A stretch of 64,000 bases of DNA from an uncultured Pseudomonadales bacterium (GTDB lineage: Bacteria > Pseudomonadota > Gammaproteobacteria > Pseudomonadales > Azotimanducaceae), in assembly GCA_958296025.1 (NCBI GenBank), contig OY282430.1:62001-126000 (forward strand). The letters are read 5' to 3'. Under the pieces are notes generated by a model. It was not told where the DNA came from and searched no databases. It saw only the letters and a program-made list of their open reading frames with translations. The translations under genes and the position numbers were made by a program. Positions 1 through 64,000 of this stretch are shown here, piece by piece (within the stretch, counting starts at the first letter, position 1; each line of letters opens with the position of its first letter).

Positions 1-419
1 ACGCCGACCAGCCGGGTTGGGTCCCCTGCCTCCAAATAGCTCTTCCACTGCTGGCCAGCCGCCGTGTCGGTGACGATGGGGTCGCCGACGTTGAACCTGT
101 AGTAGCCGCCAAGATATTCAGCATGGTCGGAGACCACCAGGAAGTCCAAGGGCCGGCGCAGCTGCACCCGCATCCCGTTGTGGGCGGTGACCGGCTGGCC
201 TTGGGCGAAGCGGTAGGCGTCCACCGGGGTCAGGTTCATGTTGCCTACGGAATAGGCGTCCAACGAGTTGCGGGTGTGCAGGTGGGTGTCCCCCCAATAG
301 AGGTTCTTCGGATAGTCTTGGCCTACGGGCCGGGAGTACTCCGCCGCCTGCAAACCCGGGCCGATCACGAGCAGTCCCGCCGCCAGCAAAGTGCAGCGAC
401 TGTGCGCAAAAAAACTCAT
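1..419 (-). CDS. DUF3604 family protein, N-terminal part
   Basis: This gene runs off the left edge, so only the first ~139 residues are visible. It begins with a Sec-type signal peptide (MSFFAHSRCTLLAAGLLV, ending near LQAAEYS). The diagnostic DUF3604 block follows, NLYWGDTHLHTRNSLDAY at about residues 44-61, and then FLVVSDHAEYLGGYY. The WGDTHLHT and SDHAE motifs are PHP-like metal-binding motifs typical of the family. DUF3604 proteins are exported, roughly 600-700 residues long and of unproven biochemical function; a metal-dependent hydrolase role is inferred from the PHP-like motifs. The start at 419 gives a clean signal peptide. Nothing in the visible neighbourhood points to a substrate. 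Confidence 0.85.
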   Translation of the reverse strand, partial: MSFFAHSRCTLLAAGLLVIGPGLQAAEYSRPVGQDYPKNLYWGDTHLHTRNSLDAYSVGNMNLTPVDAYRFAQGQPVTAHNGMRVQLRRPLDFLVVSDHAEYLGGYYRFNVGDPIVTDTAAGQQWKSYLEAGDPTRLVG

Positions 420-614
420 TCGTTCCCCTCCCCCAACTCGTCAGGCCATGCAATCCGGCCATCGCAGCCTACGCACCCCGACGGCTGCGTTCATCAGCGA
501 CCCCAGCCAAACGCCCAAACGTACCGCACCGAGTTTCAGTGGAGCGGGCAGTTCCAGCCGTATGCAGTTTCGACCGTCACTTTGCGCAGTTTGGCCATCG
601 TTGGATTTTGCGCC

Positions 615-1256
615 CTAGCCAGCCTGCATGAATGCCCGCAAGCCTTCCTCCATCTCCGCCAACACCCTAGCCGCTGGTTCTTGAGACTGCACCCAGCGCC
701 ACCAGTTCGCCAACCGGGGCGCATCGGCCAGGGCGTCGCCGCCGCCGAGCGTCGGCGGCAGCTGGGTGGCGTAGAACATGAAGGGCGTCAGGGCGCAGTC
801 GGCGAGGTCCAAGCGGGTATGGTCCTCGCGCTCGAAGCGCTGGATGAGTTCATCAAGCAGCCGCAGTTGCGCGTTTAATGCGGCGGTGCCCTCGGTAGCG
901 GCTTGCGCGTCTTGGGAGCGGGCTAGCAACAGGCGGAACAAGGGCAGCAGCACCGGCTGAATATAAGTGTCGGGGAAGCGGTGGAAGACGTTCATCACAG
1001 CCCGGTCCTCCGGGTTGCTGGGACGCAGCGCCGGTTCCGGGTGAATGTCCTCCAAGTAGTCCATGATGACGATGGATTCCGGAATCAGCAGGGTGCCAGT
1101 GTCCAGCACTGGCACCTTGCCGAGCACGTTGAAGCGCTTGTACTGCGGTGTGCGCAGGCCCTCCGGCGCCACATACTGCAACTCGATGCCTTTGGCGTAG
1201 GCTTGGATGCGCACCCTTGCCGCATAGGGAGAGTGGGCCAGATTGATCAACTTCAT
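615..1256 (-). CDS. Glutathione S-transferase family protein
   Basis: This is a 213-residue cytosolic protein with the two-domain GST layout. The N-terminal thioredoxin-like domain has MKLINLAHSPYAARVRI, where a Ser in the SPYA segment sits at the usual catalytic position. VPVLDTGTLLIPESIVIMDYLED follows the cis-Pro and glutathione-binding Glu-Ser pattern (KVPVLD...PES). The helical C-terminal domain starts near residue 85. The start at 1256 is preferred over longer upstream options because GGAGGAAACGCG lies directly before it and the GST fold begins there. The closest classes are probably zeta or beta-like GSTs, but the class and electrophilic substrate cannot be decided here. It lies downstream of the MFS gene on the same strand, after a gap of about 115 bp. 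Confidence 0.88.
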   Translation of the reverse strand: MKLINLAHSPYAARVRIQAYAKGIELQYVAPEGLRTPQYKRFNVLGKVPVLDTGTLLIPESIVIMDYLEDIHPEPALRPSNPEDRAVMNVFHRFPDTYIQPVLLPLFRLLLARSQDAQAATEGTAALNAQLRLLDELIQRFEREDHTRLDLADCALTPFMFYATQLPPTLGGGDALADAPRLANWWRWVQSQEPAARVLAEMEEGLRAFMQAG

Positions 1257-1372
1257 CGCGTTTCCTCCGCTCCGCAGACAAGGGATGTCGCCCACCCCGG
1301 TTCGTGCAGCTTGCCCTGATCGCTTTAGCCGCTTTGTTCCGCTTGGCGCCGCCATTTGCCGACGGCGCCCCT

Positions 1373-2716
1373 TCAATCCGCTTCGTCCACCGGGCGCACC
1401 TTACCGCCCACCAACAGCCCCCAAATCAAGACCACCAAAGCGAACAGGCCGAAGGTGATGAAGGGCGCAGCCTCCCGCCAAGCATCAAAGAGGATGCCGC
1501 CCACCTTGCTGGCCACCAGAATGCCCACCGCGCCGAATAGGTTGAACACGCCGATCACGGCGCCGCGAATGCGCCGTGGGGACTGCTGCGCAATCAGCAC
1601 CGAACTGGTGACGATGCAGCCCACCTCCGACATGCCGATGAGCACCCCGCACAGGATCATGCCGATGCCGAAGGGGTTGTCAACGAACCAGGTGCCGCCG
1701 TAGCCGAGGAAGGCCAGCGCCAAGGTGAGGTTCAGGGCGCGCACCCGGTTTATGCGATCGGTCAGCAATCCGAACAGCGGGGCGCTAAGCAGGGCTGCGG
1801 TCTGGGTGATGGCGATTATGAGGCCGGCTTGGGCCATGGCTTCCGCCCGACTCATGCCCAGCTCCAGGGTGCCGTAGTTGGCCAGCCATAGGGTGAAGAA
1901 GGTGCCGACGATGGCGAGGTTGCCCCTAGCGACGAAGGAGGCGCCATAAGCCAAGGCGATGCCGCGGTTCTTGGCCGCCAACAAGCCGTCCCGGGCCTGC
2001 TGCAGGAGGCTTTGCCGTTGCTCCCGATGCGGCGCTTCCCGCTTGTTCAGGCCAAACCACAGAACCACCGCGGTGGCCAAGGTCAGGCCGCCCATGATCC
2101 AATAGGTGGCGTATCCGGCCGCCACCGGCGTCTGCCCGGCTTCCTGAAACATCTTCGGCAGGCGCAGCAGCACCATGACGGTGATCAGAGCGCCGATGCC
2201 GTTGAAAAAGCCCATCATGCCGGTGGCTTTGCCGCGGCTGTGGTCCGCGACGTAGTCGGCGATCAGGGTCACCAACATGACGCTGAAGGCCGCTGCGCCG
2301 ACGGCAAAGCACAGGCGCGCAGCGAGCAGGGCTTCGTAGCTTTGGGCGCGGGGATAGAAGAACACCCCGACGGCCATGATGAGGTAGCCCAGCGCCATGA
2401 TCGGCCGCCGCCCCACCCGGTCCGACAACGTCCCCCAAAAACCGACCATGGCGATGATCACCAGTTCGCTCCAAAAGGACAAATCGCCGCTGACCACGCC
2501 CTGTTGGCTTTCCGGGATGTGCAGAAATTCCGTCAACAAATAGGGCTGCATCTGTGGCACGAAGGTTTGCAGCAGGATTCCCGCCAGGCAGGCCCAATAG
2601 AAGATGACCATGTTGAAGCCGCTGGCGCCGCCGGCCAGGGTCAGCCCCAGAAAACGGTTGCCAGCGGGGGTTTCCGCCGAAGTCTTGGCGCCCCCGGCTT
2701 TCGCGGATTCCGTCAT
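1373..2716 (-). CDS. MFS transporter
   Basis: This is a 447-residue integral membrane protein with about 12 hydrophobic segments and a central cytoplasmic loop (NKREAPHREQRQSLLQQ, about residues 225-240). The major facilitator signature between TM2 and TM3 is visible as GTLSDRVGRRPIMALGY, and a second related motif, GLLTDRINRVRALNL, lies in the second half. The protein is expected to move a small solute across the inner membrane by proton coupling, but the substrate and direction are not readable from sequence. The start ATG overlaps the stop of a 41-codon upstream ORF in an ATGA arrangement, so translation may be coupled. The GST gene follows on the same strand. Confidence 0.92.
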   Translation of the reverse strand: MTESAKAGGAKTSAETPAGNRFLGLTLAGGASGFNMVIFYWACLAGILLQTFVPQMQPYLLTEFLHIPESQQGVVSGDLSFWSELVIIAMVGFWGTLSDRVGRRPIMALGYLIMAVGVFFYPRAQSYEALLAARLCFAVGAAAFSVMLVTLIADYVADHSRGKATGMMGFFNGIGALITVMVLLRLPKMFQEAGQTPVAAGYATYWIMGGLTLATAVVLWFGLNKREAPHREQRQSLLQQARDGLLAAKNRGIALAYGASFVARGNLAIVGTFFTLWLANYGTLELGMSRAEAMAQAGLIIAITQTAALLSAPLFGLLTDRINRVRALNLTLALAFLGYGGTWFVDNPFGIGMILCGVLIGMSEVGCIVTSSVLIAQQSPRRIRGAVIGVFNLFGAVGILVASKVGGILFDAWREAAPFITFGLFALVVLIWGLLVGGKVRPVDEAD

Positions 2717-2838
2717 GGCGCCCGCTTAAGAGCGGCGGCGGATGGGGCCATCTTCTGGATCGGCCGCTCCGTTCGCAGCACAGGCGTCCGCCACGGCGCG
2801 ATGGCCAAGAGCCCGAACAGCAAGCGAATGCTCAGCAT
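2713..2838 (-). CDS. Possible small coupled ORF upstream of the MFS gene
   Basis: A 41-residue ORF begins MLSIRLLFGLLAIAPW and ends RAP. A good ribosome binding site (GGAGGAGAAC) lies about 8 bases before its ATG. Its TGA overlaps the transporter ATG as ATGA, the classic coupling arrangement. The first ~14 residues are hydrophobic; the rest is basic and proline-rich. I do not recognise it. It could be a real small membrane peptide or a leader that sets transporter translation. A chance ORF is the main alternative. Confidence 0.35.
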   Translation of the reverse strand: MLSIRLLFGLLAIAPWRTPVLRTERPIQKMAPSAAALKRAP

Positions 2839-3060
2839 GGTTGATGTTCTCCTCCCGCATGTGGGCAGTCCACAGGATCTGCGCAACAGGGCGATGGCCC
2901 CTCCTCATCCCATGCACGGGCAGCCCGAAGTCTAGCTACGGACTCGAATCACGTCAACGGCATCGTCGAGTGCGCCAACCGCACCGCCCGCAATGTCCGG
3001 AAGGTCGGTGATCCCGCACAATATCTTGCACCGCATTCTCCCGCTCCATACACTGGCCGC

Positions 3061-4440
3061 ATGGAAAGGATGCCCATGCCCAGCATGACGGTTGCCTCCG
3101 CTCCGGCAAGCCAAAGGGCCAAGAAGACTGCGCTGGCGGCGTTCGACTTTGGCGAGGCTGCCAAGATCGGAACGCCGTTCACGCCCGGGTCCGGCAGTGC
3201 GCCCCCGCAACTGGCGGGCAGAGCGCATGAGAAGCGTCGGCTGCTGGATTGCTTCGCCCAGCTGCGCCGAGGAACCCCGCCGGCGTCGCCGCTGATCCTG
3301 TGGGGGCCGAGGGGCAACGGCAAGACTTGCCTGCTGTTCCATGTGACCAACGCCATGGGGCGCGTCAACCGAACTGCCGGCATGGGGTCGGTGCATATCG
3401 TCCGCATCTCCCCCAAGGGCTGCCATAGCGAGGGGATTCTGCGCGGCCGGCTACTGCAGAACGCTCCCGAAGCTGTCGCTGTTCGGGCCAGCCGAAGCGT
3501 AGGCGGTGAACTGAGCATTGGTTTGGCAAAGGGGCGTGGCGGCCGGCGCTTGGAAACGGAAAGCAGAATTGCCCCGCAAAGCCTCGACGCCCTGCTGGCC
3601 GGCATGGCCGGCGAGCAACCCGTTCTGTTGGTCGTGGACGAGGCGCACGTCCTGTCCCCGGAAATGGCCGGCATGCTGCTTGACATGGACCAGATGGTGC
3701 GCACTCGGGGCCTGCCCTCCGCACTGGTGCTGGCCGGAACGACGGCCTTGCCAACTTTGCTGCACGACTGCGATTCGTCCTTCTGGTCGCGTCTGGACGA
3801 CAACGCCCTGCCCTTGGGCCTGCTGTCGAACGAGGGTGCGGACAGTGAGGTCTTCGACGCCATTTTCACGCCCATGTCCGAAGCGCGCCGGAAGGCCGAT
3901 GATGCCGTCAAGCGTCTGGCGGCGGCAGCTACGTTTGGCTACCCCTACTTCACCCAAGCCATGGGCAAGGCTTTGTGGCAAGTCAGCGCATGGTTTGAGG
4001 CGAAGGGCCGGGGCGCCCGCATCGACGAGGGCCGGTACGCCTTGGCCGAACGCATATTCGAGGGGTCCAAAAACCGGTACTACGGCCTGCGTTATGCAGA
4101 CATGAGACGGCAGGGCATTCTGCCCTGCGCCTATGCGCTGGGTGTGCGTCTGCAGGAGCGGGTGGGCATCGGCGAAGCCGAAGTGGCGGAGTGCATGAGA
4201 GCTGCCGCACCTCACCTGCGCCTCAAGGACGGCTACGGCCAAGTCATTGCCAATCAGGAGGACATGGTGGAGGCGGCAACGGATGCGGTGGAGGCCAATG
4301 GCCTGATCTGGCGCCCGGACCAAGGGCGTCAGGACCGCTGGACCCAAGGCATCCCGACGCTCTCGGCCTATGCCTGCCGCATGTTCGCAACGAACAATCC
4401 CGCCGCAGCTCAGGCAATTTCAAGCGCATTGGATGTGTAG
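3061..4440 (+). CDS. P-loop ATPase (AAA/STAND-like)
   Basis: The 459-residue protein has a clear nucleotide-binding core. Walker A is GPRGNGKT at residues 82-89, Walker B with the catalytic Glu is VLLVVDEAHV at about 188-197, and a likely sensor segment, ALVLAGTTALP, lies downstream. The nucleotide-binding domain follows a QLAGRAHEKRRLLDCF segment (about 50-65), which matches the 'GR..e...L' entry of AAA_16/STAND-type ATPases. The C-terminal half is helical and may be a winged-helix or effector region (KDGYGQVIANQEDMVEAATDAV). No transmembrane segment or fused effector is recognised. Starts at 3073 or 3085 are also possible. It stands alone, converging on the first repeated gene, so its role is not given by context. 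Confidence 0.75.
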   Translation: MERMPMPSMTVASAPASQRAKKTALAAFDFGEAAKIGTPFTPGSGSAPPQLAGRAHEKRRLLDCFAQLRRGTPPASPLILWGPRGNGKTCLLFHVTNAMGRVNRTAGMGSVHIVRISPKGCHSEGILRGRLLQNAPEAVAVRASRSVGGELSIGLAKGRGGRRLETESRIAPQSLDALLAGMAGEQPVLLVVDEAHVLSPEMAGMLLDMDQMVRTRGLPSALVLAGTTALPTLLHDCDSSFWSRLDDNALPLGLLSNEGADSEVFDAIFTPMSEARRKADDAVKRLAAAATFGYPYFTQAMGKALWQVSAWFEAKGRGARIDEGRYALAERIFEGSKNRYYGLRYADMRRQGILPCAYALGVRLQERVGIGEAEVAECMRAAAPHLRLKDGYGQVIANQEDMVEAATDAVEANGLIWRPDQGRQDRWTQGIPTLSAYACRMFATNNPAAAQAISSALDV

Positions 4441-4561
4441 AAGGGCCATGTCAAGCACTTGTTCATGCAGCCCTGGCTAAGGGCATGGGAACCTCCGCGC
4501 AAGCCATCCTCGGAGTGCGCCCACCCAATGAGGAATGCGGCCGACGGTCACTGTCCTGAAT

Positions 4562-4594
4562 AACAAAAAAACCCCGCGACAGAAGTCGCGGGGT
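4562..4594 (-). terminator. Rho-independent terminator after repeated-family copy 1
   Basis: A perfect 10-bp inverted repeat (ACCCCGCGAC / GTCGCGGGGT) with a 4-base loop occupies 4571-4594. Read on the minus strand it is followed directly by a run of seven T and TTATT. It sits just past the stop of copy 1 (4613). The other four copies keep only the gene-proximal arm or part of it, so the full terminator is unique to copy 1. Confidence 0.9.
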
Positions 4595-4612
4595 ATGAGC
4601 GTACGGCAGGCA

Positions 4613-6895
4613 TCACCGCTCAATGACCGGAAGCATGGCTTCCGAACACCGGAGATCCACCAGCCCCTGACCGAATTCACGGTCAATGCCCGGTGCGCCG
4701 ATGTCCTGCGCACAGTGTTTCAGCACACGCACCACCTCCGCAGCGCTCTCATAGAGCTGAAAGAGGTGGAAGACCATGGCACTGAGTTTCGCGGTCGCAC
4801 CGGAGGTGTGACCGATATCCAACACGGTGAAACAGTGTTCCATGAAGTCACCGCACTTGTAGACATCCCGGTCCGGCACGATCGCGCCGGACTGTCGGCG
4901 GATTGCCGCGGTCGCCATCAGCCCTTTCCCCGTGTTCAGCGCGTCGCGCATATCGTAGTAGGAGGTTTCGTTCCTGCTCCAACCGCAGGAAGTGATGGTA
5001 TCCGTCCGCCAGATATCCCGATGCTGCGGTCCCTTGATACAGGGATTCGGTGACCCGTTGGTGAACCGCACATTCCCGGCAGCGACCGGGACCACCATGT
5101 TGAGCGATCGGAGCCGCGCGTCGTCACCCTCGCCGAACGCGTTGCCCACCGACCGGTTCACCACCAGGGTCTCGGCGCGCAGGGCGCGGTGCACGGGGCG
5201 GAGGAAGCCTTCAAGGCCGGCAACCGCAGTGTCTCTATCGTCCCTCAACTCAGGACCGGGCACGACGATGTTAGCGCTCGGCACGCCTTCTGCCCGCATA
5301 TGGCCGAGCATGCGCTCCGCGTGCGTGCCGCTTAGGGCTGCACCCGCCACTAACTCCCAGATCACCAGCTTCTTCCGGTGTCCGCCGGCCTCGGTAATGC
5401 GTTCCAGGAGGCCGAGCAGTCCGGGGAAGTTTTTCGTGTTCACAAACACCGACCGGTACGCCGGGAGCGTGGAGAGGTTCGTCAGATGGCCGGTAGGGGT
5501 CTCCATGAGGTTCATGACGGTGAGCGTTCGCTCATTGATCGCACCGATATCGGTGTAGCCGAATTCACTCATCCGGAGCCGCCACTTACCCGTGCCGTCA
5601 CCGAAAAATTGCTCCAAAAACGCCGCATCGGTGCGGCGCACCTGATGGCGTTCCAAATGGCCCGTACCGACCGAGCTGGTGAGCGTCCCGGCATCATCCA
5701 CACCTTCAAAGTTCACGAATGCCCGCTGATCGGACGCGTTGAGCGTCCGCACGATACTCCGCTGCGTCGTATTGCTCGCCGGATTGAAGGTGGCGACCTG
5801 GTAGTCAAGGACCCCGGCATGCACCGTATCGTGCAGCGCGGTCAGGAAGCCGTCCTGCTTGGTGCGCATGTAACTGAGCACCCGTACGGTACCGGTCACG
5901 GTCAGATGCCAGTCGCCGGTACCGTCGCCGATACCGGTGATCAGCTTCCGGTCGTTGCCGTGCTCCAGATCATCGGCGTTGAAGTGCATCGCTTCATTCG
6001 CGCCGACGGAGAGCCGTACCGTACCGCGTTCCGTGGCGGAATCGTCAAATGCCCTGAAGATCACCGTCTGCTCCGTATCCGTCTCGTTGATGATCCGGAC
6101 GAAGCCCTGCCGGTTCTCCGAAGCCGCGGGGAAGAGGGGCACCAGGGAGGTGCCTGCTTCCGGCGCGGTGGAGAGGTTCGTCAGATGGCCGGTGGGGGTT
6201 GCCATGAGGGACATGACGAGGAGCGGTCGGTTCGCGGTCACCCTGAGGCGCCACTTGCCCGTGCCGTCGCCGAGTCCCATGGTTTCCAGTTCCTGTGCCG
6301 TGAGCACGCTTGCCGCGTTGGCGGCGATGCGTGCCGTGACGGTGCTGCGTCCTGCGTTGCCCCGGTCATCGGTGCCCGCGATGGTCGCTGACACTGCGGT
6401 GGCGGAAGGATTCACGATGCGCAGGATACTCCGCTGCCTCGTGTTGCTTCCTGGGTTGAAGATATGCACCCGGTAGGCGCCGTCTTCGTCTCTGGGCACG
6501 GTGTCGTGCAGGGAGGTCAGAAAACCGTCCTGCCTGGTCCGCATGTAAACGGGAGCCGTGAAGACGAGGTCACTGGTCAGTTCCAGACGCCAGTTACCGT
6601 CGCCGGGACCGATGCCCGTCAGAATGCCCTTCGCCGTGTTGCCGTTCTCAAGATCGTCCGAGTTGAAGTGTTTAACTTCTTCTCCTTCCTCAAACGCTAT
6701 GGTTTCCGTCCGCCGGGCACCGGTATCGGTGTAGGCGGTGATGCGCAGCGTGCCGGCATGGGCATACGGGTTGATTACCCGTATGAAGCCCTGCCGGTTC
6801 TCCGAAGCCGCGGGAAACAGGGGCACGGTCTGTGTCACTGCTGCCGCTTCACAGACAAGCAGCAATGGCAGAATGCCTACGGCAAATCGGCGCAT
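4613..6895 (-). CDS. Secreted four-module protein with divergent subtilase-like domain, copy 1
   Basis: The protein has 760 residues. Residues 1-19 form a Sec signal peptide (MRRFAVGILPLLLVCEAAA). Four related beta-rich modules follow at about 20-140, 141-248, 249-364 and 365-478. Modules 1 and 3 open with VPLFPAASENRQGF and close with YMRT.QDGFLT.LHDTV. Modules 2 and 4 open with FNP.SNT.QRSI and close with TPTGHLTNLST. The C-terminal part (about 485-760) reads like a reduced S8 subtilase. It has SGTH with His525, LVVNRSVG at 577-584, VAAGN with Asn608 in the oxyanion-hole position, HTSGATA with Ser698, and the family's closing DIGAPGIDREFGQGLVDL. The usual catalytic Asp segment appears as LVIWE, with Glu514 or none. 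The role is probably an extracellular or periplasmic protease or binding protein; this is inference. The longer reading frame upstream of 6895 is rejected because the signal peptide starts here. Confidence 0.85.
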   Translation of the reverse strand: MRRFAVGILPLLLVCEAAAVTQTVPLFPAASENRQGFIRVINPYAHAGTLRITAYTDTGARRTETIAFEEGEEVKHFNSDDLENGNTAKGILTGIGPGDGNWRLELTSDLVFTAPVYMRTRQDGFLTSLHDTVPRDEDGAYRVHIFNPGSNTRQRSILRIVNPSATAVSATIAGTDDRGNAGRSTVTARIAANAASVLTAQELETMGLGDGTGKWRLRVTANRPLLVMSLMATPTGHLTNLSTAPEAGTSLVPLFPAASENRQGFVRIINETDTEQTVIFRAFDDSATERGTVRLSVGANEAMHFNADDLEHGNDRKLITGIGDGTGDWHLTVTGTVRVLSYMRTKQDGFLTALHDTVHAGVLDYQVATFNPASNTTQRSIVRTLNASDQRAFVNFEGVDDAGTLTSSVGTGHLERHQVRRTDAAFLEQFFGDGTGKWRLRMSEFGYTDIGAINERTLTVMNLMETPTGHLTNLSTLPAYRSVFVNTKNFPGLLGLLERITEAGGHRKKLVIWELVAGAALSGTHAERMLGHMRAEGVPSANIVVPGPELRDDRDTAVAGLEGFLRPVHRALRAETLVVNRSVGNAFGEGDDARLRSLNMVVPVAAGNVRFTNGSPNPCIKGPQHRDIWRTDTITSCGWSRNETSYYDMRDALNTGKGLMATAAIRRQSGAIVPDRDVYKCGDFMEHCFTVLDIGHTSGATAKLSAMVFHLFQLYESAAEVVRVLKHCAQDIGAPGIDREFGQGLVDLRCSEAMLPVIER

Positions 6896-6966
6896 GGTCT
6901 TGTGCTCCAACCCATCCGAAGGCGCAGTGTACGGCGGCTTGGGGGTTAAGTGAATGGCCCCCATGG

Positions 6967-7230
6967 AAGAAAGACTTGCGCTGTGGGCTTTTCGCTGGCG
7001 TTTTTGTCTAGCGCGGGGTGTTTCTGCGGCCGGTTGGGCCGGATAGGTGGCCGCGCACAGCAACGGGCTCTGGATTCTGAGGGCTTTGGGGTCGTTTCGG
7101 GCTGTTCGGGCGTCGGTTCCGCCCGCCTTGCCGCGGCCCGGACGAGCGGAGGCCGAGAGGCGGACACCGCACAGGACAGGGCTGGGGTGGGCCAGAGCGA
7201 GGGCCACCCTTCCATCCTAGGTGATGATCA
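6967..7230. repeat. Degenerate repeat element upstream of copy 1
   Basis: The segment starts AAAGACTTGCGCTGTGGG and runs into G/T-rich sequence that resembles stretches at about 20775-20930 and 26010-26236. The ACTTGCGCTG core also forms the perfect inverted repeat of the small element at 61105-61393. I see no gene here. It is probably a decayed mobile-element or spacer repeat. Confidence 0.45.
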
Positions 7231-7386
7231 AAAATAAGAGGTTATAACCCATTGATAAAATTGACAATTCTTGTCGGTATCAAGGGCCTTCAAAAAGAAA
7301 GTAACCTAGATAACACATTTACTAATAATGATAACCATATAAAAAATATAAAATTTACACTTTTCCGCTTCCGACCAATATCCCTA

Positions 7387-7414
7387 TTGACGCCGCACTC
7401 CCTTTTTATATCAT
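7387..7414 (+). promoter_or_regulatory. Candidate sigma-70 promoter of the RiPP operon
   Basis: TTGACG (7387-7392) and TATCAT (7409-7414) are separated by 16 bases. They lie in an AT-rich stretch (about 7237-7440) that contrasts with the GC-rich surroundings. The site is 33 bases before the precursor GTG start, leaving room for the AGGAGG ribosome binding site. Confidence 0.45.
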
Positions 7415-7446
7415 GCAACCATCATTAAGCCGAATAGGAGGCAAAC

Positions 7447-7626
7447 GTGAACGAAGCAACGATGGCCCTAAGAGCAACTGAAACTGACCTTCCCTTGGAG
7501 AACCTCGAAATTGATGTCAGTCAAATCCCCAGCCCTGCTCTTGCTAGGCTGGTCGAGGAGGTTAGGAACGACGACCCTCTAATCCCGCAAGCCTATGACC
7601 GAGTGCATCATCGACACAACCGCTAG
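7447..7626 (+). CDS. RiPP precursor peptide with Tyr/His-x-Arg core
   Basis: A 59-residue peptide starts at GTG with AGGAGG five bases upstream. Its leader is acidic (LPLENLEIDVSQIPSPALARL, about residues 15-34), and a short helix-like stretch, VEEVRNDDPLIPQ, follows. The extreme C-terminus, AYDRVHHRHNR, reads as three successive aromatic-x-Arg units: YDR, HHR and HNR. Radical SAM enzymes of the FxsB/XyeB/GrrM type join an aromatic ring, including Tyr or His, to the beta carbon of the residue two positions on, so the tail is the expected substrate pattern. The radical SAM gene begins 26 bases downstream and two more oxidative enzymes follow. No Cys or double-Gly is present. The identity is inferred from position and pattern, not from a recognised family. 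Confidence 0.75.
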   Translation: MNEATMALRATETDLPLENLEIDVSQIPSPALARLVEEVRNDDPLIPQAYDRVHHRHNR

Positions 7627-7652
7627 GTGGAAGGTCTCAGGAGGGCCGAACT

Positions 7653-8804
7653 GTGTTGGAAATTGACACGGTCTTGGTGAAGGTGGCCAGCCGATGTAAT
7701 ATAAACTGCTCGTACTGCTACGTTTACAACATGGGAGATACGCAGTGGGCCAGTATGCCCAAGCAGATCTCCCATGCGACGACAGCAGCCTTATCCAAAA
7801 ATTTGGAAACATTGGCCGACGCTCAAGAAAGACGATTCGCTGTAGTGTTGCATGGTGGAGAACCGTTGCTACTAGGATACAAGAAGCTGTCATACCTGCT
7901 CCTAAGCCTCCGAAAGACTCTTTCCACGGACTACTATCCGTTGAGTATTCAGACAAATGGCATATGTATAACTGATGACATCCTGGATCTTTGCTCAGAG
8001 CATCGTGTAAGCCTTAGCGTGAGTATTGACGGCCCCCAAAATGTCAATGACCGCCACAGGATAGATCATTTAGGCCGGGGAACTTATGCTCGAATTATCC
8101 GAGGCATCCAAAAACTCCGAGACCATCCAGACTCGGAATTTTTGTACGCTGGCATCTTATCTGTGATTGACCCCGAATCTGACCCAAGCGAGGTGTATTC
8201 ATCATTAAAGGACCTTGACGCTCCTAGTATGGATTTCCTATATAGGGACGGCAATCACACAGAGCTTCCTCCCGGAAAGAAGACCTTGCGATCTACTGAA
8301 TACGGCCAATGGTTGGTGGCTCTCTTGGGTGTATATCTAGCAGACCCTAATCCGCCCCGAATTCGATTCCTGGATGACATGATAAAACTGGTTCTTGGTG
8401 GTTACGGCACCAAGGAGGGGTTAGGATTTACTGATTACGGGATCATCATTATTGATACGGATGGATCCATATCGAAAAACGATACTCTAAAAAGCTCGTA
8501 TAATGGCGCGGACCGCTTCTCTCAGCCCTGGTCAGTTCACGCTCACAACCTTGTCGATATCTTGGACTCACCGGAATTTTCTGAATACCACGCCTTGCAG
8601 AGACCAACTGCCTCGTCATGCCTCTCATGTCCGGAACTAAAGGTATGCGGAGGCGGGATGCCTCTGCATAGATGGGGTAAGCAAAATGGGTATGACAATC
8701 CGTCGGTCTATTGCGCTGACCAAATGATTCTTATTAGCCAAGTTCGACATCAAATTGGATTGATAACAGGCGAGAAATTGGCGTATGAGCGACCATCTTG
8801 TTGA
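7653..8804 (+). CDS. Radical SAM/SPASM peptide maturase (FxsB/cyclophane-type)
   Basis: This is a 383-residue enzyme. The radical SAM cluster motif CNINCSYC (Cys15, Cys19, Cys22) sits in KVASRCNINCSYCYVYNMGD, a signature of the FxsB/XyeB-like branch that builds three-residue cyclophanes in peptides. VVLHGGEPLLLG is the SAM-binding GGEP motif. The C-terminus carries a SPASM-type cluster, CLSCPELKVCGGGMPLHRW, at about 333-352. The start is GTG with CAGGAGGG upstream. The predicted reaction is C-C crosslinking of Tyr or His rings to Arg beta carbons in the upstream peptide; the family assignment is strong, the bond type inferred. No RRE or occluding domain was recognised. The gene overlaps the next one by 20 bases, implying one operon. 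Confidence 0.9.
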   Translation: MLEIDTVLVKVASRCNINCSYCYVYNMGDTQWASMPKQISHATTAALSKNLETLADAQERRFAVVLHGGEPLLLGYKKLSYLLLSLRKTLSTDYYPLSIQTNGICITDDILDLCSEHRVSLSVSIDGPQNVNDRHRIDHLGRGTYARIIRGIQKLRDHPDSEFLYAGILSVIDPESDPSEVYSSLKDLDAPSMDFLYRDGNHTELPPGKKTLRSTEYGQWLVALLGVYLADPNPPRIRFLDDMIKLVLGGYGTKEGLGFTDYGIIIIDTDGSISKNDTLKSSYNGADRFSQPWSVHAHNLVDILDSPEFSEYHALQRPTASSCLSCPELKVCGGGMPLHRWGKQNGYDNPSVYCADQMILISQVRHQIGLITGEKLAYERPSC

Positions 8805-9381
8805 CTTGCATATCTCCGGGCCGTTTGCCGACCCGTTTAGTCATTTTCTATCACATAAAGTCTTTAAACCGGACGTGAGTCAAAGAATATTGACCTGGCT
8901 GGAAAACACCAGCCGCTGGAAGCTGGTGGAAACTAACTTTTACGAGCAATTTGAATTTAGTCTCTTGGACTGTCGCCCTCCCAAAGGCCTCGGGTTGCTG
9001 CGCTCACCTTTTTTCCTTAAGTCCCTAGGTAATCGGTTGGAGAAGTTGTTCAACACGAGTCTCGACGAACATCCCCATATCACAGCGCATAAGTTGGTTC
9101 CGGGGCAAAGTATTAGGCTTCACAATGATTTCATTCCGGGGGGTGAAACTCATCGAGTTCTCATTCAACTAAATGGGGGCTGGAATACCGCTCAAGGTGG
9201 GCTTCTGGTCTTTTTTGGCGGTGATTGTTCGGAGGATGTGCGTAAGATATTTCATCCTCGGCACAATAGCGCCATTGGATTTGCGATATCCGAGAGGTCT
9301 TACCACGCCGTATCCACCATCCACACAGGGGAGCGCTTTACACTCGTCTATTCCTTTTCCGAGAGATTGACCGGTGCGTGA
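8785..9381 (+). CDS. Fe(II)/2-oxoglutarate-dependent oxygenase
   Basis: The 198-residue protein has the double-stranded beta-helix facial triad: HxD in RLHNDF (His113, Asp115) and His174 in SYHAVS. ERFTLVYSF follows, with Arg184 at the 2-oxoglutarate-binding position. GGLLVFF and IQLNGGWN are typical of prolyl-4-hydroxylase-like oxygenases of the 2OG-FeII_Oxy group. The N-terminal 90 residues lack the metal motif and may bind the peptide. It overlaps the radical SAM gene by 20 bases and the HExxH gene by 8, so it most likely hydroxylates the same precursor. The target residue cannot be told from sequence. A role outside the peptide pathway is possible but unlikely with this spacing. Confidence 0.88.
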   Translation: MSDHLVDLHISGPFADPFSHFLSHKVFKPDVSQRILTWLENTSRWKLVETNFYEQFEFSLLDCRPPKGLGLLRSPFFLKSLGNRLEKLFNTSLDEHPHITAHKLVPGQSIRLHNDFIPGGETHRVLIQLNGGWNTAQGGLLVFFGGDCSEDVRKIFHPRHNSAIGFAISERSYHAVSTIHTGERFTLVYSFSERLTGA

Positions 9382-10252
9382 TATTCAGACCCAAGTTTTG
9401 TCTGTCGTAGATAAATATCCTAGTTGCCTGTGGACTCCAAGTCTTGCAAAACTGTTGGCAGAGCATAAACAACTAGGTCTCCTTCAACAGATCGGAATGG
9501 CGATTGGCGACTACGGGACCCATCGCCTATTAGTGGGCTCAAGTTCTAGCTCTCGAAGAGTTGTCGCTTCGGAGCCAATCTCTCACACGGAAAGTGACGA
9601 CGAGCTGAAGCAGGTTATATCGATAGAAGTTCTGCCAAAGGACGACCGGGAGAAATACCGTGAGCGTGGGGTAGCTTTTTTTTCAGAGCACGAGTTGGCT
9701 TGCTCGACGGTACTTGAATGTTTTAGGGACGCTGTAGAAATCATAAATTTGATACCCCAGCTTGGAGAAACCATTGGTTTTCTGGCTAGGATATGTCACA
9801 TGCTTAAGTCTGATGATGATGGTTCGGATATAAGTTACAGTGACCCTCTTGTTCCATTTTCGATCTGGGTGTCCGTCCCGCGAGGCAGAGTAGCGAACGA
9901 TAGTTTGAGGGTGTCAGAATCCATCTTACATGAATCCATGCATCTTCAGCTAACCCTTATTGAAGGGGTTTTGCCGCTTATTCACTCTCAGGAGCAGACC
10001 TTTTTTTCCCCGTGGAAAAAGGCATGGCGACCATCACTAGGTATCCTGCATTCCTTGTATGTTTTTCGTGCCATTGACCAATTTTTTGAGCGACTACTAT
10101 CTCGTTCCATATGGGCTCCTGAGGATATTAGGCATATGGAGAGGCGCCGCATGCAAATTGGGCAACAAATTTCGCAATTTGAAGGGATTCTCGAGTCTTC
10201 AGACTTTACAGATGTGGGAAGGAATTTGGTGACAAGGCTACTGACTGTTTAG
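9374..10252 (+). CDS. HExxH-motif peptide-modifying enzyme (aKG-HExxH type)
   Basis: The 292-residue protein has a zincin-like motif, ESILHESMHLQL (His186, Glu187, His190), followed by W.PSLGILHSLYVF with His226. This spacing and the downstream aromatic/His block are characteristic of the HExxH proteins that accompany or are fused to FxsB-type radical SAM enzymes. Some members are described as 2-oxoglutarate-dependent peptide beta-hydroxylases rather than proteases. The start is GTG, overlapping the oxygenase stop by 8 bases. The N-terminal ~180 residues are unassigned. With two different oxygenase folds in one operon, dual hydroxylation of the cyclophane peptide is a reasonable inference. 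Alternatively it may be a leader peptidase, since no other protease gene is present. Confidence 0.75.
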   Translation: MRDIQTQVLSVVDKYPSCLWTPSLAKLLAEHKQLGLLQQIGMAIGDYGTHRLLVGSSSSSRRVVASEPISHTESDDELKQVISIEVLPKDDREKYRERGVAFFSEHELACSTVLECFRDAVEIINLIPQLGETIGFLARICHMLKSDDDGSDISYSDPLVPFSIWVSVPRGRVANDSLRVSESILHESMHLQLTLIEGVLPLIHSQEQTFFSPWKKAWRPSLGILHSLYVFRAIDQFFERLLSRSIWAPEDIRHMERRRMQIGQQISQFEGILESSDFTDVGRNLVTRLLTV

Positions 10253-10339
10253 ACTGGAGGCGCACCTCTACTTCGACAGGCGGATGGCCGCGGTCGTCCC
10301 TGCGAGGCACTTTAGGGGCGGAGCCTGGCTGAACGGGTG

Positions 10340-11125
10340 CTAAGCCAACTGTGCCCCAGTCCTGCAATCTTCCTCAAATCGCTTGGCAAACGCACTGTAC
10401 TCCGCCTGATCGGAAACGGCGGACTGGATTTTCTGCTTAGCCAGTTCAACCAGTTCCACGAAGTCCGTATTATTGGACATTTCATCCCCCAATTTGACTA
10501 TGCGAATAAGGATACGCAACGACTGCAACCGCTCTCTCCGGTTCTCTTCTAAAGCAACTCGATTGAGGTCGAGGCAGTCAATGGTCTCTTTCCCCCGCTC
10601 TGTACGGTAGCCTATGGTAGATCCAGAAAAATGGAAGTGCGTATTGGGATCATCTCTTGCCGGATGTACAAGCACCGGTTTCTCACATTCAATAGGATCC
10701 TCGTGACTCCGAGCTCGATTGCCTTCATCTAGAAGAGGGAACAGATCGTTCTTATTTGTGTTGCAAACGGGACAACACATAAGGAGATTATCCCAATCAT
10801 AAACTAGCCAATAGTATCCCGGATATAGTCTAGGATGTTCTATCGATTGCCGTGTGCAGCTTTTTGGACGATAATGTTCGATGTTTGGGTAAGTCGCAGC
10901 GAGAATCTTAGTTTCACAGTAGCAGCACTTTCCGTATTGTGCGTGGAGTAGGTGTTCTCTCACTTCACTGTTTCCATAGATATTGGGGTCAAAGATAAAC
11001 CTTTTCACGCCTGACCTGTAGTCTTCGCCAAATTTAATGTAGGAATCACAATCCTCCTTGGTCCTCTGACCTCCCTTGCGCGAAAGCTTTGGTGGAACAC
11101 TGGGCGGCTTTACGATTCTAATCAT
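10340..11125 (-). CDS. HNH endonuclease, Septu PtuB-like
   Basis: This 261-residue protein carries a cysteine-rich HNH/McrA-type nuclease: GKCCYCET, then IEHYRPK with the catalytic His, then YYWLVYDWDNLLMCCPVCNTNKNDLFP. The two CxxC knuckles bind a structural Zn. An N-terminal tail and a C-terminal helical region (RRERLQSLRILIRIVKLG) flank the core. The start at 11125 is preferred; a GTG at 11137 would sit directly on the AAGGAG site. It lies 16 bases after the ATPase, same strand, the order and pairing of Septu-type systems (PtuA ATPase + PtuB HNH) that degrade nucleic acid on phage infection. GC content is lower than in the flanking repeated genes, suggesting transfer. Confidence 0.85.
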   Translation of the reverse strand: MIRIVKPPSVPPKLSRKGGQRTKEDCDSYIKFGEDYRSGVKRFIFDPNIYGNSEVREHLLHAQYGKCCYCETKILAATYPNIEHYRPKSCTRQSIEHPRLYPGYYWLVYDWDNLLMCCPVCNTNKNDLFPLLDEGNRARSHEDPIECEKPVLVHPARDDPNTHFHFSGSTIGYRTERGKETIDCLDLNRVALEENRRERLQSLRILIRIVKLGDEMSNNTDFVELVELAKQKIQSAVSDQAEYSAFAKRFEEDCRTGAQLA

Positions 11126-11141
11126 TAGTAGCAGCACTCCT

Positions 11142-12524
11142 TCACTTTGTTTCTGCGATAATGGCCGCCGCTTTGCGTATTATTTCCATAGCTTCCCGAT
11201 CCTTCGGAGTTTCTGCGGTTGGCAGGCTATCAAGTTCGTCCTCAATTTCGCTCAGCCGTATCCTATCTGTATCAGATAGGCTCGGCTTGCTGCACAAATC
11301 GGTCTTTTCATCGATAAGAGCTTCAACGTGAGGGCTTCGTGAGGAGGATAGGCCAAAAAGTGGGCTGGTGAGAATTTGGTCAACTCTCCACCCCTCAACG
11401 GCTTCTGGATTGTTTTCGATTACTACCTGCCCACACTCTTGCCGCAATACAACTAGATTAGCCTTTTTTGTCACCTGAGCCATCAGGGGACTATGTGCAG
11501 TTGCAATAAACTGGATATTACGAAAAAGGTCGCTCAAATACTTAATTATGCGTCGCTGCCATAGGGGGTGTAAATGAAGGTCGAGTTCGTCTATTATCAC
11601 AATGGCAGGCTCAACTAGCGGATTATCGCTTTCCGGGTAGTACCGATATAGTCGAGTTGCGAGGTCCAGGACCAAAGCTAATGTTGTTTGGTAGCCTAGG
11701 CTTAGAGCAGAAAGTGGGATGGAGCCATAAGGAGTAAGAAATCTAACACCACCACCACTATTCTCATCTGGGATTCCGAGGCTCTTTAAGCTCTTTGGTC
11801 CCAAAATTTCTATATCTCGTGCATTCTTAACATCTGGAAGGATTGTAGCGAGCATTTCCTTTACCTTTTCTAGATGTGACGCGACTACTTTTCTTTTGAT
11901 GGAAGCGTAATCCAGGTCCAGTAGAATGTTTTCTGCGTCGTAGAGCTCTGTTGCTCCCGAAAAGAGAGAAGCTAGAGGGTCACGAAGTTCTGCGTTATGG
12001 ATATTTAGTCTGCCCATGCGCCGATCTGCGCCGTAGGCAAAAATGGGCAGACCTTGAGACGGAAATTCTATCTCTTTGGGAAGCTCGCCACGCGGATCGA
12101 AATCCGCCAACTTTTGATTGTTCCCCTCCATTTTGATACCTGTTTTAATTTCTAGTGCTTGCCCATTTTCTGCTGTGTTGAGTTCTTGACCGGTACTCAA
12201 TGTCGCCTTGATGTTGGCTTCTGCTGATTGCGCTACGCGAAGCAGTGAATCGAGCACTTTGTTTTCTTCTTCAGCTAGCGCGGGCTGAATATCTGTCGAG
12301 GCATCTTGGTCCTGGGAGTTGGTAGTTATTTTTGGAACAGGCCTCATCCAAGCTAGGCATTGGAGTAAAGTGGTTTTTCCAACGCCGTTGTCTCCCAAAA
12401 GCAGGGTCCATTGAGGTAAGCGACCGTCTGAGCCACACAGATTTAGAACTTGTCGTTTCCCAAAACAGCGGACATTCTCTAGTTCAAGAGATTTGTAGTA
12501 AATTAGTGACTGCGGATTTGCCAT
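11142..12524 (-). CDS. AAA/ABC-type ATPase, Septu PtuA-like
   Basis: The 460-residue SMC/RecF-like ATPase has Walker A in LLGDNGVGKTTLLQ (about 42-55), an ABC signature-like LSALSLGYQTTLALV, Walker B with DExD in AIVIIDELDLHLHP (about 308-321), and an H-loop in IATAHSP. There is no long coiled coil, unlike Rad50. This matches AAA_21-type ATPases of Septu/PtuA and retron-associated effectors, which form a complex with the HNH partner encoded directly downstream. SD AAGGAT precedes the ATG by about 7 bases, and a TATAAT box lies 33 bases upstream. Copy 2 of the repeated secreted gene lies upstream on the same strand without a full terminator, so read-through transcription is possible. Confidence 0.87.
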   Translation of the reverse strand: MANPQSLIYYKSLELENVRCFGKRQVLNLCGSDGRLPQWTLLLGDNGVGKTTLLQCLAWMRPVPKITTNSQDQDASTDIQPALAEEENKVLDSLLRVAQSAEANIKATLSTGQELNTAENGQALEIKTGIKMEGNNQKLADFDPRGELPKEIEFPSQGLPIFAYGADRRMGRLNIHNAELRDPLASLFSGATELYDAENILLDLDYASIKRKVVASHLEKVKEMLATILPDVKNARDIEILGPKSLKSLGIPDENSGGGVRFLTPYGSIPLSALSLGYQTTLALVLDLATRLYRYYPESDNPLVEPAIVIIDELDLHLHPLWQRRIIKYLSDLFRNIQFIATAHSPLMAQVTKKANLVVLRQECGQVVIENNPEAVEGWRVDQILTSPLFGLSSSRSPHVEALIDEKTDLCSKPSLSDTDRIRLSEIEDELDSLPTAETPKDREAMEIIRKAAAIIAETK

Positions 12525-12556
12525 GCTCAGATCCTTGATCTGCGGTTTGGTCGCCG

Positions 12557-12562
12557 ATTATA
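12557..12562 (-). promoter_or_regulatory. Candidate -10 box of the ATPase/HNH operon
   Basis: A perfect TATAAT (minus strand) lies 33 bases before the ATPase start. A GTGACA is found upstream, but the 14-base spacing is shorter than ideal, so the -35 element is unclear. Confidence 0.45.
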
Positions 12563-12639
12563 CTGTTTTTAGCCTGTGTCACCCTGCTTTTTCTGCCGTT
12601 TTACCTCTTGATGGGGGCGTTGAGGGGTGCTGTAAGGCG

Positions 12640-12698
12640 CTAGCGGCGCTCGCGCATCTCCTTGAGCACTTCGGCCTTGGGGTCGCCGTAGTCGCGGG
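12640..12698 (-). pseudogene. Short C-terminal remnant of an unidentified gene
   Basis: The minus strand reads PRDYGDPKAEVLKEMRERR followed by a stop at 12640. This is a plausible charged protein tail cut off on its 5' side exactly where copy 2's 3' flank begins (GTCGCGGGGTA). Nothing longer is present, so the parent family cannot be named. It may mark a recombination junction. Confidence 0.25.
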
Positions 12699-12718
12699 GT
12701 ATGAGCGTACGGCAGGCA

Positions 12719-15001
12719 TCACCGCTCAATGACCGGAAGCATGGCTTCCGAACACCGGAGATCCACCAGCCCCTGACCGAATTCACGGTCAATGCCCGGT
12801 GCGCCGATGTCCTGCGCACAGTGTTTCAGCACACGCACCACCTCCGCAGCGCTCTCATAGAGCTGAAAGAGGTGGAAGACCATGGCACTGAGTTTCGCGG
12901 TCGCACCGGAGGTGTGACCGATATCCAACACGGTGAAACAGTGTTCCATGAAGTCACCGCACTTGTAGACATCCCGGTCCGGCACGATCGCGCCGGACTG
13001 TCGGCGGATTGCCGCGGTCGCCATCAGCCCTTTCCCCGTGTTCAGCGCGTCGCGCATATCGTAGTAGGAGGTTTCGTTCCTGCTCCAACCGCAGGAGGTG
13101 ATGGTGTCCGTCCGCCAGATATCCCGATGGTGCGGGCCCTTAATACAGGGATCCGGTGACCCGTTGGTGAACTGCACATTCCCGGCAGCGACCGGGACCA
13201 CCATGTTGAGCGACCGGAGCCGCGCGTCGTCACCGTCGCTGAACGCGTTGCCCACCGACCGGTTCACCACCAGGGTCTCGGCGCGCAGGGCGCGGTGCAC
13301 GGGGCGGAGGAAGCCTTTAAGGCCGCCAAGCGCACTGTCTCTGTTGCTCGTCAACTCAGGACCGGGCACGACGATACTGGCGCTCGGTACCCCTTCTGCC
13401 CGCATATGTCCGAGCATGCGCTCCGCATGCGAGCCGCTTAGGGCTTTACCCGCCGACAACTCCCATATCACCAGCTTCTTCCGGTGTCCGCCGGCCTCGG
13501 TAATGCGTTCCAGGAGGCCGAGGAGTCCGGGGAAGTTTTTCGTGTTCACAAACACCGACCGGTACGCCGGGAGCGTGGAGAGGTTCGTCAGGTGGCCGGT
13601 GGGGGTCTCCATGAGGTTCATGACGGTGAGCGTTCGCTCATTTATCGCACCGATATCGGTGTAGCCGAATTCACTCATCCGAAGACGCCACTTACCGTCA
13701 CCGTCGCCGAAAAATTGCTCCAAAAACGCCGCATCGGTGCGGCGCGCCTGATGGCGTTCCAAATGGCCCGTACCGACCGAGCTGGTGAGCGTCCCGGCAT
13801 CATCCACGCCTTCAAAGTTCACGAATGCCCGCTGATCGGACGCGTTGAGCGTCCGCACGATACTCCGTTGCGTCGTATTGCTCGCCGGATTGAAGGTGGC
13901 TACCTGGTAGTCAAGGACCCCGGCATGCACCGTATCGTGCAGCGCGGTCAGGAAGCCGTCCTGCTTGGTGCGCATGTAACTGAGCACCCGTACGGTGCCG
14001 GTCACGGTCAGATGCCAGTCGCCGGTGCCGTCGCCGATACCGGTGATTAACTTCCGGTCGTTCCCGTGCTCCAGATCATCGGCGTTGAAGTGTATCGCTT
14101 CATTCGCGCCGACGGAGAGCCGTACCGTGCCGCGTTCCGTGGCGGAGTCGTCAAATGCCCTGAAGATCACCGTCTGCTCCGTATCCGTCTCGTTGATGAT
14201 CCGGACGAAGCCCTGCCGGTTCTCCGAAGCCGCGGGGAAGAGGGGCACCAGGGTGGTGCCTGTCTCCGGCGCGGTGGAGAGGTTCGTCAGATGGCCGGTG
14301 GGGGTTGCCATGAGGGACATGACGAGGAGGGGCTGGTTCGCGGTCACCCTGAGGCGCCACTTGCCCGCTCCGTCGCCGAGTCCCATGGTTTCCAGTTCCT
14401 GTGCCGTGAGCACGCGTGCCGCGTTGGCGGCGATGCGTGCCGTGACCGTGCTGCGTCCTGCGGTGCCCCGGTCATCGGTGCCCGCGATAGTCGCTGACAC
14501 TGCGGTGGCGGAAGGATTCACGATGCGCAGGATACTCCGCTGCCTCGTGTTGCTGCCGGGGTTGAAGATATGCACCCGGTAGGCGCCGTCTTCATCTCTG
14601 GGCACGGTGTCATGCAGGGAGGTCAGAAAGCCGTCCTGCCTGGTCCGCATGTAAACGGGAGCCGTAAAGACGAGGTCACTGGTCAGTTCCAGTCGCCAGT
14701 CACCGTCGCCGGGACCGATGCCCGTCAGAATGCCCTTCGCCGTGTTACCGTTTTCCAGGTCATTGGCGTTGAAGTGTTTGACTTCTTCGCCTTTCTCAAA
14801 CGCTATGGTTTCCGTCCGCCGTGCACCGGTGTCGGTGTAGGCGGTGATACGCAGCGCGCCGGCATGGGCATACGGGTTGATCACCCGTATGAAGCCCTGC
14901 CGATTCTCCGAGGCGGCGGGAAACAGGGGCACGGTCTGTGTCACTGCTGCCGCTTCACAGACAAGCAGCAGCGGCAGAATGCCTACGGCAAATCGGCGCA
15001 T
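12719..15001 (-). CDS. Secreted four-module protein with divergent subtilase-like domain, copy 2
   Basis: This copy has 760 residues and the same signal peptide (MRRFAVGILPLLLVCEAAA), four modules and C-terminal S8-like domain as copy 1. Differences concentrate in the C-terminal domain. The His motif reads SGSH instead of SGTH, and the segment after VVPGPEL reads TSNRDSALGGLKGFL. The NRSVG, VAAGN and HTSGATA motifs are intact, and the Asp position again reads LVIWE. The start at 15001 is chosen for the signal peptide; AAGGGA precedes it. The 3' side keeps GTCGCGGGGTA but lacks the opposing arm and T-run, so no terminator is visible and transcription could run on toward the ATPase/HNH pair. 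Its 5' flank (15001-15449) is duplicated upstream of copy 4. Confidence 0.85.
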   Translation of the reverse strand: MRRFAVGILPLLLVCEAAAVTQTVPLFPAASENRQGFIRVINPYAHAGALRITAYTDTGARRTETIAFEKGEEVKHFNANDLENGNTAKGILTGIGPGDGDWRLELTSDLVFTAPVYMRTRQDGFLTSLHDTVPRDEDGAYRVHIFNPGSNTRQRSILRIVNPSATAVSATIAGTDDRGTAGRSTVTARIAANAARVLTAQELETMGLGDGAGKWRLRVTANQPLLVMSLMATPTGHLTNLSTAPETGTTLVPLFPAASENRQGFVRIINETDTEQTVIFRAFDDSATERGTVRLSVGANEAIHFNADDLEHGNDRKLITGIGDGTGDWHLTVTGTVRVLSYMRTKQDGFLTALHDTVHAGVLDYQVATFNPASNTTQRSIVRTLNASDQRAFVNFEGVDDAGTLTSSVGTGHLERHQARRTDAAFLEQFFGDGDGKWRLRMSEFGYTDIGAINERTLTVMNLMETPTGHLTNLSTLPAYRSVFVNTKNFPGLLGLLERITEAGGHRKKLVIWELSAGKALSGSHAERMLGHMRAEGVPSASIVVPGPELTSNRDSALGGLKGFLRPVHRALRAETLVVNRSVGNAFSDGDDARLRSLNMVVPVAAGNVQFTNGSPDPCIKGPHHRDIWRTDTITSCGWSRNETSYYDMRDALNTGKGLMATAAIRRQSGAIVPDRDVYKCGDFMEHCFTVLDIGHTSGATAKLSAMVFHLFQLYESAAEVVRVLKHCAQDIGAPGIDREFGQGLVDLRCSEAMLPVIER

Positions 15002-15449
15002 GGTGGATTTTTCCCTTGGCTGCTGAATTTTGCCGTCCACGGCCTTGTCGGCGTTCACTGCGCCGGTGGACGGGCTGCGGGGCTGAGTATATGCATTTCT
15101 CCACCCCGTGCTACCATGAGGCGCATGACCGCACATGAGCACAACCAACTGCAGGTCGTTGACCAGAGGGGGCACCGTGGTCAGGTCTGACGTCGAAAGC
15201 AGGCCAAAGCCCGATCTCGCCAAGGTTGACTCGGTGCTTCGTACGCACTGCTGGTTGCCGGGGAGCAGGACGACCACTTCGACCGGCAGTTGGGGCCGAT
15301 CCACCTACTGAAATACGTCTATTTGGCGGACCTTGCCCATGCCGAAAAGCATTTGGGTCTTACCTATACCGGCATACCATGGAAATTTTATAAGTTCGGC
15401 CCTTGGTCCCAGATGGTTCATGATCGAATTGAACCAGCGCTTCATGCAA
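15001..15449. repeat. Duplicated flank, copy A
   Basis: The ~449 bases upstream of copy 2 recur upstream of copy 4 (23341-23787) almost unchanged, with small indels near the gene start. The shared segment contains the presumed promoter region of the repeated gene and the first part of a DUF4065-like gene. Similarity stops abruptly after CTTCATGCAA, which marks a breakpoint. Confidence 0.85.
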
Positions 15450-15985
15450 TCGGCGCTGAGAGGAAGTCTTTCCAAAGCAGTTACGAGGAAAGGAAGGACT
15501 GGGTGCGTTGGTCAATGCGAGACGCCGCCTTGCTAAGGGAAAAGGGCCGTGAACTCCCGCCCGCCGTCACCGCTCACTTGAGGGCCAACGTGCGCGAATT
15601 TGGAAAGGATACTGCAAGGTTGCTGCATTATGTGTACGGCACCGCCCCCATGCGCACCGCTGCGCCCAATGAGGATTTGGACTTTGCGGTGGCGGAGGAT
15701 GCATCGGATGATGACGCCGATCCACCATCCCTAAGGATGGATAAACTGTCGAACAAAGCAAGAAAGCGCTTGCGGCAGCGCTTGCTGGCGCTAAGACAGA
15801 AGCGAAAGAGTATAAAGACAGAGGCCAGTTCAGCCAATGAGCCTCCGTATGATGAAGTCTATTATGATGGGCTTGCTTGGCTTGACAGCTTGGCGGGACA
15901 AGCATTTTCGGAGCGAAGAATTGTAGTTGAGTTTTCGGATGAAGTGTGGAAATCCAACTCTAGAAAGGGCGAAGATGTATCCTGA
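15290..15985 (+). CDS. DUF4065/SocA-like antitoxin-type protein, likely 5'-frameshifted
   Basis: The frame encodes LLKYVYLADLAHAEKHLG...TYTGIPWKFYKFGPWS, which matches the N-terminal pattern of the DUF4065 (SocA/Panacea-like) domain: 'YLAD', then 'TG', then 'GP'. A basic C-terminal region, KARKRLRQRLLALRQKRK, follows. Read from TTG at 15290 it is 231 residues, but the natural N-terminus seems to lie in another frame. VRSDVESRPKPDLAKVDSVL starts at GTG 15177, and the in-frame continuation YALLVAGEQDDHFDRQL is reached only if one base is restored near 15241. Such domains often neutralise toxins. The next gene overlaps by 11 bases. The frameshift probably disables it unless an internal start is used. 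Confidence 0.5.
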   Translation: MGPIHLLKYVYLADLAHAEKHLGLTYTGIPWKFYKFGPWSQMVHDRIEPALHAIGAERKSFQSSYEERKDWVRWSMRDAALLREKGRELPPAVTAHLRANVREFGKDTARLLHYVYGTAPMRTAAPNEDLDFAVAEDASDDDADPPSLRMDKLSNKARKRLRQRLLALRQKRKSIKTEASSANEPPYDEVYYDGLAWLDSLAGQAFSERRIVVEFSDEVWKSNSRKGEDVS

Positions 15986-16376
15986 TGACAGCATCCAATT
16001 TGCCTTCTTCAGCGAGGGGGATTGGTGGAAAAGGAACGATGAGCGTGTGCCGAGACGTGGTTCCCTGATATGGGCGATTGTGCCCTACGTCGATCAAATT
16101 CCCTATGCTTTCGACCCGGTTGGCAGACGCCAGCCCGATCGACACAATGACGCGGAATTTCGGATTGTCCCCATGGATGCCAAGCAGTCACTTGGACAAG
16201 CTGATTTGCCCGTTGCTGCGTTTCCGATCCGGGAGGGGGAAACATGGGCTGCGTATCGATCAAAGAGACGGCCGTGCTTGGTGTTGGGTTGCCCCGGCGA
16301 GCAGGTAACCGGGGATCTGACGAGGGGCAAGCCCAAAAGTGGAACTGCTCCCACTCTTCTCGTTGCACCCTACTAA
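15975..16376 (+). CDS. Unknown partner of the DUF4065-like gene, 3'-truncated
   Basis: The 133-residue product begins MYPDDSIQFAFFSEGDWWKRND and contains RSKRRPCLVLGCPGEQVTGDLTRG. ATG at 15975 overlaps the previous gene, suggesting coupled translation of a two-gene unit. The sequence ends TLLVAPY exactly where the short repeat shared with copies 4 and 5 begins (16381), so the original 3' end appears replaced. I do not recognise the family. Position next to a DUF4065-like gene makes a toxin plausible, but there is no catalytic motif I can name. Confidence 0.45.
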   Translation: MYPDDSIQFAFFSEGDWWKRNDERVPRRGSLIWAIVPYVDQIPYAFDPVGRRQPDRHNDAEFRIVPMDAKQSLGQADLPVAAFPIREGETWAAYRSKRRPCLVLGCPGEQVTGDLTRGKPKSGTAPTLLVAPY

Positions 16377-16380
16377 GTGG

Positions 16381-16452
16381 GCGCTGCAGCGGCGCATCTC
16401 CGCGTCTCCCACTTGCCAGGAGTTGCGCGCCTCCGGGTTCAGCCAATGGCCG
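16381..16452. repeat. 3'-flank repeat of the secreted-protein genes, copy A (partial)
   Basis: This ~72-base sequence (CAGCGGCGCATCTCCGCG...GGGTTCAGCCAATGGCC) recurs downstream of copies 4 (20928-21031) and 5 (26437-26540). It ends about 30 bases before the gene stop. It marks the edge between cargo and the repeated gene. Confidence 0.8.
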
Positions 16453-16486
16453 ACAGCTGTCGCGGGGTACGAGCGTACGGCAGGAA

Positions 16487-18763
16487 TCACCGCTCAATGA
16501 CCGGAAGCATGGCTTCCGAACACCGGAGATCCACCAGCCCCTGACCGAATTCACGGTCAATGCCCGGTGCGCCGATGTCCTGCGCACAGTGTTTCAGCAC
16601 ACGCACCACCTCCGCAGCACTCTCATAGAGCTGAAAGAGGTGGAAGACCATGGCACTGAGTTTCGCGGTCGCACCGGAGGTGTGACCGATATCCAACACG
16701 GTGAAGCAGTGTTCCATGAAATCACCGCACTTGTAGACATCCCGGTCCGGCACAATCGCACCGGACTGCCGGCGAATTGCCGTAGTCGCCATCAGCCCTT
16801 TTCCCGTGTTCAGCGCGTCTCGCATACTGTGGAACTCCGAGAGTTCCCAACCGCAGGCGGTGAAGGTATCCGTCCGCCAGATATCCCGATGCTGCGGTCC
16901 CTTGATACAGGGACGCGGTGAGCCGTTGGTGAACAGCACATTCCCGGCACTAACAGGAAACACCATGTTGAGCGATCGGAGCCGCGCGTCATCGCCCTCG
17001 CTGAACGCGTTGCCCACCGACTGGTTCACCACCAGGGTCTCGGCGCGCAGGGCGCGGTGCACGGGACGGAGGAAGCCTTCAAGGCCGAAATCCCCACCAT
17101 CTCTAAAGTCCCTCAACTCAGGACCGGGCACGACGATGTTGGCGCTCGGTACCCCTTCTTCCCGTATATAGCCGAGCATGTCCTCCGCGTGCGAGCCGCT
17201 TAGGGTATCACCCGCCGACAACTCCCAGATCACCAGCTTCTTCCGGTGTCCGCCGGCCTCGGTAATGCGCTCAAGGAGGCCGAGCAGTCCGGGGAAGGTG
17301 CTTGTGTTCACAAACACCGACCGGTACGCCGGGAGCGTGGAAAGGTTCGTCAGATGACCGGTCGGGGTCTCCATGAGGTTCATGACGGTGAGCGTTCGCT
17401 CATTTATCGCACCGATATCGGTATAGCCGTATTCACTCATCCGGAGCCGCCACTTACCCGTGCCGTCGCCGAAAAATTGCTCCAAAAACGCCGCATCGGT
17501 GCGGCGTGCCTGATGGCGTTCCAAATGACCCGTACCGACCGAACTGGTGAGCGTCCCGGCATCATCCACGCCTTCAAAGTGCACATACGCCCGCTGATCG
17601 GACGCATTGAGCGTCCGCACGATACTCCGTTGCGTCGTATTGCTCGCCGGATTGAAGGTGGCTACCTGGTAGTCAAGGACCCCGGCATGCACCGTATCGT
17701 GCAGCGCGGTCAGGAAGCCGTCCTGCTTGGTGCGCATGTAACTGAGCACCCGTACGGTGCCGGTCACGGTCAGATGCCAGTCGCCGGTACCGTCGCCGAT
17801 ACCGGTGATTAACTTCCGGTCGTTGCCGTGCTCCAGATCATCGGCGTTGAAGTGCATCGCTTCATTCGCGCCGACGGAGAGCCGTACCGTGCCGCGTTCC
17901 GTGGCGGAATCGTCAAATGCCCTGAAGATCACCGTCTGCTCCGTGTCCGTCTCGTTGATGATCCGGACGAAGCCCTGCCGATTCTCCGAAGCCGCGGGGA
18001 AGAGGGGCACCAGGGAGGTGCCTGTCTCCGGCGCGGTGGAGAGGTTCGTCAGATGGCCGGTGGGGGTTGCCATGAGGGACATGACGAGGAGGGGCTGGTT
18101 TGCGGTCACCCTGAGGCGCCACTTGCCCGCTCCGTCGCCGAGTCCCATGGTTTCCAGTTCCTGTGCCGTGAGCACGCGTGCCGCGTTGGCGGCGATGCGT
18201 GCCGTGACGGTGCTGCGTCCTGCGGTGCCCCGGTCATCGGTGCCCGCGATGGTCGCTGACACTGCCGTATCGGAAGGATTCACGATGCGCAGGATGCTCC
18301 GTTGCCTCGTGTTGCTGCCGGGGTTGAAGATATGCACCCGGTAGGCGCCGTCTTCATCTCTGGGCACGGTGTCGTGCAGGGAGGTCAGAAAACCGTCCTG
18401 CCTGGTCCGCATGTAAACGGGAGCCGTGAAGACGAGGTCGCTGGTCAGTTCCAGCCGCCAGTCGCCGTCGCCGGGACCGATGCCCGTCAGGATGCCCTTC
18501 GCCGTGTTACCGTTTTCCAGGTCATTGGCGTTGAAGTGTTTGACTTCTTCGCCTTTCTCAAACGCTATGGTTTCCGTCCGCCGTGCACCGGTGTCGGTGT
18601 AGGCGGTGATACGCAATACGCCGGCATGGGCATACGGGTTGATCACCCGTATGAAGCCCTGCCGATTCTCCGAAGCCGCGGGAAACAGGGGCACGGTCTG
18701 TGTCACTGCTTCAGCATCAACCACAAACAGCAGGGACAGAATGCCTACGGCAAATCGGCGCAT
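16487..18763 (-). CDS. Secreted four-module protein with divergent subtilase-like domain, copy 3
   Basis: At 758 residues this is the most divergent copy. The signal peptide ends LLFVVDAEA and has no Cys, which argues against the family being lipoproteins. The four modules are as in copy 1. The C-terminal S8-like region has SGSHAEDMLGYIREEG, FRDGGDFGLEGFL, VVNQSVG, PVSAGN (Asn kept) and ACGWELSEFHSMRD, two residues shorter than the SRNETSYYDMRD form. The Ser motif HTSGATA is unchanged. AAGGAG lies nine bases before ATG 18763. Its first codons overlap the tail of the upstream 374-residue gene. The 3' flank keeps GTCGCGGGGTA only. Downstream cargo (15290-16376) is convergent. Confidence 0.85.
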   Translation of the reverse strand: MRRFAVGILSLLFVVDAEAVTQTVPLFPAASENRQGFIRVINPYAHAGVLRITAYTDTGARRTETIAFEKGEEVKHFNANDLENGNTAKGILTGIGPGDGDWRLELTSDLVFTAPVYMRTRQDGFLTSLHDTVPRDEDGAYRVHIFNPGSNTRQRSILRIVNPSDTAVSATIAGTDDRGTAGRSTVTARIAANAARVLTAQELETMGLGDGAGKWRLRVTANQPLLVMSLMATPTGHLTNLSTAPETGTSLVPLFPAASENRQGFVRIINETDTEQTVIFRAFDDSATERGTVRLSVGANEAMHFNADDLEHGNDRKLITGIGDGTGDWHLTVTGTVRVLSYMRTKQDGFLTALHDTVHAGVLDYQVATFNPASNTTQRSIVRTLNASDQRAYVHFEGVDDAGTLTSSVGTGHLERHQARRTDAAFLEQFFGDGTGKWRLRMSEYGYTDIGAINERTLTVMNLMETPTGHLTNLSTLPAYRSVFVNTSTFPGLLGLLERITEAGGHRKKLVIWELSAGDTLSGSHAEDMLGYIREEGVPSANIVVPGPELRDFRDGGDFGLEGFLRPVHRALRAETLVVNQSVGNAFSEGDDARLRSLNMVFPVSAGNVLFTNGSPRPCIKGPQHRDIWRTDTFTACGWELSEFHSMRDALNTGKGLMATTAIRRQSGAIVPDRDVYKCGDFMEHCFTVLDIGHTSGATAKLSAMVFHLFQLYESAAEVVRVLKHCAQDIGAPGIDREFGQGLVDLRCSEAMLPVIER

Positions 18764-19869
18764 GGCGGATTTCTCCTTTGGCTGCTGAACTTCGCCGTTC
18801 GCCCCCGCACGCCGCAAGCCTCCCGCAGCGCCTGTCGCTCAGGTCCGGACAGCAGCCCCGCCAAGGGCATGTGCGGCAGCAAACGGGCGGACTGCGCATC
18901 ATCCCCCCGCAGCAGACGCGCCAACCGGGGGCCGAAGTCAGTCAGGCGGGTGCGCCAAGCCGCCAGCGGAGACCCCGCATTCTCCGGCCGCAGTCGGTCG
19001 TCCAATGCATGGAACGCCTTATGCATCGGCGCAGGGAACGCCTCGAACATGTCCGCGAGCAGCCGTCCCGCCGTACGGCACAGCCTTGCGCCGCCATCAT
19101 TTTCGTCGACGGCGTCCACTGCGGTTGACAGATGGCGCGCGAACCAAGGCGTCGGCTCCCTCCCGTCGCCGTCATCGCTCCACGAGGCGTTCGGATCGTA
19201 CAGTAGGGCCGGCGGGCCAAGCGGCAGGGAAGCCCCCTTGTCCCGCAACGAGCGCAACGCCGCCGCGTCCTCATCCAACGGTCGGGCGAAGCCGTTGATC
19301 CAGTCCATGTGCGCATGGCGCCGGCAATGGGAGCGCAGGAAGGCGCGCGCCAACTGGCGGACGGACAGGCCCTCCTCTTCAATCAGCCCCGGCAGGTCAT
19401 CCTCAAACATGCAGCCGAGCAGGTGGCGCAGATCTCCGGCCGCGTCATCGGATATCGGATCGTCGGACACAATGGACTCGTAAACCTCCGCCGCCGTCGG
19501 GCGGCTTGCGGCCCCCGCCGTGCAGTCCGCGATCATGAGGCCGATGAACTTGTGCTGCGGGTCGATGCGCCCCCTGCGCATGGCCTCATCATGCGCGAAC
19601 CACTCCAAGGGGGCCAGCCCGCCATGAAAGCCGAAATGGCGAGGCGGCTTGAGGCCGCCGTGCAGCAGTCGTTGCGGCTTGCCCCGCCCGCCCATCAGTT
19701 CGCCGTGCTCGGCGATGCCCTCCGCCTTGGGGTCGCCGCCTCGGGCAAGGCACTCGGCCATCTCGCTCCGCTCGAAGTTGGCTGCATGGGCCTCGCCCAT
19801 CCATGCGAAGTCCGCGTTGGGCGGTTCGCAGTAAAACAGGCGCGTCAGCGCCACGCCCGAAGCCTCCAT
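18745..19869 (-). CDS. Unknown partner of the AbiEii-like gene, 3' end fused to copy-3 flank
   Basis: This 374-residue, mostly helical acidic protein begins MEASGVALTRLFYCEPPNAD, one base after the AbiEii-like gene stop, so the two form an operon. Recognisable features are few: EAHAANFERSEMAECLARGG, a long Asp-rich middle, and RRHAHMDWINGFARPLDED. I cannot name a family. The last ~20 residues (KFSSQRRNPPCADLP) are translated from the 5' flank and ribosome-binding region of copy 3, so the natural C-terminus has been lost at about 18805 and replaced. Partners of AbiEii-type toxins are usually antitoxins or regulators. No HTH is obvious here. Confidence 0.5.
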   Translation of the reverse strand: MEASGVALTRLFYCEPPNADFAWMGEAHAANFERSEMAECLARGGDPKAEGIAEHGELMGGRGKPQRLLHGGLKPPRHFGFHGGLAPLEWFAHDEAMRRGRIDPQHKFIGLMIADCTAGAASRPTAAEVYESIVSDDPISDDAAGDLRHLLGCMFEDDLPGLIEEEGLSVRQLARAFLRSHCRRHAHMDWINGFARPLDEDAAALRSLRDKGASLPLGPPALLYDPNASWSDDGDGREPTPWFARHLSTAVDAVDENDGGARLCRTAGRLLADMFEAFPAPMHKAFHALDDRLRPENAGSPLAAWRTRLTDFGPRLARLLRGDDAQSARLLPHMPLAGLLSGPERQALREACGVRGRTAKFSSQRRNPPCADLP

Positions 19870-19870
19870 G

Positions 19871-20740
19871 CTAGAAGCTGAACTCCGTGCCGATGTCAGG
19901 CGGTTGACCGTCAGGCCGCATCGCCATCGCCTCCTCCCGCAATGGAGCAGGCCCGTTCCCAAATATGCGGGCCGCCTGGTTGACGACCAAATCCAAGTTT
20001 TGGGCGACCTCGGGCGGGCGCGTGGGATTCTTGACGGGGCGGCCTGATGCAGGCGTGCGGATCCACCCCGAAGGCAAACGGGCCAGTTCGTTCGCCACTT
20101 CATCAAGCAGGCCGCGCCGCGCAACGTCCATCGCCAAGGCCAGCGCCTCCGGCGCGAAGGCGCGGGCCGCCACGATGTCGTACAGGTCCCTGCCCGTCAG
20201 ATCGCCGTTCCTGCCCATTCTGTGAACAATCTTGCGGGCCAGAACGACGGAGGGTGATTCGACGCGGACTTGGCTATCCTGCACATGGCCGGCAGTTAAG
20301 CAGTCATGCACGGGCGGGGGCGCGGAAGTCATTAAGGAGACCTCCTTGTGGGCGGACAGCGCAAGTTTCAAGTGTCCCCGCCTAACGGAGGCGGAGTGCG
20401 CGCCCAAAGACTCCGCCATCCCCCCTGCAATGTCTTGGTGGCGCACTGGATCGTCGCCAAACGCTAAGCGGTAGGTGCGTTCGTCAGTGAAAAGATCAAT
20501 GTCCGAACTGTAGCGATGCCGCCAAAAGGCGGCCAAGGCGGTGCCGCCGCCCAGTCTGTAGTTCACCGCGCCAAGCAGCGGGGTCAGCAAGTCTTCCGCG
20601 ATGCGCAGCATTTCCGCTTGCTCCGGCGGCAATTGCAACGCGCCGCCCGGACTCGTGGCGGGTGCGGGCCAACCAATGTCGTTGTTCGGGCTGGTTCCGA
20701 TCATGCGCGTCCCCATGGCGGCAAATCCCAAATCTAGCAC
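19871..20740 (-). CDS. AbiEii/AbiGii-type nucleotidyltransferase toxin
   Basis: The 289-residue protein has the nucleotidyltransferase core NYRLGGGTALAAFWRHRYSSDIDLFTD (about residues 59-85). It combines the GG(T) phosphate-binding turn with a DxD metal pair in the order typical of AbiEii/AbiGii (DUF1814) toxins. DLTGRDLYDIVAAR is the usual helical motif later in the family. Such enzymes transfer nucleotides to tRNA or other targets and cause growth arrest in abortive infection. The start could be 20740, 20716 or 20704; GGGGA before 20704 favours the last. The unknown partner follows immediately. Copy 4, with only a partial terminator remnant, lies upstream on the same strand. Confidence 0.8.
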   Translation of the reverse strand: MLDLGFAAMGTRMIGTSPNNDIGWPAPATSPGGALQLPPEQAEMLRIAEDLLTPLLGAVNYRLGGGTALAAFWRHRYSSDIDLFTDERTYRLAFGDDPVRHQDIAGGMAESLGAHSASVRRGHLKLALSAHKEVSLMTSAPPPVHDCLTAGHVQDSQVRVESPSVVLARKIVHRMGRNGDLTGRDLYDIVAARAFAPEALALAMDVARRGLLDEVANELARLPSGWIRTPASGRPVKNPTRPPEVAQNLDLVVNQAARIFGNGPAPLREEAMAMRPDGQPPDIGTEFSF

Positions 20741-20774
20741 AATGGATTGGCCATTTTGGATCAGAGGCCTGCCT

Positions 20775-20927
20775 GAGGCACTTGCGCTGCAGCCTTTTCC
20801 AGCCCCTTTTTGCCGCGCTTTCCCCCGTCGGCGCTTGCTGGCGCCCTCGGAGCGCTGCGGAACGGCCCAGTTCGGGTCGTTTCGGGTGTGTTTTTCGGTT
20901 TTGGCGGGGCGTGGGCGTGTTTTGGGG
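20775..20927. repeat. Degenerate repeat element near copy 4
   Basis: The segment begins GAGGCACTTGCGCTGCAGCC and continues into G/T-rich sequence resembling 6967-7230 and 26010-26236. It contains no gene. The leading motif matches the end of the small inverted-repeat element at 61105. Confidence 0.4.
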
Positions 20928-21031
20928 GAGTTGCACTGCTCCGCTTGGTGGCAGTAGGCGCTTGCAGCGGCGCATCTCCGCGTCCCCCACCCGCCAGGAG
21001 TTGCGTGCCTCCGGGTTCAGCCAATGGCCGG
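20928..21031. repeat. 3'-flank repeat of the secreted-protein genes, copy B
   Basis: About 104 bases, from GGGAGTTGCACT through CCGCTTGGTGGCAGTAGGCG to GGTTCAGCCAATGGCCG, match 26437-26540 with few differences. The second part also matches 16381-16452. It lies 34 bases downstream of the copy 4 stop. Confidence 0.85.
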
Positions 21032-21064
21032 CATACGCCGCGGGGATAGAACAGACGGCAGGCA

Positions 21065-23341
21065 TCACCGCTCAATGACCGGAAGCATGGCTTCCGAACA
21101 CCGGAGATCCACCAGCCCCTGACCGAATTCACGGTCAATGCCCGGTGCGCCGATGTCCTGCGCACAGTGTTTCAGCACACGCACCACCTCCGCAGCATTC
21201 TCATAGAGCTGAAAGAGGTGGAAGACCATGGCACTGAGTTTCGCGGTCGCACCGGAGGTGTGACCGATATCCAGCACGGTGAAACAGTGTTCCATGAAAT
21301 CACCGCACTTGTAGACATACCGGTCCGGCACAATCGCGCCGGACTGCCGGCGAATTGCCGTAGTCGCCATCAGTCCTTTTCCCGTATTCAGCGCATCGCG
21401 CATACTGTGGAACTCCGAGAGTTCCCAACCGCAGGCGGTAAAAGTATCCGTCCGCCAGATATCCCGATGGTGCGGGCCCTTAATACAGGGATCCGGTGAC
21501 CCGTTGGTGAACAGCACATTCCCGGCACCGACCGGGACCACCATGTTGAGCGACCGGAGCCGCGCGTCGTCGCCCTCGCTGAACGCGCTGCTCACCGACC
21601 GGTTCACCACCAGGGTCTCGGCGCGCAGGGCACGGTGCACGGGACGGAGGAAACCTTCAAAACCGGCATCCCCACCATCTCTAAAGTCCGTCAACTCAGG
21701 ACCGGGCACGACGATGTTGGCGCTCGGCACGCCTTCTGCCCGCATATGGCCGAGCATGCGCTCCGCGTGCGTGCCGCTTAGGGCTGCACCCGCCACTAAC
21801 TCCCAGATCACCAGCTTCTTCCGGTGTCCGCCGGCCTCGGTAATGCGTTCCAGGAGGCCGAGCAGTCCGGGGAAGTTTTTCGTGTTCACAAACACCGACC
21901 GGTACGCCGGGAGCGTGGAGAGGTTCGTCAGATGGCCGGTGGGGGTCTCCATGAGGTTCATGACGGTGAGCGTTCGCTCATTGATCGCACCGATATCGGT
22001 GTAGCCGAATTCACTCATCCGGAGACGCCACTTCCCGTCACCGTCGCCGAAAAATTGCTCCAAAAACGCCGCATCGGTGCGGCGCGCCTGATGGCGTTCC
22101 AAATGGCCCGTACCGACCGAGCTGGTGAGCGTCCCGGCATCATCCACGCCTTCAAAGTTCACGAATGCCCGCTGATCGGACGCGTTGAGCGTCCGGACGA
22201 TACTCCGCTGCGTCGTATTGCTCGCCGGATTGAAGGTGGCGACCTGGTAGTCAAGGACCCCGGCATGCACCGTATCGTGCAGCGCGGTCAGGAAGCCGTC
22301 CTGCTTGGTGCGCATGTAACTGAGCACCCGTACGGTACCGGTCACGGTCAGATGCCAGTCGCCGGTGCCGTCGCCGATACCGGTGATCAGCTTCCGGTCG
22401 TTGCCGTGCTCCAGATCATCGGCGTTGAAGTGCATCGCTTCATTCGCGCCGACGGAGAGCCGTACCGTGCCGCGTTCTACGGCGGTATCGTCAAATGCCC
22501 TGAAAATCACCGTCTGCTCCGTATCCGTCTCGTTGATGATCCGGACGAAGCCCTGCCGGTTCTCCGAAGCCGCGGGGAAGAGGGGCACCAGGGAGGTGCC
22601 TGCCTCCGGCGCGGTGGAGAGGTTCGTCAGATGGCCGGTGGGGGTTGCCATGAGGGACATGACGAGGAGCGGCTGGTTTGCGGTCACCCTGAGGCGCCAC
22701 TTGCCCGCTCCGTCGCCGAGTCCCATGGTTTCCAGTTCCTGTGCCGTGAGCTCGGTCGCCGCGTTGGCGGCGATGCGTGCCGTGACATTTCTGCGTCCTG
22801 CGGTGCCCCGGTCATCGGTGCCCGCGATAGTCGCGGCAACCGCCGTGGCGGAAGGATTCACGATGCGCAGGATACTCCGCTGCCTCGTGTTGCTGCCGGG
22901 GTTGAAGATATGCACCCGATGGGTGCCGTCTTCATCTCTGGGCACGGTGTCGTGCAGGGAGGTCAGAAAGCCGTCCTGCCTGGTCCGCATGTAAACGGGA
23001 GCCGTGAAGACGAGGTCACTGGTCAGTTCCAGCCGCCAGTCGCCGTCGCCGGGACCGATGCCCGTCAGAATGCCCTTCGCCGTGTTGCCGTTTTCCAGAT
23101 CATCGGCGTTGAAGTGTTTGACTTCTTCTCCTTCTTCAAACGCGATGCGCTCCGTCCGCCGGGCACCGGTATCGGTGTAGGCGGTGATGCGCAGCGCGCC
23201 GGCATGGGCATACGGGTTGATCACCCGTATGAAGCCCTGCCGATTCTCCGAGGCGGCGGGAAACAGGGGCACGGTCTGTGTCACTGCTTCCGCTTCACAG
23301 ACAAGCAGCAGAGGCAGAATGCCTACGGCAAATCGGCGCAT
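21065..23341 (-). CDS. Secreted four-module protein with divergent subtilase-like domain, copy 4
   Basis: This copy has 758 residues, with signal peptide MRRFAVGILPLLLVCEAEA, four beta-rich modules and the S8-like C-terminus. It combines blocks found in different siblings. SGTHAERMLGHMRAEG is as in copy 1, FRDGGDAGFEGFL is close to copies 3 and 5, and ACGWELSEFHSMRD is as in copy 3. RNVTARIAANAATEL is shared only with copy 5. The oxyanion region reads PVGAGN, and NRSVSS replaces NRSVGN. Such mosaicism indicates gene conversion. No terminator hairpin remains (CCGCGGGGATAG). Downstream on the same strand are the AbiEii-like operon genes. Confidence 0.85.
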   Translation of the reverse strand: MRRFAVGILPLLLVCEAEAVTQTVPLFPAASENRQGFIRVINPYAHAGALRITAYTDTGARRTERIAFEEGEEVKHFNADDLENGNTAKGILTGIGPGDGDWRLELTSDLVFTAPVYMRTRQDGFLTSLHDTVPRDEDGTHRVHIFNPGSNTRQRSILRIVNPSATAVAATIAGTDDRGTAGRRNVTARIAANAATELTAQELETMGLGDGAGKWRLRVTANQPLLVMSLMATPTGHLTNLSTAPEAGTSLVPLFPAASENRQGFVRIINETDTEQTVIFRAFDDTAVERGTVRLSVGANEAMHFNADDLEHGNDRKLITGIGDGTGDWHLTVTGTVRVLSYMRTKQDGFLTALHDTVHAGVLDYQVATFNPASNTTQRSIVRTLNASDQRAFVNFEGVDDAGTLTSSVGTGHLERHQARRTDAAFLEQFFGDGDGKWRLRMSEFGYTDIGAINERTLTVMNLMETPTGHLTNLSTLPAYRSVFVNTKNFPGLLGLLERITEAGGHRKKLVIWELVAGAALSGTHAERMLGHMRAEGVPSANIVVPGPELTDFRDGGDAGFEGFLRPVHRALRAETLVVNRSVSSAFSEGDDARLRSLNMVVPVGAGNVLFTNGSPDPCIKGPHHRDIWRTDTFTACGWELSEFHSMRDALNTGKGLMATTAIRRQSGAIVPDRYVYKCGDFMEHCFTVLDIGHTSGATAKLSAMVFHLFQLYENAAEVVRVLKHCAQDIGAPGIDREFGQGLVDLRCSEAMLPVIER

Positions 23342-23787
23342 GGCGGATTTTCCTTTGGTTGTTGAATTTGCCGTCCACGGCCTTGTCGGCGTTCGCTGCG
23401 CCGGCGGACGGGCTGCGGGGCTGAGTATATGCATTTCTCCACCCCGTGCTACCATGAGGCGCATGACCGCACATGAGCACAACCAACTGCAGGTCGTTGA
23501 CCAGAGGGGGCACCGTGGTCAGGTCTGACGTCGAAAGCAGGCCAAAGCCCGATCTCGCCAAGGTTGACTCGGTGCTTCGTACGCACTGCTGGTTGCCGGG
23601 GAGCAGGACGACCACTTCGACCGGCAGTTGGGGCCGATCCACCTACTGAAATACGTCTATTTGGCGGACCTTGCCTATGCCGAAAAGCATTTGGGTCTTA
23701 CCTATACCGGCATACCATGGAAATTTTATAAGTTCGGCCCTTGGTCCCAGATGGTTCATGATCGAATTGAACCAGCGCTTCATGCAA
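23341..23787. repeat. Duplicated flank, copy B
   Basis: This is the second copy of the segment at 15001-15449. It includes the upstream region of the secreted-protein gene and the beginning of the DUF4065-like gene, with the same apparent one-base deletion. The match ends after CTTCATGCAA. Confidence 0.85.
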
Positions 23788-23801
23788 GTCGAAACCCTTA
23801 G
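23515..23801 (+). pseudogene. Truncated DUF4065-like gene fragment
   Basis: The fragment matches the first part of the gene at 15177-15985: the VRSDVESRPKPDLAKV start, then, after a frame change, LLKYVYLADLAYAEKHLG and WKFYKFGPWSQMVHDRIEPALHA. It ends at a TAG (23799) four codons past the breakpoint. The same frameshift is present as in the longer copy. One residue differs (AYAE for AHAE). Confidence 0.7.
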
Positions 23802-23841
23802 AAAAAGTACAGGATGGGCATTTTAGCGGGGTTTCTGACCG

Positions 23842-24489
23842 CTAAGTAGCTTCCTTCAGAAATGTTTCCCCCGTTTGAGGATTGTAGGTTATCGATACGA
23901 ATCCACCCTTAAGGAAGTTGCTGACTGCCCGCTTGGCAAACGCGGGCAAGTTTGTGCCGCCCGCGTTCCTCACCGACGGTGCCAAGAGTCCATCTAGGCT
24001 AGCAGCCACGGCCTCGACGCCCAAATTGTTGCAGAACCGATAGTCATTGTCGTGCGTGAGGGCAGGCCATTCGGTTTGCTTGGGCCGCAAGTCTTTCACG
24101 TTGCCATTGAAATGGTACATAAAGCGCAAGTACCAAGCCGTTCGTGCATGAGTGGGCTTGCCAGAAACCTGTTTGGAAAACCATTGCTTAACTTCTGCTT
24201 CCGCCGTCGGAGCTTCCATGGCGCCATAAAGCACTGGGAAAGAGCCATCCGAAAAACGTGTGGCGTAGCGGGTTTTTGCCAACCGGGCCTTGGGCTTGAA
24301 AGCCTTGTCAACAAGAGCCTCTGGCTGGGTTGTGACGCCCCGGGCTTCCAGAAATTGCAGGGCTTCTTCAATGCCTCTTTCGTCAAGCCCCTGTGCCTGA
24401 AAAAATTCCGAGGATATTGGAAGGCTTGCCAACCGAATCAACTCAGTCCACTCGGTTCGGGGGGTAATCGACTGAAGCACACCTACCAA
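23842..24489 (-). CDS. RES-domain toxin (NAD+-degrading type)
   Basis: The 215-residue protein carries the RES-family hallmarks: RYATRFSDGSFPVLYGAMEAPTAEAEVKQWF with conserved Arg and Glu, and later LLAPSVRNAGGTNLPAF, which supplies the Ser-containing segment. RES toxins (MbcT-like) break down NAD+ by phosphorolysis or glycohydrolysis and are held in check by antitoxins with an MbcA/ParS/Xre C-terminal domain. Exactly such a gene lies upstream, overlapping by 7 bases. The order antitoxin-toxin on one transcript is normal for this system. The N-terminal ~75 residues precede the core and may contact the partner. Confidence 0.85.
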   Translation of the reverse strand: MVGVLQSITPRTEWTELIRLASLPISSEFFQAQGLDERGIEEALQFLEARGVTTQPEALVDKAFKPKARLAKTRYATRFSDGSFPVLYGAMEAPTAEAEVKQWFSKQVSGKPTHARTAWYLRFMYHFNGNVKDLRPKQTEWPALTHDNDYRFCNNLGVEAVAASLDGLLAPSVRNAGGTNLPAFAKRAVSNFLKGGFVSITYNPQTGETFLKEAT

Positions 24490-25172
24490 CCCGTTGCTGC
24501 TTCAATGTATTCCCTGACAAGCAGGAGATTTTCCATGGACCCTTCCAGCAGGAGTTGCATTGGCACTTTGCCGTCCAATGGCTCATGTGGCTCCCGAAGC
24601 CACTCGTTCTCCACCTCCTCGTCTCGAAACCATTCGGACAGCGTCATCCGCATCTGAATGAGGTAGGCGAGGCGGTCCTTGGCATCGCGTCCTCTAAGCG
24701 CCGTGCGCCCCGCAAGCACATCTGCGGCGTAGCCTTGGTCCGGCAGCTCCAATCCGAGTAAGGGAACGGCGTCTGCTTTATCCAGCCGCCAAGTTTCCAG
24801 AATCTTATTGATGAGCTGTATGGGGCCGGTCAATCTAGCGGCACCCGAGGGAGATGGCGTCGCTGACAGTGGATCTGATGTATTTTCAAGCTGCTCAGTA
24901 GGCCACGATACATCCATCCAACGGTGTGACGGTGTCGGACTACCATGAACAGAGGAAGCGTGGCGGACGCCATTTGGTGCAGCTTCCTCGATTAAGTCGG
25001 AATGCAAGTCGTTCAATGCGTCCTGTGACTGCTCCTCCCATAGCGCTTGGGGTAGGTGGGATTTTCTTGCTCGCCTTGGAACAGACGATGGGGCAAAGTA
25101 ATCCCCGTCATACGAATGCCCTTCATCCTGATCCCAAGTTTGCAGATCCGCTGTTGCAGATTCCATGCTCAC
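24483..25172 (-). CDS. Antitoxin with MbcA/ParS/Xre toxin-binding domain
   Basis: This is a 229-residue protein. The C-terminal part (about 115-229) has IQLINKILETWRLDKADAVPLLGL, RDAKDRLAYLIQMRMTLSEWF and NEWLREPHEPLDGKVPMQLLLEG, the layout of the MbcA/ParS/Xre antitoxin domain that caps RES toxins. The N-terminal ~110 residues are polar and low-complexity, without an obvious helix-turn-helix, so autorepression is uncertain. It overlaps the toxin by 7 bases and the upstream gene by 4 (ATGA), giving a tight three-gene operon. The upstream extra gene is not part of the classical pair. Confidence 0.82.
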   Translation of the reverse strand: MSMESATADLQTWDQDEGHSYDGDYFAPSSVPRRARKSHLPQALWEEQSQDALNDLHSDLIEEAAPNGVRHASSVHGSPTPSHRWMDVSWPTEQLENTSDPLSATPSPSGAARLTGPIQLINKILETWRLDKADAVPLLGLELPDQGYAADVLAGRTALRGRDAKDRLAYLIQMRMTLSEWFRDEEVENEWLREPHEPLDGKVPMQLLLEGSMENLLLVREYIEAATGW

Positions 25173-25921
25173 TCTGCTTCCCCCATTCCAAAGAGGGGTT
25201 TGGCCACGTCAAGGTCGATTCCGCCAAGAAAGGCCGACAACAAGAGCTCCATGTGCAGGAGCTTGTCCTTTAGATGTCGAAATGCCGTGCCCTCGTAGTA
25301 CCAAAGGCGACAGGTGACAGACAGTCCCAGCGGGTCCTTCCCCCTTCCATGGGCGAAGAAGAAGGCTCTCCACTGCTCCTCGTCATTATTTGCGTCAAGA
25401 ATCACACGCGGGTAGATGCACACACTGCCGAAGGCATCCAGATCTCCTTTGAAACTGGGTTCCGTTACTTGGGATAGGTGTTGGTTTGCGTTCGTTGCTT
25501 CGTCATCCAGCCGAAGGGATAAGGTTGACTTGAACGCCGCTGTGCTCACTGTGACATCGGGGAAGACCCTTTTGAGTGTACGTTCGCTCAATGAAATGAA
25601 ATTCCTGCAAATCGCGGCTTGCCCTGCATTTCGCAAAGACTTGAAACTTACGGCCAGCCTGTCCACAGTGACATCGATTAGCCCATGCCCGTTGAACATG
25701 TCGATCCCCACCTGTGGCTCGGAAAGCTGAACCTCCTTGGATATCCACATGTCTTCCGAGCGAATCGGATACTTGGGGCTGACTTCATCATGCAAGCGCC
25801 TCAATACTTCGGGGCTGCGGTCAGCCAAATCAAAGAGCGGAGCCGAGAAAGCAGCCTCGTGCTCGACATCGACCTTTTTTATAGCCACTTGCATCAGGAC
25901 CGCCTCCAATGTGGTCACCAT
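25169..25921 (-). CDS. Hypothetical first gene of the RES/Xre operon
   Basis: The 250-residue product starts MVTTLEAVLMQVAIKKVDVE, with TGGAGG four bases before the ATG at 25921; the longer frame from 25960 lacks such a site. Visible segments are FNGHGLIDVTVDRLAVSFKSLRNAG, LSLRLDDEATNANQHLS, CIYPRVILDANNDEEQWRAFFF and CRLWYYEGTAFRHLKDKLLHMELLL. No transmembrane segment or catalytic motif is evident. It resembles uncharacterised sporadically distributed beta-rich proteins found in defence islands, but I cannot assign a family. The ATGA overlap ties it to the antitoxin, so it may be a third component or sensor. Confidence 0.65.
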   Translation of the reverse strand: MVTTLEAVLMQVAIKKVDVEHEAAFSAPLFDLADRSPEVLRRLHDEVSPKYPIRSEDMWISKEVQLSEPQVGIDMFNGHGLIDVTVDRLAVSFKSLRNAGQAAICRNFISLSERTLKRVFPDVTVSTAAFKSTLSLRLDDEATNANQHLSQVTEPSFKGDLDAFGSVCIYPRVILDANNDEEQWRAFFFAHGRGKDPLGLSVTCRLWYYEGTAFRHLKDKLLHMELLLSAFLGGIDLDVAKPLFGMGEAE

Positions 25922-26009
25922 GACGCCTCCAGCTCGTTCATGGCCGCTAGCCCCGAGCACGACGCCAACAATAGGCTAAAATATGCAGGAACCAAGTGCA
26001 AGCCTTCCT

Positions 26010-26236
26010 GAGGGAGTTGCGCTGTGGGCTTTTTCGCTGGTGTTTCGGGCTGTTGCGGTGGAATTTCGGAGGTTGGCCGAGCGGGAAGGTGGGCGAGCAA
26101 GGGCTGGACCGCTCATCTTCGGCGTTTTTTCGCTTGTTCGGGGCGTCCGGAGCGGGGATTTCACCGATTTGCCCGGCGCGCGGCCGAGCGGAGGCCCGAA
26201 GCGGGCTTCGAGAGGGCGGATTCGGCGCTTGCTTGG
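26010..26236. repeat. Degenerate repeat element between cargo 4 and copy 5
   Basis: The segment starts GAGGGAGTTGCGCTGTGGGC and parallels 6967-7230. Both share a TTTTCGCTGG tract early and a CGAGCGGAGGCC-like tract near the end. No coding signal is seen. Confidence 0.45.
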
Positions 26237-26239
26237 AGC

Positions 26240-26434
26240 TTAGGCGGCTTGGGGCGGCGCTCTGACGAGCGAGCGCATGCGTTCCGGGGCGCCCTCCTTG
26301 ATGCCTCCCAGCGCCAACGCCATCATGATGGCCAGCGCCAAGCCGACGCGGGCGGTCATCTTGGCCTTGACTCGAATGGTGTGGTGCTCGAGGTGGAGGA
26401 CGTTGTCCACTCGGGACGGATCCAAGGGCCGCAT
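26240..26434 (-). pseudogene. Transposase C-terminal remnant
   Basis: A 64-residue stretch reads EHHTIRVKAKMTARVGLALA then IMMALALGGI and ERMRSLVR. It matches the second remnant at 49440-49645 (ESHSIRGKDRMAARVGLALA) and looks like the C-terminal end of an IS transposase. No catalytic core or inverted repeats belonging to it are present. Confidence 0.6.
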
Positions 26435-26436
26435 CA

Positions 26437-26540
26437 GGGAGTTGCACTCATCCGCTTGGTGGCAGTAGGCGCTTGCAGCGGCGCATCTCCGCGTCTCCCA
26501 CTTGCCAGGAGTTGCGCGCCTCCGGGTTCAGCCAATGGCC
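26437..26540. repeat. 3'-flank repeat of the secreted-protein genes, copy C
   Basis: This is the near-identical partner of 20928-21031, located 33 bases downstream of the copy 5 stop. Its left edge abuts the transposase remnant, so the junction cargo/IS/repeat/gene is ordered here. Confidence 0.85.
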
Positions 26541-26573
26541 GGCATATGTCGGGGTATGAGCGTACGGCAGGCA

Positions 26574-28856
26574 TCACCGCTCAATGACCGGAAGCATGGC
26601 TTCCGAACACCGGAGATCCACCAGCCCCTGACCGAATTCACGGTCAATGCCCGGTGCGCCGATGTCCTGCGCACAGTGTTTCAGTACACGCACCACCTCC
26701 GCAGCACTCTCATAGAGCTGAAAGAGGTGGAAGACCATGGCACTGAGTTTCGCGGTCGCACCGGAGGTGTGACCGATATCCAACACGGTGAAACAGTGTT
26801 CCATGAAGTCACCGCACTTGTAGACATCCCGGTCCGGCACGATCGTGCCGGACTGCCGGCGGATTGCCGTGGTCGCCATCAGCCCTTTCCCCGTGTTCAG
26901 CGCGTCGCGCATCGCGTAGTAGGAAGCTTCGTTCCTGCTCCAACCGCAGGAGGTGATGGTATCCGTCCGCCAGATATCCCGATGCTGCGGTCCCTTGATA
27001 CAGGGATCCGGTGAACCGTTGGTGAACTGCACATTCCCGGCACCGGCAGGAAACACCATGTTGAGCGATCGGAGCCGCGCGTCATCGCCCTCGCTGAACG
27101 CGTTGCCCACCGACTGGTTCACCACCAGGGTCTCGGCGCGCAGGGCGCGGTGCACGGGACGGAGGAAGCCTTCAAGGCCGAAATCCCCACCATCTCTAAA
27201 GTCCGTCAACTCAGGACCGGGCACGACGATGTTGGCGCTCGGCACGCCTTCTGCCTGTATATGGCCGAGCATGCGCTCCGCGTGCGTGCCGCTTAGGGCA
27301 GCACCCGCCACTAACTCCCATATCACCAGCTTCTTCCGGTGTCCGCCGGCCTCGGTAATGCGCTCAAGGAGGCCGAGCAGTCCGGGGAAGGTGCTCGTGT
27401 TCACAAACACCGACCGGTACGCCGGGAGCGTGGAAAGGTTCGTCAGATGGCCGGTCGGGGTCTCCATGAGGTTCATGACGGTGAGCGTTCGCTCATTTAT
27501 CGCACCGATATCGGTGTAGCCGAATTCACTCATCCGAAGACGCCACTTACCGTCACCGTCGCCGAAAAATTGCTCCAAAAACGCCGCATCGGTGCGGCGC
27601 GCCTGATGGCGTTCCAAATGGCCCGTACCGACCGAGCTGGTGAGCGTCCCGGCATCATCCACGCCTTCAAAGTTCACGAATGCCCGCTGATCGGACGCGT
27701 TGAGCGTCCGCACAATGCTCCGCTGCGTCGTATTGCTCGCCGGATTGAAGGTGGCGACCTGGTAGTCAAGGACCCCGGCATGCACCGTATCGTGCAGCGC
27801 GGTCAGGAAGCCGTCCTGCTTGGTGCGCATGTAACTGAGCACCCGTACGGTGCCGGTCACGGTCAGATGCCAGTCGCCGGTGCCGTCGCCGATACCGGTG
27901 ATCAGCTTCCGGTCGTTGCCGTGCTCCAGATCATCGGCGTTGAAGTGTATCGCTTCATTCGCGCCGACGGAGAGCCGTACCGTGCCGCGTTCCGTGGCGG
28001 TGTCGTCAAATGCCCTGAAAATCACCGTCTGCTCCGTATCCGTCTCGTTGATGATCCGGACGAAGCCCTGCCGGTTCTCCGAAGCCGCGGGGAAGAGGGG
28101 CACCAGGGAGGTGCCTGCTTCCGGCGCGGTGGAGAGGTTCGTCAGATGGCCGGTGGGGGTTGCCATGAGGGACATGACGAGGAGCGGTCGGTCCGCGGTC
28201 ACCCTGAGGCGCCACTTGCCCGCTCCGTCGCCGAGTCCCATGGTTTCCAGTTCCTGTGCCGTGAGCTCGGTCGCCGCGTTGGCGGCGATGCGTGCCGTGA
28301 CATTTCTGCGTCCTGCGGTGCCCCGGTCATCGGTGCCCGCGATAGTCGCGGCAACCGCCGTGGCGGAAGGATTCACGATGCGCAGGATACTCCGCTGCCT
28401 CGTGTTGCTGCCGGGGTTGAAGATATGCACCCGATGGGTGCCGTCTTCATCTCTGGGCACGGTGTCGTGCAGGGAGGTCAGAAAGCCGTCCTGCCTGGTC
28501 CGCATGTAAACGGGAGCCGTGAAGACGAGGTCACTGGTCAGTTCCAGCCGCCAGTCGCCGTCGCCGGGACCGATGCCCGTCAGAATGCCCTTCGCCGTGT
28601 TGCCGTTTTCCAGATCATCGGCGTTGAAGTGTTTGACTTCTTCTCCTTCTTCAAACGCGATGCGCTCCGTCCGCCGGGCACCGGTATCGGTGTAGGCGGT
28701 GATGCGCAGCGCGCCGGCATGGGCATACGGGTTGATCACCCGTATGAAGCCCTGCCGATTCTCCGAGGCGGCGGGAAACAGGGGCACGGTCTGTGTCACT
28801 GCTTCCGCTTCACAGACAAGCAGCAGAGGCAGAATGCCTACGGCAAATCGGCGCAT
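26574..28856 (-). CDS. Secreted four-module protein with divergent subtilase-like domain, copy 5
   Basis: This copy has 760 residues, with signal peptide MRRFAVGILPLLLVCEAEA and the same architecture as copies 1-4. The module region is almost the same as copy 4 (RNVTARIAANAATEL). The C-terminal domain mixes SGTHAERMLGHIQAEG, FRDGGDFGLEGFL (copy 3-like), NQSVGN, PAGAGN and SRNEASYYAMRD (copy 1-like). His, oxyanion Asn and Ser motifs are present; the Asp region is again LVIWE. The 3' flank keeps TCGGGGTA only, with no terminator, and the RES/Xre operon lies downstream on the same strand. The 5' flank matches copy 4 for about 60 bases before diverging. Confidence 0.85.
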   Translation of the reverse strand: MRRFAVGILPLLLVCEAEAVTQTVPLFPAASENRQGFIRVINPYAHAGALRITAYTDTGARRTERIAFEEGEEVKHFNADDLENGNTAKGILTGIGPGDGDWRLELTSDLVFTAPVYMRTRQDGFLTSLHDTVPRDEDGTHRVHIFNPGSNTRQRSILRIVNPSATAVAATIAGTDDRGTAGRRNVTARIAANAATELTAQELETMGLGDGAGKWRLRVTADRPLLVMSLMATPTGHLTNLSTAPEAGTSLVPLFPAASENRQGFVRIINETDTEQTVIFRAFDDTATERGTVRLSVGANEAIHFNADDLEHGNDRKLITGIGDGTGDWHLTVTGTVRVLSYMRTKQDGFLTALHDTVHAGVLDYQVATFNPASNTTQRSIVRTLNASDQRAFVNFEGVDDAGTLTSSVGTGHLERHQARRTDAAFLEQFFGDGDGKWRLRMSEFGYTDIGAINERTLTVMNLMETPTGHLTNLSTLPAYRSVFVNTSTFPGLLGLLERITEAGGHRKKLVIWELVAGAALSGTHAERMLGHIQAEGVPSANIVVPGPELTDFRDGGDFGLEGFLRPVHRALRAETLVVNQSVGNAFSEGDDARLRSLNMVFPAGAGNVQFTNGSPDPCIKGPQHRDIWRTDTITSCGWSRNEASYYAMRDALNTGKGLMATTAIRRQSGTIVPDRDVYKCGDFMEHCFTVLDIGHTSGATAKLSAMVFHLFQLYESAAEVVRVLKHCAQDIGAPGIDREFGQGLVDLRCSEAMLPVIER

Positions 28857-28999
28857 GGCGGATTTTTCCTTTGGTTGTTGAATTTGCCGTCCATGGCCTT
28901 GTCGGCGTTCGCTGCGCCAGCGGCGACCGCCCGCTGACGCATCCGGGCGGGCGTTGGCCGGCGCCTCCACGATGGCGAACCCACCCTGCAGGTGCGCCG

Positions 29000-29110
29000 A
29001 TGGCAAGCATAACACCCCGCCCGCTGAAGGTTCAGCGCGAGTTCACGGACGCCCGCTTGACCGGCTTCGGGGGCTGGTCCGCCTTGGCCTTGACGGGTCG
29101 GGTTGCGCCA
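29000..29110 (+). pseudogene. Transposase N-terminal remnant
   Basis: ATG at 29000 opens MASITPRPLKVQREFTDA, then RLTGFGGWSALAL. Nearly the same start occurs at 49952 and, inverted, at 36469 (MKRILPRPLKVEQEFTDA). The pattern 'RPLKV...FTD..LTGFGGW' resembles the first ~35 residues of an IS transposase. The rest is absent. It lies antisense over the end of the membrane-protein gene. Confidence 0.6.
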
Positions 29111-29787
29111 GTCGTCATTGAGCATGAGGTTGCGGCGAGGGGCCGCAGCCGCCATATGCCCCAAGCGAAGCAACCTTGGGCAGCTAGGTTGATGCTTTGC
29201 GCCAGCCACTGCAACGGCGCTGATTGATCCGGGATGCGGGCCAAGGCGCTTAGGCCCAGCGTCAATAACATGCTGCACAGGATGATCGCCCCGGTCAGAC
29301 CCTGCCGCCAATTCCAACTCAAGCGGACCAGCGTCAGGGCCAAGGCGACATTGGCCAAAGTCGCCGCCGACAACAGCAGGAAGAACCATGTTCTGCCCTC
29401 CGCTAGAACCGCCGCCAAGCCGGCGACGACGAGCACCGGAACCAAAAGCAACAGGCCGTTGCGGCCGGGGTGCGCCTCGACAAAGCCATTCCGCCACCGA
29501 CGGGCGGCGGAAACGGCATGGCAGGCCAGCAGGATCATCCCTGGCGCGATGCAGATGAACAGCAGAGCGTTCAGCAAAACAACGTCCCTGTGGGTCAGCA
29601 CCCAAAGCAGTTTCCAGGTCGCCTTGCTCAGCCCCCCGGCGATGACCAAGCCGGCCCCAACCAACAGCCATCTCTTCGAGGCCGGCAGCGCCCGGCTGAG
29701 CAGTTGCGCCAACAAGCCAAAGCCCAGTGCGGACATCGCCACCGGCAGGTAGTCAGACAGGGCCAACGCTAAGCTGTAGTCCTGCAT
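29032..29787 (-). CDS. Integral membrane protein, C-terminus rebuilt from IS debris
   Basis: The 251-residue protein has about seven hydrophobic helices, for example AMSALGFGLLAQLL, WLLVGAGLVIAGGL, ALLFICIAPGMILLACHAV, LLLLVPVLVVAGLAAVL, FFLLLSAATLANVALALTLV and AIILCSMLLTLGLSAL. No enzyme motif is visible, and I do not recognise the family. The last ~22 residues (VKAKADQPPKPVKRASVNSR) are read from the antisense of the transposase remnant at 29000-29110, so the original C-terminus was probably lost. It is divergent from the nitrilase-like gene, and the two share a ~90-base intergenic region. Confidence 0.6.
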   Translation of the reverse strand: MQDYSLALALSDYLPVAMSALGFGLLAQLLSRALPASKRWLLVGAGLVIAGGLSKATWKLLWVLTHRDVVLLNALLFICIAPGMILLACHAVSAARRWRNGFVEAHPGRNGLLLLVPVLVVAGLAAVLAEGRTWFFLLLSAATLANVALALTLVRLSWNWRQGLTGAIILCSMLLTLGLSALARIPDQSAPLQWLAQSINLAAQGCFAWGIWRLRPLAATSCSMTTGATRPVKAKADQPPKPVKRASVNSR

Positions 29788-29827
29788 GGCTCCCCCAACG
29801 ACGTCTAAATTGACTTAAAGTTATGCT

Positions 29828-29833
29828 TATAAT
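29828..29833 (+). promoter_or_regulatory. Candidate -10 box before the nitrilase-like gene
   Basis: A perfect TATAAT lies in an AT-rich stretch 40 bases before the start at 29873. A TTGACT at 29810 is only 12 bases upstream, too close for a standard -35, so the box may act with an upstream TG element or another factor. Confidence 0.4.
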
Positions 29834-29872
29834 ACTAGCGCTTTTGGGAACCCAATCTGGAGGATGCGGTTG

Positions 29873-31600
29873 ATGCGGGTAGCGGTGGCTCAGTTCTGCG
29901 TTGGCACCCATGTGGGTGACAGCTTGGCGACCTGCTTGGGTGCCCTGGACGATGCGGCGCGGCTTCGCCCAGACTTGATCATTTTCCCTGAATTCTGCAA
30001 CCACCCTTCGTGGTACGACGATCAGGCCCACTGCCATGCGGTTTCCCTGGACCTCGACGGCGAGTTCTTGGCAGCCGTCGTCGCCCGGGTGCGGGCGATC
30101 CGGTCCCATTTGGTCATTAACTGCACACTGCGGCTAGAGGACGGCCGATGCACCGACACCAGCCTGCTGTATGGGCCGGACGGAACCTTGCTGGGCACTA
30201 GCGACAAGCAGACGCTCATCGGCCACGAAAACCATTTCTTTCGCAAAGCGCAGCAACCCGGCCCTGTCGTGGACACGCCCTTAGGCCGGCTCGGCCTCTA
30301 CATCTGCATGGACGGGGTGATTCCTGAAACGCCGCGTTGCTTAGCTCTGCGCGGGGCCCAGTTGCTGTGCAACAGCCTCGCTTCCTTCGCCCCGGACGAG
30401 GCCACCCTGCACATTCCGGCACGAGCGGTGGAGAACAAGGTGTTCGTCGCCGCCGCCAACAAGGTTGGGCCACTGATCCCGGAGGACATTCTCGGGCAGG
30501 CTTCCGAACAGACCGGCATTCCAGTACGGTTCCTGATGGGTGCCGGCGAAAGCCAGATCGTGGCGCCGGACGGCGCGGTGCTGGCCAAGGCCTCCAAAGA
30601 CCGGGAAATGGTGGTTTATGCAGACATTGACATCCAAGCCGCCGACTCTAAGCGGCGCCCCGACGGCAGCGACATCTTCACTTGGCGCCGGCCTTGGCTG
30701 TACACCGCTCTAGGGGAGGATCCGGCCGGTCAGGAGCAGCATTATGCAGGTGCCGAAGCCGTCCGCTGCACCCTGATTCAGCTTGCGGCGACCGGCGTTG
30801 AAGCGGTGGCGGAAGCGGCGGAAAGGGTTGCCCAAGCCTTTGCGGACGGGGTCCAGTTGGTGGCTCTGCCGCCCCTGTTCTTCTTGCCCGATCAACAAAT
30901 TGCCGTGCCGGAAGCCGCCGCCGAGGCGTCTGCCGAGGCGAGCGACTTGCTGGCGGCACAATGCGGCGAGGGCTGTTTCATCGGCACGACGCTCGTGTTG
31001 GGCAATCCCCCACAACTCTGCGCCGTTCTCCTTGGCCGCAAGCAAGAGGGAGGGCATTCGGACCTATTGACCTTGCGGCAAGGCCAGCTGCACCGCAGCG
31101 ATCGTTACGCTTGGTCGCCTTTGGCGGACCGGGTTGAGGTGGCGGATCTAGGCTTCGCACGGGTAGCCGTCCTAACCTCGGACGACGCCTGCGTGCCGGA
31201 GGCCTTCCGCTTGGCGGCCTTAGCCGGGGCGGATACGGTCATGGTCCCCGCCCTGCCCTTGGAGCGCTGGGAAATGCAGACTGGCCTGCTGGAGCGCTCC
31301 GCGGAAAACCGGGTCAACCTCCTGGTGGCGGCCCAGCCGGGGGAATTCGGCACCAGCTTCGCCACCTGCCTCACCGAGGACTTCACCGTGCTCACGCCCT
31401 GGAAGACGCGCCCCTTTGACGGGCTGCTCAGTCAGCCGCCGGTGGTGCGGGCCAGCGCCGGGCCTGGCGCCACCCCAGTCGATATTCACCCGCGTTGGGC
31501 GGGCAACAAGGTCGTGTCCCAAGGCACCGACCTGCTGGCTGGCCGTCCTTGGCGCCTGGTTGACCCAATCTGCGCTGATGGAGGTCGGGCGCAGTCGTGA
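29873..31600 (+). CDS. Double nitrilase-fold carbon-nitrogen hydrolase
   Basis: At 575 residues this is about twice the usual ~290. The first half has the full nitrilase-superfamily triad: Glu40 (LIIFPEF), Lys112 (TSDKQTLIG) and Cys145 (GLYICMDG). VENKVFVAAANKVG and VVYADID are typical strand motifs. The second half (about 300-575) repeats the fold (RCTLIQLAATG, LVALPPLFFLP, FARVAVLTSDDA, ENRVNLLVAAQPGEFGTS) but lacks an obvious Glu-Lys-Cys set, so it is probably structural or regulatory. TGGAGG lies nine bases before ATG 29873; an ATG at 29864 would overlap it. It likely hydrolyses an amide or nitrile and heads a plus-strand series with an acyl-CoA dehydrogenase, an isochorismatase-type hydrolase and a FAD monooxygenase. 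Confidence 0.82.
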   Translation: MRVAVAQFCVGTHVGDSLATCLGALDDAARLRPDLIIFPEFCNHPSWYDDQAHCHAVSLDLDGEFLAAVVARVRAIRSHLVINCTLRLEDGRCTDTSLLYGPDGTLLGTSDKQTLIGHENHFFRKAQQPGPVVDTPLGRLGLYICMDGVIPETPRCLALRGAQLLCNSLASFAPDEATLHIPARAVENKVFVAAANKVGPLIPEDILGQASEQTGIPVRFLMGAGESQIVAPDGAVLAKASKDREMVVYADIDIQAADSKRRPDGSDIFTWRRPWLYTALGEDPAGQEQHYAGAEAVRCTLIQLAATGVEAVAEAAERVAQAFADGVQLVALPPLFFLPDQQIAVPEAAAEASAEASDLLAAQCGEGCFIGTTLVLGNPPQLCAVLLGRKQEGGHSDLLTLRQGQLHRSDRYAWSPLADRVEVADLGFARVAVLTSDDACVPEAFRLAALAGADTVMVPALPLERWEMQTGLLERSAENRVNLLVAAQPGEFGTSFATCLTEDFTVLTPWKTRPFDGLLSQPPVVRASAGPGATPVDIHPRWAGNKVVSQGTDLLAGRPWRLVDPICADGGRAQS

Positions 31601-31904
31601 GTGCGGAAATTCACCCCCACCGAAGGTTCTTGCCGCCCCGACCTGCGCACAGGGCCACCCAACTCGTGCCCTGTCCTGCTGCAAGGGACAATGACGCCGC
31701 TAGGATGAGACGTCACCCTCAATGCAGTCCGTGTGCCGAAGCGGATCATCTGCCCGGAGGAGAGTGGTCTGGCTTTCGCCGATTGCCCTGCCCACCCGGT
31801 GGCGGCACCCATCATGCCGCGCCGTCCTATGTATTCGGCAACCCGTCCAGCCACCCAAGTTGGGTGCATGGTGCCTGCTTGCTCGACCCTGGAGGCGAAC
31901 CGGC
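31601..31904. other. Intergenic stretch without recognised features
   Basis: About 300 GC-rich bases separate the nitrilase-like gene and the next gene. I see no convincing coding pattern, hairpin with T-run or known repeat. A GGAGGCGAACC ribosome binding site closes the stretch. Confidence 0.5.
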
Positions 31905-32660
31905 ATGAACAAATCCACCTCCTCGCTGCCCGAGGCCCTGCTGCAGCGCACCTTGAACCGGGTTATTGAGGCGTTCGGCCTCAAGGAAGTTGCCGGGGAG
32001 GATGGCGGGCCTTGGCTGCCATTGGTCTGCCAAGCGCCCATGTACGAGGGAGGCATCGGCCAAGTGCGCCTGTACCGGGGCGCCCCGCTGTTTCAGGTGG
32101 TGACCTCCACCATCGTGGTGCCGCCCATTCAGCTGGACTCCCACATGATGTTCGCCTTCACGCCTTCAGACAGCGCCGTGCCCCACTTCACCCTGGATTC
32201 CGTCAGGGCCGGCGCTCATCACGCCTTTCACTTGGATCTGATTCCGCGCCTCGACCTAGGCGCCCATCTAGCTTACATGGACGCTTGCTTCACGCCCTTG
32301 ACGCCAACCTTCGAGCGTGGCCAAGCCATGCAAGGCCTGTCCTTGGCGCAGCTAAGCCCGCGCCAATACGCGATCATGTCCCCGTGGATGTTGGCGAAGC
32401 GGGCCACGGCCGAGGCATTTTCCGCCATCGACGATCTGGTGGACACCTACTTGGACCATTGGCTGGGCTTGATGCGCGGGGGCTTGCCGGAAGCCGCGCT
32501 GGAAGGGGTGAACGCCGCCGCCCTGATCGAACGGGACCGCCGCAACAAGGCCATCATCTTCAACCGGGAAGTCGATAAGGTCTGGGACCAGATCACCCCA
32601 CTGGTGGGGCAGGACGCCGCGCAGCGGCAAATTGACCTGTTGCGCCGCACCAGTGAATAG
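31905..32660 (+). CDS. Hypothetical protein, possibly bilin-reductase-like fold
   Basis: The 251-residue protein starts MNKSTSSLPEALLQRTLNRV, with GGAGG about nine bases upstream of ATG 31905. The pattern PHFTLDSVRAGAHHAFHLDLIPRLDLGAHLAYMDACFTPL, with paired beta strands ending in LD and a 'HLDLIPR' motif, recalls ferredoxin-dependent bilin reductases and RCC reductases. That is only a loose resemblance by eye. Later, AIMSPWMLAKRATAEAFSAIDDLVDTYLDHWLGLM is helical. It follows the nitrilase-like gene and precedes an acyl-CoA dehydrogenase-like gene, so a role in the same small-molecule pathway is inferred. Confidence in the reading frame is high, in function low. Confidence 0.6.
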   Translation: MNKSTSSLPEALLQRTLNRVIEAFGLKEVAGEDGGPWLPLVCQAPMYEGGIGQVRLYRGAPLFQVVTSTIVVPPIQLDSHMMFAFTPSDSAVPHFTLDSVRAGAHHAFHLDLIPRLDLGAHLAYMDACFTPLTPTFERGQAMQGLSLAQLSPRQYAIMSPWMLAKRATAEAFSAIDDLVDTYLDHWLGLMRGGLPEAALEGVNAAALIERDRRNKAIIFNREVDKVWDQITPLVGQDAAQRQIDLLRRTSE

Positions 32661-32862
32661 CCGGTTCTCCCATGCGCTGTCCTGCATCCGCCGATACGCC
32701 TTCCCGGAATGCACAGGTCTTTGTCGGTTGGTCCGCGTCGTCCGCAATGGCTGCCTCCCCGTGCGTTTGTCACTTGGCTTAGGGCGCACAAGCCCAGAGG
32801 GGAAGGAACGGACAACGGCGCTAGTCGCGTCTGGGTTAAGGCACACTTGAGGAAAACGGAAC

Positions 32863-34137
32863 ATGGGCAAGCTAATCGCTGAACATTTGGTTGAGGACTA
32901 CAGCGCCGACGAACGGGCCATGCTGGAGTTGCTGGAGGAAAATTTGCCGGACTTGGCGGCGCGTTCCGGCGACATGGACCAAAACAGCTATCTAAGTTTG
33001 GAAAACGTCAAGACGCTCAGCCAATCCGGACTGCTTGGCTTGGTGGTGCCCAAGGAGTACGGCGGCTTGGGCGGCGGCTTACGGGTTTGGGCAGGGGCTT
33101 GCTTCGCCATCGGCACGGTCTGCCCCTCCACCGCCTTGGCGTATTTCTTTCACCTCACTTCCGCCTCGCGCGGCAATCTTTCCCTGAAGGCTTTGGACGC
33201 CGGCCTGTTTAACGACGAAGAGGCGCCGAGAGTGCGGGCCTTTGCTGAGAAAGTCCTCTATAGCATGGGCCGGGACCGCCAATGGCTGGCCAACTTCGCC
33301 AGCGAGTCGGTGAAGTCCGAAGCGGCGGCCATCACCATCACCACCAAGGCCAGCAGGGTGGATGGCGGTTGGCAGCTGAACGGGGTCAAGTCCTTCGGCT
33401 GCGCCACTGGCATCGCCAACCGCTACTTGGTGGCCGCCAGCTTGGAAGGCATTGAAGACGCCAGCGGCCTCTGCACCTTCCTAGTGGACGGCGGGGCGCC
33501 CGGCACCCGCGGCCGCATTAAGTGGAACGCCTTGGGGATGCGCGGTTCCGCCACCGAAGGCTTGGTGTTGGACAAGGTCTTCGTCGCCGACGATGACGCC
33601 TTGGCCATTCCCGGTGCCTTCACCAAGATGTGTTCGCAAAGCCGTTCCGGGTATGTGGGCAACCAGGTGGCGGCCTCCTGCATCTATCTCGGCGGCGCCT
33701 ACGCCGCCTACCAAGCGGCCCTGCGCAACATGCGGGAGCGAAAGTTCGAGGACACTGGCCGGCTCCTGGGCACCGGCCCCTATCAACGGCAGTTGATCGG
33801 CGACATGTACGCGGACCTCAACACGGCCCTGCTTTGGGCCCGTCGCATGGTTCAAATCGAGACCGCTGAACCGCCCATCCTGCCCAAGGATGAGGTAATG
33901 CCCTTTTGGCGCACTTGCAAGGGGCAGGTGGCGGAGCACAGCTTCCGGGTCGCCCAAGCTGCGCTTAAGCTGGCCGGCACCGCCGGCACCCTGTTCGGCA
34001 CCCCCTTCTCCCGGGCCCTACGGGACCTGGCCATGGGCTTGGTGCAGGCCTTTCCCGCCGAGCGGGGCCGTCTGGAGACTGCGCAAATTCTGGTGGAGCG
34101 CACTGAGCAAACGGCGTTTGACACGCTACGGAAATAG
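32863..34137 (+). CDS. Acyl-CoA dehydrogenase family flavoprotein
   Basis: The 424-residue protein follows the acyl-CoA dehydrogenase plan. It has an N-terminal helical domain with LVVPKEYGGLGGGLRVW, a beta domain with VDGGWQLNGVKSFGCATGIANRYLVAA and WNALGMRGSATEGLVLDKVFV, and a C-terminal helical domain with VAEHSFRVAQAALKLAGTAGTLFGTPFSRALRDL. The usual catalytic Glu is not evident. The beta-domain wording is closer to the DszC/hydroxylase-type branch, so it may be a flavin-dependent oxidase or monooxygenase rather than a beta-oxidation enzyme. It is part of the plus-strand series from 29873 to 36350. Confidence 0.82.
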   Translation: MGKLIAEHLVEDYSADERAMLELLEENLPDLAARSGDMDQNSYLSLENVKTLSQSGLLGLVVPKEYGGLGGGLRVWAGACFAIGTVCPSTALAYFFHLTSASRGNLSLKALDAGLFNDEEAPRVRAFAEKVLYSMGRDRQWLANFASESVKSEAAAITITTKASRVDGGWQLNGVKSFGCATGIANRYLVAASLEGIEDASGLCTFLVDGGAPGTRGRIKWNALGMRGSATEGLVLDKVFVADDDALAIPGAFTKMCSQSRSGYVGNQVAASCIYLGGAYAAYQAALRNMRERKFEDTGRLLGTGPYQRQLIGDMYADLNTALLWARRMVQIETAEPPILPKDEVMPFWRTCKGQVAEHSFRVAQAALKLAGTAGTLFGTPFSRALRDLAMGLVQAFPAERGRLETAQILVERTEQTAFDTLRK

Positions 34138-34368
34138 CACGTTCGGGGCTTCCCAAGCCGCAGGTCGGCATCTACTGCCTTAAGCTGGTGGCGGGCCCAT
34201 CGTCAAATTACCCTGCTCGCGGTTTAGCGCTAACGGCAGAAAGGCGTTGGGGTTTTTCTCCATGCCCGCAAGGGCGGCGGATCAACACACTGATTTGCGG
34301 GGCGGCACACGGGAATTGGAGCGCTGAGCTTTGCGCGAAGATCGGGCATTGCACAAGGAGAAAGGACG

Positions 34369-34965
34369 ATGGATTTGGTGCGTAGTCATTTAGGTTTGGG
34401 GCGACGCCCGGCCCTGATATTGGTCGATCTGATGCGGGGCTTCACGGACCCCGCCTGTGCGCTGGGCACGGACTGTCCGTTGGTGGTCGAAGCCAACGCC
34501 AAGTTGCTGGGTCTTTTTCGGCAGCGCGATCTACCCCGGTTCTTCACCGCCGTGATGTATCGAAACGCTCATCAAGCCGGTGTGTTTCGGCAGCGCATCA
34601 ACGCCTTGAACGTGCTGCAGCCGGGGTCGCCTTGGGTGGAGATCGATCCGCGGCTGGCGCCCGATGATGACGAACCATTGATCGAGAAACGCTGGGCCAG
34701 CGCTTTCTTCCGCACCGACTTGCAGCAAAGGCTGACCGAGGCGCAGGTGGACTCCTTGGTCGTAACCGGCCTCACCACCAGCGGCTGCGTCCGCGCCACG
34801 GCGGTGGACGGCCTGCAGCACGACTACCGCGTGGTGGTGCCGCGGGAGGCGGTGGGTGACCGCAACTCCGAGGCCCACGAGGCCAACCTGTTCGACCTGG
34901 ACGCCAAGTACGCCGATGTGGTCTCCTTGGCTGGACTGTTTGAAATGATGGGCGGGCATCTGTAG
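34369..34965 (+). CDS. Isochorismatase-type cysteine hydrolase
   Basis: The 198-residue protein has the complete triad: Asp20 (ALILVDLMRGF), Lys107 (LIEKRWASAFF) and Cys140 (VVTGLTTSGCVRATAVDG), with the cis-peptide motif before the Cys region. The length and the 'TGLTTSGCVRATA' wording match the N-carbamoylsarcosine amidase/maleamate amidohydrolase branch more than true isochorismatases. It most likely hydrolyses an amide or carbamoyl bond in the cytoplasm. AAGGAGAAAGGACG precedes the ATG. The FAD monooxygenase gene starts about 195 bases downstream, and the two together suggest ring or amide catabolism. Confidence 0.88.
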   Translation: MDLVRSHLGLGRRPALILVDLMRGFTDPACALGTDCPLVVEANAKLLGLFRQRDLPRFFTAVMYRNAHQAGVFRQRINALNVLQPGSPWVEIDPRLAPDDDEPLIEKRWASAFFRTDLQQRLTEAQVDSLVVTGLTTSGCVRATAVDGLQHDYRVVVPREAVGDRNSEAHEANLFDLDAKYADVVSLAGLFEMMGGHL

Positions 34966-35159
34966 CCTAGGCGGCTGGTCAAGCCTCCCATCACCGTTTG
35001 CAATGTCCAAACACCGCCGGTTTGCATCTTCCGTGCGGCCCAATACCCGACGGGAAATCAACCTGCGGCAACCTGCGGCGGCGGGTATGCAGGTTCGACC
35101 GACGCTCCGCATCACTGCGCACAGGGTGTGATCGCCGGTCTGCAAGGGGGGTTGGGCGG

Positions 35160-36350
35160 ATGGTCAGGCAAGCTCCCGTCATCGTCGCCGGCTGCGGTCC
35201 CGCCGGCGCGACCTTGGCGCTTTATCTAGCGCGTAAGGACATTCCCGTTCTGGTGCTGGAGCGGGAGGCCGTCCTACCCGTGGATCTGCGCGCCTCCACC
35301 TTCCACCCGCCATCGCTGGAAATGCTGAACGAGCTGGGCGTGGCCGCCCCCATGATCGCCAAGGGCCTGATCGTCGATCGCTATCAATACCGGGACCGGC
35401 AAACCGGCGAGGTGGCGGAATTCCACATGTCGCTGATCGCCGACGAAACCCTGTTCCCCTACCGGCTGCAACTGGAGCAATACGAGCTCACCCGCATCGT
35501 CGCCCGGGTCTTGCAAGGCTGCCCCAGCGCGGAGTTGCGCTTTGCGCATGAGGTCACCGGCTTCCGCCAAGATGCCGATGGCGTGACGGTGAAGGTTGCC
35601 ACGCCGGCGGGCGCCAAGACGGTCAAAGGCGCCTACCTAGTGGGTGCCGACGGCGCCTCCAGCAGGGTGCGCAAGGCCGCCGGCATCGGCTTTGGCGGCT
35701 TCACCTACGACGAGAAGTTCCTGGTGGCCTCCACGGCCTTTCCCTTTGAGGAAGTCTTTGACGACCTTTCCTATGTCAACTACATCGCTGACCCGCAAGA
35801 GTGGTGCGTGGTCCTGCGCACCGACAAGGCTTGGCGGGTGCTCTGGCCGACGGACCCCGACCATCCCAACCCGGAATCCTACTTGGACGAGAACGACTTG
35901 CAGGAGCGCCTGCATCGCCTGCACGACAAGGAAGGCCCTTACCGCATCCGCCACCGCACCCTCTACGACGTGCATCAACGGGTGGCGGAAACCTACTGCC
36001 AAGGCCGGGTGGCCCTGATCGGTGACGCCTGCCACATCAACAACCCCTTGGGCGGCATGGGCATGAACGGCGGCCTGCACGACGCTTGGAACCTCGGCGG
36101 CAGGCTCGTGGAAATCTTCGCCGGCCGCGCCACCCACCAAGACAGCTTCGGCGACTATGATCGCCAACGCCGCGAGCTGGCCACCCGCTTCGTGCAGCAG
36201 CACACCATCGACAACAAAACACTCATGGAATCCACCGACCCCAACGTGCAGCGCAACCGCCAGCGCGACCTCATGGCGCGGGCCGCGGACTCCGCCAAGG
36301 CCAAGGCCTTCATCATGGAAAGGGCCATGATGCACTGCGCTTGGGAATAA
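35160..36350 (+). CDS. FAD-dependent class A monooxygenase
   Basis: The 396-residue protein begins MVRQAPVIVAGCGPAGATLA, with the GxGxxG dinucleotide motif at about 11-16 and Glu in VLVLERE closing the Rossmann unit. The DG motif is AYLVGADGASSRVRKAAG. The second FAD motif is VALIGDACHINNPLGGMGMNGGLHDAWNLGGRL. This is the p-hydroxybenzoate/3-(3-hydroxyphenyl)propionate hydroxylase group, which hydroxylates aromatic rings with NAD(P)H and O2. The longer frame starting at 34998 is rejected because the Rossmann fold starts here. The exact substrate is unknown. Its 3' end abuts the inverted transposase remnant. Confidence 0.9.
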   Translation: MVRQAPVIVAGCGPAGATLALYLARKDIPVLVLEREAVLPVDLRASTFHPPSLEMLNELGVAAPMIAKGLIVDRYQYRDRQTGEVAEFHMSLIADETLFPYRLQLEQYELTRIVARVLQGCPSAELRFAHEVTGFRQDADGVTVKVATPAGAKTVKGAYLVGADGASSRVRKAAGIGFGGFTYDEKFLVASTAFPFEEVFDDLSYVNYIADPQEWCVVLRTDKAWRVLWPTDPDHPNPESYLDENDLQERLHRLHDKEGPYRIRHRTLYDVHQRVAETYCQGRVALIGDACHINNPLGGMGMNGGLHDAWNLGGRLVEIFAGRATHQDSFGDYDRQRRELATRFVQQHTIDNKTLMESTDPNVQRNRQRDLMARAADSAKAKAFIMERAMMHCAWE

Positions 36351-36377
36351 ATTGCTTGGACCATTCGGGTAAACCGT

Positions 36378-36469
36378 TCCCGCATTCCCGACCAGCCCCC
36401 GAAGCCCGTCATGCAGGCGTCCGTGAACTCCTGTTCGACTTTCAACGGACGGGGCAGTATCCTCTTCAT
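36378..36469 (-). pseudogene. Transposase N-terminal remnant, inverted copy
   Basis: Read on the minus strand it starts MKRILPRPLKVEQEFTDA and continues CMTGFGGWSG, matching the remnants at 29000 and 49952. It forms the junction between the FAD monooxygenase gene and the truncated hsdM. Confidence 0.6.
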
Positions 36470-36478
36470 CTGCGCACC

Positions 36479-36838
36479 TTGCTCGACCCGGCCTGCGGCA
36501 CTGGCGGCATGCTGGCGGAGGCGCAAAGCTATTTACGCGACCATTACAGGCAGGCGCAGCTGTATGTTTACGGGCAGGACTACAACAAACGCACCTACGC
36601 CATCGCCGCCTCCGACATGCTGATGAAGCAAGTGGGCCACAACGGTGGCGACAACAACATGCGTTTGGACGACAGCCTCACGGAAGATCGATTCGCCGGC
36701 CAGACCTTCGACTATTTCCTAACCAACCCACCGTTCGGCGTGGATTGGGAGCAGCAACAAGGCGAGGTCAAGCGGGAGCATCAAAAGCGGGGCTTCGCCG
36801 GCCGCTTCGGGGACGGTACCGCTGGGATGCCGAGATGA
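36479..36838 (+). pseudogene. hsdM: hsdM fragment (type I restriction modification subunit)
   Basis: About 120 codons of a type I N6-adenine methyltransferase remain. They run from DPACGTGGMLAEAQSYL (SAM-binding motif I) through YGQDYNKRTYAIAASDMLMK to FDYFLTNPPFGVDWE (catalytic NPPF) and KREHQKRGFAGRFGDG. The N-terminal helical domain and the whole C-terminal target-recognition side are missing; the 5' edge is fused to transposase debris, and the 3' edge runs straight into the ImmA/IrrE gene. Both catalytic motifs survive, but the fragment cannot form a working enzyme. With the hsdR fragment at 38467 it brackets a toxin-antitoxin pair. Confidence 0.85.
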
Positions 36839-37992
36839 TCCGCGTCGATGTCAAGCCCGCCGTGCTGCGCTGGGCCTGTGAGCGAGCCCGTCTCGATCCG
36901 GCTGTGCTTTCCATGCGGATGCCGCAGCTTCCCGCTTGGGAGAGCGGCGAGAAGCAGCCGACGTTGAAACAGCTGGAAGCCTTCGGCAGGGCCACCCATA
37001 CGCCCATCGGCTGGCTTTTGGGGCCGGAACCCCCAGACGAGCCGATGCCTATTCCCGACTTCCGGACCATTGCCGATACGCCCGTCAGCCGGCCGAGCGG
37101 AGACTTGCTGGACACGGTGTATCTGTGCCAACTGCGCCAATGGTGGTACGAAGAGTTCGCGCGGATGGAGGGGGAGCCGCCGTTTTCGTTCGTCGGATCG
37201 GCTGCGTTGGCTGAACCGCCGGAAAAGGTGGCAGCGAGCATCCGGGATGCGTTGGGCTTCGATCTTGAAGAGCGTGCGCAGCTGGCTACATGGACGGAAG
37301 CTCTGCGACGTTTCATCGAGCAGGCGGATGCCGCTGGCGTGCTGGTGATGGTGAGCGGGGTGGTGGGGAGCAACAACCGCCGCAAGCTGGACCCCACCGA
37401 GTTCCGGGGCTTCGCGCTGGCGGATGCGCTTGCGCCCTTGGTTTTCGTGAACGGTGCCGACGCCAAGGCCGCCCAAATGTTCACGCTTGCGCACGAGCTG
37501 GCGCACATCTGGCTTGGCGAGACGGCGCTATCGGATAGTGAAGCGCGTCAGGTGCCGGACCACCGGGTTGAGCGCTGGTGCAACGAGGTGGCGGCAGAAC
37601 TGCTGGTTCCGCTTACGGTCTTGCGTGAGGAACATCGGCCCGACGCGGAACTGCGGGGCGAACTGGACCGGCTCGCTAGGCGTTTCAAAGTGAGCACGCT
37701 CGTCATCCTGCGCCGAATTCGCGATGCGGGTTTCTTAGGCTTCGAGGAGTACTGGGCGGCCTACGACGCGGAGCTAGCCCGGCTGCATGAGTCTGCTAGG
37801 GGAGGGGGCGGCAATTTCTACCTTACGCTTGGTGCTCGAGTGAGCAAACGCTTCGCCAGAGCGATCGTTGTCAGCACACTCGAGGGCCGGTCGCCGTTCA
37901 CGGAGGCGTTTCGCTTGCTCGGATTCAGGAAGATGCGGACATTCCGAAGGCTCGCAGAGAATCTGGAGATTCGTCATGGCCTACCTCCTTGA
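36835..37992 (+). CDS. XRE/ImmA-IrrE fusion antitoxin
   Basis: The 385-residue protein has an N-terminal DNA-binding-like part (LRWACERARLDPAVL...WESGEKQPTLKQLEAFGRATHTPIGWL, about 11-62) that fits the XRE pattern. A Zn-peptidase domain with HELAH (His220, Glu221, His224) in MFTLAHELAHIWLGE follows, then WCNEVAAELLVP supplying the third ligand region. This HTH+ImmA/IrrE (COG2856) protein is the standard partner of DUF4411 PIN-like toxins, and the toxin gene overlaps its 3' end by 17 bases. ATG 36835 overlaps the hsdM fragment stop. It probably binds toxin and represses the operon, with proteolysis as a possible release switch. Confidence 0.87.
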   Translation: MIRVDVKPAVLRWACERARLDPAVLSMRMPQLPAWESGEKQPTLKQLEAFGRATHTPIGWLLGPEPPDEPMPIPDFRTIADTPVSRPSGDLLDTVYLCQLRQWWYEEFARMEGEPPFSFVGSAALAEPPEKVAASIRDALGFDLEERAQLATWTEALRRFIEQADAAGVLVMVSGVVGSNNRRKLDPTEFRGFALADALAPLVFVNGADAKAAQMFTLAHELAHIWLGETALSDSEARQVPDHRVERWCNEVAAELLVPLTVLREEHRPDAELRGELDRLARRFKVSTLVILRRIRDAGFLGFEEYWAAYDAELARLHESARGGGGNFYLTLGARVSKRFARAIVVSTLEGRSPFTEAFRLLGFRKMRTFRRLAENLEIRHGLPP

Positions 37993-38470
37993 TTCCGACG
38001 TGTTCATCGGCGCAAAGAACCTTCATTACGGGTTCGATTTCTGTCCTGGTTTTTGGGATTGGCTGATCTTGAAGCATCAGAAAGGCGTGGTGTTCAGCGT
38101 GGAGAAGGTTGGCGACGAAGTGTTGGCTGTGGAAGATCGTCTCTCGGAATGGGCGAGGGAAAGAGGTCCGAATTTCTTTCGCAGCCCTACGGAGGCGGAC
38201 TTTCCGTCGCTCACTGCCGTCCGGCGCTGGGTTGAAGGGCATGGATACCTGCCGTCGGCCATCGGCACGTTTCTGCAGAGCGGAGACTACTACTTGGTAG
38301 GACAGGCCCATGCCGGTGGTCATATCGTGGTGACGCACGAAACGCCGGCAGGTACGCCGCGCAGAGTCAAGATCCCAGATGCCTGCATTGGCGTGGGGGT
38401 GAAGTGCGTTACTACGTTTCAGATGCTACGCATGGAGCGTGCGCGGTTCGTACTCGGAAGCGCACCATGA
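37976..38470 (+). CDS. DUF4411 PIN-like toxin
   Basis: The 164-residue protein starts MAYLLDSDVFIGAKNLHYGF, with the acidic pair Asp6/Asp8 expected for PIN-domain metal binding. It continues FCPGFWDWLILKHQKGVVFSVEKVGDEV, the signature of DUF4411. The late Asp/Thr motif is IVVTHE and PDAC. Such proteins are predicted RNases and are nearly always paired with an HTH-ImmA/IrrE antitoxin, as here. The gene overlaps the antitoxin by 17 bases and the hsdR fragment by 4, preserving the original operon spacing. RNase activity is inferred, not seen. Confidence 0.87.
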   Translation: MAYLLDSDVFIGAKNLHYGFDFCPGFWDWLILKHQKGVVFSVEKVGDEVLAVEDRLSEWARERGPNFFRSPTEADFPSLTAVRRWVEGHGYLPSAIGTFLQSGDYYLVGQAHAGGHIVVTHETPAGTPRRVKIPDACIGVGVKCVTTFQMLRMERARFVLGSAP

Positions 38471-38601
38471 ATCCCACCGCCGAAGCCGCCTTCGAGTCCG
38501 TTATCGAGGCCCACCTTCTGGAAAACGGCTATGTGGTCGTTCCCAACGACAGCTTCGATCGGGATCGCGCCATCTTTCCTCAAGCTGCGCTTATGGGTTG
38601 A
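38467..38601 (+). pseudogene. hsdR: hsdR fragment (type I restriction subunit, N-terminus)
   Basis: Forty-four codons remain: MNPTAEAAFESVIEAHLL, then ENGY and FDRDRAIFPQAALMG. This is the characteristic opening of type I restriction R subunits ('EAAFE..IE..L..NGY', then 'FDR..AIFP'). A stop ends it at 38601 and the nuclease/translocase portion is gone. ATG overlaps the DUF4411 stop (ATGA), so the toxin-antitoxin genes and hsdR were once one operon. Confidence 0.75.
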
Positions 38602-38799
38602 ATGTAGGAAAAATAACACGACGGAAGAGGAGAGGCGCGGTCAGGTCCGCCCAGTAAGTCCCAGCCATTGCGGAGCCATGATGGCTTCCCATAGCCGCTG
38701 CCGGCTTTCAGCCAATGCGCTCTCCCCGAGGTCCCATTCTCCCCTCGATCACTCAACAAAGCGGCTTAGCATCCGCATTCAGCCTATTCTAGCCCCATC

Positions 38800-40146
38800 A
38801 TGCCCCCAAGAAACGACCTCAGCTTGCCGACTGCGCCGCGTCAGTGGCACGCTCGGGTTTGGTCTCTGTCTTGGCCGATGATTCTGGCGAACTTGGCCAT
38901 TCCTTTGGTCGGCGCCGTGGACACGGCGGTGATGGGGCGGCTGCCGGATGCGCGTTACCTCGGTGCGGTGGCCGTCGGCGCGGCGGTGATGAACGCGCTC
39001 TATTGGATGGTCGGCTTTCTGCGCATGAGCACCACCGGCCTAACGGCCCAAGCGCTTGGTGCCGGGGACCGCGGCGAACTAGGAGCGGTGGCTGTTCGGG
39101 GGGCGACGGCGGCCGTTGTTCTGGGCGTATTGCTGGTTGTCGGCCAAGGCCCTTTGCTGGGGCTGGCGCTTTGGCTGTTCCAAGCCAGCCACGAGGTGGA
39201 GGTCCTCGCCTACGGTTATCTGAGCATCCGCATTTGGGGGGTGCCGGCGCTGCTGCTCTATTTGGTGGTGCAGGGCGTACTATTCGGCTTGCAGCGGATG
39301 CGCACTGCCTTGGCCGTCAGCTTGGCGCTGAACCTGACCAACGCGGGGCTGGACTTGCTGTTCGTGGTCGGTTTCGGCTGGGGCGTGAACGGCGTGGCGG
39401 CCGGCACGGTCATCAGCGAGTGGCTGGCGGCCGCAATGGGCTTGGTCGCCGCCAACCGCGCCCTTGCCCAGCGCGGTTGTCAATGGCCCGATGCACCGCG
39501 AATATTCGACCATGCGCAATTGGCGCGGCTGTTCAACATCGGCGCCAACTTGGTTGTGCGCACCTTCATGGTGCAGTTTCCCTTCTTTTTGGTGACCGCC
39601 TTGGGTGCCTCCTTGGGGGACGTGGTGCTGGCCGCCAACGCCGTGCTGCTGCTGTTCCTGCACATCACTGCCTACGGGCTGGATGGCTTCGCCCATGCCG
39701 CCGAGACCCTGGCCGGCTACACCTTTGGCAAGCGGGACCCAAGGGCATTGCGTCAAGCCAGCGGCTACAGCGTCCTGTGGGCAGGCCTCATCGCCTGCCT
39801 GTTCAGCGCTTGCTATTGGTTTCTGGGCGAGTGGCTGATCGGCTTGGCCACGGTGCTGGCGGACGTGCGCACGGCGGCGGCCGCCTACCTGCCTTGGATG
39901 GCCGCCCTGCCCTTGGTTTGCGTATGGGCCTTCATGCTGGACGGCATCTTCATCGGCGCCACCCGCACGGCGGAGATGCGCAACGCCATGCTCATGGCCG
40001 CCGCCGCCTATCTGCTGACCCTATGGCTGTCCTTCGCACCCTTGGGCAACCACGGCGTCTGGCTGTCCATGCTGACGTTCATGGCCGCTCGTAGCGTCGC
40101 CTTGGGCTTGATGTATCCGGGCCTTGAGCGGCGCGCGGGACGTTGA
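38800..40146 (+). CDS. MATE family efflux transporter (DinF-like)
   Basis: The 448-residue protein has 12 predicted membrane segments. MATE-typical motifs include SWPMILANLAIPLVGAVDTAVMGRLPDARYLGAVAVGA in TM1-TM2, TGLTAQALGAGDRGELGA, NLTNAGLDLLFVVGFGWGVNGVAAGTVISEW, and the second-half DGFAHAAETLAGYTFGKRDP. The 'VDTAVMGRL' and 'GLTAQALGAG' wording is that of the DinF branch. It exports cationic or hydrophobic compounds using Na+ or H+. It stands alone between the restriction ruins and the convergent leuD-type gene; no local clue to its substrate. Confidence 0.93.
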   Translation: MPPRNDLSLPTAPRQWHARVWSLSWPMILANLAIPLVGAVDTAVMGRLPDARYLGAVAVGAAVMNALYWMVGFLRMSTTGLTAQALGAGDRGELGAVAVRGATAAVVLGVLLVVGQGPLLGLALWLFQASHEVEVLAYGYLSIRIWGVPALLLYLVVQGVLFGLQRMRTALAVSLALNLTNAGLDLLFVVGFGWGVNGVAAGTVISEWLAAAMGLVAANRALAQRGCQWPDAPRIFDHAQLARLFNIGANLVVRTFMVQFPFFLVTALGASLGDVVLAANAVLLLFLHITAYGLDGFAHAAETLAGYTFGKRDPRALRQASGYSVLWAGLIACLFSACYWFLGEWLIGLATVLADVRTAAAAYLPWMAALPLVCVWAFMLDGIFIGATRTAEMRNAMLMAAAAYLLTLWLSFAPLGNHGVWLSMLTFMAARSVALGLMYPGLERRAGR

Positions 40147-40266
40147 GCCGTGCGCCGGTAAAGTCCAGCCCCAACTTTCCTTTAAGAAAGAAGGCAACGG
40201 CCCCAACGCGGCGGGCGTTTTCATCCATGTCCAGCAGCACTTCGCTGTTTGGCGCCGGCTGCGGGG

Positions 40267-40887
40267 CTAGCCCAGCTTCACCCAAGGAAAGGCTTTGCAG
40301 TGGGCGCTTTCAAAGGCGTCGATGCGATCACTTTGGGTCAGGGTGTGGTCGATGGGGTCCAGGCCTTGCAGCAGCCGGGTGCGGTCAGCCTCGCGGATGC
40401 TGAACTCAGCTTGGTGACCGGCGGCGCTGATGCTGCAGGTGGTGAGGTCCAGGATAGGCTGATTGCTCTGCGGGTTTTCCTGCACCCAAGCCGCGGCGGC
40501 GAGGATTTGCGCTTCGGGCAACACCGCCGGCAGCAGGCCGTTGGCGATGCAGTTCTTCTGGAAGATGGTGCCGAAGCTGGGGGCGGCGATGGCGCGGATG
40601 CCGAATTCGGCCAAGGCCCAGACCGCGTGCTCTCGAGAAGAGCCGCAGCCGAAATTGAGGCCGCACAGCAGGATGCTGGCGCCGGCGTAGGCTGGTTGAT
40701 TCAAAACGAAATCCGCTGCCGGCGTCCGCGCCTGCAAATCCGCGTAGCGCCAATTGGCGAATAGGCCGATGGAAAGGCCGCGCTTGGAGACCCGCCGCAT
40801 CTCCCTGGAGGGGATGATGGCGTCCGTATCGATGTTCGCTTGCAGCAGGGGCGCGGCCACGCCGCGATGCAAAGTGAAAGGCTGCAT
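40267..40887 (-). CDS. leuD: LeuD-type isomerase small subunit (swivelling domain)
   Basis: The 206-residue protein has the small-subunit hallmarks: ANIDTDAIIPSREM (family 'DTD.IIP') and LNFGCGSSREHAVWAL, with the conserved Cys-Gly-Ser-Ser-Arg loop and IAAPSFGTIFQKNCIANGLLPAVL. It pairs with the LeuC-type large subunit upstream on the same strand to form a [4Fe-4S] hydro-lyase of the isopropylmalate isomerase type. The start at 40887 (MQPFTLHRG) fits the family better than 40914, though its ribosome site is weak. No leuA or leuB is nearby and a VOC gene precedes leuC, so a related 2-substituted malate dehydratase in a catabolic path is an alternative to leucine synthesis. Confidence 0.85.
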   Translation of the reverse strand: MQPFTLHRGVAAPLLQANIDTDAIIPSREMRRVSKRGLSIGLFANWRYADLQARTPAADFVLNQPAYAGASILLCGLNFGCGSSREHAVWALAEFGIRAIAAPSFGTIFQKNCIANGLLPAVLPEAQILAAAAWVQENPQSNQPILDLTTCSISAAGHQAEFSIREADRTRLLQGLDPIDHTLTQSDRIDAFESAHCKAFPWVKLG

Positions 40888-41034
40888 GATCAGGATGTCA
40901 TTGCGTCGGCGCACCTGTCGCCACAGTTTCGCCGGACCGATGCCTGGAAAAAGCTACAGCGTCGAGAATGCGTTGCGTTGCCGGATTCGGCGACGAAGTT
41001 GTCGCGGACCGGTGCTTGACGCGGGGCCGCACGG

Positions 41035-42405
41035 TCAGAGCATCGCCGGTGCGGCGATGCGCCCGCGCACCGCGGAGGCGGCCACCACCGCCGGGCTGGC
41101 CAAGTGAGTGCGCACCCCAGGTCCTTGCCGTCCCTCGAAGTTGCGGTTGGTGGTGCTGATGACGCGCTTGCCAAGGCCGAAGGCTTCGCCGCCAGCGTAG
41201 AAGCATAGGGAGCAGCCGGATTCCCGCCACTCGAAGCCGGCCGCAAGGAAAATGCGGTGCAAGCCCTCGGCTTCGGCGGCCCGCTTCACTTGGGTTGAGC
41301 CAGGCACGCAAATCGCCTTCACGTCGGGGGCGACGCGATGGCCCCGCAATACCGCGGCAGCGCTACGCAGGTCGCTCAACCGTGCATTGGTGCAGGAACC
41401 GATGAAAGCGGCGTCAATGGCCACCTCGGTCATGGCGGTGCCTGGCGCCAAGCCGGTGTAGTTCAAGGCGCGTTGCGCATTGCGGTCCTTGGGTTTTGGC
41501 ACCAACTCGGAAAGGCTGACGCCCTGTTCCGGGGAAGTGCCCCAAGTGACGCGGGGTTCCACGGCGCGGGCGTCGATGCGGACCTCTTGGTCAAAGTCGG
41601 CGTCCGCGTCCGTTCGCAGGGTTCCCCAATAGTTCAGCGGCAGTTCCGGCGGCGCATAGTTGCGCCCGGCAACATAGGCAAAGACCTTCTGATCTGGCGC
41701 GACGACGGCGGTGGCGGCGGCGAACTCCACCGCCATGTTGCACAACGTCATGCGCGCCTCCACCTCCAAGGCGGCGATGGCTTCCCCAATGAACTCCACC
41801 GCAGCGCCGCTGCCTCCGCTAACGCCGTGCTCGGCGATCAGGTAAAGAGCTAGGTCTTTGGCGGTGACGTGCGGCGCCAAAACGCCGTCAACCCTTACCT
41901 GCAGGTTCCTTGGCTTGCTCAGGCGCAAGGTGGAGGTGGCCAGAACATGCTCCGCTTGGCTGGTGCCGATGCCCAAGGCCAAGGTGCCCAAGGCGCCTAG
42001 GGTGCAGGTATGGGAGTCCGGGCAGACTAGGCTCAAACCCGGCAGGGCGATGCCTTGCTCGGCGCTCACCAAATGGCTGATGCCTTGGTCTTCATCCCGC
42101 ACATCGAAGGTGCGCAGACCGAATTCGGCGGCGTGGCGTCTGGTACGGACGATGAACGCCTCGCCGCCGGGCACCAAGGTGCGGTCGTCGCGTCCGGGAT
42201 GAGTGTCCAGGATGTGGTCCATCACGCAGAAGGCGTGGCGAGGGCGGCGAATCGGCTGGCCGCGGTCGGAAAGCGCCGCCAAGGCGATGCTGCCGGTGCG
42301 CTCGTGCAGACAGACGCGGTCGATGTACAGCAGGCTTTCGCCATCCGCATCCGTGTCGATGCAGTGGCTGTCCCAGAGTTTGTCGAACAAGGTGCGCTGC
42401 GTCAT
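41035..42405 (-). CDS. leuC: LeuC-type [4Fe-4S] isomerase large subunit
   Basis: The 456-residue protein opens MTQRTLFDKLWDSHCI, the LeuC start, and contains LVCPDSHTCTLGALGTLALGIGTSQAEHVLAT, FIGSCTNARLSDLRSAA (cluster Cys) and WRESGCSLCFYAGGEAFGLGKRVISTTNRNFEGRQGPG with the CxxC cluster pair. Usual isopropylmalate isomerases read GCSMC followed by LAMN; the CFYAGGEAFG variant suggests a paralogue with a shifted substrate. It forms a heterodimer with the small subunit encoded ~120-150 bases downstream. Upstream VOC and downstream small-subunit genes share its strand, forming one probable operon. Confidence 0.88.
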   Translation of the reverse strand: MTQRTLFDKLWDSHCIDTDADGESLLYIDRVCLHERTGSIALAALSDRGQPIRRPRHAFCVMDHILDTHPGRDDRTLVPGGEAFIVRTRRHAAEFGLRTFDVRDEDQGISHLVSAEQGIALPGLSLVCPDSHTCTLGALGTLALGIGTSQAEHVLATSTLRLSKPRNLQVRVDGVLAPHVTAKDLALYLIAEHGVSGGSGAAVEFIGEAIAALEVEARMTLCNMAVEFAAATAVVAPDQKVFAYVAGRNYAPPELPLNYWGTLRTDADADFDQEVRIDARAVEPRVTWGTSPEQGVSLSELVPKPKDRNAQRALNYTGLAPGTAMTEVAIDAAFIGSCTNARLSDLRSAAAVLRGHRVAPDVKAICVPGSTQVKRAAEAEGLHRIFLAAGFEWRESGCSLCFYAGGEAFGLGKRVISTTNRNFEGRQGPGVRTHLASPAVVAASAVRGRIAAPAML

Positions 42406-42531
42406 CGCGCTAAGCGGCCGGGTTGCCGCGCCCTGTCATGAGGCCCTCCGCCGCAATCTGCTGCGCTACTGCCGTCAGTACACTTCATGCCGAATGGGAC
42501 ACCCCCCGTCGTGAGCGGCGCGGGCGCGGCC

Positions 42532-43419
42532 CTAGTCCATCTCCACCAATTCAACCAGTGCGCCGTCCGGGTCCCTGACCGTAGCGCTGCGGTGCCCGTG
42601 GTACAGGGCGCTGCCGTGGGTTTCCGGGGCGGCGATGAAGGGTGCGGTTATGGCGGCCAAACTCGGCACCTGCAAGGTGGTCATGGCCACCCCGGGTGGC
42701 AGCATGCCCTGGTGACAGGGCCGGGGGCCGGCTTGAGGAGGCATCTGATCCACCTCCAGGAAGATGTCCGGCCCGTGAACCATGGTTGAAATGATGTAAA
42801 GCTGGTCCATGGGTGTGCCGAAGGCTTGGGCCAGCATGGTGTAAACGATCTCCATCGCCTCCCGCCCGATGGCGAGGCCGAGGTGCTGCACCATCCAGCG
42901 TTGGGTGGCGTGCATGTCGCTGGACGCTAGGACGGTGATGAACAGATGGTCGATGAGGGTCTTGGCTCTGGGCAGCTTGAAATCCGGCAGATCGCTGTTG
43001 ATTTGGGTGAAGTAGCAGATTTCGTCGTCAGGCCCCCGCACCTGCATGGGGAAAATGGCGTCCAGCCCCTCGATGCGGCGCGGTGGGCCGATGATCTCGA
43101 ATGGAGATTCGAGCATACGCTCGTTGACGGCCAGCACATCCGTGACGCAAAACTCCAGGGCCGCCCAGCCATAGGTGACCAAGGGTTTGAATTCTGGCAC
43201 GGGTGGTGCTTGCACCAAGCGCAGGTAGATGTTGGCGCGGGAGGCCGGCTGCAACAGGGCATAGGGGGTGCCGGCGGCGCCGGGAGCGCCCCAGCTGGCG
43301 GCCAATGCCGGCGCCACCTCGCCCTGCTCCAGGACGCGGTAGTCCAGCCACTGTTCATAAAGCGCCCGGCTGCGGCTCAGATCGGCCACGGAAACGGTGC
43401 CGGCTCTCAACAAGTGCAT
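42532..43419 (-). CDS. VOC superfamily two-domain protein
   Basis: The 295-residue protein shows two glyoxalase/vicinal-oxygen-chelate modules. The first begins LLRAGTVSVADLSRSRALYEQWLDYRVLEQG, with YLRLVQ and GWAALEFCVTDV. The second begins LIDHLFITVLASSDMHATQRWMVQHLGLAIG and ends RSATVRDPDGALVELVEMD, the typical closing 'DPDG..vELvE'. The acidic and His metal ligands can only be guessed. Functions in the family include dioxygenases, isomerases and lyases. Its place before the LeuC/LeuD-type genes suggests a step in the same pathway. The MITE at 43449 is inserted 30 bases upstream of its start, which may alter its promoter. Confidence 0.75.
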   Translation of the reverse strand: MHLLRAGTVSVADLSRSRALYEQWLDYRVLEQGEVAPALAASWGAPGAAGTPYALLQPASRANIYLRLVQAPPVPEFKPLVTYGWAALEFCVTDVLAVNERMLESPFEIIGPPRRIEGLDAIFPMQVRGPDDEICYFTQINSDLPDFKLPRAKTLIDHLFITVLASSDMHATQRWMVQHLGLAIGREAMEIVYTMLAQAFGTPMDQLYIISTMVHGPDIFLEVDQMPPQAGPRPCHQGMLPPGVAMTTLQVPSLAAITAPFIAAPETHGSALYHGHRSATVRDPDGALVELVEMD

Positions 43420-43448
43420 GGCTCAAGCCCCCCTAGCCCGCCACCTAG

Positions 43449-43605
43449 TGTCCTGTCCCGCAAATAACACCACATGATACGGGTCCTTTAGACTCCTGGC
43501 TGCGTTGCTCCGCCTTGTGTGGAGCCTGCCACAGGGCGTTGTCGCGCCTTGCCAGGAGCCAAAAATCCCTCGCATCCAAAGCGCACTTATTTACGCGACA
43601 GGACA
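43449..43605. mobile_element. MITE-like element 1 (TGTCCTGTC ends)
   Basis: This 157-base non-coding element has terminal inverted repeats TGTCCTGTCCCGCAAATAA and, at the other end, TTATTTACGCGACAGGACA. It is flanked on both sides by CTAG, consistent with a 4-bp target duplication. The interior can fold into a long imperfect hairpin around GCCTTGTGTGG. A relative lies at 57474-57632 and a split one at 61088-61447. Confidence 0.8.
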
Positions 43606-43800
43606 CTAGCCCAGGATGGCGATGATTGCCAGCGGCGCCAGCGAGGGCGGGGGCAAGGCGGTCCCCACGGAAAAGCCTCTCCAGCGTCCAGATGTGCATG
43701 ATGGATGAGGAAAATGTGCGGTCATGGGCCGGCCAAATGGATTAAACAGGCTGGCTGCCTAAGCCGTCGCGAGCGCCTGCGCCGCTGCTAAAGCAATGGT

Positions 43801-44184
43801 TCATCGATCTTCGGTCATGCTCAGACCGGCTTCTTCGGAAGTGGGTTCGTCGCCGCGCTGAAGCGCCTCCCGCTCCTGCTGCACGATGCGCAGAATCCGG
43901 GCCAAGTATTCCTGCGTCCAGCGACCTCTGGCGGCCTGCTGCGCCGAATCAGGTGCAAAGGCTTCGATGTCCGCCTTGCAGAGGCTGCCCCGTTCCTGCA
44001 ACAACTCCTCGATGGTGTCCAAGCGCTGACGCAGCACGGCCAACTCCCCGGCCACCGCCATGGTGATGGACAGCACCCGTTCCACGTCCGGGTCTTGAAA
44101 GAAGTAAGGGCGCTTGCCTTTGGCCTTGGTGCCGGCCAAGGCGATGCTGTCGAGCATTTCCGGGCTGGGCAGGCCGTCCTTCAT
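43801..44184 (-). CDS. Small helical hypothetical protein
   Basis: The 127-residue protein begins MKDGLPSPEMLDSIALAGTK and is mostly helical, with LSITMAVAGELAVLRQRLDTIEELLQERG (about 41-69) predicted as coiled coil. KGKRPYFFQDPDVERV precedes it. An upstream ATG at 44250 would overlap the methyltransferase gene. I chose 44184 because the charged, family-like sequence starts there, although the ribosome site is weak. It follows the methyltransferase on the same strand. No function recognised; an oligomerisation or adaptor role is a guess. Confidence 0.55.
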   Translation of the reverse strand: MKDGLPSPEMLDSIALAGTKAKGKRPYFFQDPDVERVLSITMAVAGELAVLRQRLDTIEELLQERGSLCKADIEAFAPDSAQQAARGRWTQEYLARILRIVQQEREALQRGDEPTSEEAGLSMTEDR

Positions 44185-44216
44185 GGCGCGGGATTCCGAT
44201 GCAACGCCACCGCCGG

Positions 44217-45428
44217 TCAAGCCGCCACTCGTGCGCCGGTGATGTGCCAAGCCGCCTTGCGCCCGTAGTCCTCGGCATCATCCTCCGCCGCATCCGGAAA
44301 AAGGGCGCCGTCCGGCGGGGCCGTGACGCCGCCATGCAGCAGCTCCTCAGGTTTGAAGCCGGCGTCGATCATGTATTGGTCGAGATCGACCTCGTGCAGC
44401 TTGGTCCAAAAGGGCTCGTTGTTGTTGAAGGCGTCCCAGTCGCGCATGGCCTGCTCAAAGACCGGCATGTCGTCGTCATAGCGGGGCTGCTCGATGTGGA
44501 TGACCAGCCCGCCGGGAGCGATCAGCCGGCGGCATTCCGCTAGGATGCGGCGCAACGCCTTGCAGGAGGTTTCGTGCAGGAACATGGTGCTCTGAATCCA
44601 GTCGAAGCTGCCGTCCTCAAATTCGGAGAGGTCGGTGGCGTCGGCCTGCACGAAGGTGACGTTGTCGATGCCTAGGCTGGCTGCCCGAGCGGTGCCGTAG
44701 CGCAGCATGGGAGCGCCGACGTCCACGGCGACGATCTCAGCGTTCGGGAAGGCGGCGGCCATGGGCAGCACGTTGTGGCCTAGGCCGCAGCCTAGGTCCA
44801 GAATGCGGCGCGGTCGCCAGTCCGGGTTATGCCGCTGTATGTACTCGACCACGCCGCGCCCGCCCCCATCCGTGTAGCGGCCCAACATGCCGCCGGTGGT
44901 GACGAACATGCCGGAATCGTAGTTGGCGGCACCGCTGACGTCGTCCGCAGTGCGCTCCGCATAGTAGCTGCCGGGCATGCAGTGATGGTCCACTGCCGCT
45001 ATGTATTCGGGCGGTTGCATTTCCGGCTTCAGCCGCAGACGCCCTTGGGGAATGAGGTGCCGGGCCTTGCTGATGAGATCCCCCAGTTGCGGCAGCACCA
45101 CCGACAGGCCAGCCTGCTGCCGCATTTCCATGGTGTTGCGGCGCAGCGCACTCCAGGTTTGATGCAGGGAATCCGCCGCCAGCGCCTTACGCACCTCCCG
45201 TCGGCGGCTGGGCGGGCGCCCATGCGTCTCTCGAAAGGCCGGCTCCACCCTGGCGGCGTAGGCCTCCGCCACGCCCGGCATCACGGAATGCGCCAAGTGG
45301 CGGTTCAGATGGGCGAGAAAGTTGTACCGCTCCGTCTGATCGTGGCTGGTCTCTGGGAACACCTCATGGCGGCCCACCGCCCGGTAATCCGGAGGGCCAT
45401 CGTAGGTCGGTTGGTTCATTGGCCTCAT
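44217..45428 (-). CDS. Class I SAM-dependent methyltransferase
   Basis: The 403-residue protein has a SAM-binding Rossmann core in its C-terminal half: RRILDLGCGLGHNVLPMAAAFP (motif I, about 209-230), EIVAVDVGAPMLRYG with the acidic ribose ligand, VTFVQADATDLSEF, and FDWIQSTMFLHETSCKALRRIL. The N-terminal ~200 residues form a separate helical region of unknown role. This suits small-molecule or lipid methyltransferases (Methyltransf_25/11) rather than DNA enzymes, since no NPPY/DPPY motif is present. Its ATG overlaps the stop of the AlbA_2 gene as ATGA, so it is translationally coupled to the ATPase operon. Confidence 0.85.
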   Translation of the reverse strand: MRPMNQPTYDGPPDYRAVGRHEVFPETSHDQTERYNFLAHLNRHLAHSVMPGVAEAYAARVEPAFRETHGRPPSRRREVRKALAADSLHQTWSALRRNTMEMRQQAGLSVVLPQLGDLISKARHLIPQGRLRLKPEMQPPEYIAAVDHHCMPGSYYAERTADDVSGAANYDSGMFVTTGGMLGRYTDGGGRGVVEYIQRHNPDWRPRRILDLGCGLGHNVLPMAAAFPNAEIVAVDVGAPMLRYGTARAASLGIDNVTFVQADATDLSEFEDGSFDWIQSTMFLHETSCKALRRILAECRRLIAPGGLVIHIEQPRYDDDMPVFEQAMRDWDAFNNNEPFWTKLHEVDLDQYMIDAGFKPEELLHGGVTAPPDGALFPDAAEDDAEDYGRKAAWHITGARVAA

Positions 45429-46681
45429 CCATGCTTAGGGAAAGACATATTAGCAGGCTTCGGCTTCTTCCACAGCCGGACGATGAAACGGCTTTCCTGC
45501 TCAATCAGGTCCGGCTTAGTGCCATTGTGACGGCGCATGGAGCCGATGATGCGATTTCGTACGCCCATGCCGAGGTGCTCGACATAGCCGTAGTCGCGCA
45601 ATATTTCCTTCAGCAGCTCGTTTCTCGCGGCCCGCAGCCCTTCGGACATCTTTTCGACGGTGACCCCGTTCGGCAGGCGTCCGGGCGAAATAACCTCCAG
45701 ACGGTCTTGATACAGCGAGATTTCGACGTCGGTTCCGGTTAACGTGTAGTCACGGTGTGCAACGGCGTTCACTGTGGATTCCCGAACGGCATCTATGGGG
45801 AACGCCTTTTTCCGACGCCTGCGCCCCCCTTCGAGCCATGCGCTGGAGCCCATGTTTCGGGCCACGAAATCCACTGCCCGGTCGATCACGCCTTTTTCCT
45901 CAATCCGCTTTCTTGGTGAAAACACCGAGACTAAGGGACCGCGAATCAATTCTTCGTCAACCGTGTTGTATTCCTTATCCGTTCCGGGGAAGGCAGTGGC
46001 CGTGATGCCGGCCTGCGCAAGTCGGCGATTAGGATAGGTGCCGAACAGGAGCAAACCGGCAACGGTTGTCATGGTGTTGCCGGCCGACTCCGTTAGTATG
46101 TCGATATTGGTTAGAATTCTCCGCCACGCCGCGACATCTTGGCTTGCCGGCGCAGTGCGCTTCTGAATTCGGAAGTAATTCCTGATCCGCTCCAAGTCCA
46201 AGCTTTCCAAATCGGTTCCATGAACGGGCTTAAGATCGTAGCGTACGACGCCGGCGGACTGATAGAGACGCCCTTCCTCTTCATAGGTTGCCTTCCTGGA
46301 GGTAGTGCCAACGCGAATGTAAGTTTGCCACGCTGTGCCCCGCTTCGCTTTGTAGGGCTTGCTTGGACTGTCCGCCGGCAAGCCGATGACTCCAACGACC
46401 TTACCATCTTCCAGTGAAACACACGACCAAGAAGGAATGAAGGCCGGCTGAATGTTTTGGCTGACGATATTCATTACCCGTTCCTCGGCCTGCTGGCGAT
46501 TTCGCGTCAAACCGCAAATGTCGCCATCGTCCTCAACGCCAAGCAGGATATGCCCTCCTTTAAAATTGAGCAGCGCCGATATTTCCTTGGCGATGGAGTC
46601 GGGATGCTCGCTGTCCCGCTTGAACTCCACCTTGGAGTTCTCTTCGTTGCGAATCAGTTCCAGTAGTTCGGCCTTGGTCAT
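45425..46681 (-). CDS. AlbA_2/Schlafen-type protein with HATPase_c-like C-terminus
   Basis: The 418-residue protein starts with the AlbA_2 (Schlafen AlbA_2) domain: NSKVEFKRDSEHPDSIAKEI, LLNFKGGHILLGVEDDGDICGL and RVGTTSRKATYEEEGRLYQ. The C-terminal half has IDAVRESTVNAVAHRDYTL with LYQDRLEVISPGRLPNGVT, the HATPase_c_4 pattern of 'putative transcriptional regulator' AlbA_2 proteins. The final part may be a winged helix (LLKEILRDYGYVEHLGMGVRNRI). Starts at 46699 or 46681 are possible. It lies a few bases after the TrlF-like gene and is coupled to the methyltransferase. AlbA_2 proteins recur in defence islands, some with nuclease activity. Its role here is inferred from the pairing. Confidence 0.82.
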   Translation of the reverse strand: MTKAELLELIRNEENSKVEFKRDSEHPDSIAKEISALLNFKGGHILLGVEDDGDICGLTRNRQQAEERVMNIVSQNIQPAFIPSWSCVSLEDGKVVGVIGLPADSPSKPYKAKRGTAWQTYIRVGTTSRKATYEEEGRLYQSAGVVRYDLKPVHGTDLESLDLERIRNYFRIQKRTAPASQDVAAWRRILTNIDILTESAGNTMTTVAGLLLFGTYPNRRLAQAGITATAFPGTDKEYNTVDEELIRGPLVSVFSPRKRIEEKGVIDRAVDFVARNMGSSAWLEGGRRRRKKAFPIDAVRESTVNAVAHRDYTLTGTDVEISLYQDRLEVISPGRLPNGVTVEKMSEGLRAARNELLKEILRDYGYVEHLGMGVRNRIIGSMRRHNGTKPDLIEQESRFIVRLWKKPKPANMSFPKHG

Positions 46682-46688
46682 GATTTGG

Positions 46689-49379
46689 TTAGAACCCATA
46701 CTTGCGGCGGCGGCGTTCGAAGGCATCCTTGCCGCCTTCCAGAACTTCCTCGATCAGTTCGCGCACCGGCAGTGCGTCGATGGCGCCAACATGCTCTGGC
46801 GCAATGCGGGCCCTTCCGCCCTCCGCCTCCCCCAAGGCGGCAAGTCCAATGATCATTTCGGCATCGCCCAACACTGGAATGTTGGCGTTGTGGGTGGAGA
46901 AGATGAACTGCCGTCGGCGCTTTTCCTCGCGCATTTTGGGGACGATGCTTTCAGTGATGAATCGGTTGTCGAGATCGTCCTCGGGTTGATCGACTATCAG
47001 GGGTGCGTCGGCTTCCAGCAGCAGGAGCAGCAGCACCGCAGTGGCCTTCTGACCCGTCGATAGTTCTTCCAAGGCTTGCCATTGCGGTGGCTCGCCGGGC
47101 GGCGCCGCATTAAGCCGAATGGCGGTGGTCGGCGGCAGGTGCAGTTCTTCGATCTGCATGAATACCTCCGGCTTGGCCTCTGCAATATTGCGGGCTTGGC
47201 CGGGAGTGAGACCGTACTTAGTGCGCAATTCTTCAGCACCTTGGCGGCAAGCACCCGCAAATTCGGCAAGGGATAGCTCTTTGGAAGCCTCCAGCTTTTG
47301 GATTGTGCTGCTCAGCTGGCCGCCAATCTTGGATCGCAAGAGATTGAACAGTGGTTCCCGGTCCCCGGCGGCAGTCACTTTTGCCTCCACTTGCTGCCGA
47401 AGCCGGTTGCTAACTTTTTTCGCAGCCTTGTCCAACACCCGGAACTCCTCCGCCTTCACATCCTCCCACTCGGCTAGCAGTGCGTGGCGTTGTGACAAGA
47501 GTTCCCGATCACTATGGTGCAGCAAGGACTGATGCTGCCGAAGGGGGCGCAGCCCTTCAATCTCCCGCCGCAGGCGAATGAACTCTTCGCCGTCAACAGC
47601 GGACTTCTTTAGTTCGCGCAGAATCCTTTGGTAGTTGGCTTGGACTTCGTTTTTGCGCTGATCCCAGCGGGTTCGGACTTCCGATATTTCCTGATCCGCT
47701 TGCTGCAGGGCCGCTTCAAGTTGCCGCGCCGCTTGTTCAAGGCTGTTGCTTAGACGCTCCAAGACTGCGTTAGCGCCGCCGAGGATTTCCTTGCCGGGCA
47801 GGTCCTCCAATTCCTTTTCAGACAGAAACGTTCGGTCAATGGGAAGTCCCTGACGCAGCAAACTCAGGCATTCGTGGAATGCCTCCAGCCGGTCCGGGAT
47901 GGAGCCAAGCACCCGCTCCTCCTTGACGATTAGGCTTTGCTCGTGCAAACGGTCCTCAAGGCCAGCGTCCTTGAAGCGCTCCAGCGTTTCCTCAAGCCCC
48001 GGCAAAGCAGCCAATCTTTCCTCAACTTCCTGGAGTTCCGCTTGTACCTCAACAATGGAGCGCCGCGCTTTCTCCAAGCTACGGCGCAAGTCGGCCTTGC
48101 GTCTATCGAACGAGGTGTTTGGATCAACAAAGCGGTCCAGAAGACGGGTGAGCTTCTGCCGGCTTCTAGTGAGTTCCGATATCTCGTGCTGTCCATACAC
48201 CTCGACGTGCGGAAGAATTTCCTTGGGCAACAAGTTGGAAACCGTCCCATCCGCTCCCCGCACGATGGGCGGATTGGGGACGGTTCTTTCAATTTGGTAC
48301 TCCTGTTGCGTCGGGTGGTGGGTGCGAACATGCAGCACGATTTTTGTACCGGCGCACAGCACTTGGTTGACGATTCCACTATGAGCTTGCCGAGCTTCAT
48401 CCCCGGCAGGAACCAAGCCGATCGCATACCGCAGGCTCTCGAGAACCGTAGATTTGCCGGCGCCCCGTCCGCCGATAAGCACATTCAGATTTTGATTGAA
48501 GTGAATGGCCGCCCCGTCCAAAAAGCCGCCCTCCCAAGACAGGGAGAGCAACTCGGCATGGTTCTCCGGCTGTTCATCGCCGGCTAAGCGAACTCTGGAT
48601 CCCGGATCAAGAAACGCCTGACGCAGGCCCTCAATGCCGATTTCGGACATTTTGATCGAGCAACTTGCGGAGGGGTTCGCCAAGTCTTCCGGCTGCGCGA
48701 TGTCCTTTGCGTTGACTACAGCAATCCCCAAATTTCTCCCAGCTGGCGTACGCCGGTAATCAGGATTCTTGTTGCGGACAATTTGGCGCATGTCTTGGGG
48801 CAAATCATCGACAGACCTTGGAATTTGGATCGCAAGAAGATCCTCGCTTCGCCATGCATTGATTCGGGGCTGCCCAGAAAGAACCTTGAGCAGCCCATTT
48901 TCACTGGTCGCATGAGCAGCGATGGCAACGCCTCCCTGTTCTCGAGTTTTCGCGAGGACTTCAGGGAGTGACTTGTCTGACAGGTCTGAAGAGGGGGTAG
49001 TAGTTAGAATCCCGAATTCGCCAAGAAACCGTTGCAGCTGATCTTCTGCGGTATCCGGTGGATAGATGCAAAGCACATGGATGCCTTCCGAGGAGGAAAG
49101 CTCGAATCCGGGGAATATCACAATTCCGTAGTCCGCAGCGGCATCCCGGAACAAGGCCACTCCGCTCACGCTGTTGTGGTCAGTGATGGCGAGCACGGAA
49201 ATGCCGAGCTCATCGGCTTTTTCGATGATGGCTTTTGCGTAGGATTGGGGGTCGCCACTGGCCTCTTGGCCGCGGAATGTGCCCGCATAGTGATGCGGGT
49301 TCACCTGCAGGGCGCACCGATGGAACACGGCACCCACCGGCTGCGCCGCCGCCTGAACGGTGCGCTCTCTATATGTCAT
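46689..49379 (-). CDS. TrlF-type protein: PHP domain fused to SMC-like ATPase
   Basis: This is an 896-residue protein. The N-terminal ~230 residues are PHP-like, with NPHHYAGT, VLAITDHNSVSG, FPGFELSSSEGIHVLCIY and VAIAAHATSEN carrying metal-binding His, Asp and Glu. The SMC-like ATPase follows. Walker A is IGGRGAGKST (302-311), a long coiled-coil insert runs from about 415 to 690 (RRKADLRRSLEKARRSIVEVQAELQEVEERL), the signature is ELSTGQKATAVLLLLLL, and Walker B is PLIVDQPEDDLDNRFI. FSTHNANI is the H-loop. This is the TrlF family layout. A DNA- or RNA-processing nuclease driven by ATP is the likely activity. With the AlbA_2 gene it forms a candidate defence pair. Confidence 0.88.
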   Translation of the reverse strand: MTYRERTVQAAAQPVGAVFHRCALQVNPHHYAGTFRGQEASGDPQSYAKAIIEKADELGISVLAITDHNSVSGVALFRDAAADYGIVIFPGFELSSSEGIHVLCIYPPDTAEDQLQRFLGEFGILTTTPSSDLSDKSLPEVLAKTREQGGVAIAAHATSENGLLKVLSGQPRINAWRSEDLLAIQIPRSVDDLPQDMRQIVRNKNPDYRRTPAGRNLGIAVVNAKDIAQPEDLANPSASCSIKMSEIGIEGLRQAFLDPGSRVRLAGDEQPENHAELLSLSWEGGFLDGAAIHFNQNLNVLIGGRGAGKSTVLESLRYAIGLVPAGDEARQAHSGIVNQVLCAGTKIVLHVRTHHPTQQEYQIERTVPNPPIVRGADGTVSNLLPKEILPHVEVYGQHEISELTRSRQKLTRLLDRFVDPNTSFDRRKADLRRSLEKARRSIVEVQAELQEVEERLAALPGLEETLERFKDAGLEDRLHEQSLIVKEERVLGSIPDRLEAFHECLSLLRQGLPIDRTFLSEKELEDLPGKEILGGANAVLERLSNSLEQAARQLEAALQQADQEISEVRTRWDQRKNEVQANYQRILRELKKSAVDGEEFIRLRREIEGLRPLRQHQSLLHHSDRELLSQRHALLAEWEDVKAEEFRVLDKAAKKVSNRLRQQVEAKVTAAGDREPLFNLLRSKIGGQLSSTIQKLEASKELSLAEFAGACRQGAEELRTKYGLTPGQARNIAEAKPEVFMQIEELHLPPTTAIRLNAAPPGEPPQWQALEELSTGQKATAVLLLLLLEADAPLIVDQPEDDLDNRFITESIVPKMREEKRRRQFIFSTHNANIPVLGDAEMIIGLAALGEAEGGRARIAPEHVGAIDALPVRELIEEVLEGGKDAFERRRRKYGF

Positions 49380-49439
49380 GGTCTGTCCGCCCTAAATTTC
49401 CATAGCTACACTATCGCACTGTTTCAACGCATTCCACAA

Positions 49440-49645
49440 GCACCTAGTAGAGGGCCTTGCGCGGGCGGCGGCCTGATGAGCGAGCGCATCCGCTCGTGCG
49501 CCTTGGCGCGGACGCTGCCGAGCGCCATGGCCATCATCACCGCCAGCGCCAAGCCCACCCGCGCCGCCATTCGATCCTTGCCGCGGATGCTGTGGCTCTC
49601 GAAGCGGAACCCATCGTTGATGCGGGCGTTCAGAACAGCGCAAGT
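49440..49645 (-). pseudogene. Transposase C-terminal remnant
   Basis: The minus strand reads NARINDGFRFESHSIRGKD then RMAARVGLALAVMMAMALG and HERMRSLIRPPP. It is homologous to the remnant at 26240-26434. Its 5' edge contains GAGAGACTTGCGCTGT, close to the end sequence of the element at 61105. The catalytic part is missing. Confidence 0.6.
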
Positions 49646-49699
49646 CTCTCTGCCGGCAAACCGGCTATGGCTCCTTGCGTTTAGGGGCCGGCAATCCGG

Positions 49700-49936
49700 C
49701 TAAGGCCCGAGCGCGGCGATGGGTACAACGGCCACCCCGTCATCACGAAGGTAGCCGTAGCCGGAACTGACAATGACGCCCAAGATGCCCGGCGCTCCCG
49801 TCTTCTCCGCGTCCACCCGCTCCTGAAACTTCAGCAACGTCTTGGCTGCGGCGTCGATTTGCTCGACGCCGAGCTTGACCTCAAAGGCGCACCGTGCATG
49901 GTTTTTTCCGGCAAAATGCCGATTGAACAGAAACAC
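49700..49936 (-). pseudogene. C-terminal fragment of a DUF4143-type ATPase
   Basis: A 78-residue tail reads AFEVKLGVEQIDAAAKTLLK, TGAPGILGVIVSSG and DDGVAVVPIAALGP. 'EVKL', then 'vvPi..LgP', is the usual ending of AAA+DUF4143-like proteins, whose C-terminus is nuclease-fold-like. The ATPase portion is absent and the 5' edge runs into transposase debris. Confidence 0.5.
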
Positions 49937-49951
49937 CCGGCAGGTGCGTCG

Positions 49952-50050
49952 ATGACAAGCATAACACCCCGCCCGCTGAAGGTTGAGGGCACGTTCACGG
50001 ACGCCGTTTGACCGGCTTCGGGGGCTGGTCCGCCTTGGCCCTGACGGCAG
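49952..50050 (+). pseudogene. Transposase N-terminal remnant, third copy
   Basis: ATG 49952 opens MTSITPRPLKVEGTFTDAV and stops at 50009 by a small deletion. The following DNA (ACCGGCTTCGGGGGCTGG) still matches the copy at 29000. Confidence 0.6.
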
Positions 50051-50264
50051 AGCGTCTGGGTCTTTTCGGGCTCAAACACCACCCACTAAATCCTTAATAG
50101 GGGATTAGGGAAATCATTTGGGCGGCATTGACTGGGCGGCAGCAGGATGACATTTGCATGGCGTTGCGCCATGCGGCATCCTCATGCGCAGGAGGAGTCC
50201 AGCATTTGCCCATGCTTCTGATGGGGGATGCAGGCACCCGTTCCGCGTTGGGGATGCATGCCGC

Positions 50265-50606
50265 ATGGTCAAGCTCATTTTGGTCGTTCTACTCGTGGCG
50301 GTGGCGGGGCTTGGCGCCTTGGCGTTTTTGTTTTGGCGCATGGATACGAACGTGAAGGAGTTGATGCAGACCGTCATCCTGTCTCATGACTACGCCTGCT
50401 CGGCAGTCGTCGTCGAGGGGTTTCAGCCCGAAGATGAGCAAGGCGTTCAATACTTTGTGGCGCACTGTCCCGAAGGGCGATACGCCATCGGGATTTCACA
50501 GGCGGACGGAGAGTTGGGGGGCATCGCTGTTCCATGCGACGAACTGGCCGCCTCCGGGCAAACGTGCGACGACTTCCTGGTGGTGCGCACGCCGAGTCCT
50601 TTTTAG
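50265..50606 (+). CDS. Small single-span membrane or secreted protein
   Basis: The 113-residue protein begins MVKLILVVLLVAVAGLGALA, one strongly hydrophobic helix that may be an uncleaved signal anchor. A soluble domain, YACSAVVVEGFQPEDEQGVQYFVAHCPEGRYAIGIS, follows, and Cys occurs in ACS, HCPEG, PCDEL and TCDDF. Four Cys in a short exported domain suggest disulfides. A longer frame from 50154 is possible, but the anchor starts cleanly at 50265. No family recognised. It lies alone between transposase debris and the convergent fic gene. Confidence 0.55.
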   Translation: MVKLILVVLLVAVAGLGALAFLFWRMDTNVKELMQTVILSHDYACSAVVVEGFQPEDEQGVQYFVAHCPEGRYAIGISQADGELGGIAVPCDELAASGQTCDDFLVVRTPSPF

Positions 50607-50846
50607 GGGGCGGCGTGCGCTACGCTTTCGGTGCGCGTGGGTCTGCTGGTTCTGTGCCGGTCCGCCACTCCATCGAGACCTTCCGAGGCCCAACTGAATG
50701 AAAAATAGTCCCTGCAGCTAAAGGATGGCCGCTACAAAATGGTGGGCCATGCGGATGAATCAACTGCGAAAGTATATAAGTCCCCAATCGAATGGGATCT
50801 GGGCTTCGACTGCAAGCGCGAACGCAGCCGGCGAAGCTGCTGAACG

Positions 50847-52358
50847 CTAGGAAATCAACGCCTCCACGAACCGCGCAAAGGGCCTGATGTCGCCGGCCAC
50901 GCTGGCCGTTTCCAACGCCGCCATGTACTCGTTCCTGCTTCCCGTAGGCACTACGCACCAAGGATAGCCCCCGGAGGCAAGCATGGCGTTCATCAAGAAT
51001 CTTCCTAGGCGGCCGTTGCCGTCCATGTACGGGTGTATGAAGACGAACAGGAAGTGCCCAAGCACGGCGCGAACGGCGGGCTTCTCTTCCTCGGACAGCA
51101 AGTCGAACAGGGCCGGCATGAGGTCCCGCACCGCGGAAGGGCGGGGCGGAACGTGGCGGGCGTTGCGGATGAAGACCTGTCCGGTTCTGTAGCCCGCCAG
51201 TTCGGTGGTACCCAAAATGCCGGCGCGAATGCTTGGCGCGAACAGGGCGCGATGCCAATCCCCATGGTCGTCGCGCACCGCCATGCCGGGATTCTTGCCG
51301 GCCAGAATGTCCGCGACCGTCTTCTTCACCGCCTCAAAGGACTCGTAATAGCCCCGCGCCGCCAAAGCATCCCGCTGCGCTGCGTCGGGCGGGTGCCGCT
51401 CCGGGTCCCATGCGCCGCCCCGCACACGCTCGATCAGTTGTGGCGTCACCTGATAGCCTTCAATGGACAGCGAATGGTAAGCATCCTCAACGTAGGCTGC
51501 GTCCATTGCCTTCAAGTAGGCGCCGCTTTCATTCGGCAACCCCGGCGAAGACGGGAACTGCTCGGCAACCACCTCGCGCATCTCATGCCACCCCAAACGC
51601 ATCCGCGCCACCCAAGGGGCTTCGCGTCCGGCGACCACGAACGGCGACGGTTCCGCAAACGGGTCCTTTTCGCGCACGTCGTAACCTGCGCCGCGCATGG
51701 CTGCGACAATTTCGTCCGCCACGCCGCGCCGACCGATGTGGCGCAAGCCCCCGGCAAGTCGCCCGGCGACGGTGCTACGGCCACCGCCGAGCAACAGAAC
51801 GAGAACTTCGGAGGCGTCGGGGATGCCGGCAAGTGCCGCACGGGCTGCGTTGGCCTGCTGCCGAAAGAAGCTGGGCGTTACGGCAACAAGCGCGGCTGGC
51901 AACGCGAACGTCCGCAGGCCTGCCAGTTCCTCCGCTTGGCCGTCAGCGGGAAGTGCAGCGCGGGTCTCCACGATCGAAACGTCGTGAGGGAGCGCCGTTA
52001 TCTTGTTGCGCGCCTTCGGCGAACGCACGAGAAGCTGCCGCGGCACAGCCCAATCGCCAACTTGGAGGAGCAGGGAATGTTCCGGGGAAAGTGACCAATC
52101 GCTGCCGAACCGAGCTTCCAGATAGGTGGCGCAGAAACTCCAAAACGAGGCCAACCAAGCCGTGCCGTCACCTACGGCGGCACCGGGACTGGCCGGGACG
52201 CACCACCCCTTGATGACTTCCTGTAAAAATCCAGCTTGCAGCAGCCGCTCCCTATGGGTACGGCCCAAGTCCGCGGAGCGGATGGCTGACCGCCCGCCTT
52301 TTTGCAGAGCTTCCAAAACCTCCAAGGAGGCGGCCAACTTCTCTTTCGGACTTGCCAT
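50847..52358 (-). CDS. Fic family AMPylation-type protein with self-inhibitory motif
   Basis: The 503-residue protein ends with the Fic core. HPYMDGNGRLGR (from His442) is the catalytic loop HPFx[D/E]GNGR with Tyr for Phe. An upstream inhibitory helix motif SLSIEG fits the [S/T]xxxE[G/N] rule, placing it among self-inhibited (class II-like) Fic enzymes. The N-terminal ~200 residues include RERLLQAGFLQEVIKGWCVPA, a winged-helix-like motif seen in Fic proteins with a DNA-binding N-terminus. Fic enzymes transfer AMP to hydroxyl groups of target proteins. It is a single gene with no separate antitoxin, as expected when the inhibitory helix is internal. TTG 52367 is an alternative start. Confidence 0.9.
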   Translation of the reverse strand: MASPKEKLAASLEVLEALQKGGRSAIRSADLGRTHRERLLQAGFLQEVIKGWCVPASPGAAVGDGTAWLASFWSFCATYLEARFGSDWSLSPEHSLLLQVGDWAVPRQLLVRSPKARNKITALPHDVSIVETRAALPADGQAEELAGLRTFALPAALVAVTPSFFRQQANAARAALAGIPDASEVLVLLLGGGRSTVAGRLAGGLRHIGRRGVADEIVAAMRGAGYDVREKDPFAEPSPFVVAGREAPWVARMRLGWHEMREVVAEQFPSSPGLPNESGAYLKAMDAAYVEDAYHSLSIEGYQVTPQLIERVRGGAWDPERHPPDAAQRDALAARGYYESFEAVKKTVADILAGKNPGMAVRDDHGDWHRALFAPSIRAGILGTTELAGYRTGQVFIRNARHVPPRPSAVRDLMPALFDLLSEEEKPAVRAVLGHFLFVFIHPYMDGNGRLGRFLMNAMLASGGYPWCVVPTGSRNEYMAALETASVAGDIRPFARFVEALIS

Positions 52359-52758
52359 GCTGCCCAAGCCTGCCGGTGAAGTGATGTGCGAATTTTAGCT
52401 TATTCTGCCGTGTGGAAATTAGCTTGTTCTGCGGCGGGCCGTTCGCTCCGTAAGTGGGGTAGCCGTTCCCGCCGAGCACCAAGCGCGGCCGATTTTCATA
52501 GTGGTCCAGCACCATCTGCCCGCGAGGGCCGAGGAGTTCCTGCTCGTAAACGATGGCCACATCCTCTTTCCCAACAAATCTGTTGCCAACCATTCTGTTG
52601 GCAAAATTAGGGGTGTAAACAGGAACCGCCTCATGTGGCCGTTGCCGCGCATAGCAAAGGAAGCATCCGCCAAGTGCGCGGTGGGTGGGCGCGAAGGTGA
52701 TGCCGCTATGCTATTCTTCATGCCAAATTGAATACACAGTGGCACATTGGGGGTTTAT
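52359..52758. other. Intergenic region upstream of fic and the VapBC pair
   Basis: About 400 bases hold the divergent promoters of fic and the vapBC-like operon. The minus strand can be read as YEQELLGPRGQMVLDHYENR then PRLVLGGNGYPTYG, which looks like a protein fragment, but I could not place it and it has no start or family support. Two direct repeats near fic are listed separately. Confidence 0.4.
52395..52434. promoter_or_regulatory. Direct repeats upstream of fic, possible operator
   Basis: TTAGCTTATTCTGCCG (52395-52410) and TTAGCTTGTTCTGCGG (52419-52434) are two near-identical 16-base direct repeats with a 24-base period. They lie 37 bases before the fic start. Such spacing (about two helical turns) suits a regulator binding two adjacent sites, possibly the Fic N-terminal winged helix. 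Confidence 0.4.
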
Positions 52759-53022
52759 ATGCCATTTCCACCATCACAAACCAACATACGGCTTGGCCCG
52801 CAAGGGCGGCTTGTAGTGCCGGCGGCGATTCGCAAAGTCCTCGGCTTCCGACCCGGCGAGAACCTCCTCGCTCGCGTCGAAAACGAGCGTCTGATCGTGG
52901 AGAAAGCCGAAGCGGTCGAGCGGCGGCTACACGCTTACTTCCGCAAGTTTGAAGGCCGCAGCCTTGCCGAAGAGTTGCTCGCAGAGCGCCGCGATGAAGC
53001 GCGGCGCGAGTCAAAATCATGA
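52759..53022 (+). CDS. AbrB/SpoVT-type antitoxin (VapB-like)
   Basis: The 87-residue protein has a swapped-hairpin AbrB domain: NIRLGPQGRLVVPAAIRKVLGFRPGENLLARVENERLIVEKA. 'GRLVVPAAIRK.LG...G..L' is the family core. A charged C-terminal tail (RSLAEELLAERRDEARRES) should wrap the toxin. Its stop overlaps the toxin start (ATGA). The usual role is to bind the PIN toxin and repress its own promoter. The TTG at 52747 is an alternative start, but ATG 52759 precedes the domain more closely. Confidence 0.88.
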   Translation: MPFPPSQTNIRLGPQGRLVVPAAIRKVLGFRPGENLLARVENERLIVEKAEAVERRLHAYFRKFEGRSLAEELLAERRDEARRESKS

Positions 53023-53399
53023 GCGTGGTGCTCGATGCGTCGGCCCTGCTCGCCTATTTGCAGTTGGAACCCGGCGCCGACGCCGTAAAGGCTGCGCTTG
53101 GCGAAGCCACGATGTCCACGGTGAACTGGGCGGAAGTCATCGAAAAGGTCTCGCCTTCGGAAAGCGAAGCCGTAGAACTTCGCTACGGCATGCAATCACT
53201 CGGCTTGACGCTCCTGCCGCTATCCGCCGTGCAAGCCGAGATTGCAGGCAGGCTTCGAGAAAGCACCGTCCGCTTCGGCCTATCGTTGGGCGACCGAGCC
53301 TGCCTCGCTGTCGGCATGGACAGTGGCGGGGTCGTCTATACCGCGGATCGCGTTTGGCTGGAATTGGGTTTGGATGTTGAGATAAAGGCAATTCGCTAG
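53019..53399 (+). CDS. vapC: PIN-domain toxin (VapC family)
   Basis: The 126-residue protein has the four acidic PIN residues in order: Asp6 (VVLDASALLAYL), Glu39 (VNWAEVIEK), Asp92 (LSLGDRACLAVG) and Asp110 (VYTADRVW). These coordinate Mg2+ for RNA cleavage, typically of tRNA or rRNA in VapC enzymes. The length is normal. It is translationally coupled to the AbrB-type antitoxin by an ATGA overlap, and together they form a complete type II toxin-antitoxin module. The module looks intact. An IS30 remnant lies ~85 bases downstream. Confidence 0.9.
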   Translation: MSVVLDASALLAYLQLEPGADAVKAALGEATMSTVNWAEVIEKVSPSESEAVELRYGMQSLGLTLLPLSAVQAEIAGRLRESTVRFGLSLGDRACLAVGMDSGGVVYTADRVWLELGLDVEIKAIR

Positions 53400-53484
53400 C
53401 CGTGAGGCGGCACCGAATTCGATACTGGCCGCGGCCAATTGCACCGTCGTTGGCACTCGCCACTAGGGAGCGGGTCTAACCCAA

Positions 53485-53640
53485 ATGACGGAGGAGGAAC
53501 TGCAGGCGGCGGTGCGGATCATGAACAACCGTCCCCTGCAAGTTCTCGACTGGATGACGCCGCATGACGTGTACTATGGCGTCATAGCCCGCTCAGATAG
53601 TGTTAACAGGCCCCAACCCGAAATTGCACTTGAGACCTGA
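53485..53640 (+). pseudogene. IS30-family transposase C-terminal remnant
   Basis: The 51-codon fragment contains VRIMNNRPLQVLDWMTPHDV followed by YYGV. The 'NNRP...L.W.TP.dV' string is the C-terminal signature of IS30 transposases, and it ends PEIALET. The catalytic DDE part is missing. The DNA end AATTGCACTTGAGACC may be the old terminal repeat. Confidence 0.75.
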
Positions 53641-53672
53641 CAACGGGCGGCGAAAGCAGCGGAGAAAGTGCA

Positions 53673-54560
53673 ATGCCCAGCCATCTGCCAGCGGACTTCA
53701 CTTGGCCCAACGGGACGCGCTTGGCGCTGTCCATCGTGGTGAACGTGGAGGAAGGGGCGGAGATGAACATTCTGGACGGCGATGTTGGGCCGGAGCCGGT
53801 GGACGAGTTGGGGGCCATCCCCCGCAAGCCGATTCGGGTTCACGGCAACGAGACCAACTACCAATACGGCATCAACGCGGGTGCGCCTAGGGTGCTGGGA
53901 CTGCTCCGGGAGCGGGAACTGCCGGCCACCGCCACGGCGGCGGCCCTTGCCTTGGAGCGGGCGCCGGCCTTGGCCGGGCAATTGGTCGCCGATGGGCATG
54001 AGGTCGCCTGCCACGGCCACCGTTGGGTGCATCAATTCCGCATGGACGAAGCCGAGGAGCACAGCTTCATCCGCGATGCTTGGCGCAGCATTGAAGCGAC
54101 CACCGGCGCTCGCCCGCTGGGATGGCTGTCCCGCTTTCTGCACACCGAAAACACCCAAAGGCTGTTGCTGGAGGAAGGCTTCACCTACCACATGGACGAT
54201 TATTCCGACGACCTGCCCTTCTGGAAGTGGGTGGACTGCGGCCCGCGAGGCAAGCAGCCTTTGTTGATTCTGCCTTACGCCTTGGACACCAACGACATGA
54301 AGATGTGGAACGCGCCTTCGCTGACCCCCCGGCAGTGGGCGGAGTACGCCATCGACAGCTTCGACTGGCTGGTCAAGGAAGCCGCCGCCTTGGGGCCGCG
54401 CATGATGTCCTTGGGGCTGCACCTGCGCATCATCGGTCGGCCGGGCCGCATCGGCGCCTTGCAGCGGGTGCTGGACCATGTGGGTGGGCGTAAGGACGTT
54501 TGGGTGGCCACCCGCAGAAAGATCGCCACAGCCTATGCTGACGCGGCCCTGCCCCGGTAA
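53673..54560 (+). CDS. Polysaccharide deacetylase-fold hydrolase (PuuE/allantoinase-like)
   Basis: The 295-residue protein follows the NodB-homology/PuuE pattern. LALSIVVNVEEGAE supplies the first acidic motif, followed by YQYGINAGAPRVLGLLRE. VADGHEVACHGHRWVHQF is the His-rich metal motif, and MMSLGLHLRIIGRPGRIGAL carries the late His. The middle GFTYHMDDYSDDLPFW and LDTNDMKMWN match the cytosolic allantoinase-like/uracil-related branch rather than chitin deacetylases. No signal peptide is seen. GGAGAAAGTGCA precedes ATG 53673. It probably opens a ring or C-N bond and leads the plus-strand catabolic series that continues with a CoA-transferase. Confidence 0.85.
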   Translation: MPSHLPADFTWPNGTRLALSIVVNVEEGAEMNILDGDVGPEPVDELGAIPRKPIRVHGNETNYQYGINAGAPRVLGLLRERELPATATAAALALERAPALAGQLVADGHEVACHGHRWVHQFRMDEAEEHSFIRDAWRSIEATTGARPLGWLSRFLHTENTQRLLLEEGFTYHMDDYSDDLPFWKWVDCGPRGKQPLLILPYALDTNDMKMWNAPSLTPRQWAEYAIDSFDWLVKEAAALGPRMMSLGLHLRIIGRPGRIGALQRVLDHVGGRKDVWVATRRKIATAYADAALPR

Positions 54561-54689
54561 GAGGAGGAGCTTGCGCAGCTGTCCGGCAAGGCCGCGTTTT
54601 CAACCCATGTGTAAGCGGTGGTCAGGCGCGGTCCGCAAACCTGGTTCTTTTGCTAACCTACGCCGGCGGGCAAGAAAACCATAGGCACC

Positions 54690-55859
54690 ATGAAGCTTAA
54701 GGGCATCCGAGTACTGGATCTATCCGCCTTTCTGCCGGGTCCGCACATGACCATGATGCTGGCGGACCAGGGCGCGGACGTCATCATGGTGGAGCCGGCC
54801 AACGGCGTCGGCGAGCCGACTCGGGAAATCGGCTACCGCAGTGCGGACGGCGTCTCCGTCTGGTTCCGCAACATCGCCCGGGGCAAGAGAAGCCTCAAGA
54901 TCAATCTCAAGGATGCCGAGGGACGCCGATTCTTCCACGAACTGGCCAAGAGCGCGGACGTTCTCGTCGAGTCCTTTCGGCCCGGAGTGACGCAGCGTTT
55001 AGGCATCGACTACCAAACCCTCAATGCACTCAACCCCCGCTTGGTCTATTGCTCCATATCGGCGTTTGGTCAGAGCGGGCCGTTGCGCGACAAGCCGGCC
55101 CATGACCTCACGGTGCAGGCGCTGGCCGGCATCGCCGCCCTGAACCTAGGTTTGGAGGATGGCAAGCCGGCGGCCCCCAACATGCCCAGCGCGGACGCCA
55201 TTGCCTCGCTGATGGCCATGTCCGCCATCCTGATGGCGCTGCTTGGCCGGGAGCGCAGCGGCAAGGGGGACTGCATCGACCTGTCCATGTACGACGCCTT
55301 GCTGGCCTGGACCCCCAACGTCACCGGCCCGGTGTTCGCTGAGGACGCCCATCCCGAACCCAAGCACATGCGCTCCTTCGGCGGCGCGGCCATGTACCAC
55401 ATCTACGAGACCGCCGACGGTGCCTTCATCGTGCTGGGCGGCTCCGAGGTCAAGTTCGCCCGCAACCTGCTGACCGCCTTCGACCGGCTGGATCTATTGC
55501 CCTACGCCGAAATCGAGCCCGGGCCGGAGCAGGAACCGCTGCGGGCCTTCTTCAAGGCCGAGTTCGCCAGCCGCAACCGCGCCGAATGGGAAGCCTTCCT
55601 AGCGCCCATCGACTGTTGCTGGGCGGCGGTGCGCTCCCTCAAGGACGCCTTTGCGGACCCGCACAGCGTGCACCGGCAAATGCTGCTGACCGATGATCAA
55701 GGCAACCGGCACATCGGCGTGCCGATCAAGTATGCCGACGAACCCGCCCAACCAAGCCTGAAACTGCCGGGCTACGGGGAGCATTCGGTGGAAATCGGCA
55801 AGGCTCTGGGGATGGACGAGGCGACGCTTAACGAGCTTGTCGAACGGGGGATTATCTAG
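54690..55859 (+). CDS. Family III CoA-transferase (CaiB/BaiF)
   Basis: The 389-residue protein starts MKLKGIRVLDLSAFLPGPHM, the family entry. It has LADQGADVIMVEPANGVGEPTR, the nucleotide-binding NIARGKRSLKINLK, and ISAFGQSGPLRDKPAHDLTVQAL. The catalytic Asp is Asp169 (MPSADAIASL), the position used in formyl-CoA transferase. GKGDCIDLSMYDALLAW closes the first half. These enzymes move CoA between carboxylic acids through an aspartyl-CoA thioester. The acid substrate is unknown. Neighbouring MmgE/PrpD and CoA-ligase genes fit activation and processing of an organic acid. Confidence 0.92.
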   Translation: MKLKGIRVLDLSAFLPGPHMTMMLADQGADVIMVEPANGVGEPTREIGYRSADGVSVWFRNIARGKRSLKINLKDAEGRRFFHELAKSADVLVESFRPGVTQRLGIDYQTLNALNPRLVYCSISAFGQSGPLRDKPAHDLTVQALAGIAALNLGLEDGKPAAPNMPSADAIASLMAMSAILMALLGRERSGKGDCIDLSMYDALLAWTPNVTGPVFAEDAHPEPKHMRSFGGAAMYHIYETADGAFIVLGGSEVKFARNLLTAFDRLDLLPYAEIEPGPEQEPLRAFFKAEFASRNRAEWEAFLAPIDCCWAAVRSLKDAFADPHSVHRQMLLTDDQGNRHIGVPIKYADEPAQPSLKLPGYGEHSVEIGKALGMDEATLNELVERGII

Positions 55860-56044
55860 TGCCTGTAGGGAAAAAGGGGACCGCACCAGACAGTCGGCAA
55901 GCGCGGGAAAGGCGGAAGGTTGGGACGTGGGCCGCCGCCGGGCGCTCTCTCCAGGCGACGGTGCCCAAACTGCGTGGTCCCCCAAGGATTTTGATGGCCG
56001 GTCTAGGGGCGGAAATACTTGCGGCTATGTGAGGTGCATGAGCT

Positions 56045-56064
56045 AGCCCGCATATTGCGCCAAG
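56045..56064. promoter_or_regulatory. Shared 20-bp intergenic motif, site 1
   Basis: AGCCCGCATATTGCGCCAAG lies 54 bases before the MmgE/PrpD gene and differs at one base from 59258-59277. The core ATTGCGCCAAG recurs inverted at 57748-57758. It is a candidate regulator site or a small repeat. Confidence 0.35.
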
Positions 56065-56117
56065 TCGCTTTCCGAGTGCGATATGCGGACTAGCCGGGCC
56101 GCCGTGGAGGGCATTTG

Positions 56118-57473
56118 GTGCTTGATGAACTGGTGGAATTGATCGCCGGCACCGGCTTTGACGACCTGCCGGATGCGGCCGTGCAGGCGGCGCAGACATT
56201 CATTCTGGACACCTTGGCGGTGGGTGTGGCCGGGCGGCGCAACCCCTACCGGGATGCCGTGCTGGGTGCCGCCCTTGCTTGGGGTCAAGGGGAGACCGCC
56301 CGCGTCCTCGGTGATTCGGTACGGGTCCCGGCGCCGACGGCGGCCTTCGTGAACGCCTATCAAATGCACTGCTTGGAGTTCGATTGCGTGCATGAGCCGG
56401 CCGTGGTTCACGCCATGACCGCCGTGGTCGGGGCAGCCTTGGCTGAATGCGAGCAAGCGCTTGCGCCGGTGGACGGCAAGCGGCTTCTGGTCGCTGTCGT
56501 GCTTGGCGTGGAAGTGGCCGCTGTCCTGGGCTTGGCCGCGGCGGCGCCGTTGACCTTCTTTCGCCCCGCCACAGCCGGAGTATTTGGTGCGGCGGTGGCG
56601 GTGGCCGTGCTGCGGCGCTACGCCGCCGCGCAAATTCGTGTTTGCTTCGGTCATGCCTTGGCCCAAGCCGCCGGCACTATGCAGGCCCACGAGGAAGGCA
56701 AGGCGACCTTGCCAGTGCAGCTGGCCAATGCGGCCAGGGCCGGGTTGGTGGCGGCGGACTTGGCTGCCGCTGCCGTACCAGCTCCGGAGGACGCCTTGGA
56801 AGGCCCCTATGGCTACTTCGCCCTATTTGAGCGCAACTTCGACACCTCCGGCTTGGCGGCAGCCCTCGGCACGGTTTGGCGGGTGACGGAGCTAAGCCAC
56901 AAGCCCTTCCCGTCGGGACGGGCCACCCACGGCGGCGTGGAAGCCATCCTCAAGCTGCGCGACCAAGGCGTGACTGCTGCGGCCCTAACCGCGCTTCGGT
57001 GGTCCGCGCCGCCCTTGATACACCAACTTGTGGCGCGTCCGCCGCTGCCCGACATGGATGTCAACTACGCACGCCTGTGCCTGCCCTATGTGGGCGCCAC
57101 AGCGTTGCTGCGCGGCGCGGTGGGCTTGGAGCACTTTTCCCCCGAAGCCCTGCGGGCGCCGGATGTTCTAGCTGTCGCGCAACGGTTCCGAGGCAGCATC
57201 AATGAAGTGTCCGACCCCGCCGCCTTCACCCCGCAGACCTTCGTTGCGGAGCTTGCTGACGGCACCCGCAAATCCTTGGGCATCGACCATCTGTTGGGAT
57301 CCCCCGCCCATCCGCTCAGCCAAGCCCAACGCCATGCCAAGGTGCGGGCCTGCCTAGGTTCCGTCTATGGGCATGACGGGCGGGCGAGCGCCTTGATCAA
57401 CGCGGTGGCGGCCTTGCCGGAGGCCGCCGATGCGAACGTCTTGTTGGGACCGGTTACGGGTTCCCCAATTTAG
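56118..57473 (+). CDS. MmgE/PrpD family protein
   Basis: The 451-residue protein begins VLDELVELIAGTGFDDLPDAAVQAAQTFILDTLAVGVAG, the family's helical entry. It continues FVNAYQMHCLEFDCVHEPAVVHAMTAVVGAALA ('N....H..dfDd....' in other members) and LSHKPFPSGRATHGGVEAIL, the 'KP.p....H' motif. MmgE/PrpD proteins include 2-methylcitrate dehydratase, cis-aconitate decarboxylase and iminodisuccinate epimerase relatives. Which reaction applies is unclear. GGAGGG precedes GTG 56118; TTG 56115 is an alternative. Its TAG stop is exactly the base triplet in front of MITE 2. Confidence 0.87.
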   Translation: MLDELVELIAGTGFDDLPDAAVQAAQTFILDTLAVGVAGRRNPYRDAVLGAALAWGQGETARVLGDSVRVPAPTAAFVNAYQMHCLEFDCVHEPAVVHAMTAVVGAALAECEQALAPVDGKRLLVAVVLGVEVAAVLGLAAAAPLTFFRPATAGVFGAAVAVAVLRRYAAAQIRVCFGHALAQAAGTMQAHEEGKATLPVQLANAARAGLVAADLAAAAVPAPEDALEGPYGYFALFERNFDTSGLAAALGTVWRVTELSHKPFPSGRATHGGVEAILKLRDQGVTAAALTALRWSAPPLIHQLVARPPLPDMDVNYARLCLPYVGATALLRGAVGLEHFSPEALRAPDVLAVAQRFRGSINEVSDPAAFTPQTFVAELADGTRKSLGIDHLLGSPAHPLSQAQRHAKVRACLGSVYGHDGRASALINAVAALPEAADANVLLGPVTGSPI

Positions 57474-57632
57474 TGTCCTGTCCCGCAAATAACCACACAT
57501 TATCTACGGGCCTTTTTGGCCCCTGGCTGCGTTGCTCCGCCTTGTGTGGAGCCCGCCACACGGCGTTGTCGCGCCTTGCTAGGGGCCGAAAATCCCTCGC
57601 ATCCAAAGCGCACTTATTTACAGGACAGAACA
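57474..57632. mobile_element. MITE-like element 2
   Basis: This 159-base element starts TGTCCTGTCCCGCAAATAA and ends TTATTTACAGGACAGAACA, a slightly decayed partner of the left end. The interior matches element 1 closely, including GCGTTGCTCCGCCTTGTGTG and CTCGCATCCAAAGCGCAC. It follows directly on the TAG stop of the MmgE/PrpD gene and may also act as a transcription barrier through its hairpin. Confidence 0.8.
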
Positions 57633-57747
57633 CGAGGGTTTCTTGGAAGGGGCCATGTACTTGGCTCCTAAAACGCAACATCTTGTGTTTGTTCGGGCTT
57701 TTGAACGCACGACATAGGGCGGTTTTGGAGTTAAGGCTGTAATTTCC

Positions 57748-57758
57748 CTTGGCGCAAT
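57748..57758. promoter_or_regulatory. Shared intergenic motif, site 2 (inverted core)
   Basis: CTTGGCGCAAT is the reverse complement of the core shared by 56045-56064 and 59258-59277. It lies 117 bases before the CoA-ligase start. Confidence 0.3.
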
Positions 57759-57874
57759 CAAACTTGGTTTATATGCTGACGTTGCGGATAGTCTAGGGGA
57801 GCGCCGCGCAGCGCAGCAGCTTCCTTTAAGGGCTCGGCTGGGGGTGGTTGAGGCTGCTTAGGAAAGGGAATTCC

Positions 57875-59242
57875 ATGAAGACTTGGTTCAACGCCTTTGA
57901 TGCCGATGAGTTGGTGCGGGAGCACCCTATTGGGAATGCCTTCGCCGCCTTCGCCGAGACCATCAGCCGGGACGAACTCTTTGCCCGCCAAGACCGTCTG
58001 TTCCGCCGCTGCTTGGCATGCGCTTGGCAAACGGGCTTCTACCAGCGGCTTTGGGGCGCGGCCGGCATCGAGCCCGGAGACATCAGGGGCTTGGCGGACA
58101 TCGACCAGCTGCCGGTGTTCGACAAGGGCGACCTGATGGCCAGCCTGGAGGCGCATCCCCCCTTCGGGGACTTCGGCGGCTTCGGCTTGCCGGACGCCGA
58201 GCGGCCCCCGGTCGTGATGCACACCACCAGCGGCACCACTGGGCGGCCGCAGGTGTTGCTGTTTGGGGCCAAGTCCCGGGAGGTGCAGAACCTGCTGCTT
58301 GGCCGCATCTACCGGCTACAAGGCTTGCGAACCAGCGACGTGGTTCACTCCGTGTACGGCCACGGCATGATTAACGGCGGGCACTATGTCCGCGAGGCCG
58401 TCCTGCACTGGACCAACGCGCTGTTTCTGTCCGCCGGCACCGGCATCGAAACCCCTTCTATCCGGCAGGTGGAGTTGATGCGGGACTTCGGCGCCACGGT
58501 GCTGGCCGGCTTCGCCGATTACCTCAAGCGGTTGGCGGAAGTGGCTGGGGCACAGGGCATCGCCATCGGACGGGACATCCGCATCCGCGCCCTGAGCGGC
58601 CAGATGGGGCGGGAGGACAAGACGCTGCTGTCGGATCTCTGGGGCGGTGCTGAGTGCTTTGACTGGTACGGCGTGGGGGACACCGGCGTCATCGCTGGAG
58701 AAGGCCCGGACCGGGACGGCCTTTACGTTCTGGAGGACGCCCACTACCTGGAGCTTCTGGACATCGACAGCGGTGCCCCAGCACCCGTCGGGGGCCAGGG
58801 CGATATGGTCTGCACCTGCCTGTTCAAGGACGATGTGTACCCCATCATCCGCTTCAACACCCACGACGTCAGCATGGAGCGCCAAGGCGCCTCCAGCCTC
58901 GGCTTCAACCTACGGCGCATCGAAGGCTTCATGGGCCGCAGCGACAACATGGTCAAGATCAAGGGCATCAACTTCTTCCCCCAAGCCTTGGGGCCGCTGC
59001 TGGACGAGGTGCCGCAGTTCCTCGGCGAATACATCTGCCGCGTCAATGCGGATGGCCTGTTGACGGTGACGGTGGAGGTCAGCGAGGGCGATCAGAATCT
59101 AAGCAACGGAATGCAGGCCCTGCTGAAGCGCAAGCTGGGCATCGAAGTGGCCTTGGAGCTAGCCAGCAAGGGAGAGACCGCCGCCTTGACCGAAATCGAC
59201 CGCCGCCAAAAACCCATACGCCTGATCGACGAGCGGCGGTGA
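57875..59242 (+). CDS. Phenylacetate-CoA ligase-like (PaaK family) enzyme
   Basis: The 455-residue protein is adenylate-forming. The P-loop is VVMHTTSGTTGRPQVLLFG, the mid motifs are WYGVGDTGVIAGEGPDRDGLYV and DMVCTCLF...YPIIRFNTHDV, and the hinge and C-terminal domain begin LRRIEGFMGRSDNMVKIKGINFFPQALG, the wording of PaaK-type ligases. It activates a carboxylic (often aromatic) acid to its CoA thioester with ATP. AGGAAAGGG precedes ATG 57875, so the longer frame is not used. It sits between MmgE/PrpD and amidase genes. The amidase could release the acid that this enzyme activates. Confidence 0.9.
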   Translation: MKTWFNAFDADELVREHPIGNAFAAFAETISRDELFARQDRLFRRCLACAWQTGFYQRLWGAAGIEPGDIRGLADIDQLPVFDKGDLMASLEAHPPFGDFGGFGLPDAERPPVVMHTTSGTTGRPQVLLFGAKSREVQNLLLGRIYRLQGLRTSDVVHSVYGHGMINGGHYVREAVLHWTNALFLSAGTGIETPSIRQVELMRDFGATVLAGFADYLKRLAEVAGAQGIAIGRDIRIRALSGQMGREDKTLLSDLWGGAECFDWYGVGDTGVIAGEGPDRDGLYVLEDAHYLELLDIDSGAPAPVGGQGDMVCTCLFKDDVYPIIRFNTHDVSMERQGASSLGFNLRRIEGFMGRSDNMVKIKGINFFPQALGPLLDEVPQFLGEYICRVNADGLLTVTVEVSEGDQNLSNGMQALLKRKLGIEVALELASKGETAALTEIDRRQKPIRLIDERR

Positions 59243-59599
59243 AAACCATGCCTCCCGAGCCCGGATATTGCGCCAAGGGCCACGACCGATAACCCTGAAC
59301 AAACTAGCGCCGCCGCCCGCCGAATGGCCGTCAGCGACGGAATCGATCCCCATGCCTGCAAGGGCTTCCTCCTGACGCAAGCGGTGGACACCAAGCGCCC
59401 CGTAACCGCGAGGCTCCCTAACCAACTCAACCTGACGGCGCTGGCCCGCCATTTGGGGATTTGGGGAAATCCAACCGCCAAGCAGTTAGCGGCAAAACAG
59501 GCACAACAAACTCCACGCTTAGGACAGCCGGCCTTGCTGTAGCATTATGGGACCTGCCTATGGGCACTTTATGGCAAGAGATGGTGCAAAGCTAAGCGA
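59243..59599. other. Intergenic region between CoA ligase and amidase
   Basis: This ~357-base stretch contains the 20-base motif at 59258 but no other clear feature. A 72-codon frame at 59324-59542 exists but shows no family resemblance or ribosome site, and I do not call it. The last ~60 bases are AT-richer and may hold the amidase promoter. Confidence 0.4.
59258..59277. promoter_or_regulatory. Shared 20-bp intergenic motif, site 3
   Basis: AGCCCGGATATTGCGCCAAG matches site 1 (56045) at 19 of 20 positions. It follows the CoA-ligase stop by 16 bases. Confidence 0.35.
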
Positions 59600-61087
59600 T
59601 TGGGATATCGACCTTTCGCCGCTGAAAGCATAGCAAACGTCGTGGTTGACCAAGCATGGCTGTGCGCTGCGGACGCGCAGCAGTTGAGCGGAGCGTTTGC
59701 GGAGGGGGCTGTTCTGCCCACGGATGTGTTGACGGCCTGCTTGGCGCGGGTTGAGCAGCGCGACGCCCAGCTTGGCGTCTGCAACCATCGTCTGGAATTG
59801 CCCCAATTGCTTGAGGTGGCCCAAGCCGCTGCCGAACGCTGGCGCGATGGGGTGCCTTTTTCTCCTTTGGACGGCATTCCCTTTGGGGTGAAGGCCAACA
59901 TCGCCGTGCGTGGTCAGCCTTGGCATGGGGGCATCCGGGCATTTCGGGAACGCCTTGCCGCGGAGGACGCGGCCTGCGTTGCCCGGCTGCGGGCCGCCGG
60001 CATGATTCCAGTGGCCCTATTCAACATGCATGAAGGGGCGCTGGGAGTAACCTCCGCCAATCCAGCTTTCCAGACCACCCGCAATCCGCACAACCCCGCG
60101 CACATTCCTGGCGGCTCCTCCGGCGGCAGCGCCGTGGCGGTGGCGGCCGGCATGGTGCCCATCGCCTTGGGGACCGACAGTCTGGGTTCCGTGCGCCTGC
60201 CGTCCGCCCTTTGCGGCGTGGTGGGCTTCAAGCCCGCCCAAGGCGAAGTTCCATTGGATGGGGTCATGCCCCTATCCCCCCAGTTGGACCATGTGGGCGT
60301 TCATGCCCGCAGTGTGGCCGATTTGGCGCAAGTCACCGCACTTCTGGTTTCCGGCCCGTCGAGTCAATCCCCTCAGTTCCGCGTGGCGGAAGCCGGTTCC
60401 GTTGGTCGCTTACAGGGGCGCGGCGAACCGTTGCGTGACCTGAGGGGAACCCAGCCGCCCGCACGAAGCCGTCCAGCGCGGATGGGTTGGCTGCTTGGCC
60501 CTCAGCTGCCCATAGACGAATCCGTCAGCCAAGCCTTCTTCCGGTTGCTGCAACAACAGGGTGTTAGCGATGTCCTGGACTGGTCCGACCTGGACCTATC
60601 TACCCTGCGCCGGGCCGGACTGCTCATTTGCGAGCGGGATGCGGCATATCACTTTGCGGCCGCGCTGCGCGATCACCCAAACGGCTTTAGCGAGACCTTG
60701 CGGCAAATGCTCGCTTGGGCTGCAAAGCAGCCGGACGAAAAAGTTTTGCGGGCCGAATCCCGGCTGGCCCAAGCAAGGCGAAGGCTGTGCGAAGATTTGG
60801 CGGATGCCTTGCTGCTCAGCCCAACCACGCCCCATGTCGCGCCACCATGCGGCGGTGCTACGCCAACCACCCTCGCCGATCTAACCGCGCCGGCGGCCAT
60901 CGCCGGACTGCCGGCTATCTCCCTGCCCATGGGCATGGGGATCAAGAATTTGCCCATGGGTCTGCAAATCACCGGCACCAACAGCAGAGAGGTGTTGGAG
61001 GCCGCTCGACACCACTTCCCTGGCGTAGCCGCGATTGCTGGTGTGCCCGGTGACCTCGGGCCACTTCCGCGTTCCCAATCCGGGTAG
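59600..61087 (+). CDS. Amidase signature (AS) family amidase
   Basis: The 495-residue protein carries the Ser-cisSer-Lys triad: Lys98 (GIPFGVKANI), cis-Ser at 173/174 (IPGGSSGGSAVAVAAG) and nucleophile Ser197 (GTDSLGSVRLPSALCG). The order and spacing are those of AS amidases. It hydrolyses an amide to acid and ammonia; the substrate is unknown, and Atz/allophanate-type or indoleacetamide-type roles are possible. Starts at TTG 59600 or GTG 59642 are both plausible. The TAG stop is the triplet flanking the MITE 3 end, so the last codons may have been set by that insertion, although the length is normal. Confidence 0.9.
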   Translation: MGYRPFAAESIANVVVDQAWLCAADAQQLSGAFAEGAVLPTDVLTACLARVEQRDAQLGVCNHRLELPQLLEVAQAAAERWRDGVPFSPLDGIPFGVKANIAVRGQPWHGGIRAFRERLAAEDAACVARLRAAGMIPVALFNMHEGALGVTSANPAFQTTRNPHNPAHIPGGSSGGSAVAVAAGMVPIALGTDSLGSVRLPSALCGVVGFKPAQGEVPLDGVMPLSPQLDHVGVHARSVADLAQVTALLVSGPSSQSPQFRVAEAGSVGRLQGRGEPLRDLRGTQPPARSRPARMGWLLGPQLPIDESVSQAFFRLLQQQGVSDVLDWSDLDLSTLRRAGLLICERDAAYHFAAALRDHPNGFSETLRQMLAWAAKQPDEKVLRAESRLAQARRRLCEDLADALLLSPTTPHVAPPCGGATPTTLADLTAPAAIAGLPAISLPMGMGIKNLPMGLQITGTNSREVLEAARHHFPGVAAIAGVPGDLGPLPRSQSG

Positions 61088-61447
61088 TGTCCTGTCGCGT
61101 AAATGAGGGACTTGCGCTGTTGATTTTCAGCGCCAAAAGCGGTCAAAAACACTCGTTTTTGACCGTGAACTCCCACTTATCGGGCTGTTATGGGCGTAAT
61201 GCGTCAGACGATTCCCACATTTCGGCCGAAATTCGGGTCAATTGAGTGGGTCGGGAACACAGGGAAAACACGGGGATTCAGCTGATGAGTGCCCTGAAAC
61301 CCGCATTCCACCGCCGAAAAGTGGGTTAAAAAATAATTTGGGGCACTCTGAAAGCCTTATGTGGTGCGGCTTTCAGCACAGCGCAAGTCCCTCGTAAATA
61401 AGTGCGCTTTGGATGCGAGGGATTTTCGGCTCCTGGCAAGGCGCGGC
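61088..61447. mobile_element. MITE-like element 3, split by a nested insertion
   Basis: The left end TGTCCTGTCGCGTAAAT is identical to the outer end of element 1's right arm. After the nested element (61105-61393) the same MITE resumes with GTAAATAAGTGCGCTTTGG and runs to about 61447 (CTCCTGGCAAGGCGCGGC). The far terminus is missing; sequence then passes into the SDR gene's 3' flank. Confidence 0.8.
61105..61393. mobile_element. Nested 289-bp inverted-repeat element with 6-bp target duplication
   Basis: The ends GAGGGACTTGCGCTGT and ACAGCGCAAGTCCCTC are perfect 16-base inverted repeats. GTAAAT stands on both sides (61099-61104 and 61394-61399), as expected for a 6-bp target duplication. Inside is a perfect 11-bp hairpin, CGGTCAAAAAC with loop ACTC (61140-61165). 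There is no ORF, so it is a non-autonomous element. Related end sequences occur near 6968, 20775, 26010 and 49636. Confidence 0.85.
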
Positions 61448-61455
61448 AAACCGCT

Positions 61456-62241
61456 CTATAGCAAGGACCCCGGCATTCCCGGCAGGTATTGGCCAGCGAT
61501 CATGCCGCCATCTATCACCAGTTCGGTGCCATTGCAGTAGGCAGCGGCGTCGGAGGCTAGGTAGAGGACGCCCTTGGCAACCTCATCTGGACGGCAGCCG
61601 CGCTGCAAGGGAATGAAATAGTAGTTTTTGTCGATCACGTCCTGAGACTGGCCAAAGGGGTTGGTCATCGGCGTGTTCACGCCGCCTGGATGCACGCTGT
61701 TCACCCGGATGCCGTGGGGGCCGAGCTCCAAGGCGGCGCTGCGGGTCAGGCCGCGCACGGCAAACTTGCTGGCGCCGTAGGCGCCGGTGGCGTTGTTCGG
61801 CACCACTCCGGAAACCGACGAGGTGTTGATGATGACGCCGCCGCCGCGTTTCTTCATGTGCGGCGCCACCGTGTGAATGCCCAGGAATACGCCGTTGACG
61901 TTGACGTCCAGCAGCCGTCGAAAATCCTCCGGCGGCGTGTCCTCCAGCAGGTTGAACACCAAGATGCCGGCGTTGTTGATGAGGATGTCCAGGCCGCCAT
62001 GCGCCTCCACGGTGGCGGCGGCCAGCTCGCGCCAGCCCTGTTCATCGGTCACGTCCAGCACTGCGGCGGATACCCGGCTGTGGGCTTCGGCCAGTTCGTT
62101 GAGCTCCTCCTGCAAGACGTCAGCAGCCACCACATGGCCGATTTCCGCCTCCAGGAAGGTCTCCACAATCGCCTTGCCGATGCCCCGAGCGGCGCCCGTG
62201 ACGATGGCGATGCGGTCAGTCAGCAGGAAGGGATTGGACAT
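61456..62241 (-). CDS. Short-chain dehydrogenase/reductase (SDR)
   Basis: The 261-residue classical SDR has TGAARGIG (15-22) for cofactor binding, NNAG (89-92), Ser141/Ser142, Tyr155 and Lys159 (YGASK) as catalytic residues, and HPGGVNTPM after the substrate loop. Asp41 after strand 2 (VVAAD) favours NAD(H). Length and motifs match the 3-oxoacyl/3-alpha-hydroxysteroid type. It lies downstream of the KstD-like gene on the same strand, about 150 bases away, so a shared steroid or cyclic-ketone pathway is plausible. The substrate is not determined by sequence. Confidence 0.92.
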   Translation of the reverse strand: MSNPFLLTDRIAIVTGAARGIGKAIVETFLEAEIGHVVAADVLQEELNELAEAHSRVSAAVLDVTDEQGWRELAAATVEAHGGLDILINNAGILVFNLLEDTPPEDFRRLLDVNVNGVFLGIHTVAPHMKKRGGGVIINTSSVSGVVPNNATGAYGASKFAVRGLTRSAALELGPHGIRVNSVHPGGVNTPMTNPFGQSQDVIDKNYYFIPLQRGCRPDEVAKGVLYLASDAAAYCNGTELVIDGGMIAGQYLPGMPGSLL

Positions 62242-62393
62242 GACAGTGCTCCAATATCAGCCGAGACGCCAAAATGCGGCGCTGCGACCAACCAGCAGGC
62301 AGGAAGCGGAAATGACGTTAGTGCCGCAAAGCATGACGGTCAGCTGATAGGGTGACGAACAACGCCCGGGAAGTATAAGGCCATCGGTCCGCA

Positions 62394-64000
62394 TCAGGAG
62401 GCGGGCATCTGCGCCGCATGTTGGGCGGCGAGGTAGCCGAAGGTCATGGCCGGCCCCAAGGTGGCGCCGGCCCCTGGATAGGAGCGGCCCATCACCGAGG
62501 CGCTGGTGTTGCCGATGGCGTACAGGCCGGCGATGGGCTGGCCGCTTTCGTCCAAGGCGCGGCCATGCTCGTCGGTGACCAAGCCGCCCTTGGTGCCTAT
62601 GTCCCCAGGAAAGATCTTCAGGGCGTAGAAAGGCGCCTCGCGCAGGGGCTTGAGGCAGGGGTTGGGGCTGTTGCGCGGGTCTCCGTAGTAGCGGTCGTAG
62701 CCGTTGACGCCCCGGTCGAAGTCCGGGTCTTCGCCCTTGTCCGCGTATTCGTTGAAACGGGCAAAGGTGGCCTCCAGCACCTCCGGGGCCACCTCGATGG
62801 CGGCGGCGAGTTCAGACACAGTGGCGCCCTTGCGCAGCACCTCCTTGAAGCTGGCCTTGACCCGCCCGTCCCAGGATGGCGGCCCTGGCAGCATGGGGCC
62901 GACCGCGTACTTGCCCCGGTACTCCGCATCGAAGATGAACCAGGAAGGCGCGGTGGGGCATTCCGGGGAGTCGAGGCGCATCATCTCCCCGCCGGCCACA
63001 TGGTAGGAGGCGGACTCGTTCATGTACCGCCGGCCCCGCTGATTGACGATCATGCAGCCGGGCAAGGCCCGTTCCACGAACATGGGCCGGGCCCGCTCTT
63101 CGTCGCTGAGGCGGAAGGCCGGCGCCCACCAAGCGGCGTCCATCAAATCCAACGCCGCCCCGGCCCGTTGGGCAGCTAGGATGGCATCCCCGGTGTTGTT
63201 GCGCTGGGAGCCGGACCAATCGGCCGAGGAGGCCGTTGCAAAGTGGGCGTTGCGCATCTCGTTGTTGCGCTCGAAGCCGCCGGCGGCGAGAATCACGCCG
63301 CGCCGGGCGCGGATGTTGCGTTGTTCGCCATTGGCGTCCACGGCAGCGCCGACCACCCGCCCCCCTTCCAGAATGAGGTCCTTGCAGGCCACGCCCAAAA
63401 GCACCGGCACGTTGCGTTGGTTGAGCCCCCGGCGCAACTGGCCGAGCAGGGTGTTGCCGCCGGTCAAGCGGCGGTCCTTGGCGGTGCGCAAGCGCTGCGG
63501 CAAATCGAGCCAATAGCAGAGCATCACCTTGAGTACGCTGCGCCACCAGCCCGGCCCCCGGGTGATGATGGGCCGCGCCTCGGCGATGGTCCAATTGACC
63601 CGCCCGAAGGCTTGGCCGGCTTGGTGCATGGGCTGCAAGCTGTCATAGTCCGGGCCCAGCTGGCCGGCGGTGATGGGCAGCGTCTCATGGGAGCGGTTCT
63701 GCTTGGCGCCGGGCAGATCCATGTGGTAGTCCGCGTAGTTGACGCAACGGAACTGCGGCCCGCCGTTGCGCTCCAAAAAGTCCAGCATCCGGCTGGCGTT
63801 GTCGATATAGGCGTGGATCTTGCTGTCCGGCGTCTCGTCCCCGACTAGGGCCTTGACGTAGGCGAAGGCTTCCTTGGCAGTGTCTTCCATGCCCGCCTCG
63901 CGCATGTGCCGGCTGCAAGGTATCCATAAGGTGCCGCCGGAGGTGGCGGAGGTGCCGCCCCATAGGTGGCCTTTCTCGACCACGAGAACATCAAGGCCGA
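62394..64000 (-). CDS. KstD-like FAD-dependent dehydrogenase, N-terminus beyond the window
   Basis: About 535 residues are visible and the gene continues past the right edge. The preserved part starts GLDVLVVEKGHLWGGTSATSGGTLWIP, the second half of the FAD Rossmann motif with the 'GGTSA.SGG.lW.P' string of 3-ketosteroid delta-1-dehydrogenases and related fumarate-reductase-like flavoproteins. Later motifs are RARRGVILAAGGFERN, DIGTKGGLVTDEHGRAL and LYAIGNTSASVMGRSYPGAGATLGPAMTFGYLAA, typical for the group. It removes hydrogen alpha,beta to a ketone and passes electrons to an acceptor. With the SDR downstream it suggests degradation of steroid-like or cyclic ketones. The steroid role is family-based inference. 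Confidence 0.88.
   Translation of the reverse strand, partial: GLDVLVVEKGHLWGGTSATSGGTLWIPCSRHMREAGMEDTAKEAFAYVKALVGDETPDSKIHAYIDNASRMLDFLERNGGPQFRCVNYADYHMDLPGAKQNRSHETLPITAGQLGPDYDSLQPMHQAGQAFGRVNWTIAEARPIITRGPGWWRSVLKVMLCYWLDLPQRLRTAKDRRLTGGNTLLGQLRRGLNQRNVPVLLGVACKDLILEGGRVVGAAVDANGEQRNIRARRGVILAAGGFERNNEMRNAHFATASSADWSGSQRNNTGDAILAAQRAGAALDLMDAAWWAPAFRLSDEERARPMFVERALPGCMIVNQRGRRYMNESASYHVAGGEMMRLDSPECPTAPSWFIFDAEYRGKYAVGPMLPGPPSWDGRVKASFKEVLRKGATVSELAAAIEVAPEVLEATFARFNEYADKGEDPDFDRGVNGYDRYYGDPRNSPNPCLKPLREAPFYALKIFPGDIGTKGGLVTDEHGRALDESGQPIAGLYAIGNTSASVMGRSYPGAGATLGPAMTFGYLAAQHAAQMPAS

Follow-up and report, generated by a model that had tools for sequence, protein, structure and literature searches.

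The window, the whole stretch of 64,000 nucleotides analysed here from an uncultured Pseudomonadales bacterium, contains five intact open reading frames (ORFs) arranged head to tail on the minus strand, within positions 4613–28856 (Table 1). The protein of each copy starts with MRRFAVGI (5/5). ORF calls and alignment confirm the initial annotation, which had described five near-identical minus-strand copies of 758–760 residues and proposed to align them: their pairwise DNA identity is 93.4–96.5%, i.e., a difference of 3.5–6.6%. Homology between copies stops at most ~140 bp beyond the ORF on either side, except for copies 2 and 4, which have ~440 bp of upstream sequence in common (98.4%). The terminator-like hairpin and T run that follow copy 1 are not intact 3' of copies 2–5 in the alignment. 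In the window's genome, tblastn gave 26 matches, of which five are full-length (the array) and 21 partial; the latter all lie within query residues 6–484, the part with the beta domains.

Table 1. Coordinates of the array, its cargo, and adjoining features in the window.
Feature	Coordinates	Strand	Basis or remark
Segment missing from the G008 syntenic site	2671..29139	.	74 bp there instead; holds array and AAA_16 ATPase gene
AAA_16 ATPase gene	3076-4440		inside the 2671..29139 segment
Terminator-like hairpin and T run, 3' of copy 1	4565..4593	-	our own reading of sequence/alignment
Copy 1, secreted ASRT-like/S8-like protein gene	4613..6895	-	760 codons; folds modelled
Gap 1 YhhA-family cyclophane RiPP precursor	7447..7626	+	NCBIfam NF041705 60.9 bits, cut-off 36
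Gap 1 YhhB radical SAM maturase	7653..8804	+	NF041707 512.9 bits, cut-off 445
Gap 1 YhhC 2OG-Fe(II) oxygenase	8785..9381	+	NF041706 233.3 bits, cut-off 150
Gap 1 aKG-HExxH-type peptide beta-hydroxylase	9374..10252	+	TIGR04267 77.4 bits, cut-off 40
Gap 1 PtuB (Septu)	10340..11137	-	PADLOC PDLC00339 1e-76
Gap 1 PtuA (Septu ATPase)	11142..12524	-	PADLOC PDLC00304 8.9e-146
VWA/CoxE-like chromosomal gene fragment, 3' of copy 2	12635..12692	-	sequence match
Copy 2, ASRT-like/S8-like gene	12719..15001	-	760 codons
Gap 2 SocA/Panacea-like protein	15290..15985	+	PF13274 5.1e-4, weak, below Pfam cut-off
Gap 2 SocA partner gene, short form	15975..16376	+	133 aa vs 237 aa in G008
CoxE-like gene fragment, 3' of copy 3	16376..16445	-	sequence match
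Copy 3, ASRT-like/S8-like gene	16487..18763	-	758 codons
Gap 3 protein, 369-459 aa by start choice	18745..20124	-	no Pfam, PADLOC, or NCBIfam match
Gap 3 AbiEii-family nucleotidyltransferase	19871..20740	-	PF08843 6.6e-12
CoxE-like gene fragment, 3' of copy 4	20926..21023	-	sequence match
Copy 4, ASRT-like/S8-like gene	21065..23341	-	758 codons; shares an identical 662-nt run with copy 5
Gap 4 shared upstream block and 5' SocA stub	23348..23787	.	98.4% to 15009-15449; RES block joined here
Gap 4 RES-domain protein	23842..24489	-	PF08808 3.5e-16
Gap 4 Xre/MbcA/ParS antitoxin-like protein	24483..25172	-	PF09722 2.3e-8
Gap 4 protein	25169..25960	-	no family match
CoxE-like gene fragment, 3' of copy 5	26431..26534	-	sequence match
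Copy 5, ASRT-like/S8-like gene	26574..28856	-	760 codons

Profile matches bear out the earlier claim that each gap holds a different accessory module, with corrections to the identities given for gap 1 and gap 2. Gap 1 combines a YhhA cyclophane RiPP cluster, in which YhhA, YhhB, and YhhC each exceed the curated cut-off, with a Septu system in which the PtuA ATPase adjoins PtuB. Scans of 14 ORFs from the window gaps, in which some ORFs were compared with only part of the libraries, recognised no integrase, transposase, or phage gene. The initial description of the cargo as defence-type does not hold throughout: G205b has an esterase in its gap, and no defence system was recognised among the scanned neighbours of the Pacebacteria copies described below. 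Defence-type genes also occur in the same window 8–24 kb beyond the array (M78, Schlafen AlbA_2, Ppl-like ATPase, and Fic), and of nine window proteins outside copies and gaps that were submitted to PADLOC, four match defence models. We therefore claim no enrichment of defence genes inside the gaps.

The array gene is predicted to encode a secreted product in which ASRT-like beta domains are combined with an S8-like domain of subtilisin fold. No Pfam family, Rhs included, matched the five copies at 1e-3. The C-terminal half of the full-length model was unusable (pLDDT <50 from residue 477), and the C-terminal domain was therefore modelled by itself (pLDDT 83.8, pTM 0.87). Compared with the PDB, this model reached a Foldseek probability of 1.00, with 45 matches at E≤1e-3, the top ones being subtilisins and engineered subtilisins; the domain also gave a profile match to 8e7f (8.8e-7). 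In the alignment of the S8-like domain, His is nearly invariant, Ser is invariant, and opposite the catalytic Asp the Pseudomonadales copies have Glu and the Latescibacterota copies Asp. The protein, a putative peptidase, resembles secreted S8 peptidases in its modelled fold and in its conserved or nearly conserved His, oxyanion-Asn, and Ser positions, but differs from them by the Glu at the Asp position and by an altered GTSxA motif (our own motif assignment).

With a dN/dS of 0.25 over the five window copies, the gene is under purifying selection as a protein. Among these copies, dN/dS peaks at 0.64 in codons 481–560, within the S8-like domain, against 0.15 in the N-terminal part; in the set formed by G204, G205, and Pacebacteria, the peak (0.70) lies at codons 241–320, in the beta domains and outside the S8-like domain. 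None of the tested codon windows exceeds 1. The S8-like domain holds the most variable DNA stretch, followed by a conserved gene end that is nearly identical across the nine copies of the window and of G008, a genome of the same genus. All four G008 copies have a small frame-disrupting indel in the linker.

The two flanks of the window are contiguous in G008, which has its own array at another site, with blocks 93–94% identical to those of the window. The initial annotation had suggested comparing gap contents across relatives: the G008 array lacks the stretch with SocA, copy 3, and AbiEii (gaps 2 and 3), a single copy replacing the window's copy 2-to-copy 4 stretch, but its gaps 1 and 4 match those of the window and follow in the same order. 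A unit of one copy plus SocA, which in the window lies inside the array, stands alone at a third site in G008; ~200-bp direct repeats lie at both sides of this insert, where the genome G000 has ~0.9 kb. The flanks of the G008 array correspond to two separate G000 loci. Judging from these genome comparisons, the array is not fixed in place on the chromosome. A breakpoint located at the array is nevertheless weak evidence, since synteny also breaks outside the arrays (window positions 2–390 and the outer G008 right flank match other places). S8-like-domain copies were found in two of the nine same-genus genomes; the other seven are drafts of 80–420 contigs, in which absence is weak evidence.

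The copies are shown to be recombination mosaics (PHI test, 0/1000 and 0/500). The longest identical runs are of 662 nt between window copies 4 and 5 and of 1065 nt between G008 copies 1.77 Mb apart, and those between window and G008 copies do not exceed 209 nt. Some pairs within a genome have a longest run of just 132–133 nt, which does not exceed those seen between genomes. When crossovers were mapped between the copies of the window and of G008, no clear switch point emerged, and the middle G008 copy does not visibly divide into a copy 2 half and a copy 4 half. In G205, from another genus of the same family, a middle copy is a hybrid that switches from one neighbour to the other at a single crossover (350/350 and 50/50 discriminating columns agree with this), and 1313 bp of intergenic cargo adjoining it are duplicated at 100%. 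These comparisons indicate that recombination between copies reshuffles the cargo, a claim that does not extend to the purpose of the array or to any importance of its defence genes. The initial proposal that such recombination inserts, loses, or swaps cargo agrees with the loss in G008, the duplication in G205, and the relocated copy-plus-SocA unit; it does not account for the RES/Xre block and the cut in the SocA partner gene, which were made by other junctions.

Junctions fall +5 to ~+40 bp past the stop codon and are heterogeneous. The fragments found 3' of copies 2–5 come from the 3' part of one CoxE-like gene and also occur at three further places in G008; the fragment of copy 2 has a different start from those of copies 3–5, which have one fusion in common. 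The RES/Xre block is joined within the SocA stub, and the SocA partner gene is cut at the start of the CoxE-gene fragment. RES replaced SocA, and the partner gene was cut, through non-homologous junctions and not via the copies. We rejected site-specific integration at the CoxE-like gene because of the unequal fragment starts, the single fusion of copies 3–5, and the gaps without integrase match. With no integrase match and heterogeneous junctions, the window gaps do not correspond to an integron or integrative element, and no target-site duplication or terminal repeat is visible at the ends of the window's array.

A chromosome labelled as of another phylum, Candidatus Pacebacteria, has an ORF-exact copy that is 98.5% identical to a G205 copy; a 16S gene that aligns at ~69% is 5.4 kb away. 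The DNA around the Pacebacteria copies shows nothing recognisable of the G205 flanks. One S8-like-domain allele is identical at 729/729 columns between G205 and the Pacebacteria genome, whereas the other copies of both genomes differ. The Pacebacteria neighbours scanned with Pfam, two of them also with PADLOC, revealed no defence system. One of the PADLOC-scanned neighbours matched the 'subtilase' model (5.4e-7). A Latescibacterota contig has an AbiEii gene between two divergent copies. A survey of the class with the C-terminal profile matched 24 of 369 genomes; besides the window's genome, the matches are partial and weaker than 1e-10 (best 1.5e-10), and we read them as generic S8 and not as further arrays. 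None of 362 pattern stretches in IMG/VR encodes a relative and PLSDB gave no match; with both searches empty, we rejected a phage or plasmid origin.

Taken whole, the best explanation is probably a repeat locus prone to recombination, at which cargo of defence type and of other kinds is turned over. Since the copies are 93–97% identical over 2.3 kb, ordinary homologous recombination acts between them and makes them the mosaics seen in the alignment. Unequal crossing-over duplicates or deletes the DNA between two copies, as the G205 sequence shows and with which the difference between the window and G008 is consistent. Exchange with copies elsewhere may relocate array segments and single units of copy plus cargo to the places where they are observed, and new cargo would first arrive by non-homologous events at the observed junctions, which lie a short way beyond the ORFs or within older cargo. 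Incoming DNA with a copy could recombine at the ORF even without any other common sequence; this would account for the ORF-exact copy in the Pacebacteria genome. We regard as unlikely the further proposal that the ORF is a portable homology platform, by which a single-copy cell takes up DNA with another copy and gains, loses, or exchanges adjacent defence cargo through ORF-confined recombination, alleles circulating even between a gammaproteobacterium and the ultra-small Candidatus Pacebacteria.

Much of the turnover explanation is compatible with the copies being passive bystanders, i.e., a tandem duplication in a defence-collecting region, with incidental recombination and functionally unlinked cargo. 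To this we would give slightly less than an even chance: it fits the defence-type genes beyond the array, the non-defence or unrecognised cargo in gaps of some relatives, and the purifying selection on the copies as proteins, but it sits poorly with a G008 array at another site whose cargo travels with the copies and with AbiEii between divergent copies in Latescibacterota too. It is more doubtful that selection acts on the copies themselves, as a repertoire of secreted variants to which gene conversion in the S8-like domain adds diversity, with the cargo as passengers. The variability of this domain ahead of a conserved end, the allele common to G205 and Pacebacteria, and the dN/dS peak of the window copies would suit such a repertoire, whereas the absence of any tested window above 1, the peak in the beta domains of the other set, and the disrupted frames of all four G008 copies argue against it.

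A mobile element that moves units of copy plus cargo by an integrase or transposase acting in trans, attaching at the CoxE fragment or at the ends of the ORF, with homologous recombination as a secondary process, seems to us quite improbable. The recurrence of CoxE-like fragments, the direct repeats around the G008 SocA insert, and a DDE transposase-like piece in one G204 gap (1.9e-4, below the cut-off) point towards it, against which stand the scanned window gap ORFs without integrase or transposase family, the unequal fragment starts, the varying junctions, and the array ends free of visible repeats or target duplications. Near-identical 2.3-kb repeats are also a classic cause of assembler mis-joins, and the 100% duplicated unit of G205 could be a graph loop. 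Yet the window copies are 3.5–6.6% apart and the Pacebacteria copies lack recognisable G205 flanking DNA; because such copies also enclose gaps 1 and 4, in this order, on the G008 chromosome, an artefact in the window is very unlikely indeed.

For the movement of chromosomal defence genes in the absence of integrases and phages, a partial answer in the literature is recombination at core genes on either side (Oliveira et al. 2017, PMC5635113). The transfer hotspots of that study hold variable cargo between conserved core genes, many without recognisable mobility genes, and exchange it by recombination at the flanking genes. Such hotspots and Rhs loci come closest to the array among described systems. 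The array is similar to the hotspots in that the scanned ORFs of the window gaps include no recognised integrase, transposase, or phage genes and in its recombination signal in the flanking genes (the PHI result and the G205 hybrid). It differs in that every flank is one repeated accessory gene, not found in most relatives, and that cargo can also be duplicated, deleted, and placed elsewhere. Rhs loci (Jackson et al. 2009, PMC2935791) are likewise near-identical long genes with a conserved core, a variable part, and links to rearrangements, for which homologous recombination with circular intermediates was proposed. The array copies, however, have no Rhs family match, and so no Rhs core with YD repeats; they are whole genes repeated in tandem, unrelated cargo fills the space from one to the next, and their 3' end is conserved, whereas in Rhs the C-terminal tip is displaced by unrelated sequence. 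We found no earlier description of such an array in titles and abstract openings of the open-access literature (subscription papers and bioRxiv being mostly outside this search).

With an accessory gene repeated as every flank, a hotspot would become an expandable array whose units also occur alone elsewhere; the idea is directly testable, since a single copy can reveal the product of a crossover. The ORF-exact Pacebacteria copy would, if true, represent a recent exchange between very distant bacteria at base level. Close full-length copies were found in five genomes, all of them single-contig or closed records, so that fragmented metagenome assemblies may conceal arrays of this kind.

Judged at the level of sequence, recombination between copies of a gene for a predicted secreted protein reshapes loci and their cargo in a relative of the window's genome, and the array in the window is consistent with cargo reshaping of this kind. 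The initial annotation correctly described five near-identical minus-strand genes; their alignment, which it had also proposed, gave pairwise DNA identities of 93.4-96.5%. The window covers 62001-126000 of C1, the only contig of its 3.92-Mb genome, in which there are 26 tblastn matches: five are full length and correspond to the array copies, and 21 are partial and all confined to query residues 6-484.

Copies of the array in the window, and copies with a linker indel in the same-genus genome G008
Feature	Sequence	Coordinates	Strand	ORF length (range for the five copies)
Copy 1, ORF	window	4613-6895	minus	758-760 codons
Copy 2, ORF	window	12719-15001	minus	758-760 codons
Copy 3, ORF	window	16487-18763	minus	758-760 codons
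Copy 4, ORF	window	21065-23341	minus	758-760 codons
Copy 5, ORF	window	26574-28856	minus	758-760 codons
Copies with linker indel	G008, L026+L027 concatenated	9770-12017, 17750-20006, 23174-25448
Copy with linker indel	G008, L028	10318-12599

The four gaps between the copies carry different cargo. Gap 1 encodes YhhA/YhhB/YhhC RiPP genes and an aKG-HExxH domain, all over curated cut-offs, together with Septu PtuB/PtuA. In gap 2 one protein weakly matches SocA/Panacea, and its partner ORF is 133 aa long (237 aa in G008). Gap 3 has AbiEii and one protein of unknown family, and gap 4 RES, Xre/MbcA/ParS, and one protein of unknown family. A PADLOC scan of ten window cargo proteins gave strong matches for the Septu pair, a partial match of the radical SAM protein to pVip models (7.2e-13), and nothing for the other seven. 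A second cluster of defence-type genes lies outside the array (36835-52358). It comprises an M78 peptidase with capP/RmrA-type PADLOC matches, a Schlafen AlbA_2 protein, a PHP/AAA protein that matches Ppl (1.2e-39), and a Fic protein that matches SoFic (4.7e-24).

The clearest recombination event is the middle of three copies in G205, from another genus of the family. It matches one neighbour at 350/350 discriminating columns and the other at 50/50, with a single switch at columns 1966-1980. The 1313-bp intergenic cargo there, made up of a 100-aa ORF and a gene whose DUF7931 match is weak and falls below cut-off, occurs as a duplicate of 100% identity. Such a hybrid copy and cargo duplication are as predicted by unequal crossing-over between two copies. 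The earlier proposal that recombination between copies changes the cargo thus holds in G205, from the sequence, and fits the window. PHI tests, run with our own script, gave no shuffle as low as the observed value for the nine window and G008 copies (0/1000; 177 sites) or for nine G205 and Pacebacteria copies (0/500; 442 sites). The longest identical runs in the window are 662 nt (copies 4-5) and 378 nt (copies 1-2), and in G008 1065 nt, between copies 1.77 Mb apart; other within-genome pairs go down to 132 nt, and runs between window and G008 copies reach at most 209 nt. The arrangement might be selected as a platform for exchanging cargo; the nearest described ideas are Rhs loci (PMC2935791) and the exchange of hotspots through recombination in the core genes that flank them (PMC5635113).

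Comparison with relatives, as the initial annotation had suggested, placed the array elsewhere in G008, a single contig of 4.31 Mb. In that genome 74 bp separate the counterparts of the window's left (to 2670) and right (from about 29140) flanks, and 26.5 kb including the array are therefore missing from that site. The G008 array, at 3.31 Mb, aligns at 93% with the 8.0 kb of copy 1 plus gap 1; one copy comes next, ahead of gap 4 and copy 5, and there is no counterpart of gap 2, copy 3, or gap 3. Its flanks map to the window's genome at 2.97 Mb (left) and 1.45 Mb (right), a split that carries little weight alone because synteny also breaks where no array exists. The fourth copy in G008 lies at 1.55 Mb with SocA as its only cargo; copy and SocA together are 96% identical to the window, and SocA by itself 97.9%. 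The insert that contains them is ~7 kb long and bordered by direct repeats of about 200 bp, and the window's genome has about 0.9 kb at this place. Cargo is 93.5-97.9% identical between window and G008; the flanks of the array in the window reach 82-84%, and four further flanks in the comparison 83-97%. The right array edge adjoins one of the dispersed ~100-bp repeats, 76-91% identical (28982-29096, 49934-50047, 36390-36479), with eight similar places in G008; a second repeat family (56-166 bp, 89-96%) occurs at 43446-43609, 57471-57636, and 61393-61449.

Junction and indel features of the window and G008 do not fit simple exchange between copies. A terminator-like hairpin is intact after copy 1 and not after copies 2-5, behind which lie pieces of a CoxE-like gene of the chromosome. 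In gap 4 the RES block begins within a SocA stub, and a block common to gaps 4 and 2 is 98.4% identical; RES therefore replaced SocA by a non-homologous junction. No crossover point could be placed within the copies when window and G008 were compared. In all four G008 copies, and in none of the five in the window, the linker that joins the beta domains to the S8-like domain (both described below) has a small frame-breaking indel, of three different lengths among the four; the halves on either side stay open as separate frames.

The C-terminal domain is matched at 1e-3 in 10 of 206 genomes of the family, and at ≥49% identity over nearly its whole length in four, all single-contig: the window's genome, G008, G204, and G205. 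G204 has five copies within about 23 kb (at least two broken) and one elsewhere; those of G205 are grouped as three, two, and one. Scanning genome_contigs (84,980 species) with two short motifs returned 14 loci, including three Pseudomonadales MAG records fitting G008, G204, and G205, and others in OY282360.1 (labelled Candidatus Pacebacteria), one Latescibacterota contig, and one gammaproteobacterial contig. No relatives were found in the viral contigs and plasmids searched, and in 369 genomes of the class a profile search turned up nothing further except partial matches of S8 type. In the portion of the relatives' cargo that was scanned, G204 has an AAA_15 ATPase with AriA/HEC-02A-type PADLOC matches (8.8e-29), a transposase-like piece, a gene with weak similarity to DUF7931, and genes of unknown family, and G205 has DUF7931-like genes and an esterase; defence-type cargo is therefore common, not universal. 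Outside its array, G205 encodes a McrC-like and a restriction-modification-like protein. One G204 copy (L050 1157-5113, array coordinates 20157-24113) is broken by about 1.3 kb, partly 94-95% identical to DNA upstream of another G204 copy. Far off in the tree, the Latescibacterota stretch (L103 9875-18233) has the same layout, an AbiEii gene (6.4e-47) between two divergent S8-like copies, both preceded by a near-identical 117-bp block (95.7%).

The encoded protein has a putative N-terminal signal sequence, and no Pfam family matched any of the five copies at 1e-3. AlphaFold2, run on 13 sequences (mean pLDDT 60.5), models the stretch from about residue 20 to 470 as repeated beta domains, which we name ASRT-like. 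Singly, these pair in Foldseek with 2ii9 (Anabaena sensory rhodopsin transducer) and 1nc7 (probability 1.00; TM 0.60-0.69 by target length), with E-values of about 0.01 that are not the lowest; the lowest belong to complement proteins, which align loosely over long stretches (TM near 0.1). A separate model of the C-terminal domain, built from 26 sequences (pLDDT 83.8, pTM 0.87), predicts a subtilisin (S8-like) fold, for which 45 PDB matches reach E≤1e-3 and subtilisins rank best (probability 1.00, TM about 0.5). A profile of the domain matches 8e7f, an extracellular serine protease of Serratia, at 8.8e-7. By eye, the His is nearly invariant, the oxyanion-Asn and Ser positions are invariant, and the catalytic Asp position is Glu in Pseudomonadales copies. 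Across the five window copies dN/dS is 0.25 (0.15 in codons 1-480, 0.40 from 481), with the highest 80-codon window, 0.64, at codons 481-560. Among eleven G204, G205, and Pacebacteria copies it is ≤0.70 in every such window. These values indicate that the genes are kept as proteins. The copies themselves might instead be selected as a set of variant proteins, diversified by gene conversion in the S8-like domain, with the cargo as passengers. We consider this unlikely, its odds being lowered because dN/dS in the second set peaks at codons 241-320 and not in the S8-like domain.

Recombination between copies may also bear on OY282360.1 (0.72 Mb, three copies). One of its copies is identical to a G205 copy at 2526/2565 columns, including 729/729 over the variable S8-like stretch; the homology runs from ATG to stop codon, and the best match to G205 outside the copies is 40 bp (E 0.008). 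The sharing of one allele by two phyla, limited to the ORF, suggests that a resident ORF was replaced through recombination. A chimeric assembly is a less likely alternative. OY282360.1 also carries a 16S gene, 5.4 kb away from the closest of its copies, which aligns at about 69% over 1.2 kb to those of the window's genome and G205, and neighbours of the two loci with copies include SecD/SecF, DprA, ThyX, and a class II tRNA synthetase. GC content is 0.63 in the copies and 0.50 in their surroundings, and among eight genomes of its family only OY282360.1 has the gene. Beside the Pacebacteria copies lie a very long repeat ORF, rich in Cys and with motifs that by eye resemble those of thrombospondin (L100 15696-19856), and a 249-bp tandem repeat with units about 99% identical (L102 13102-14720).
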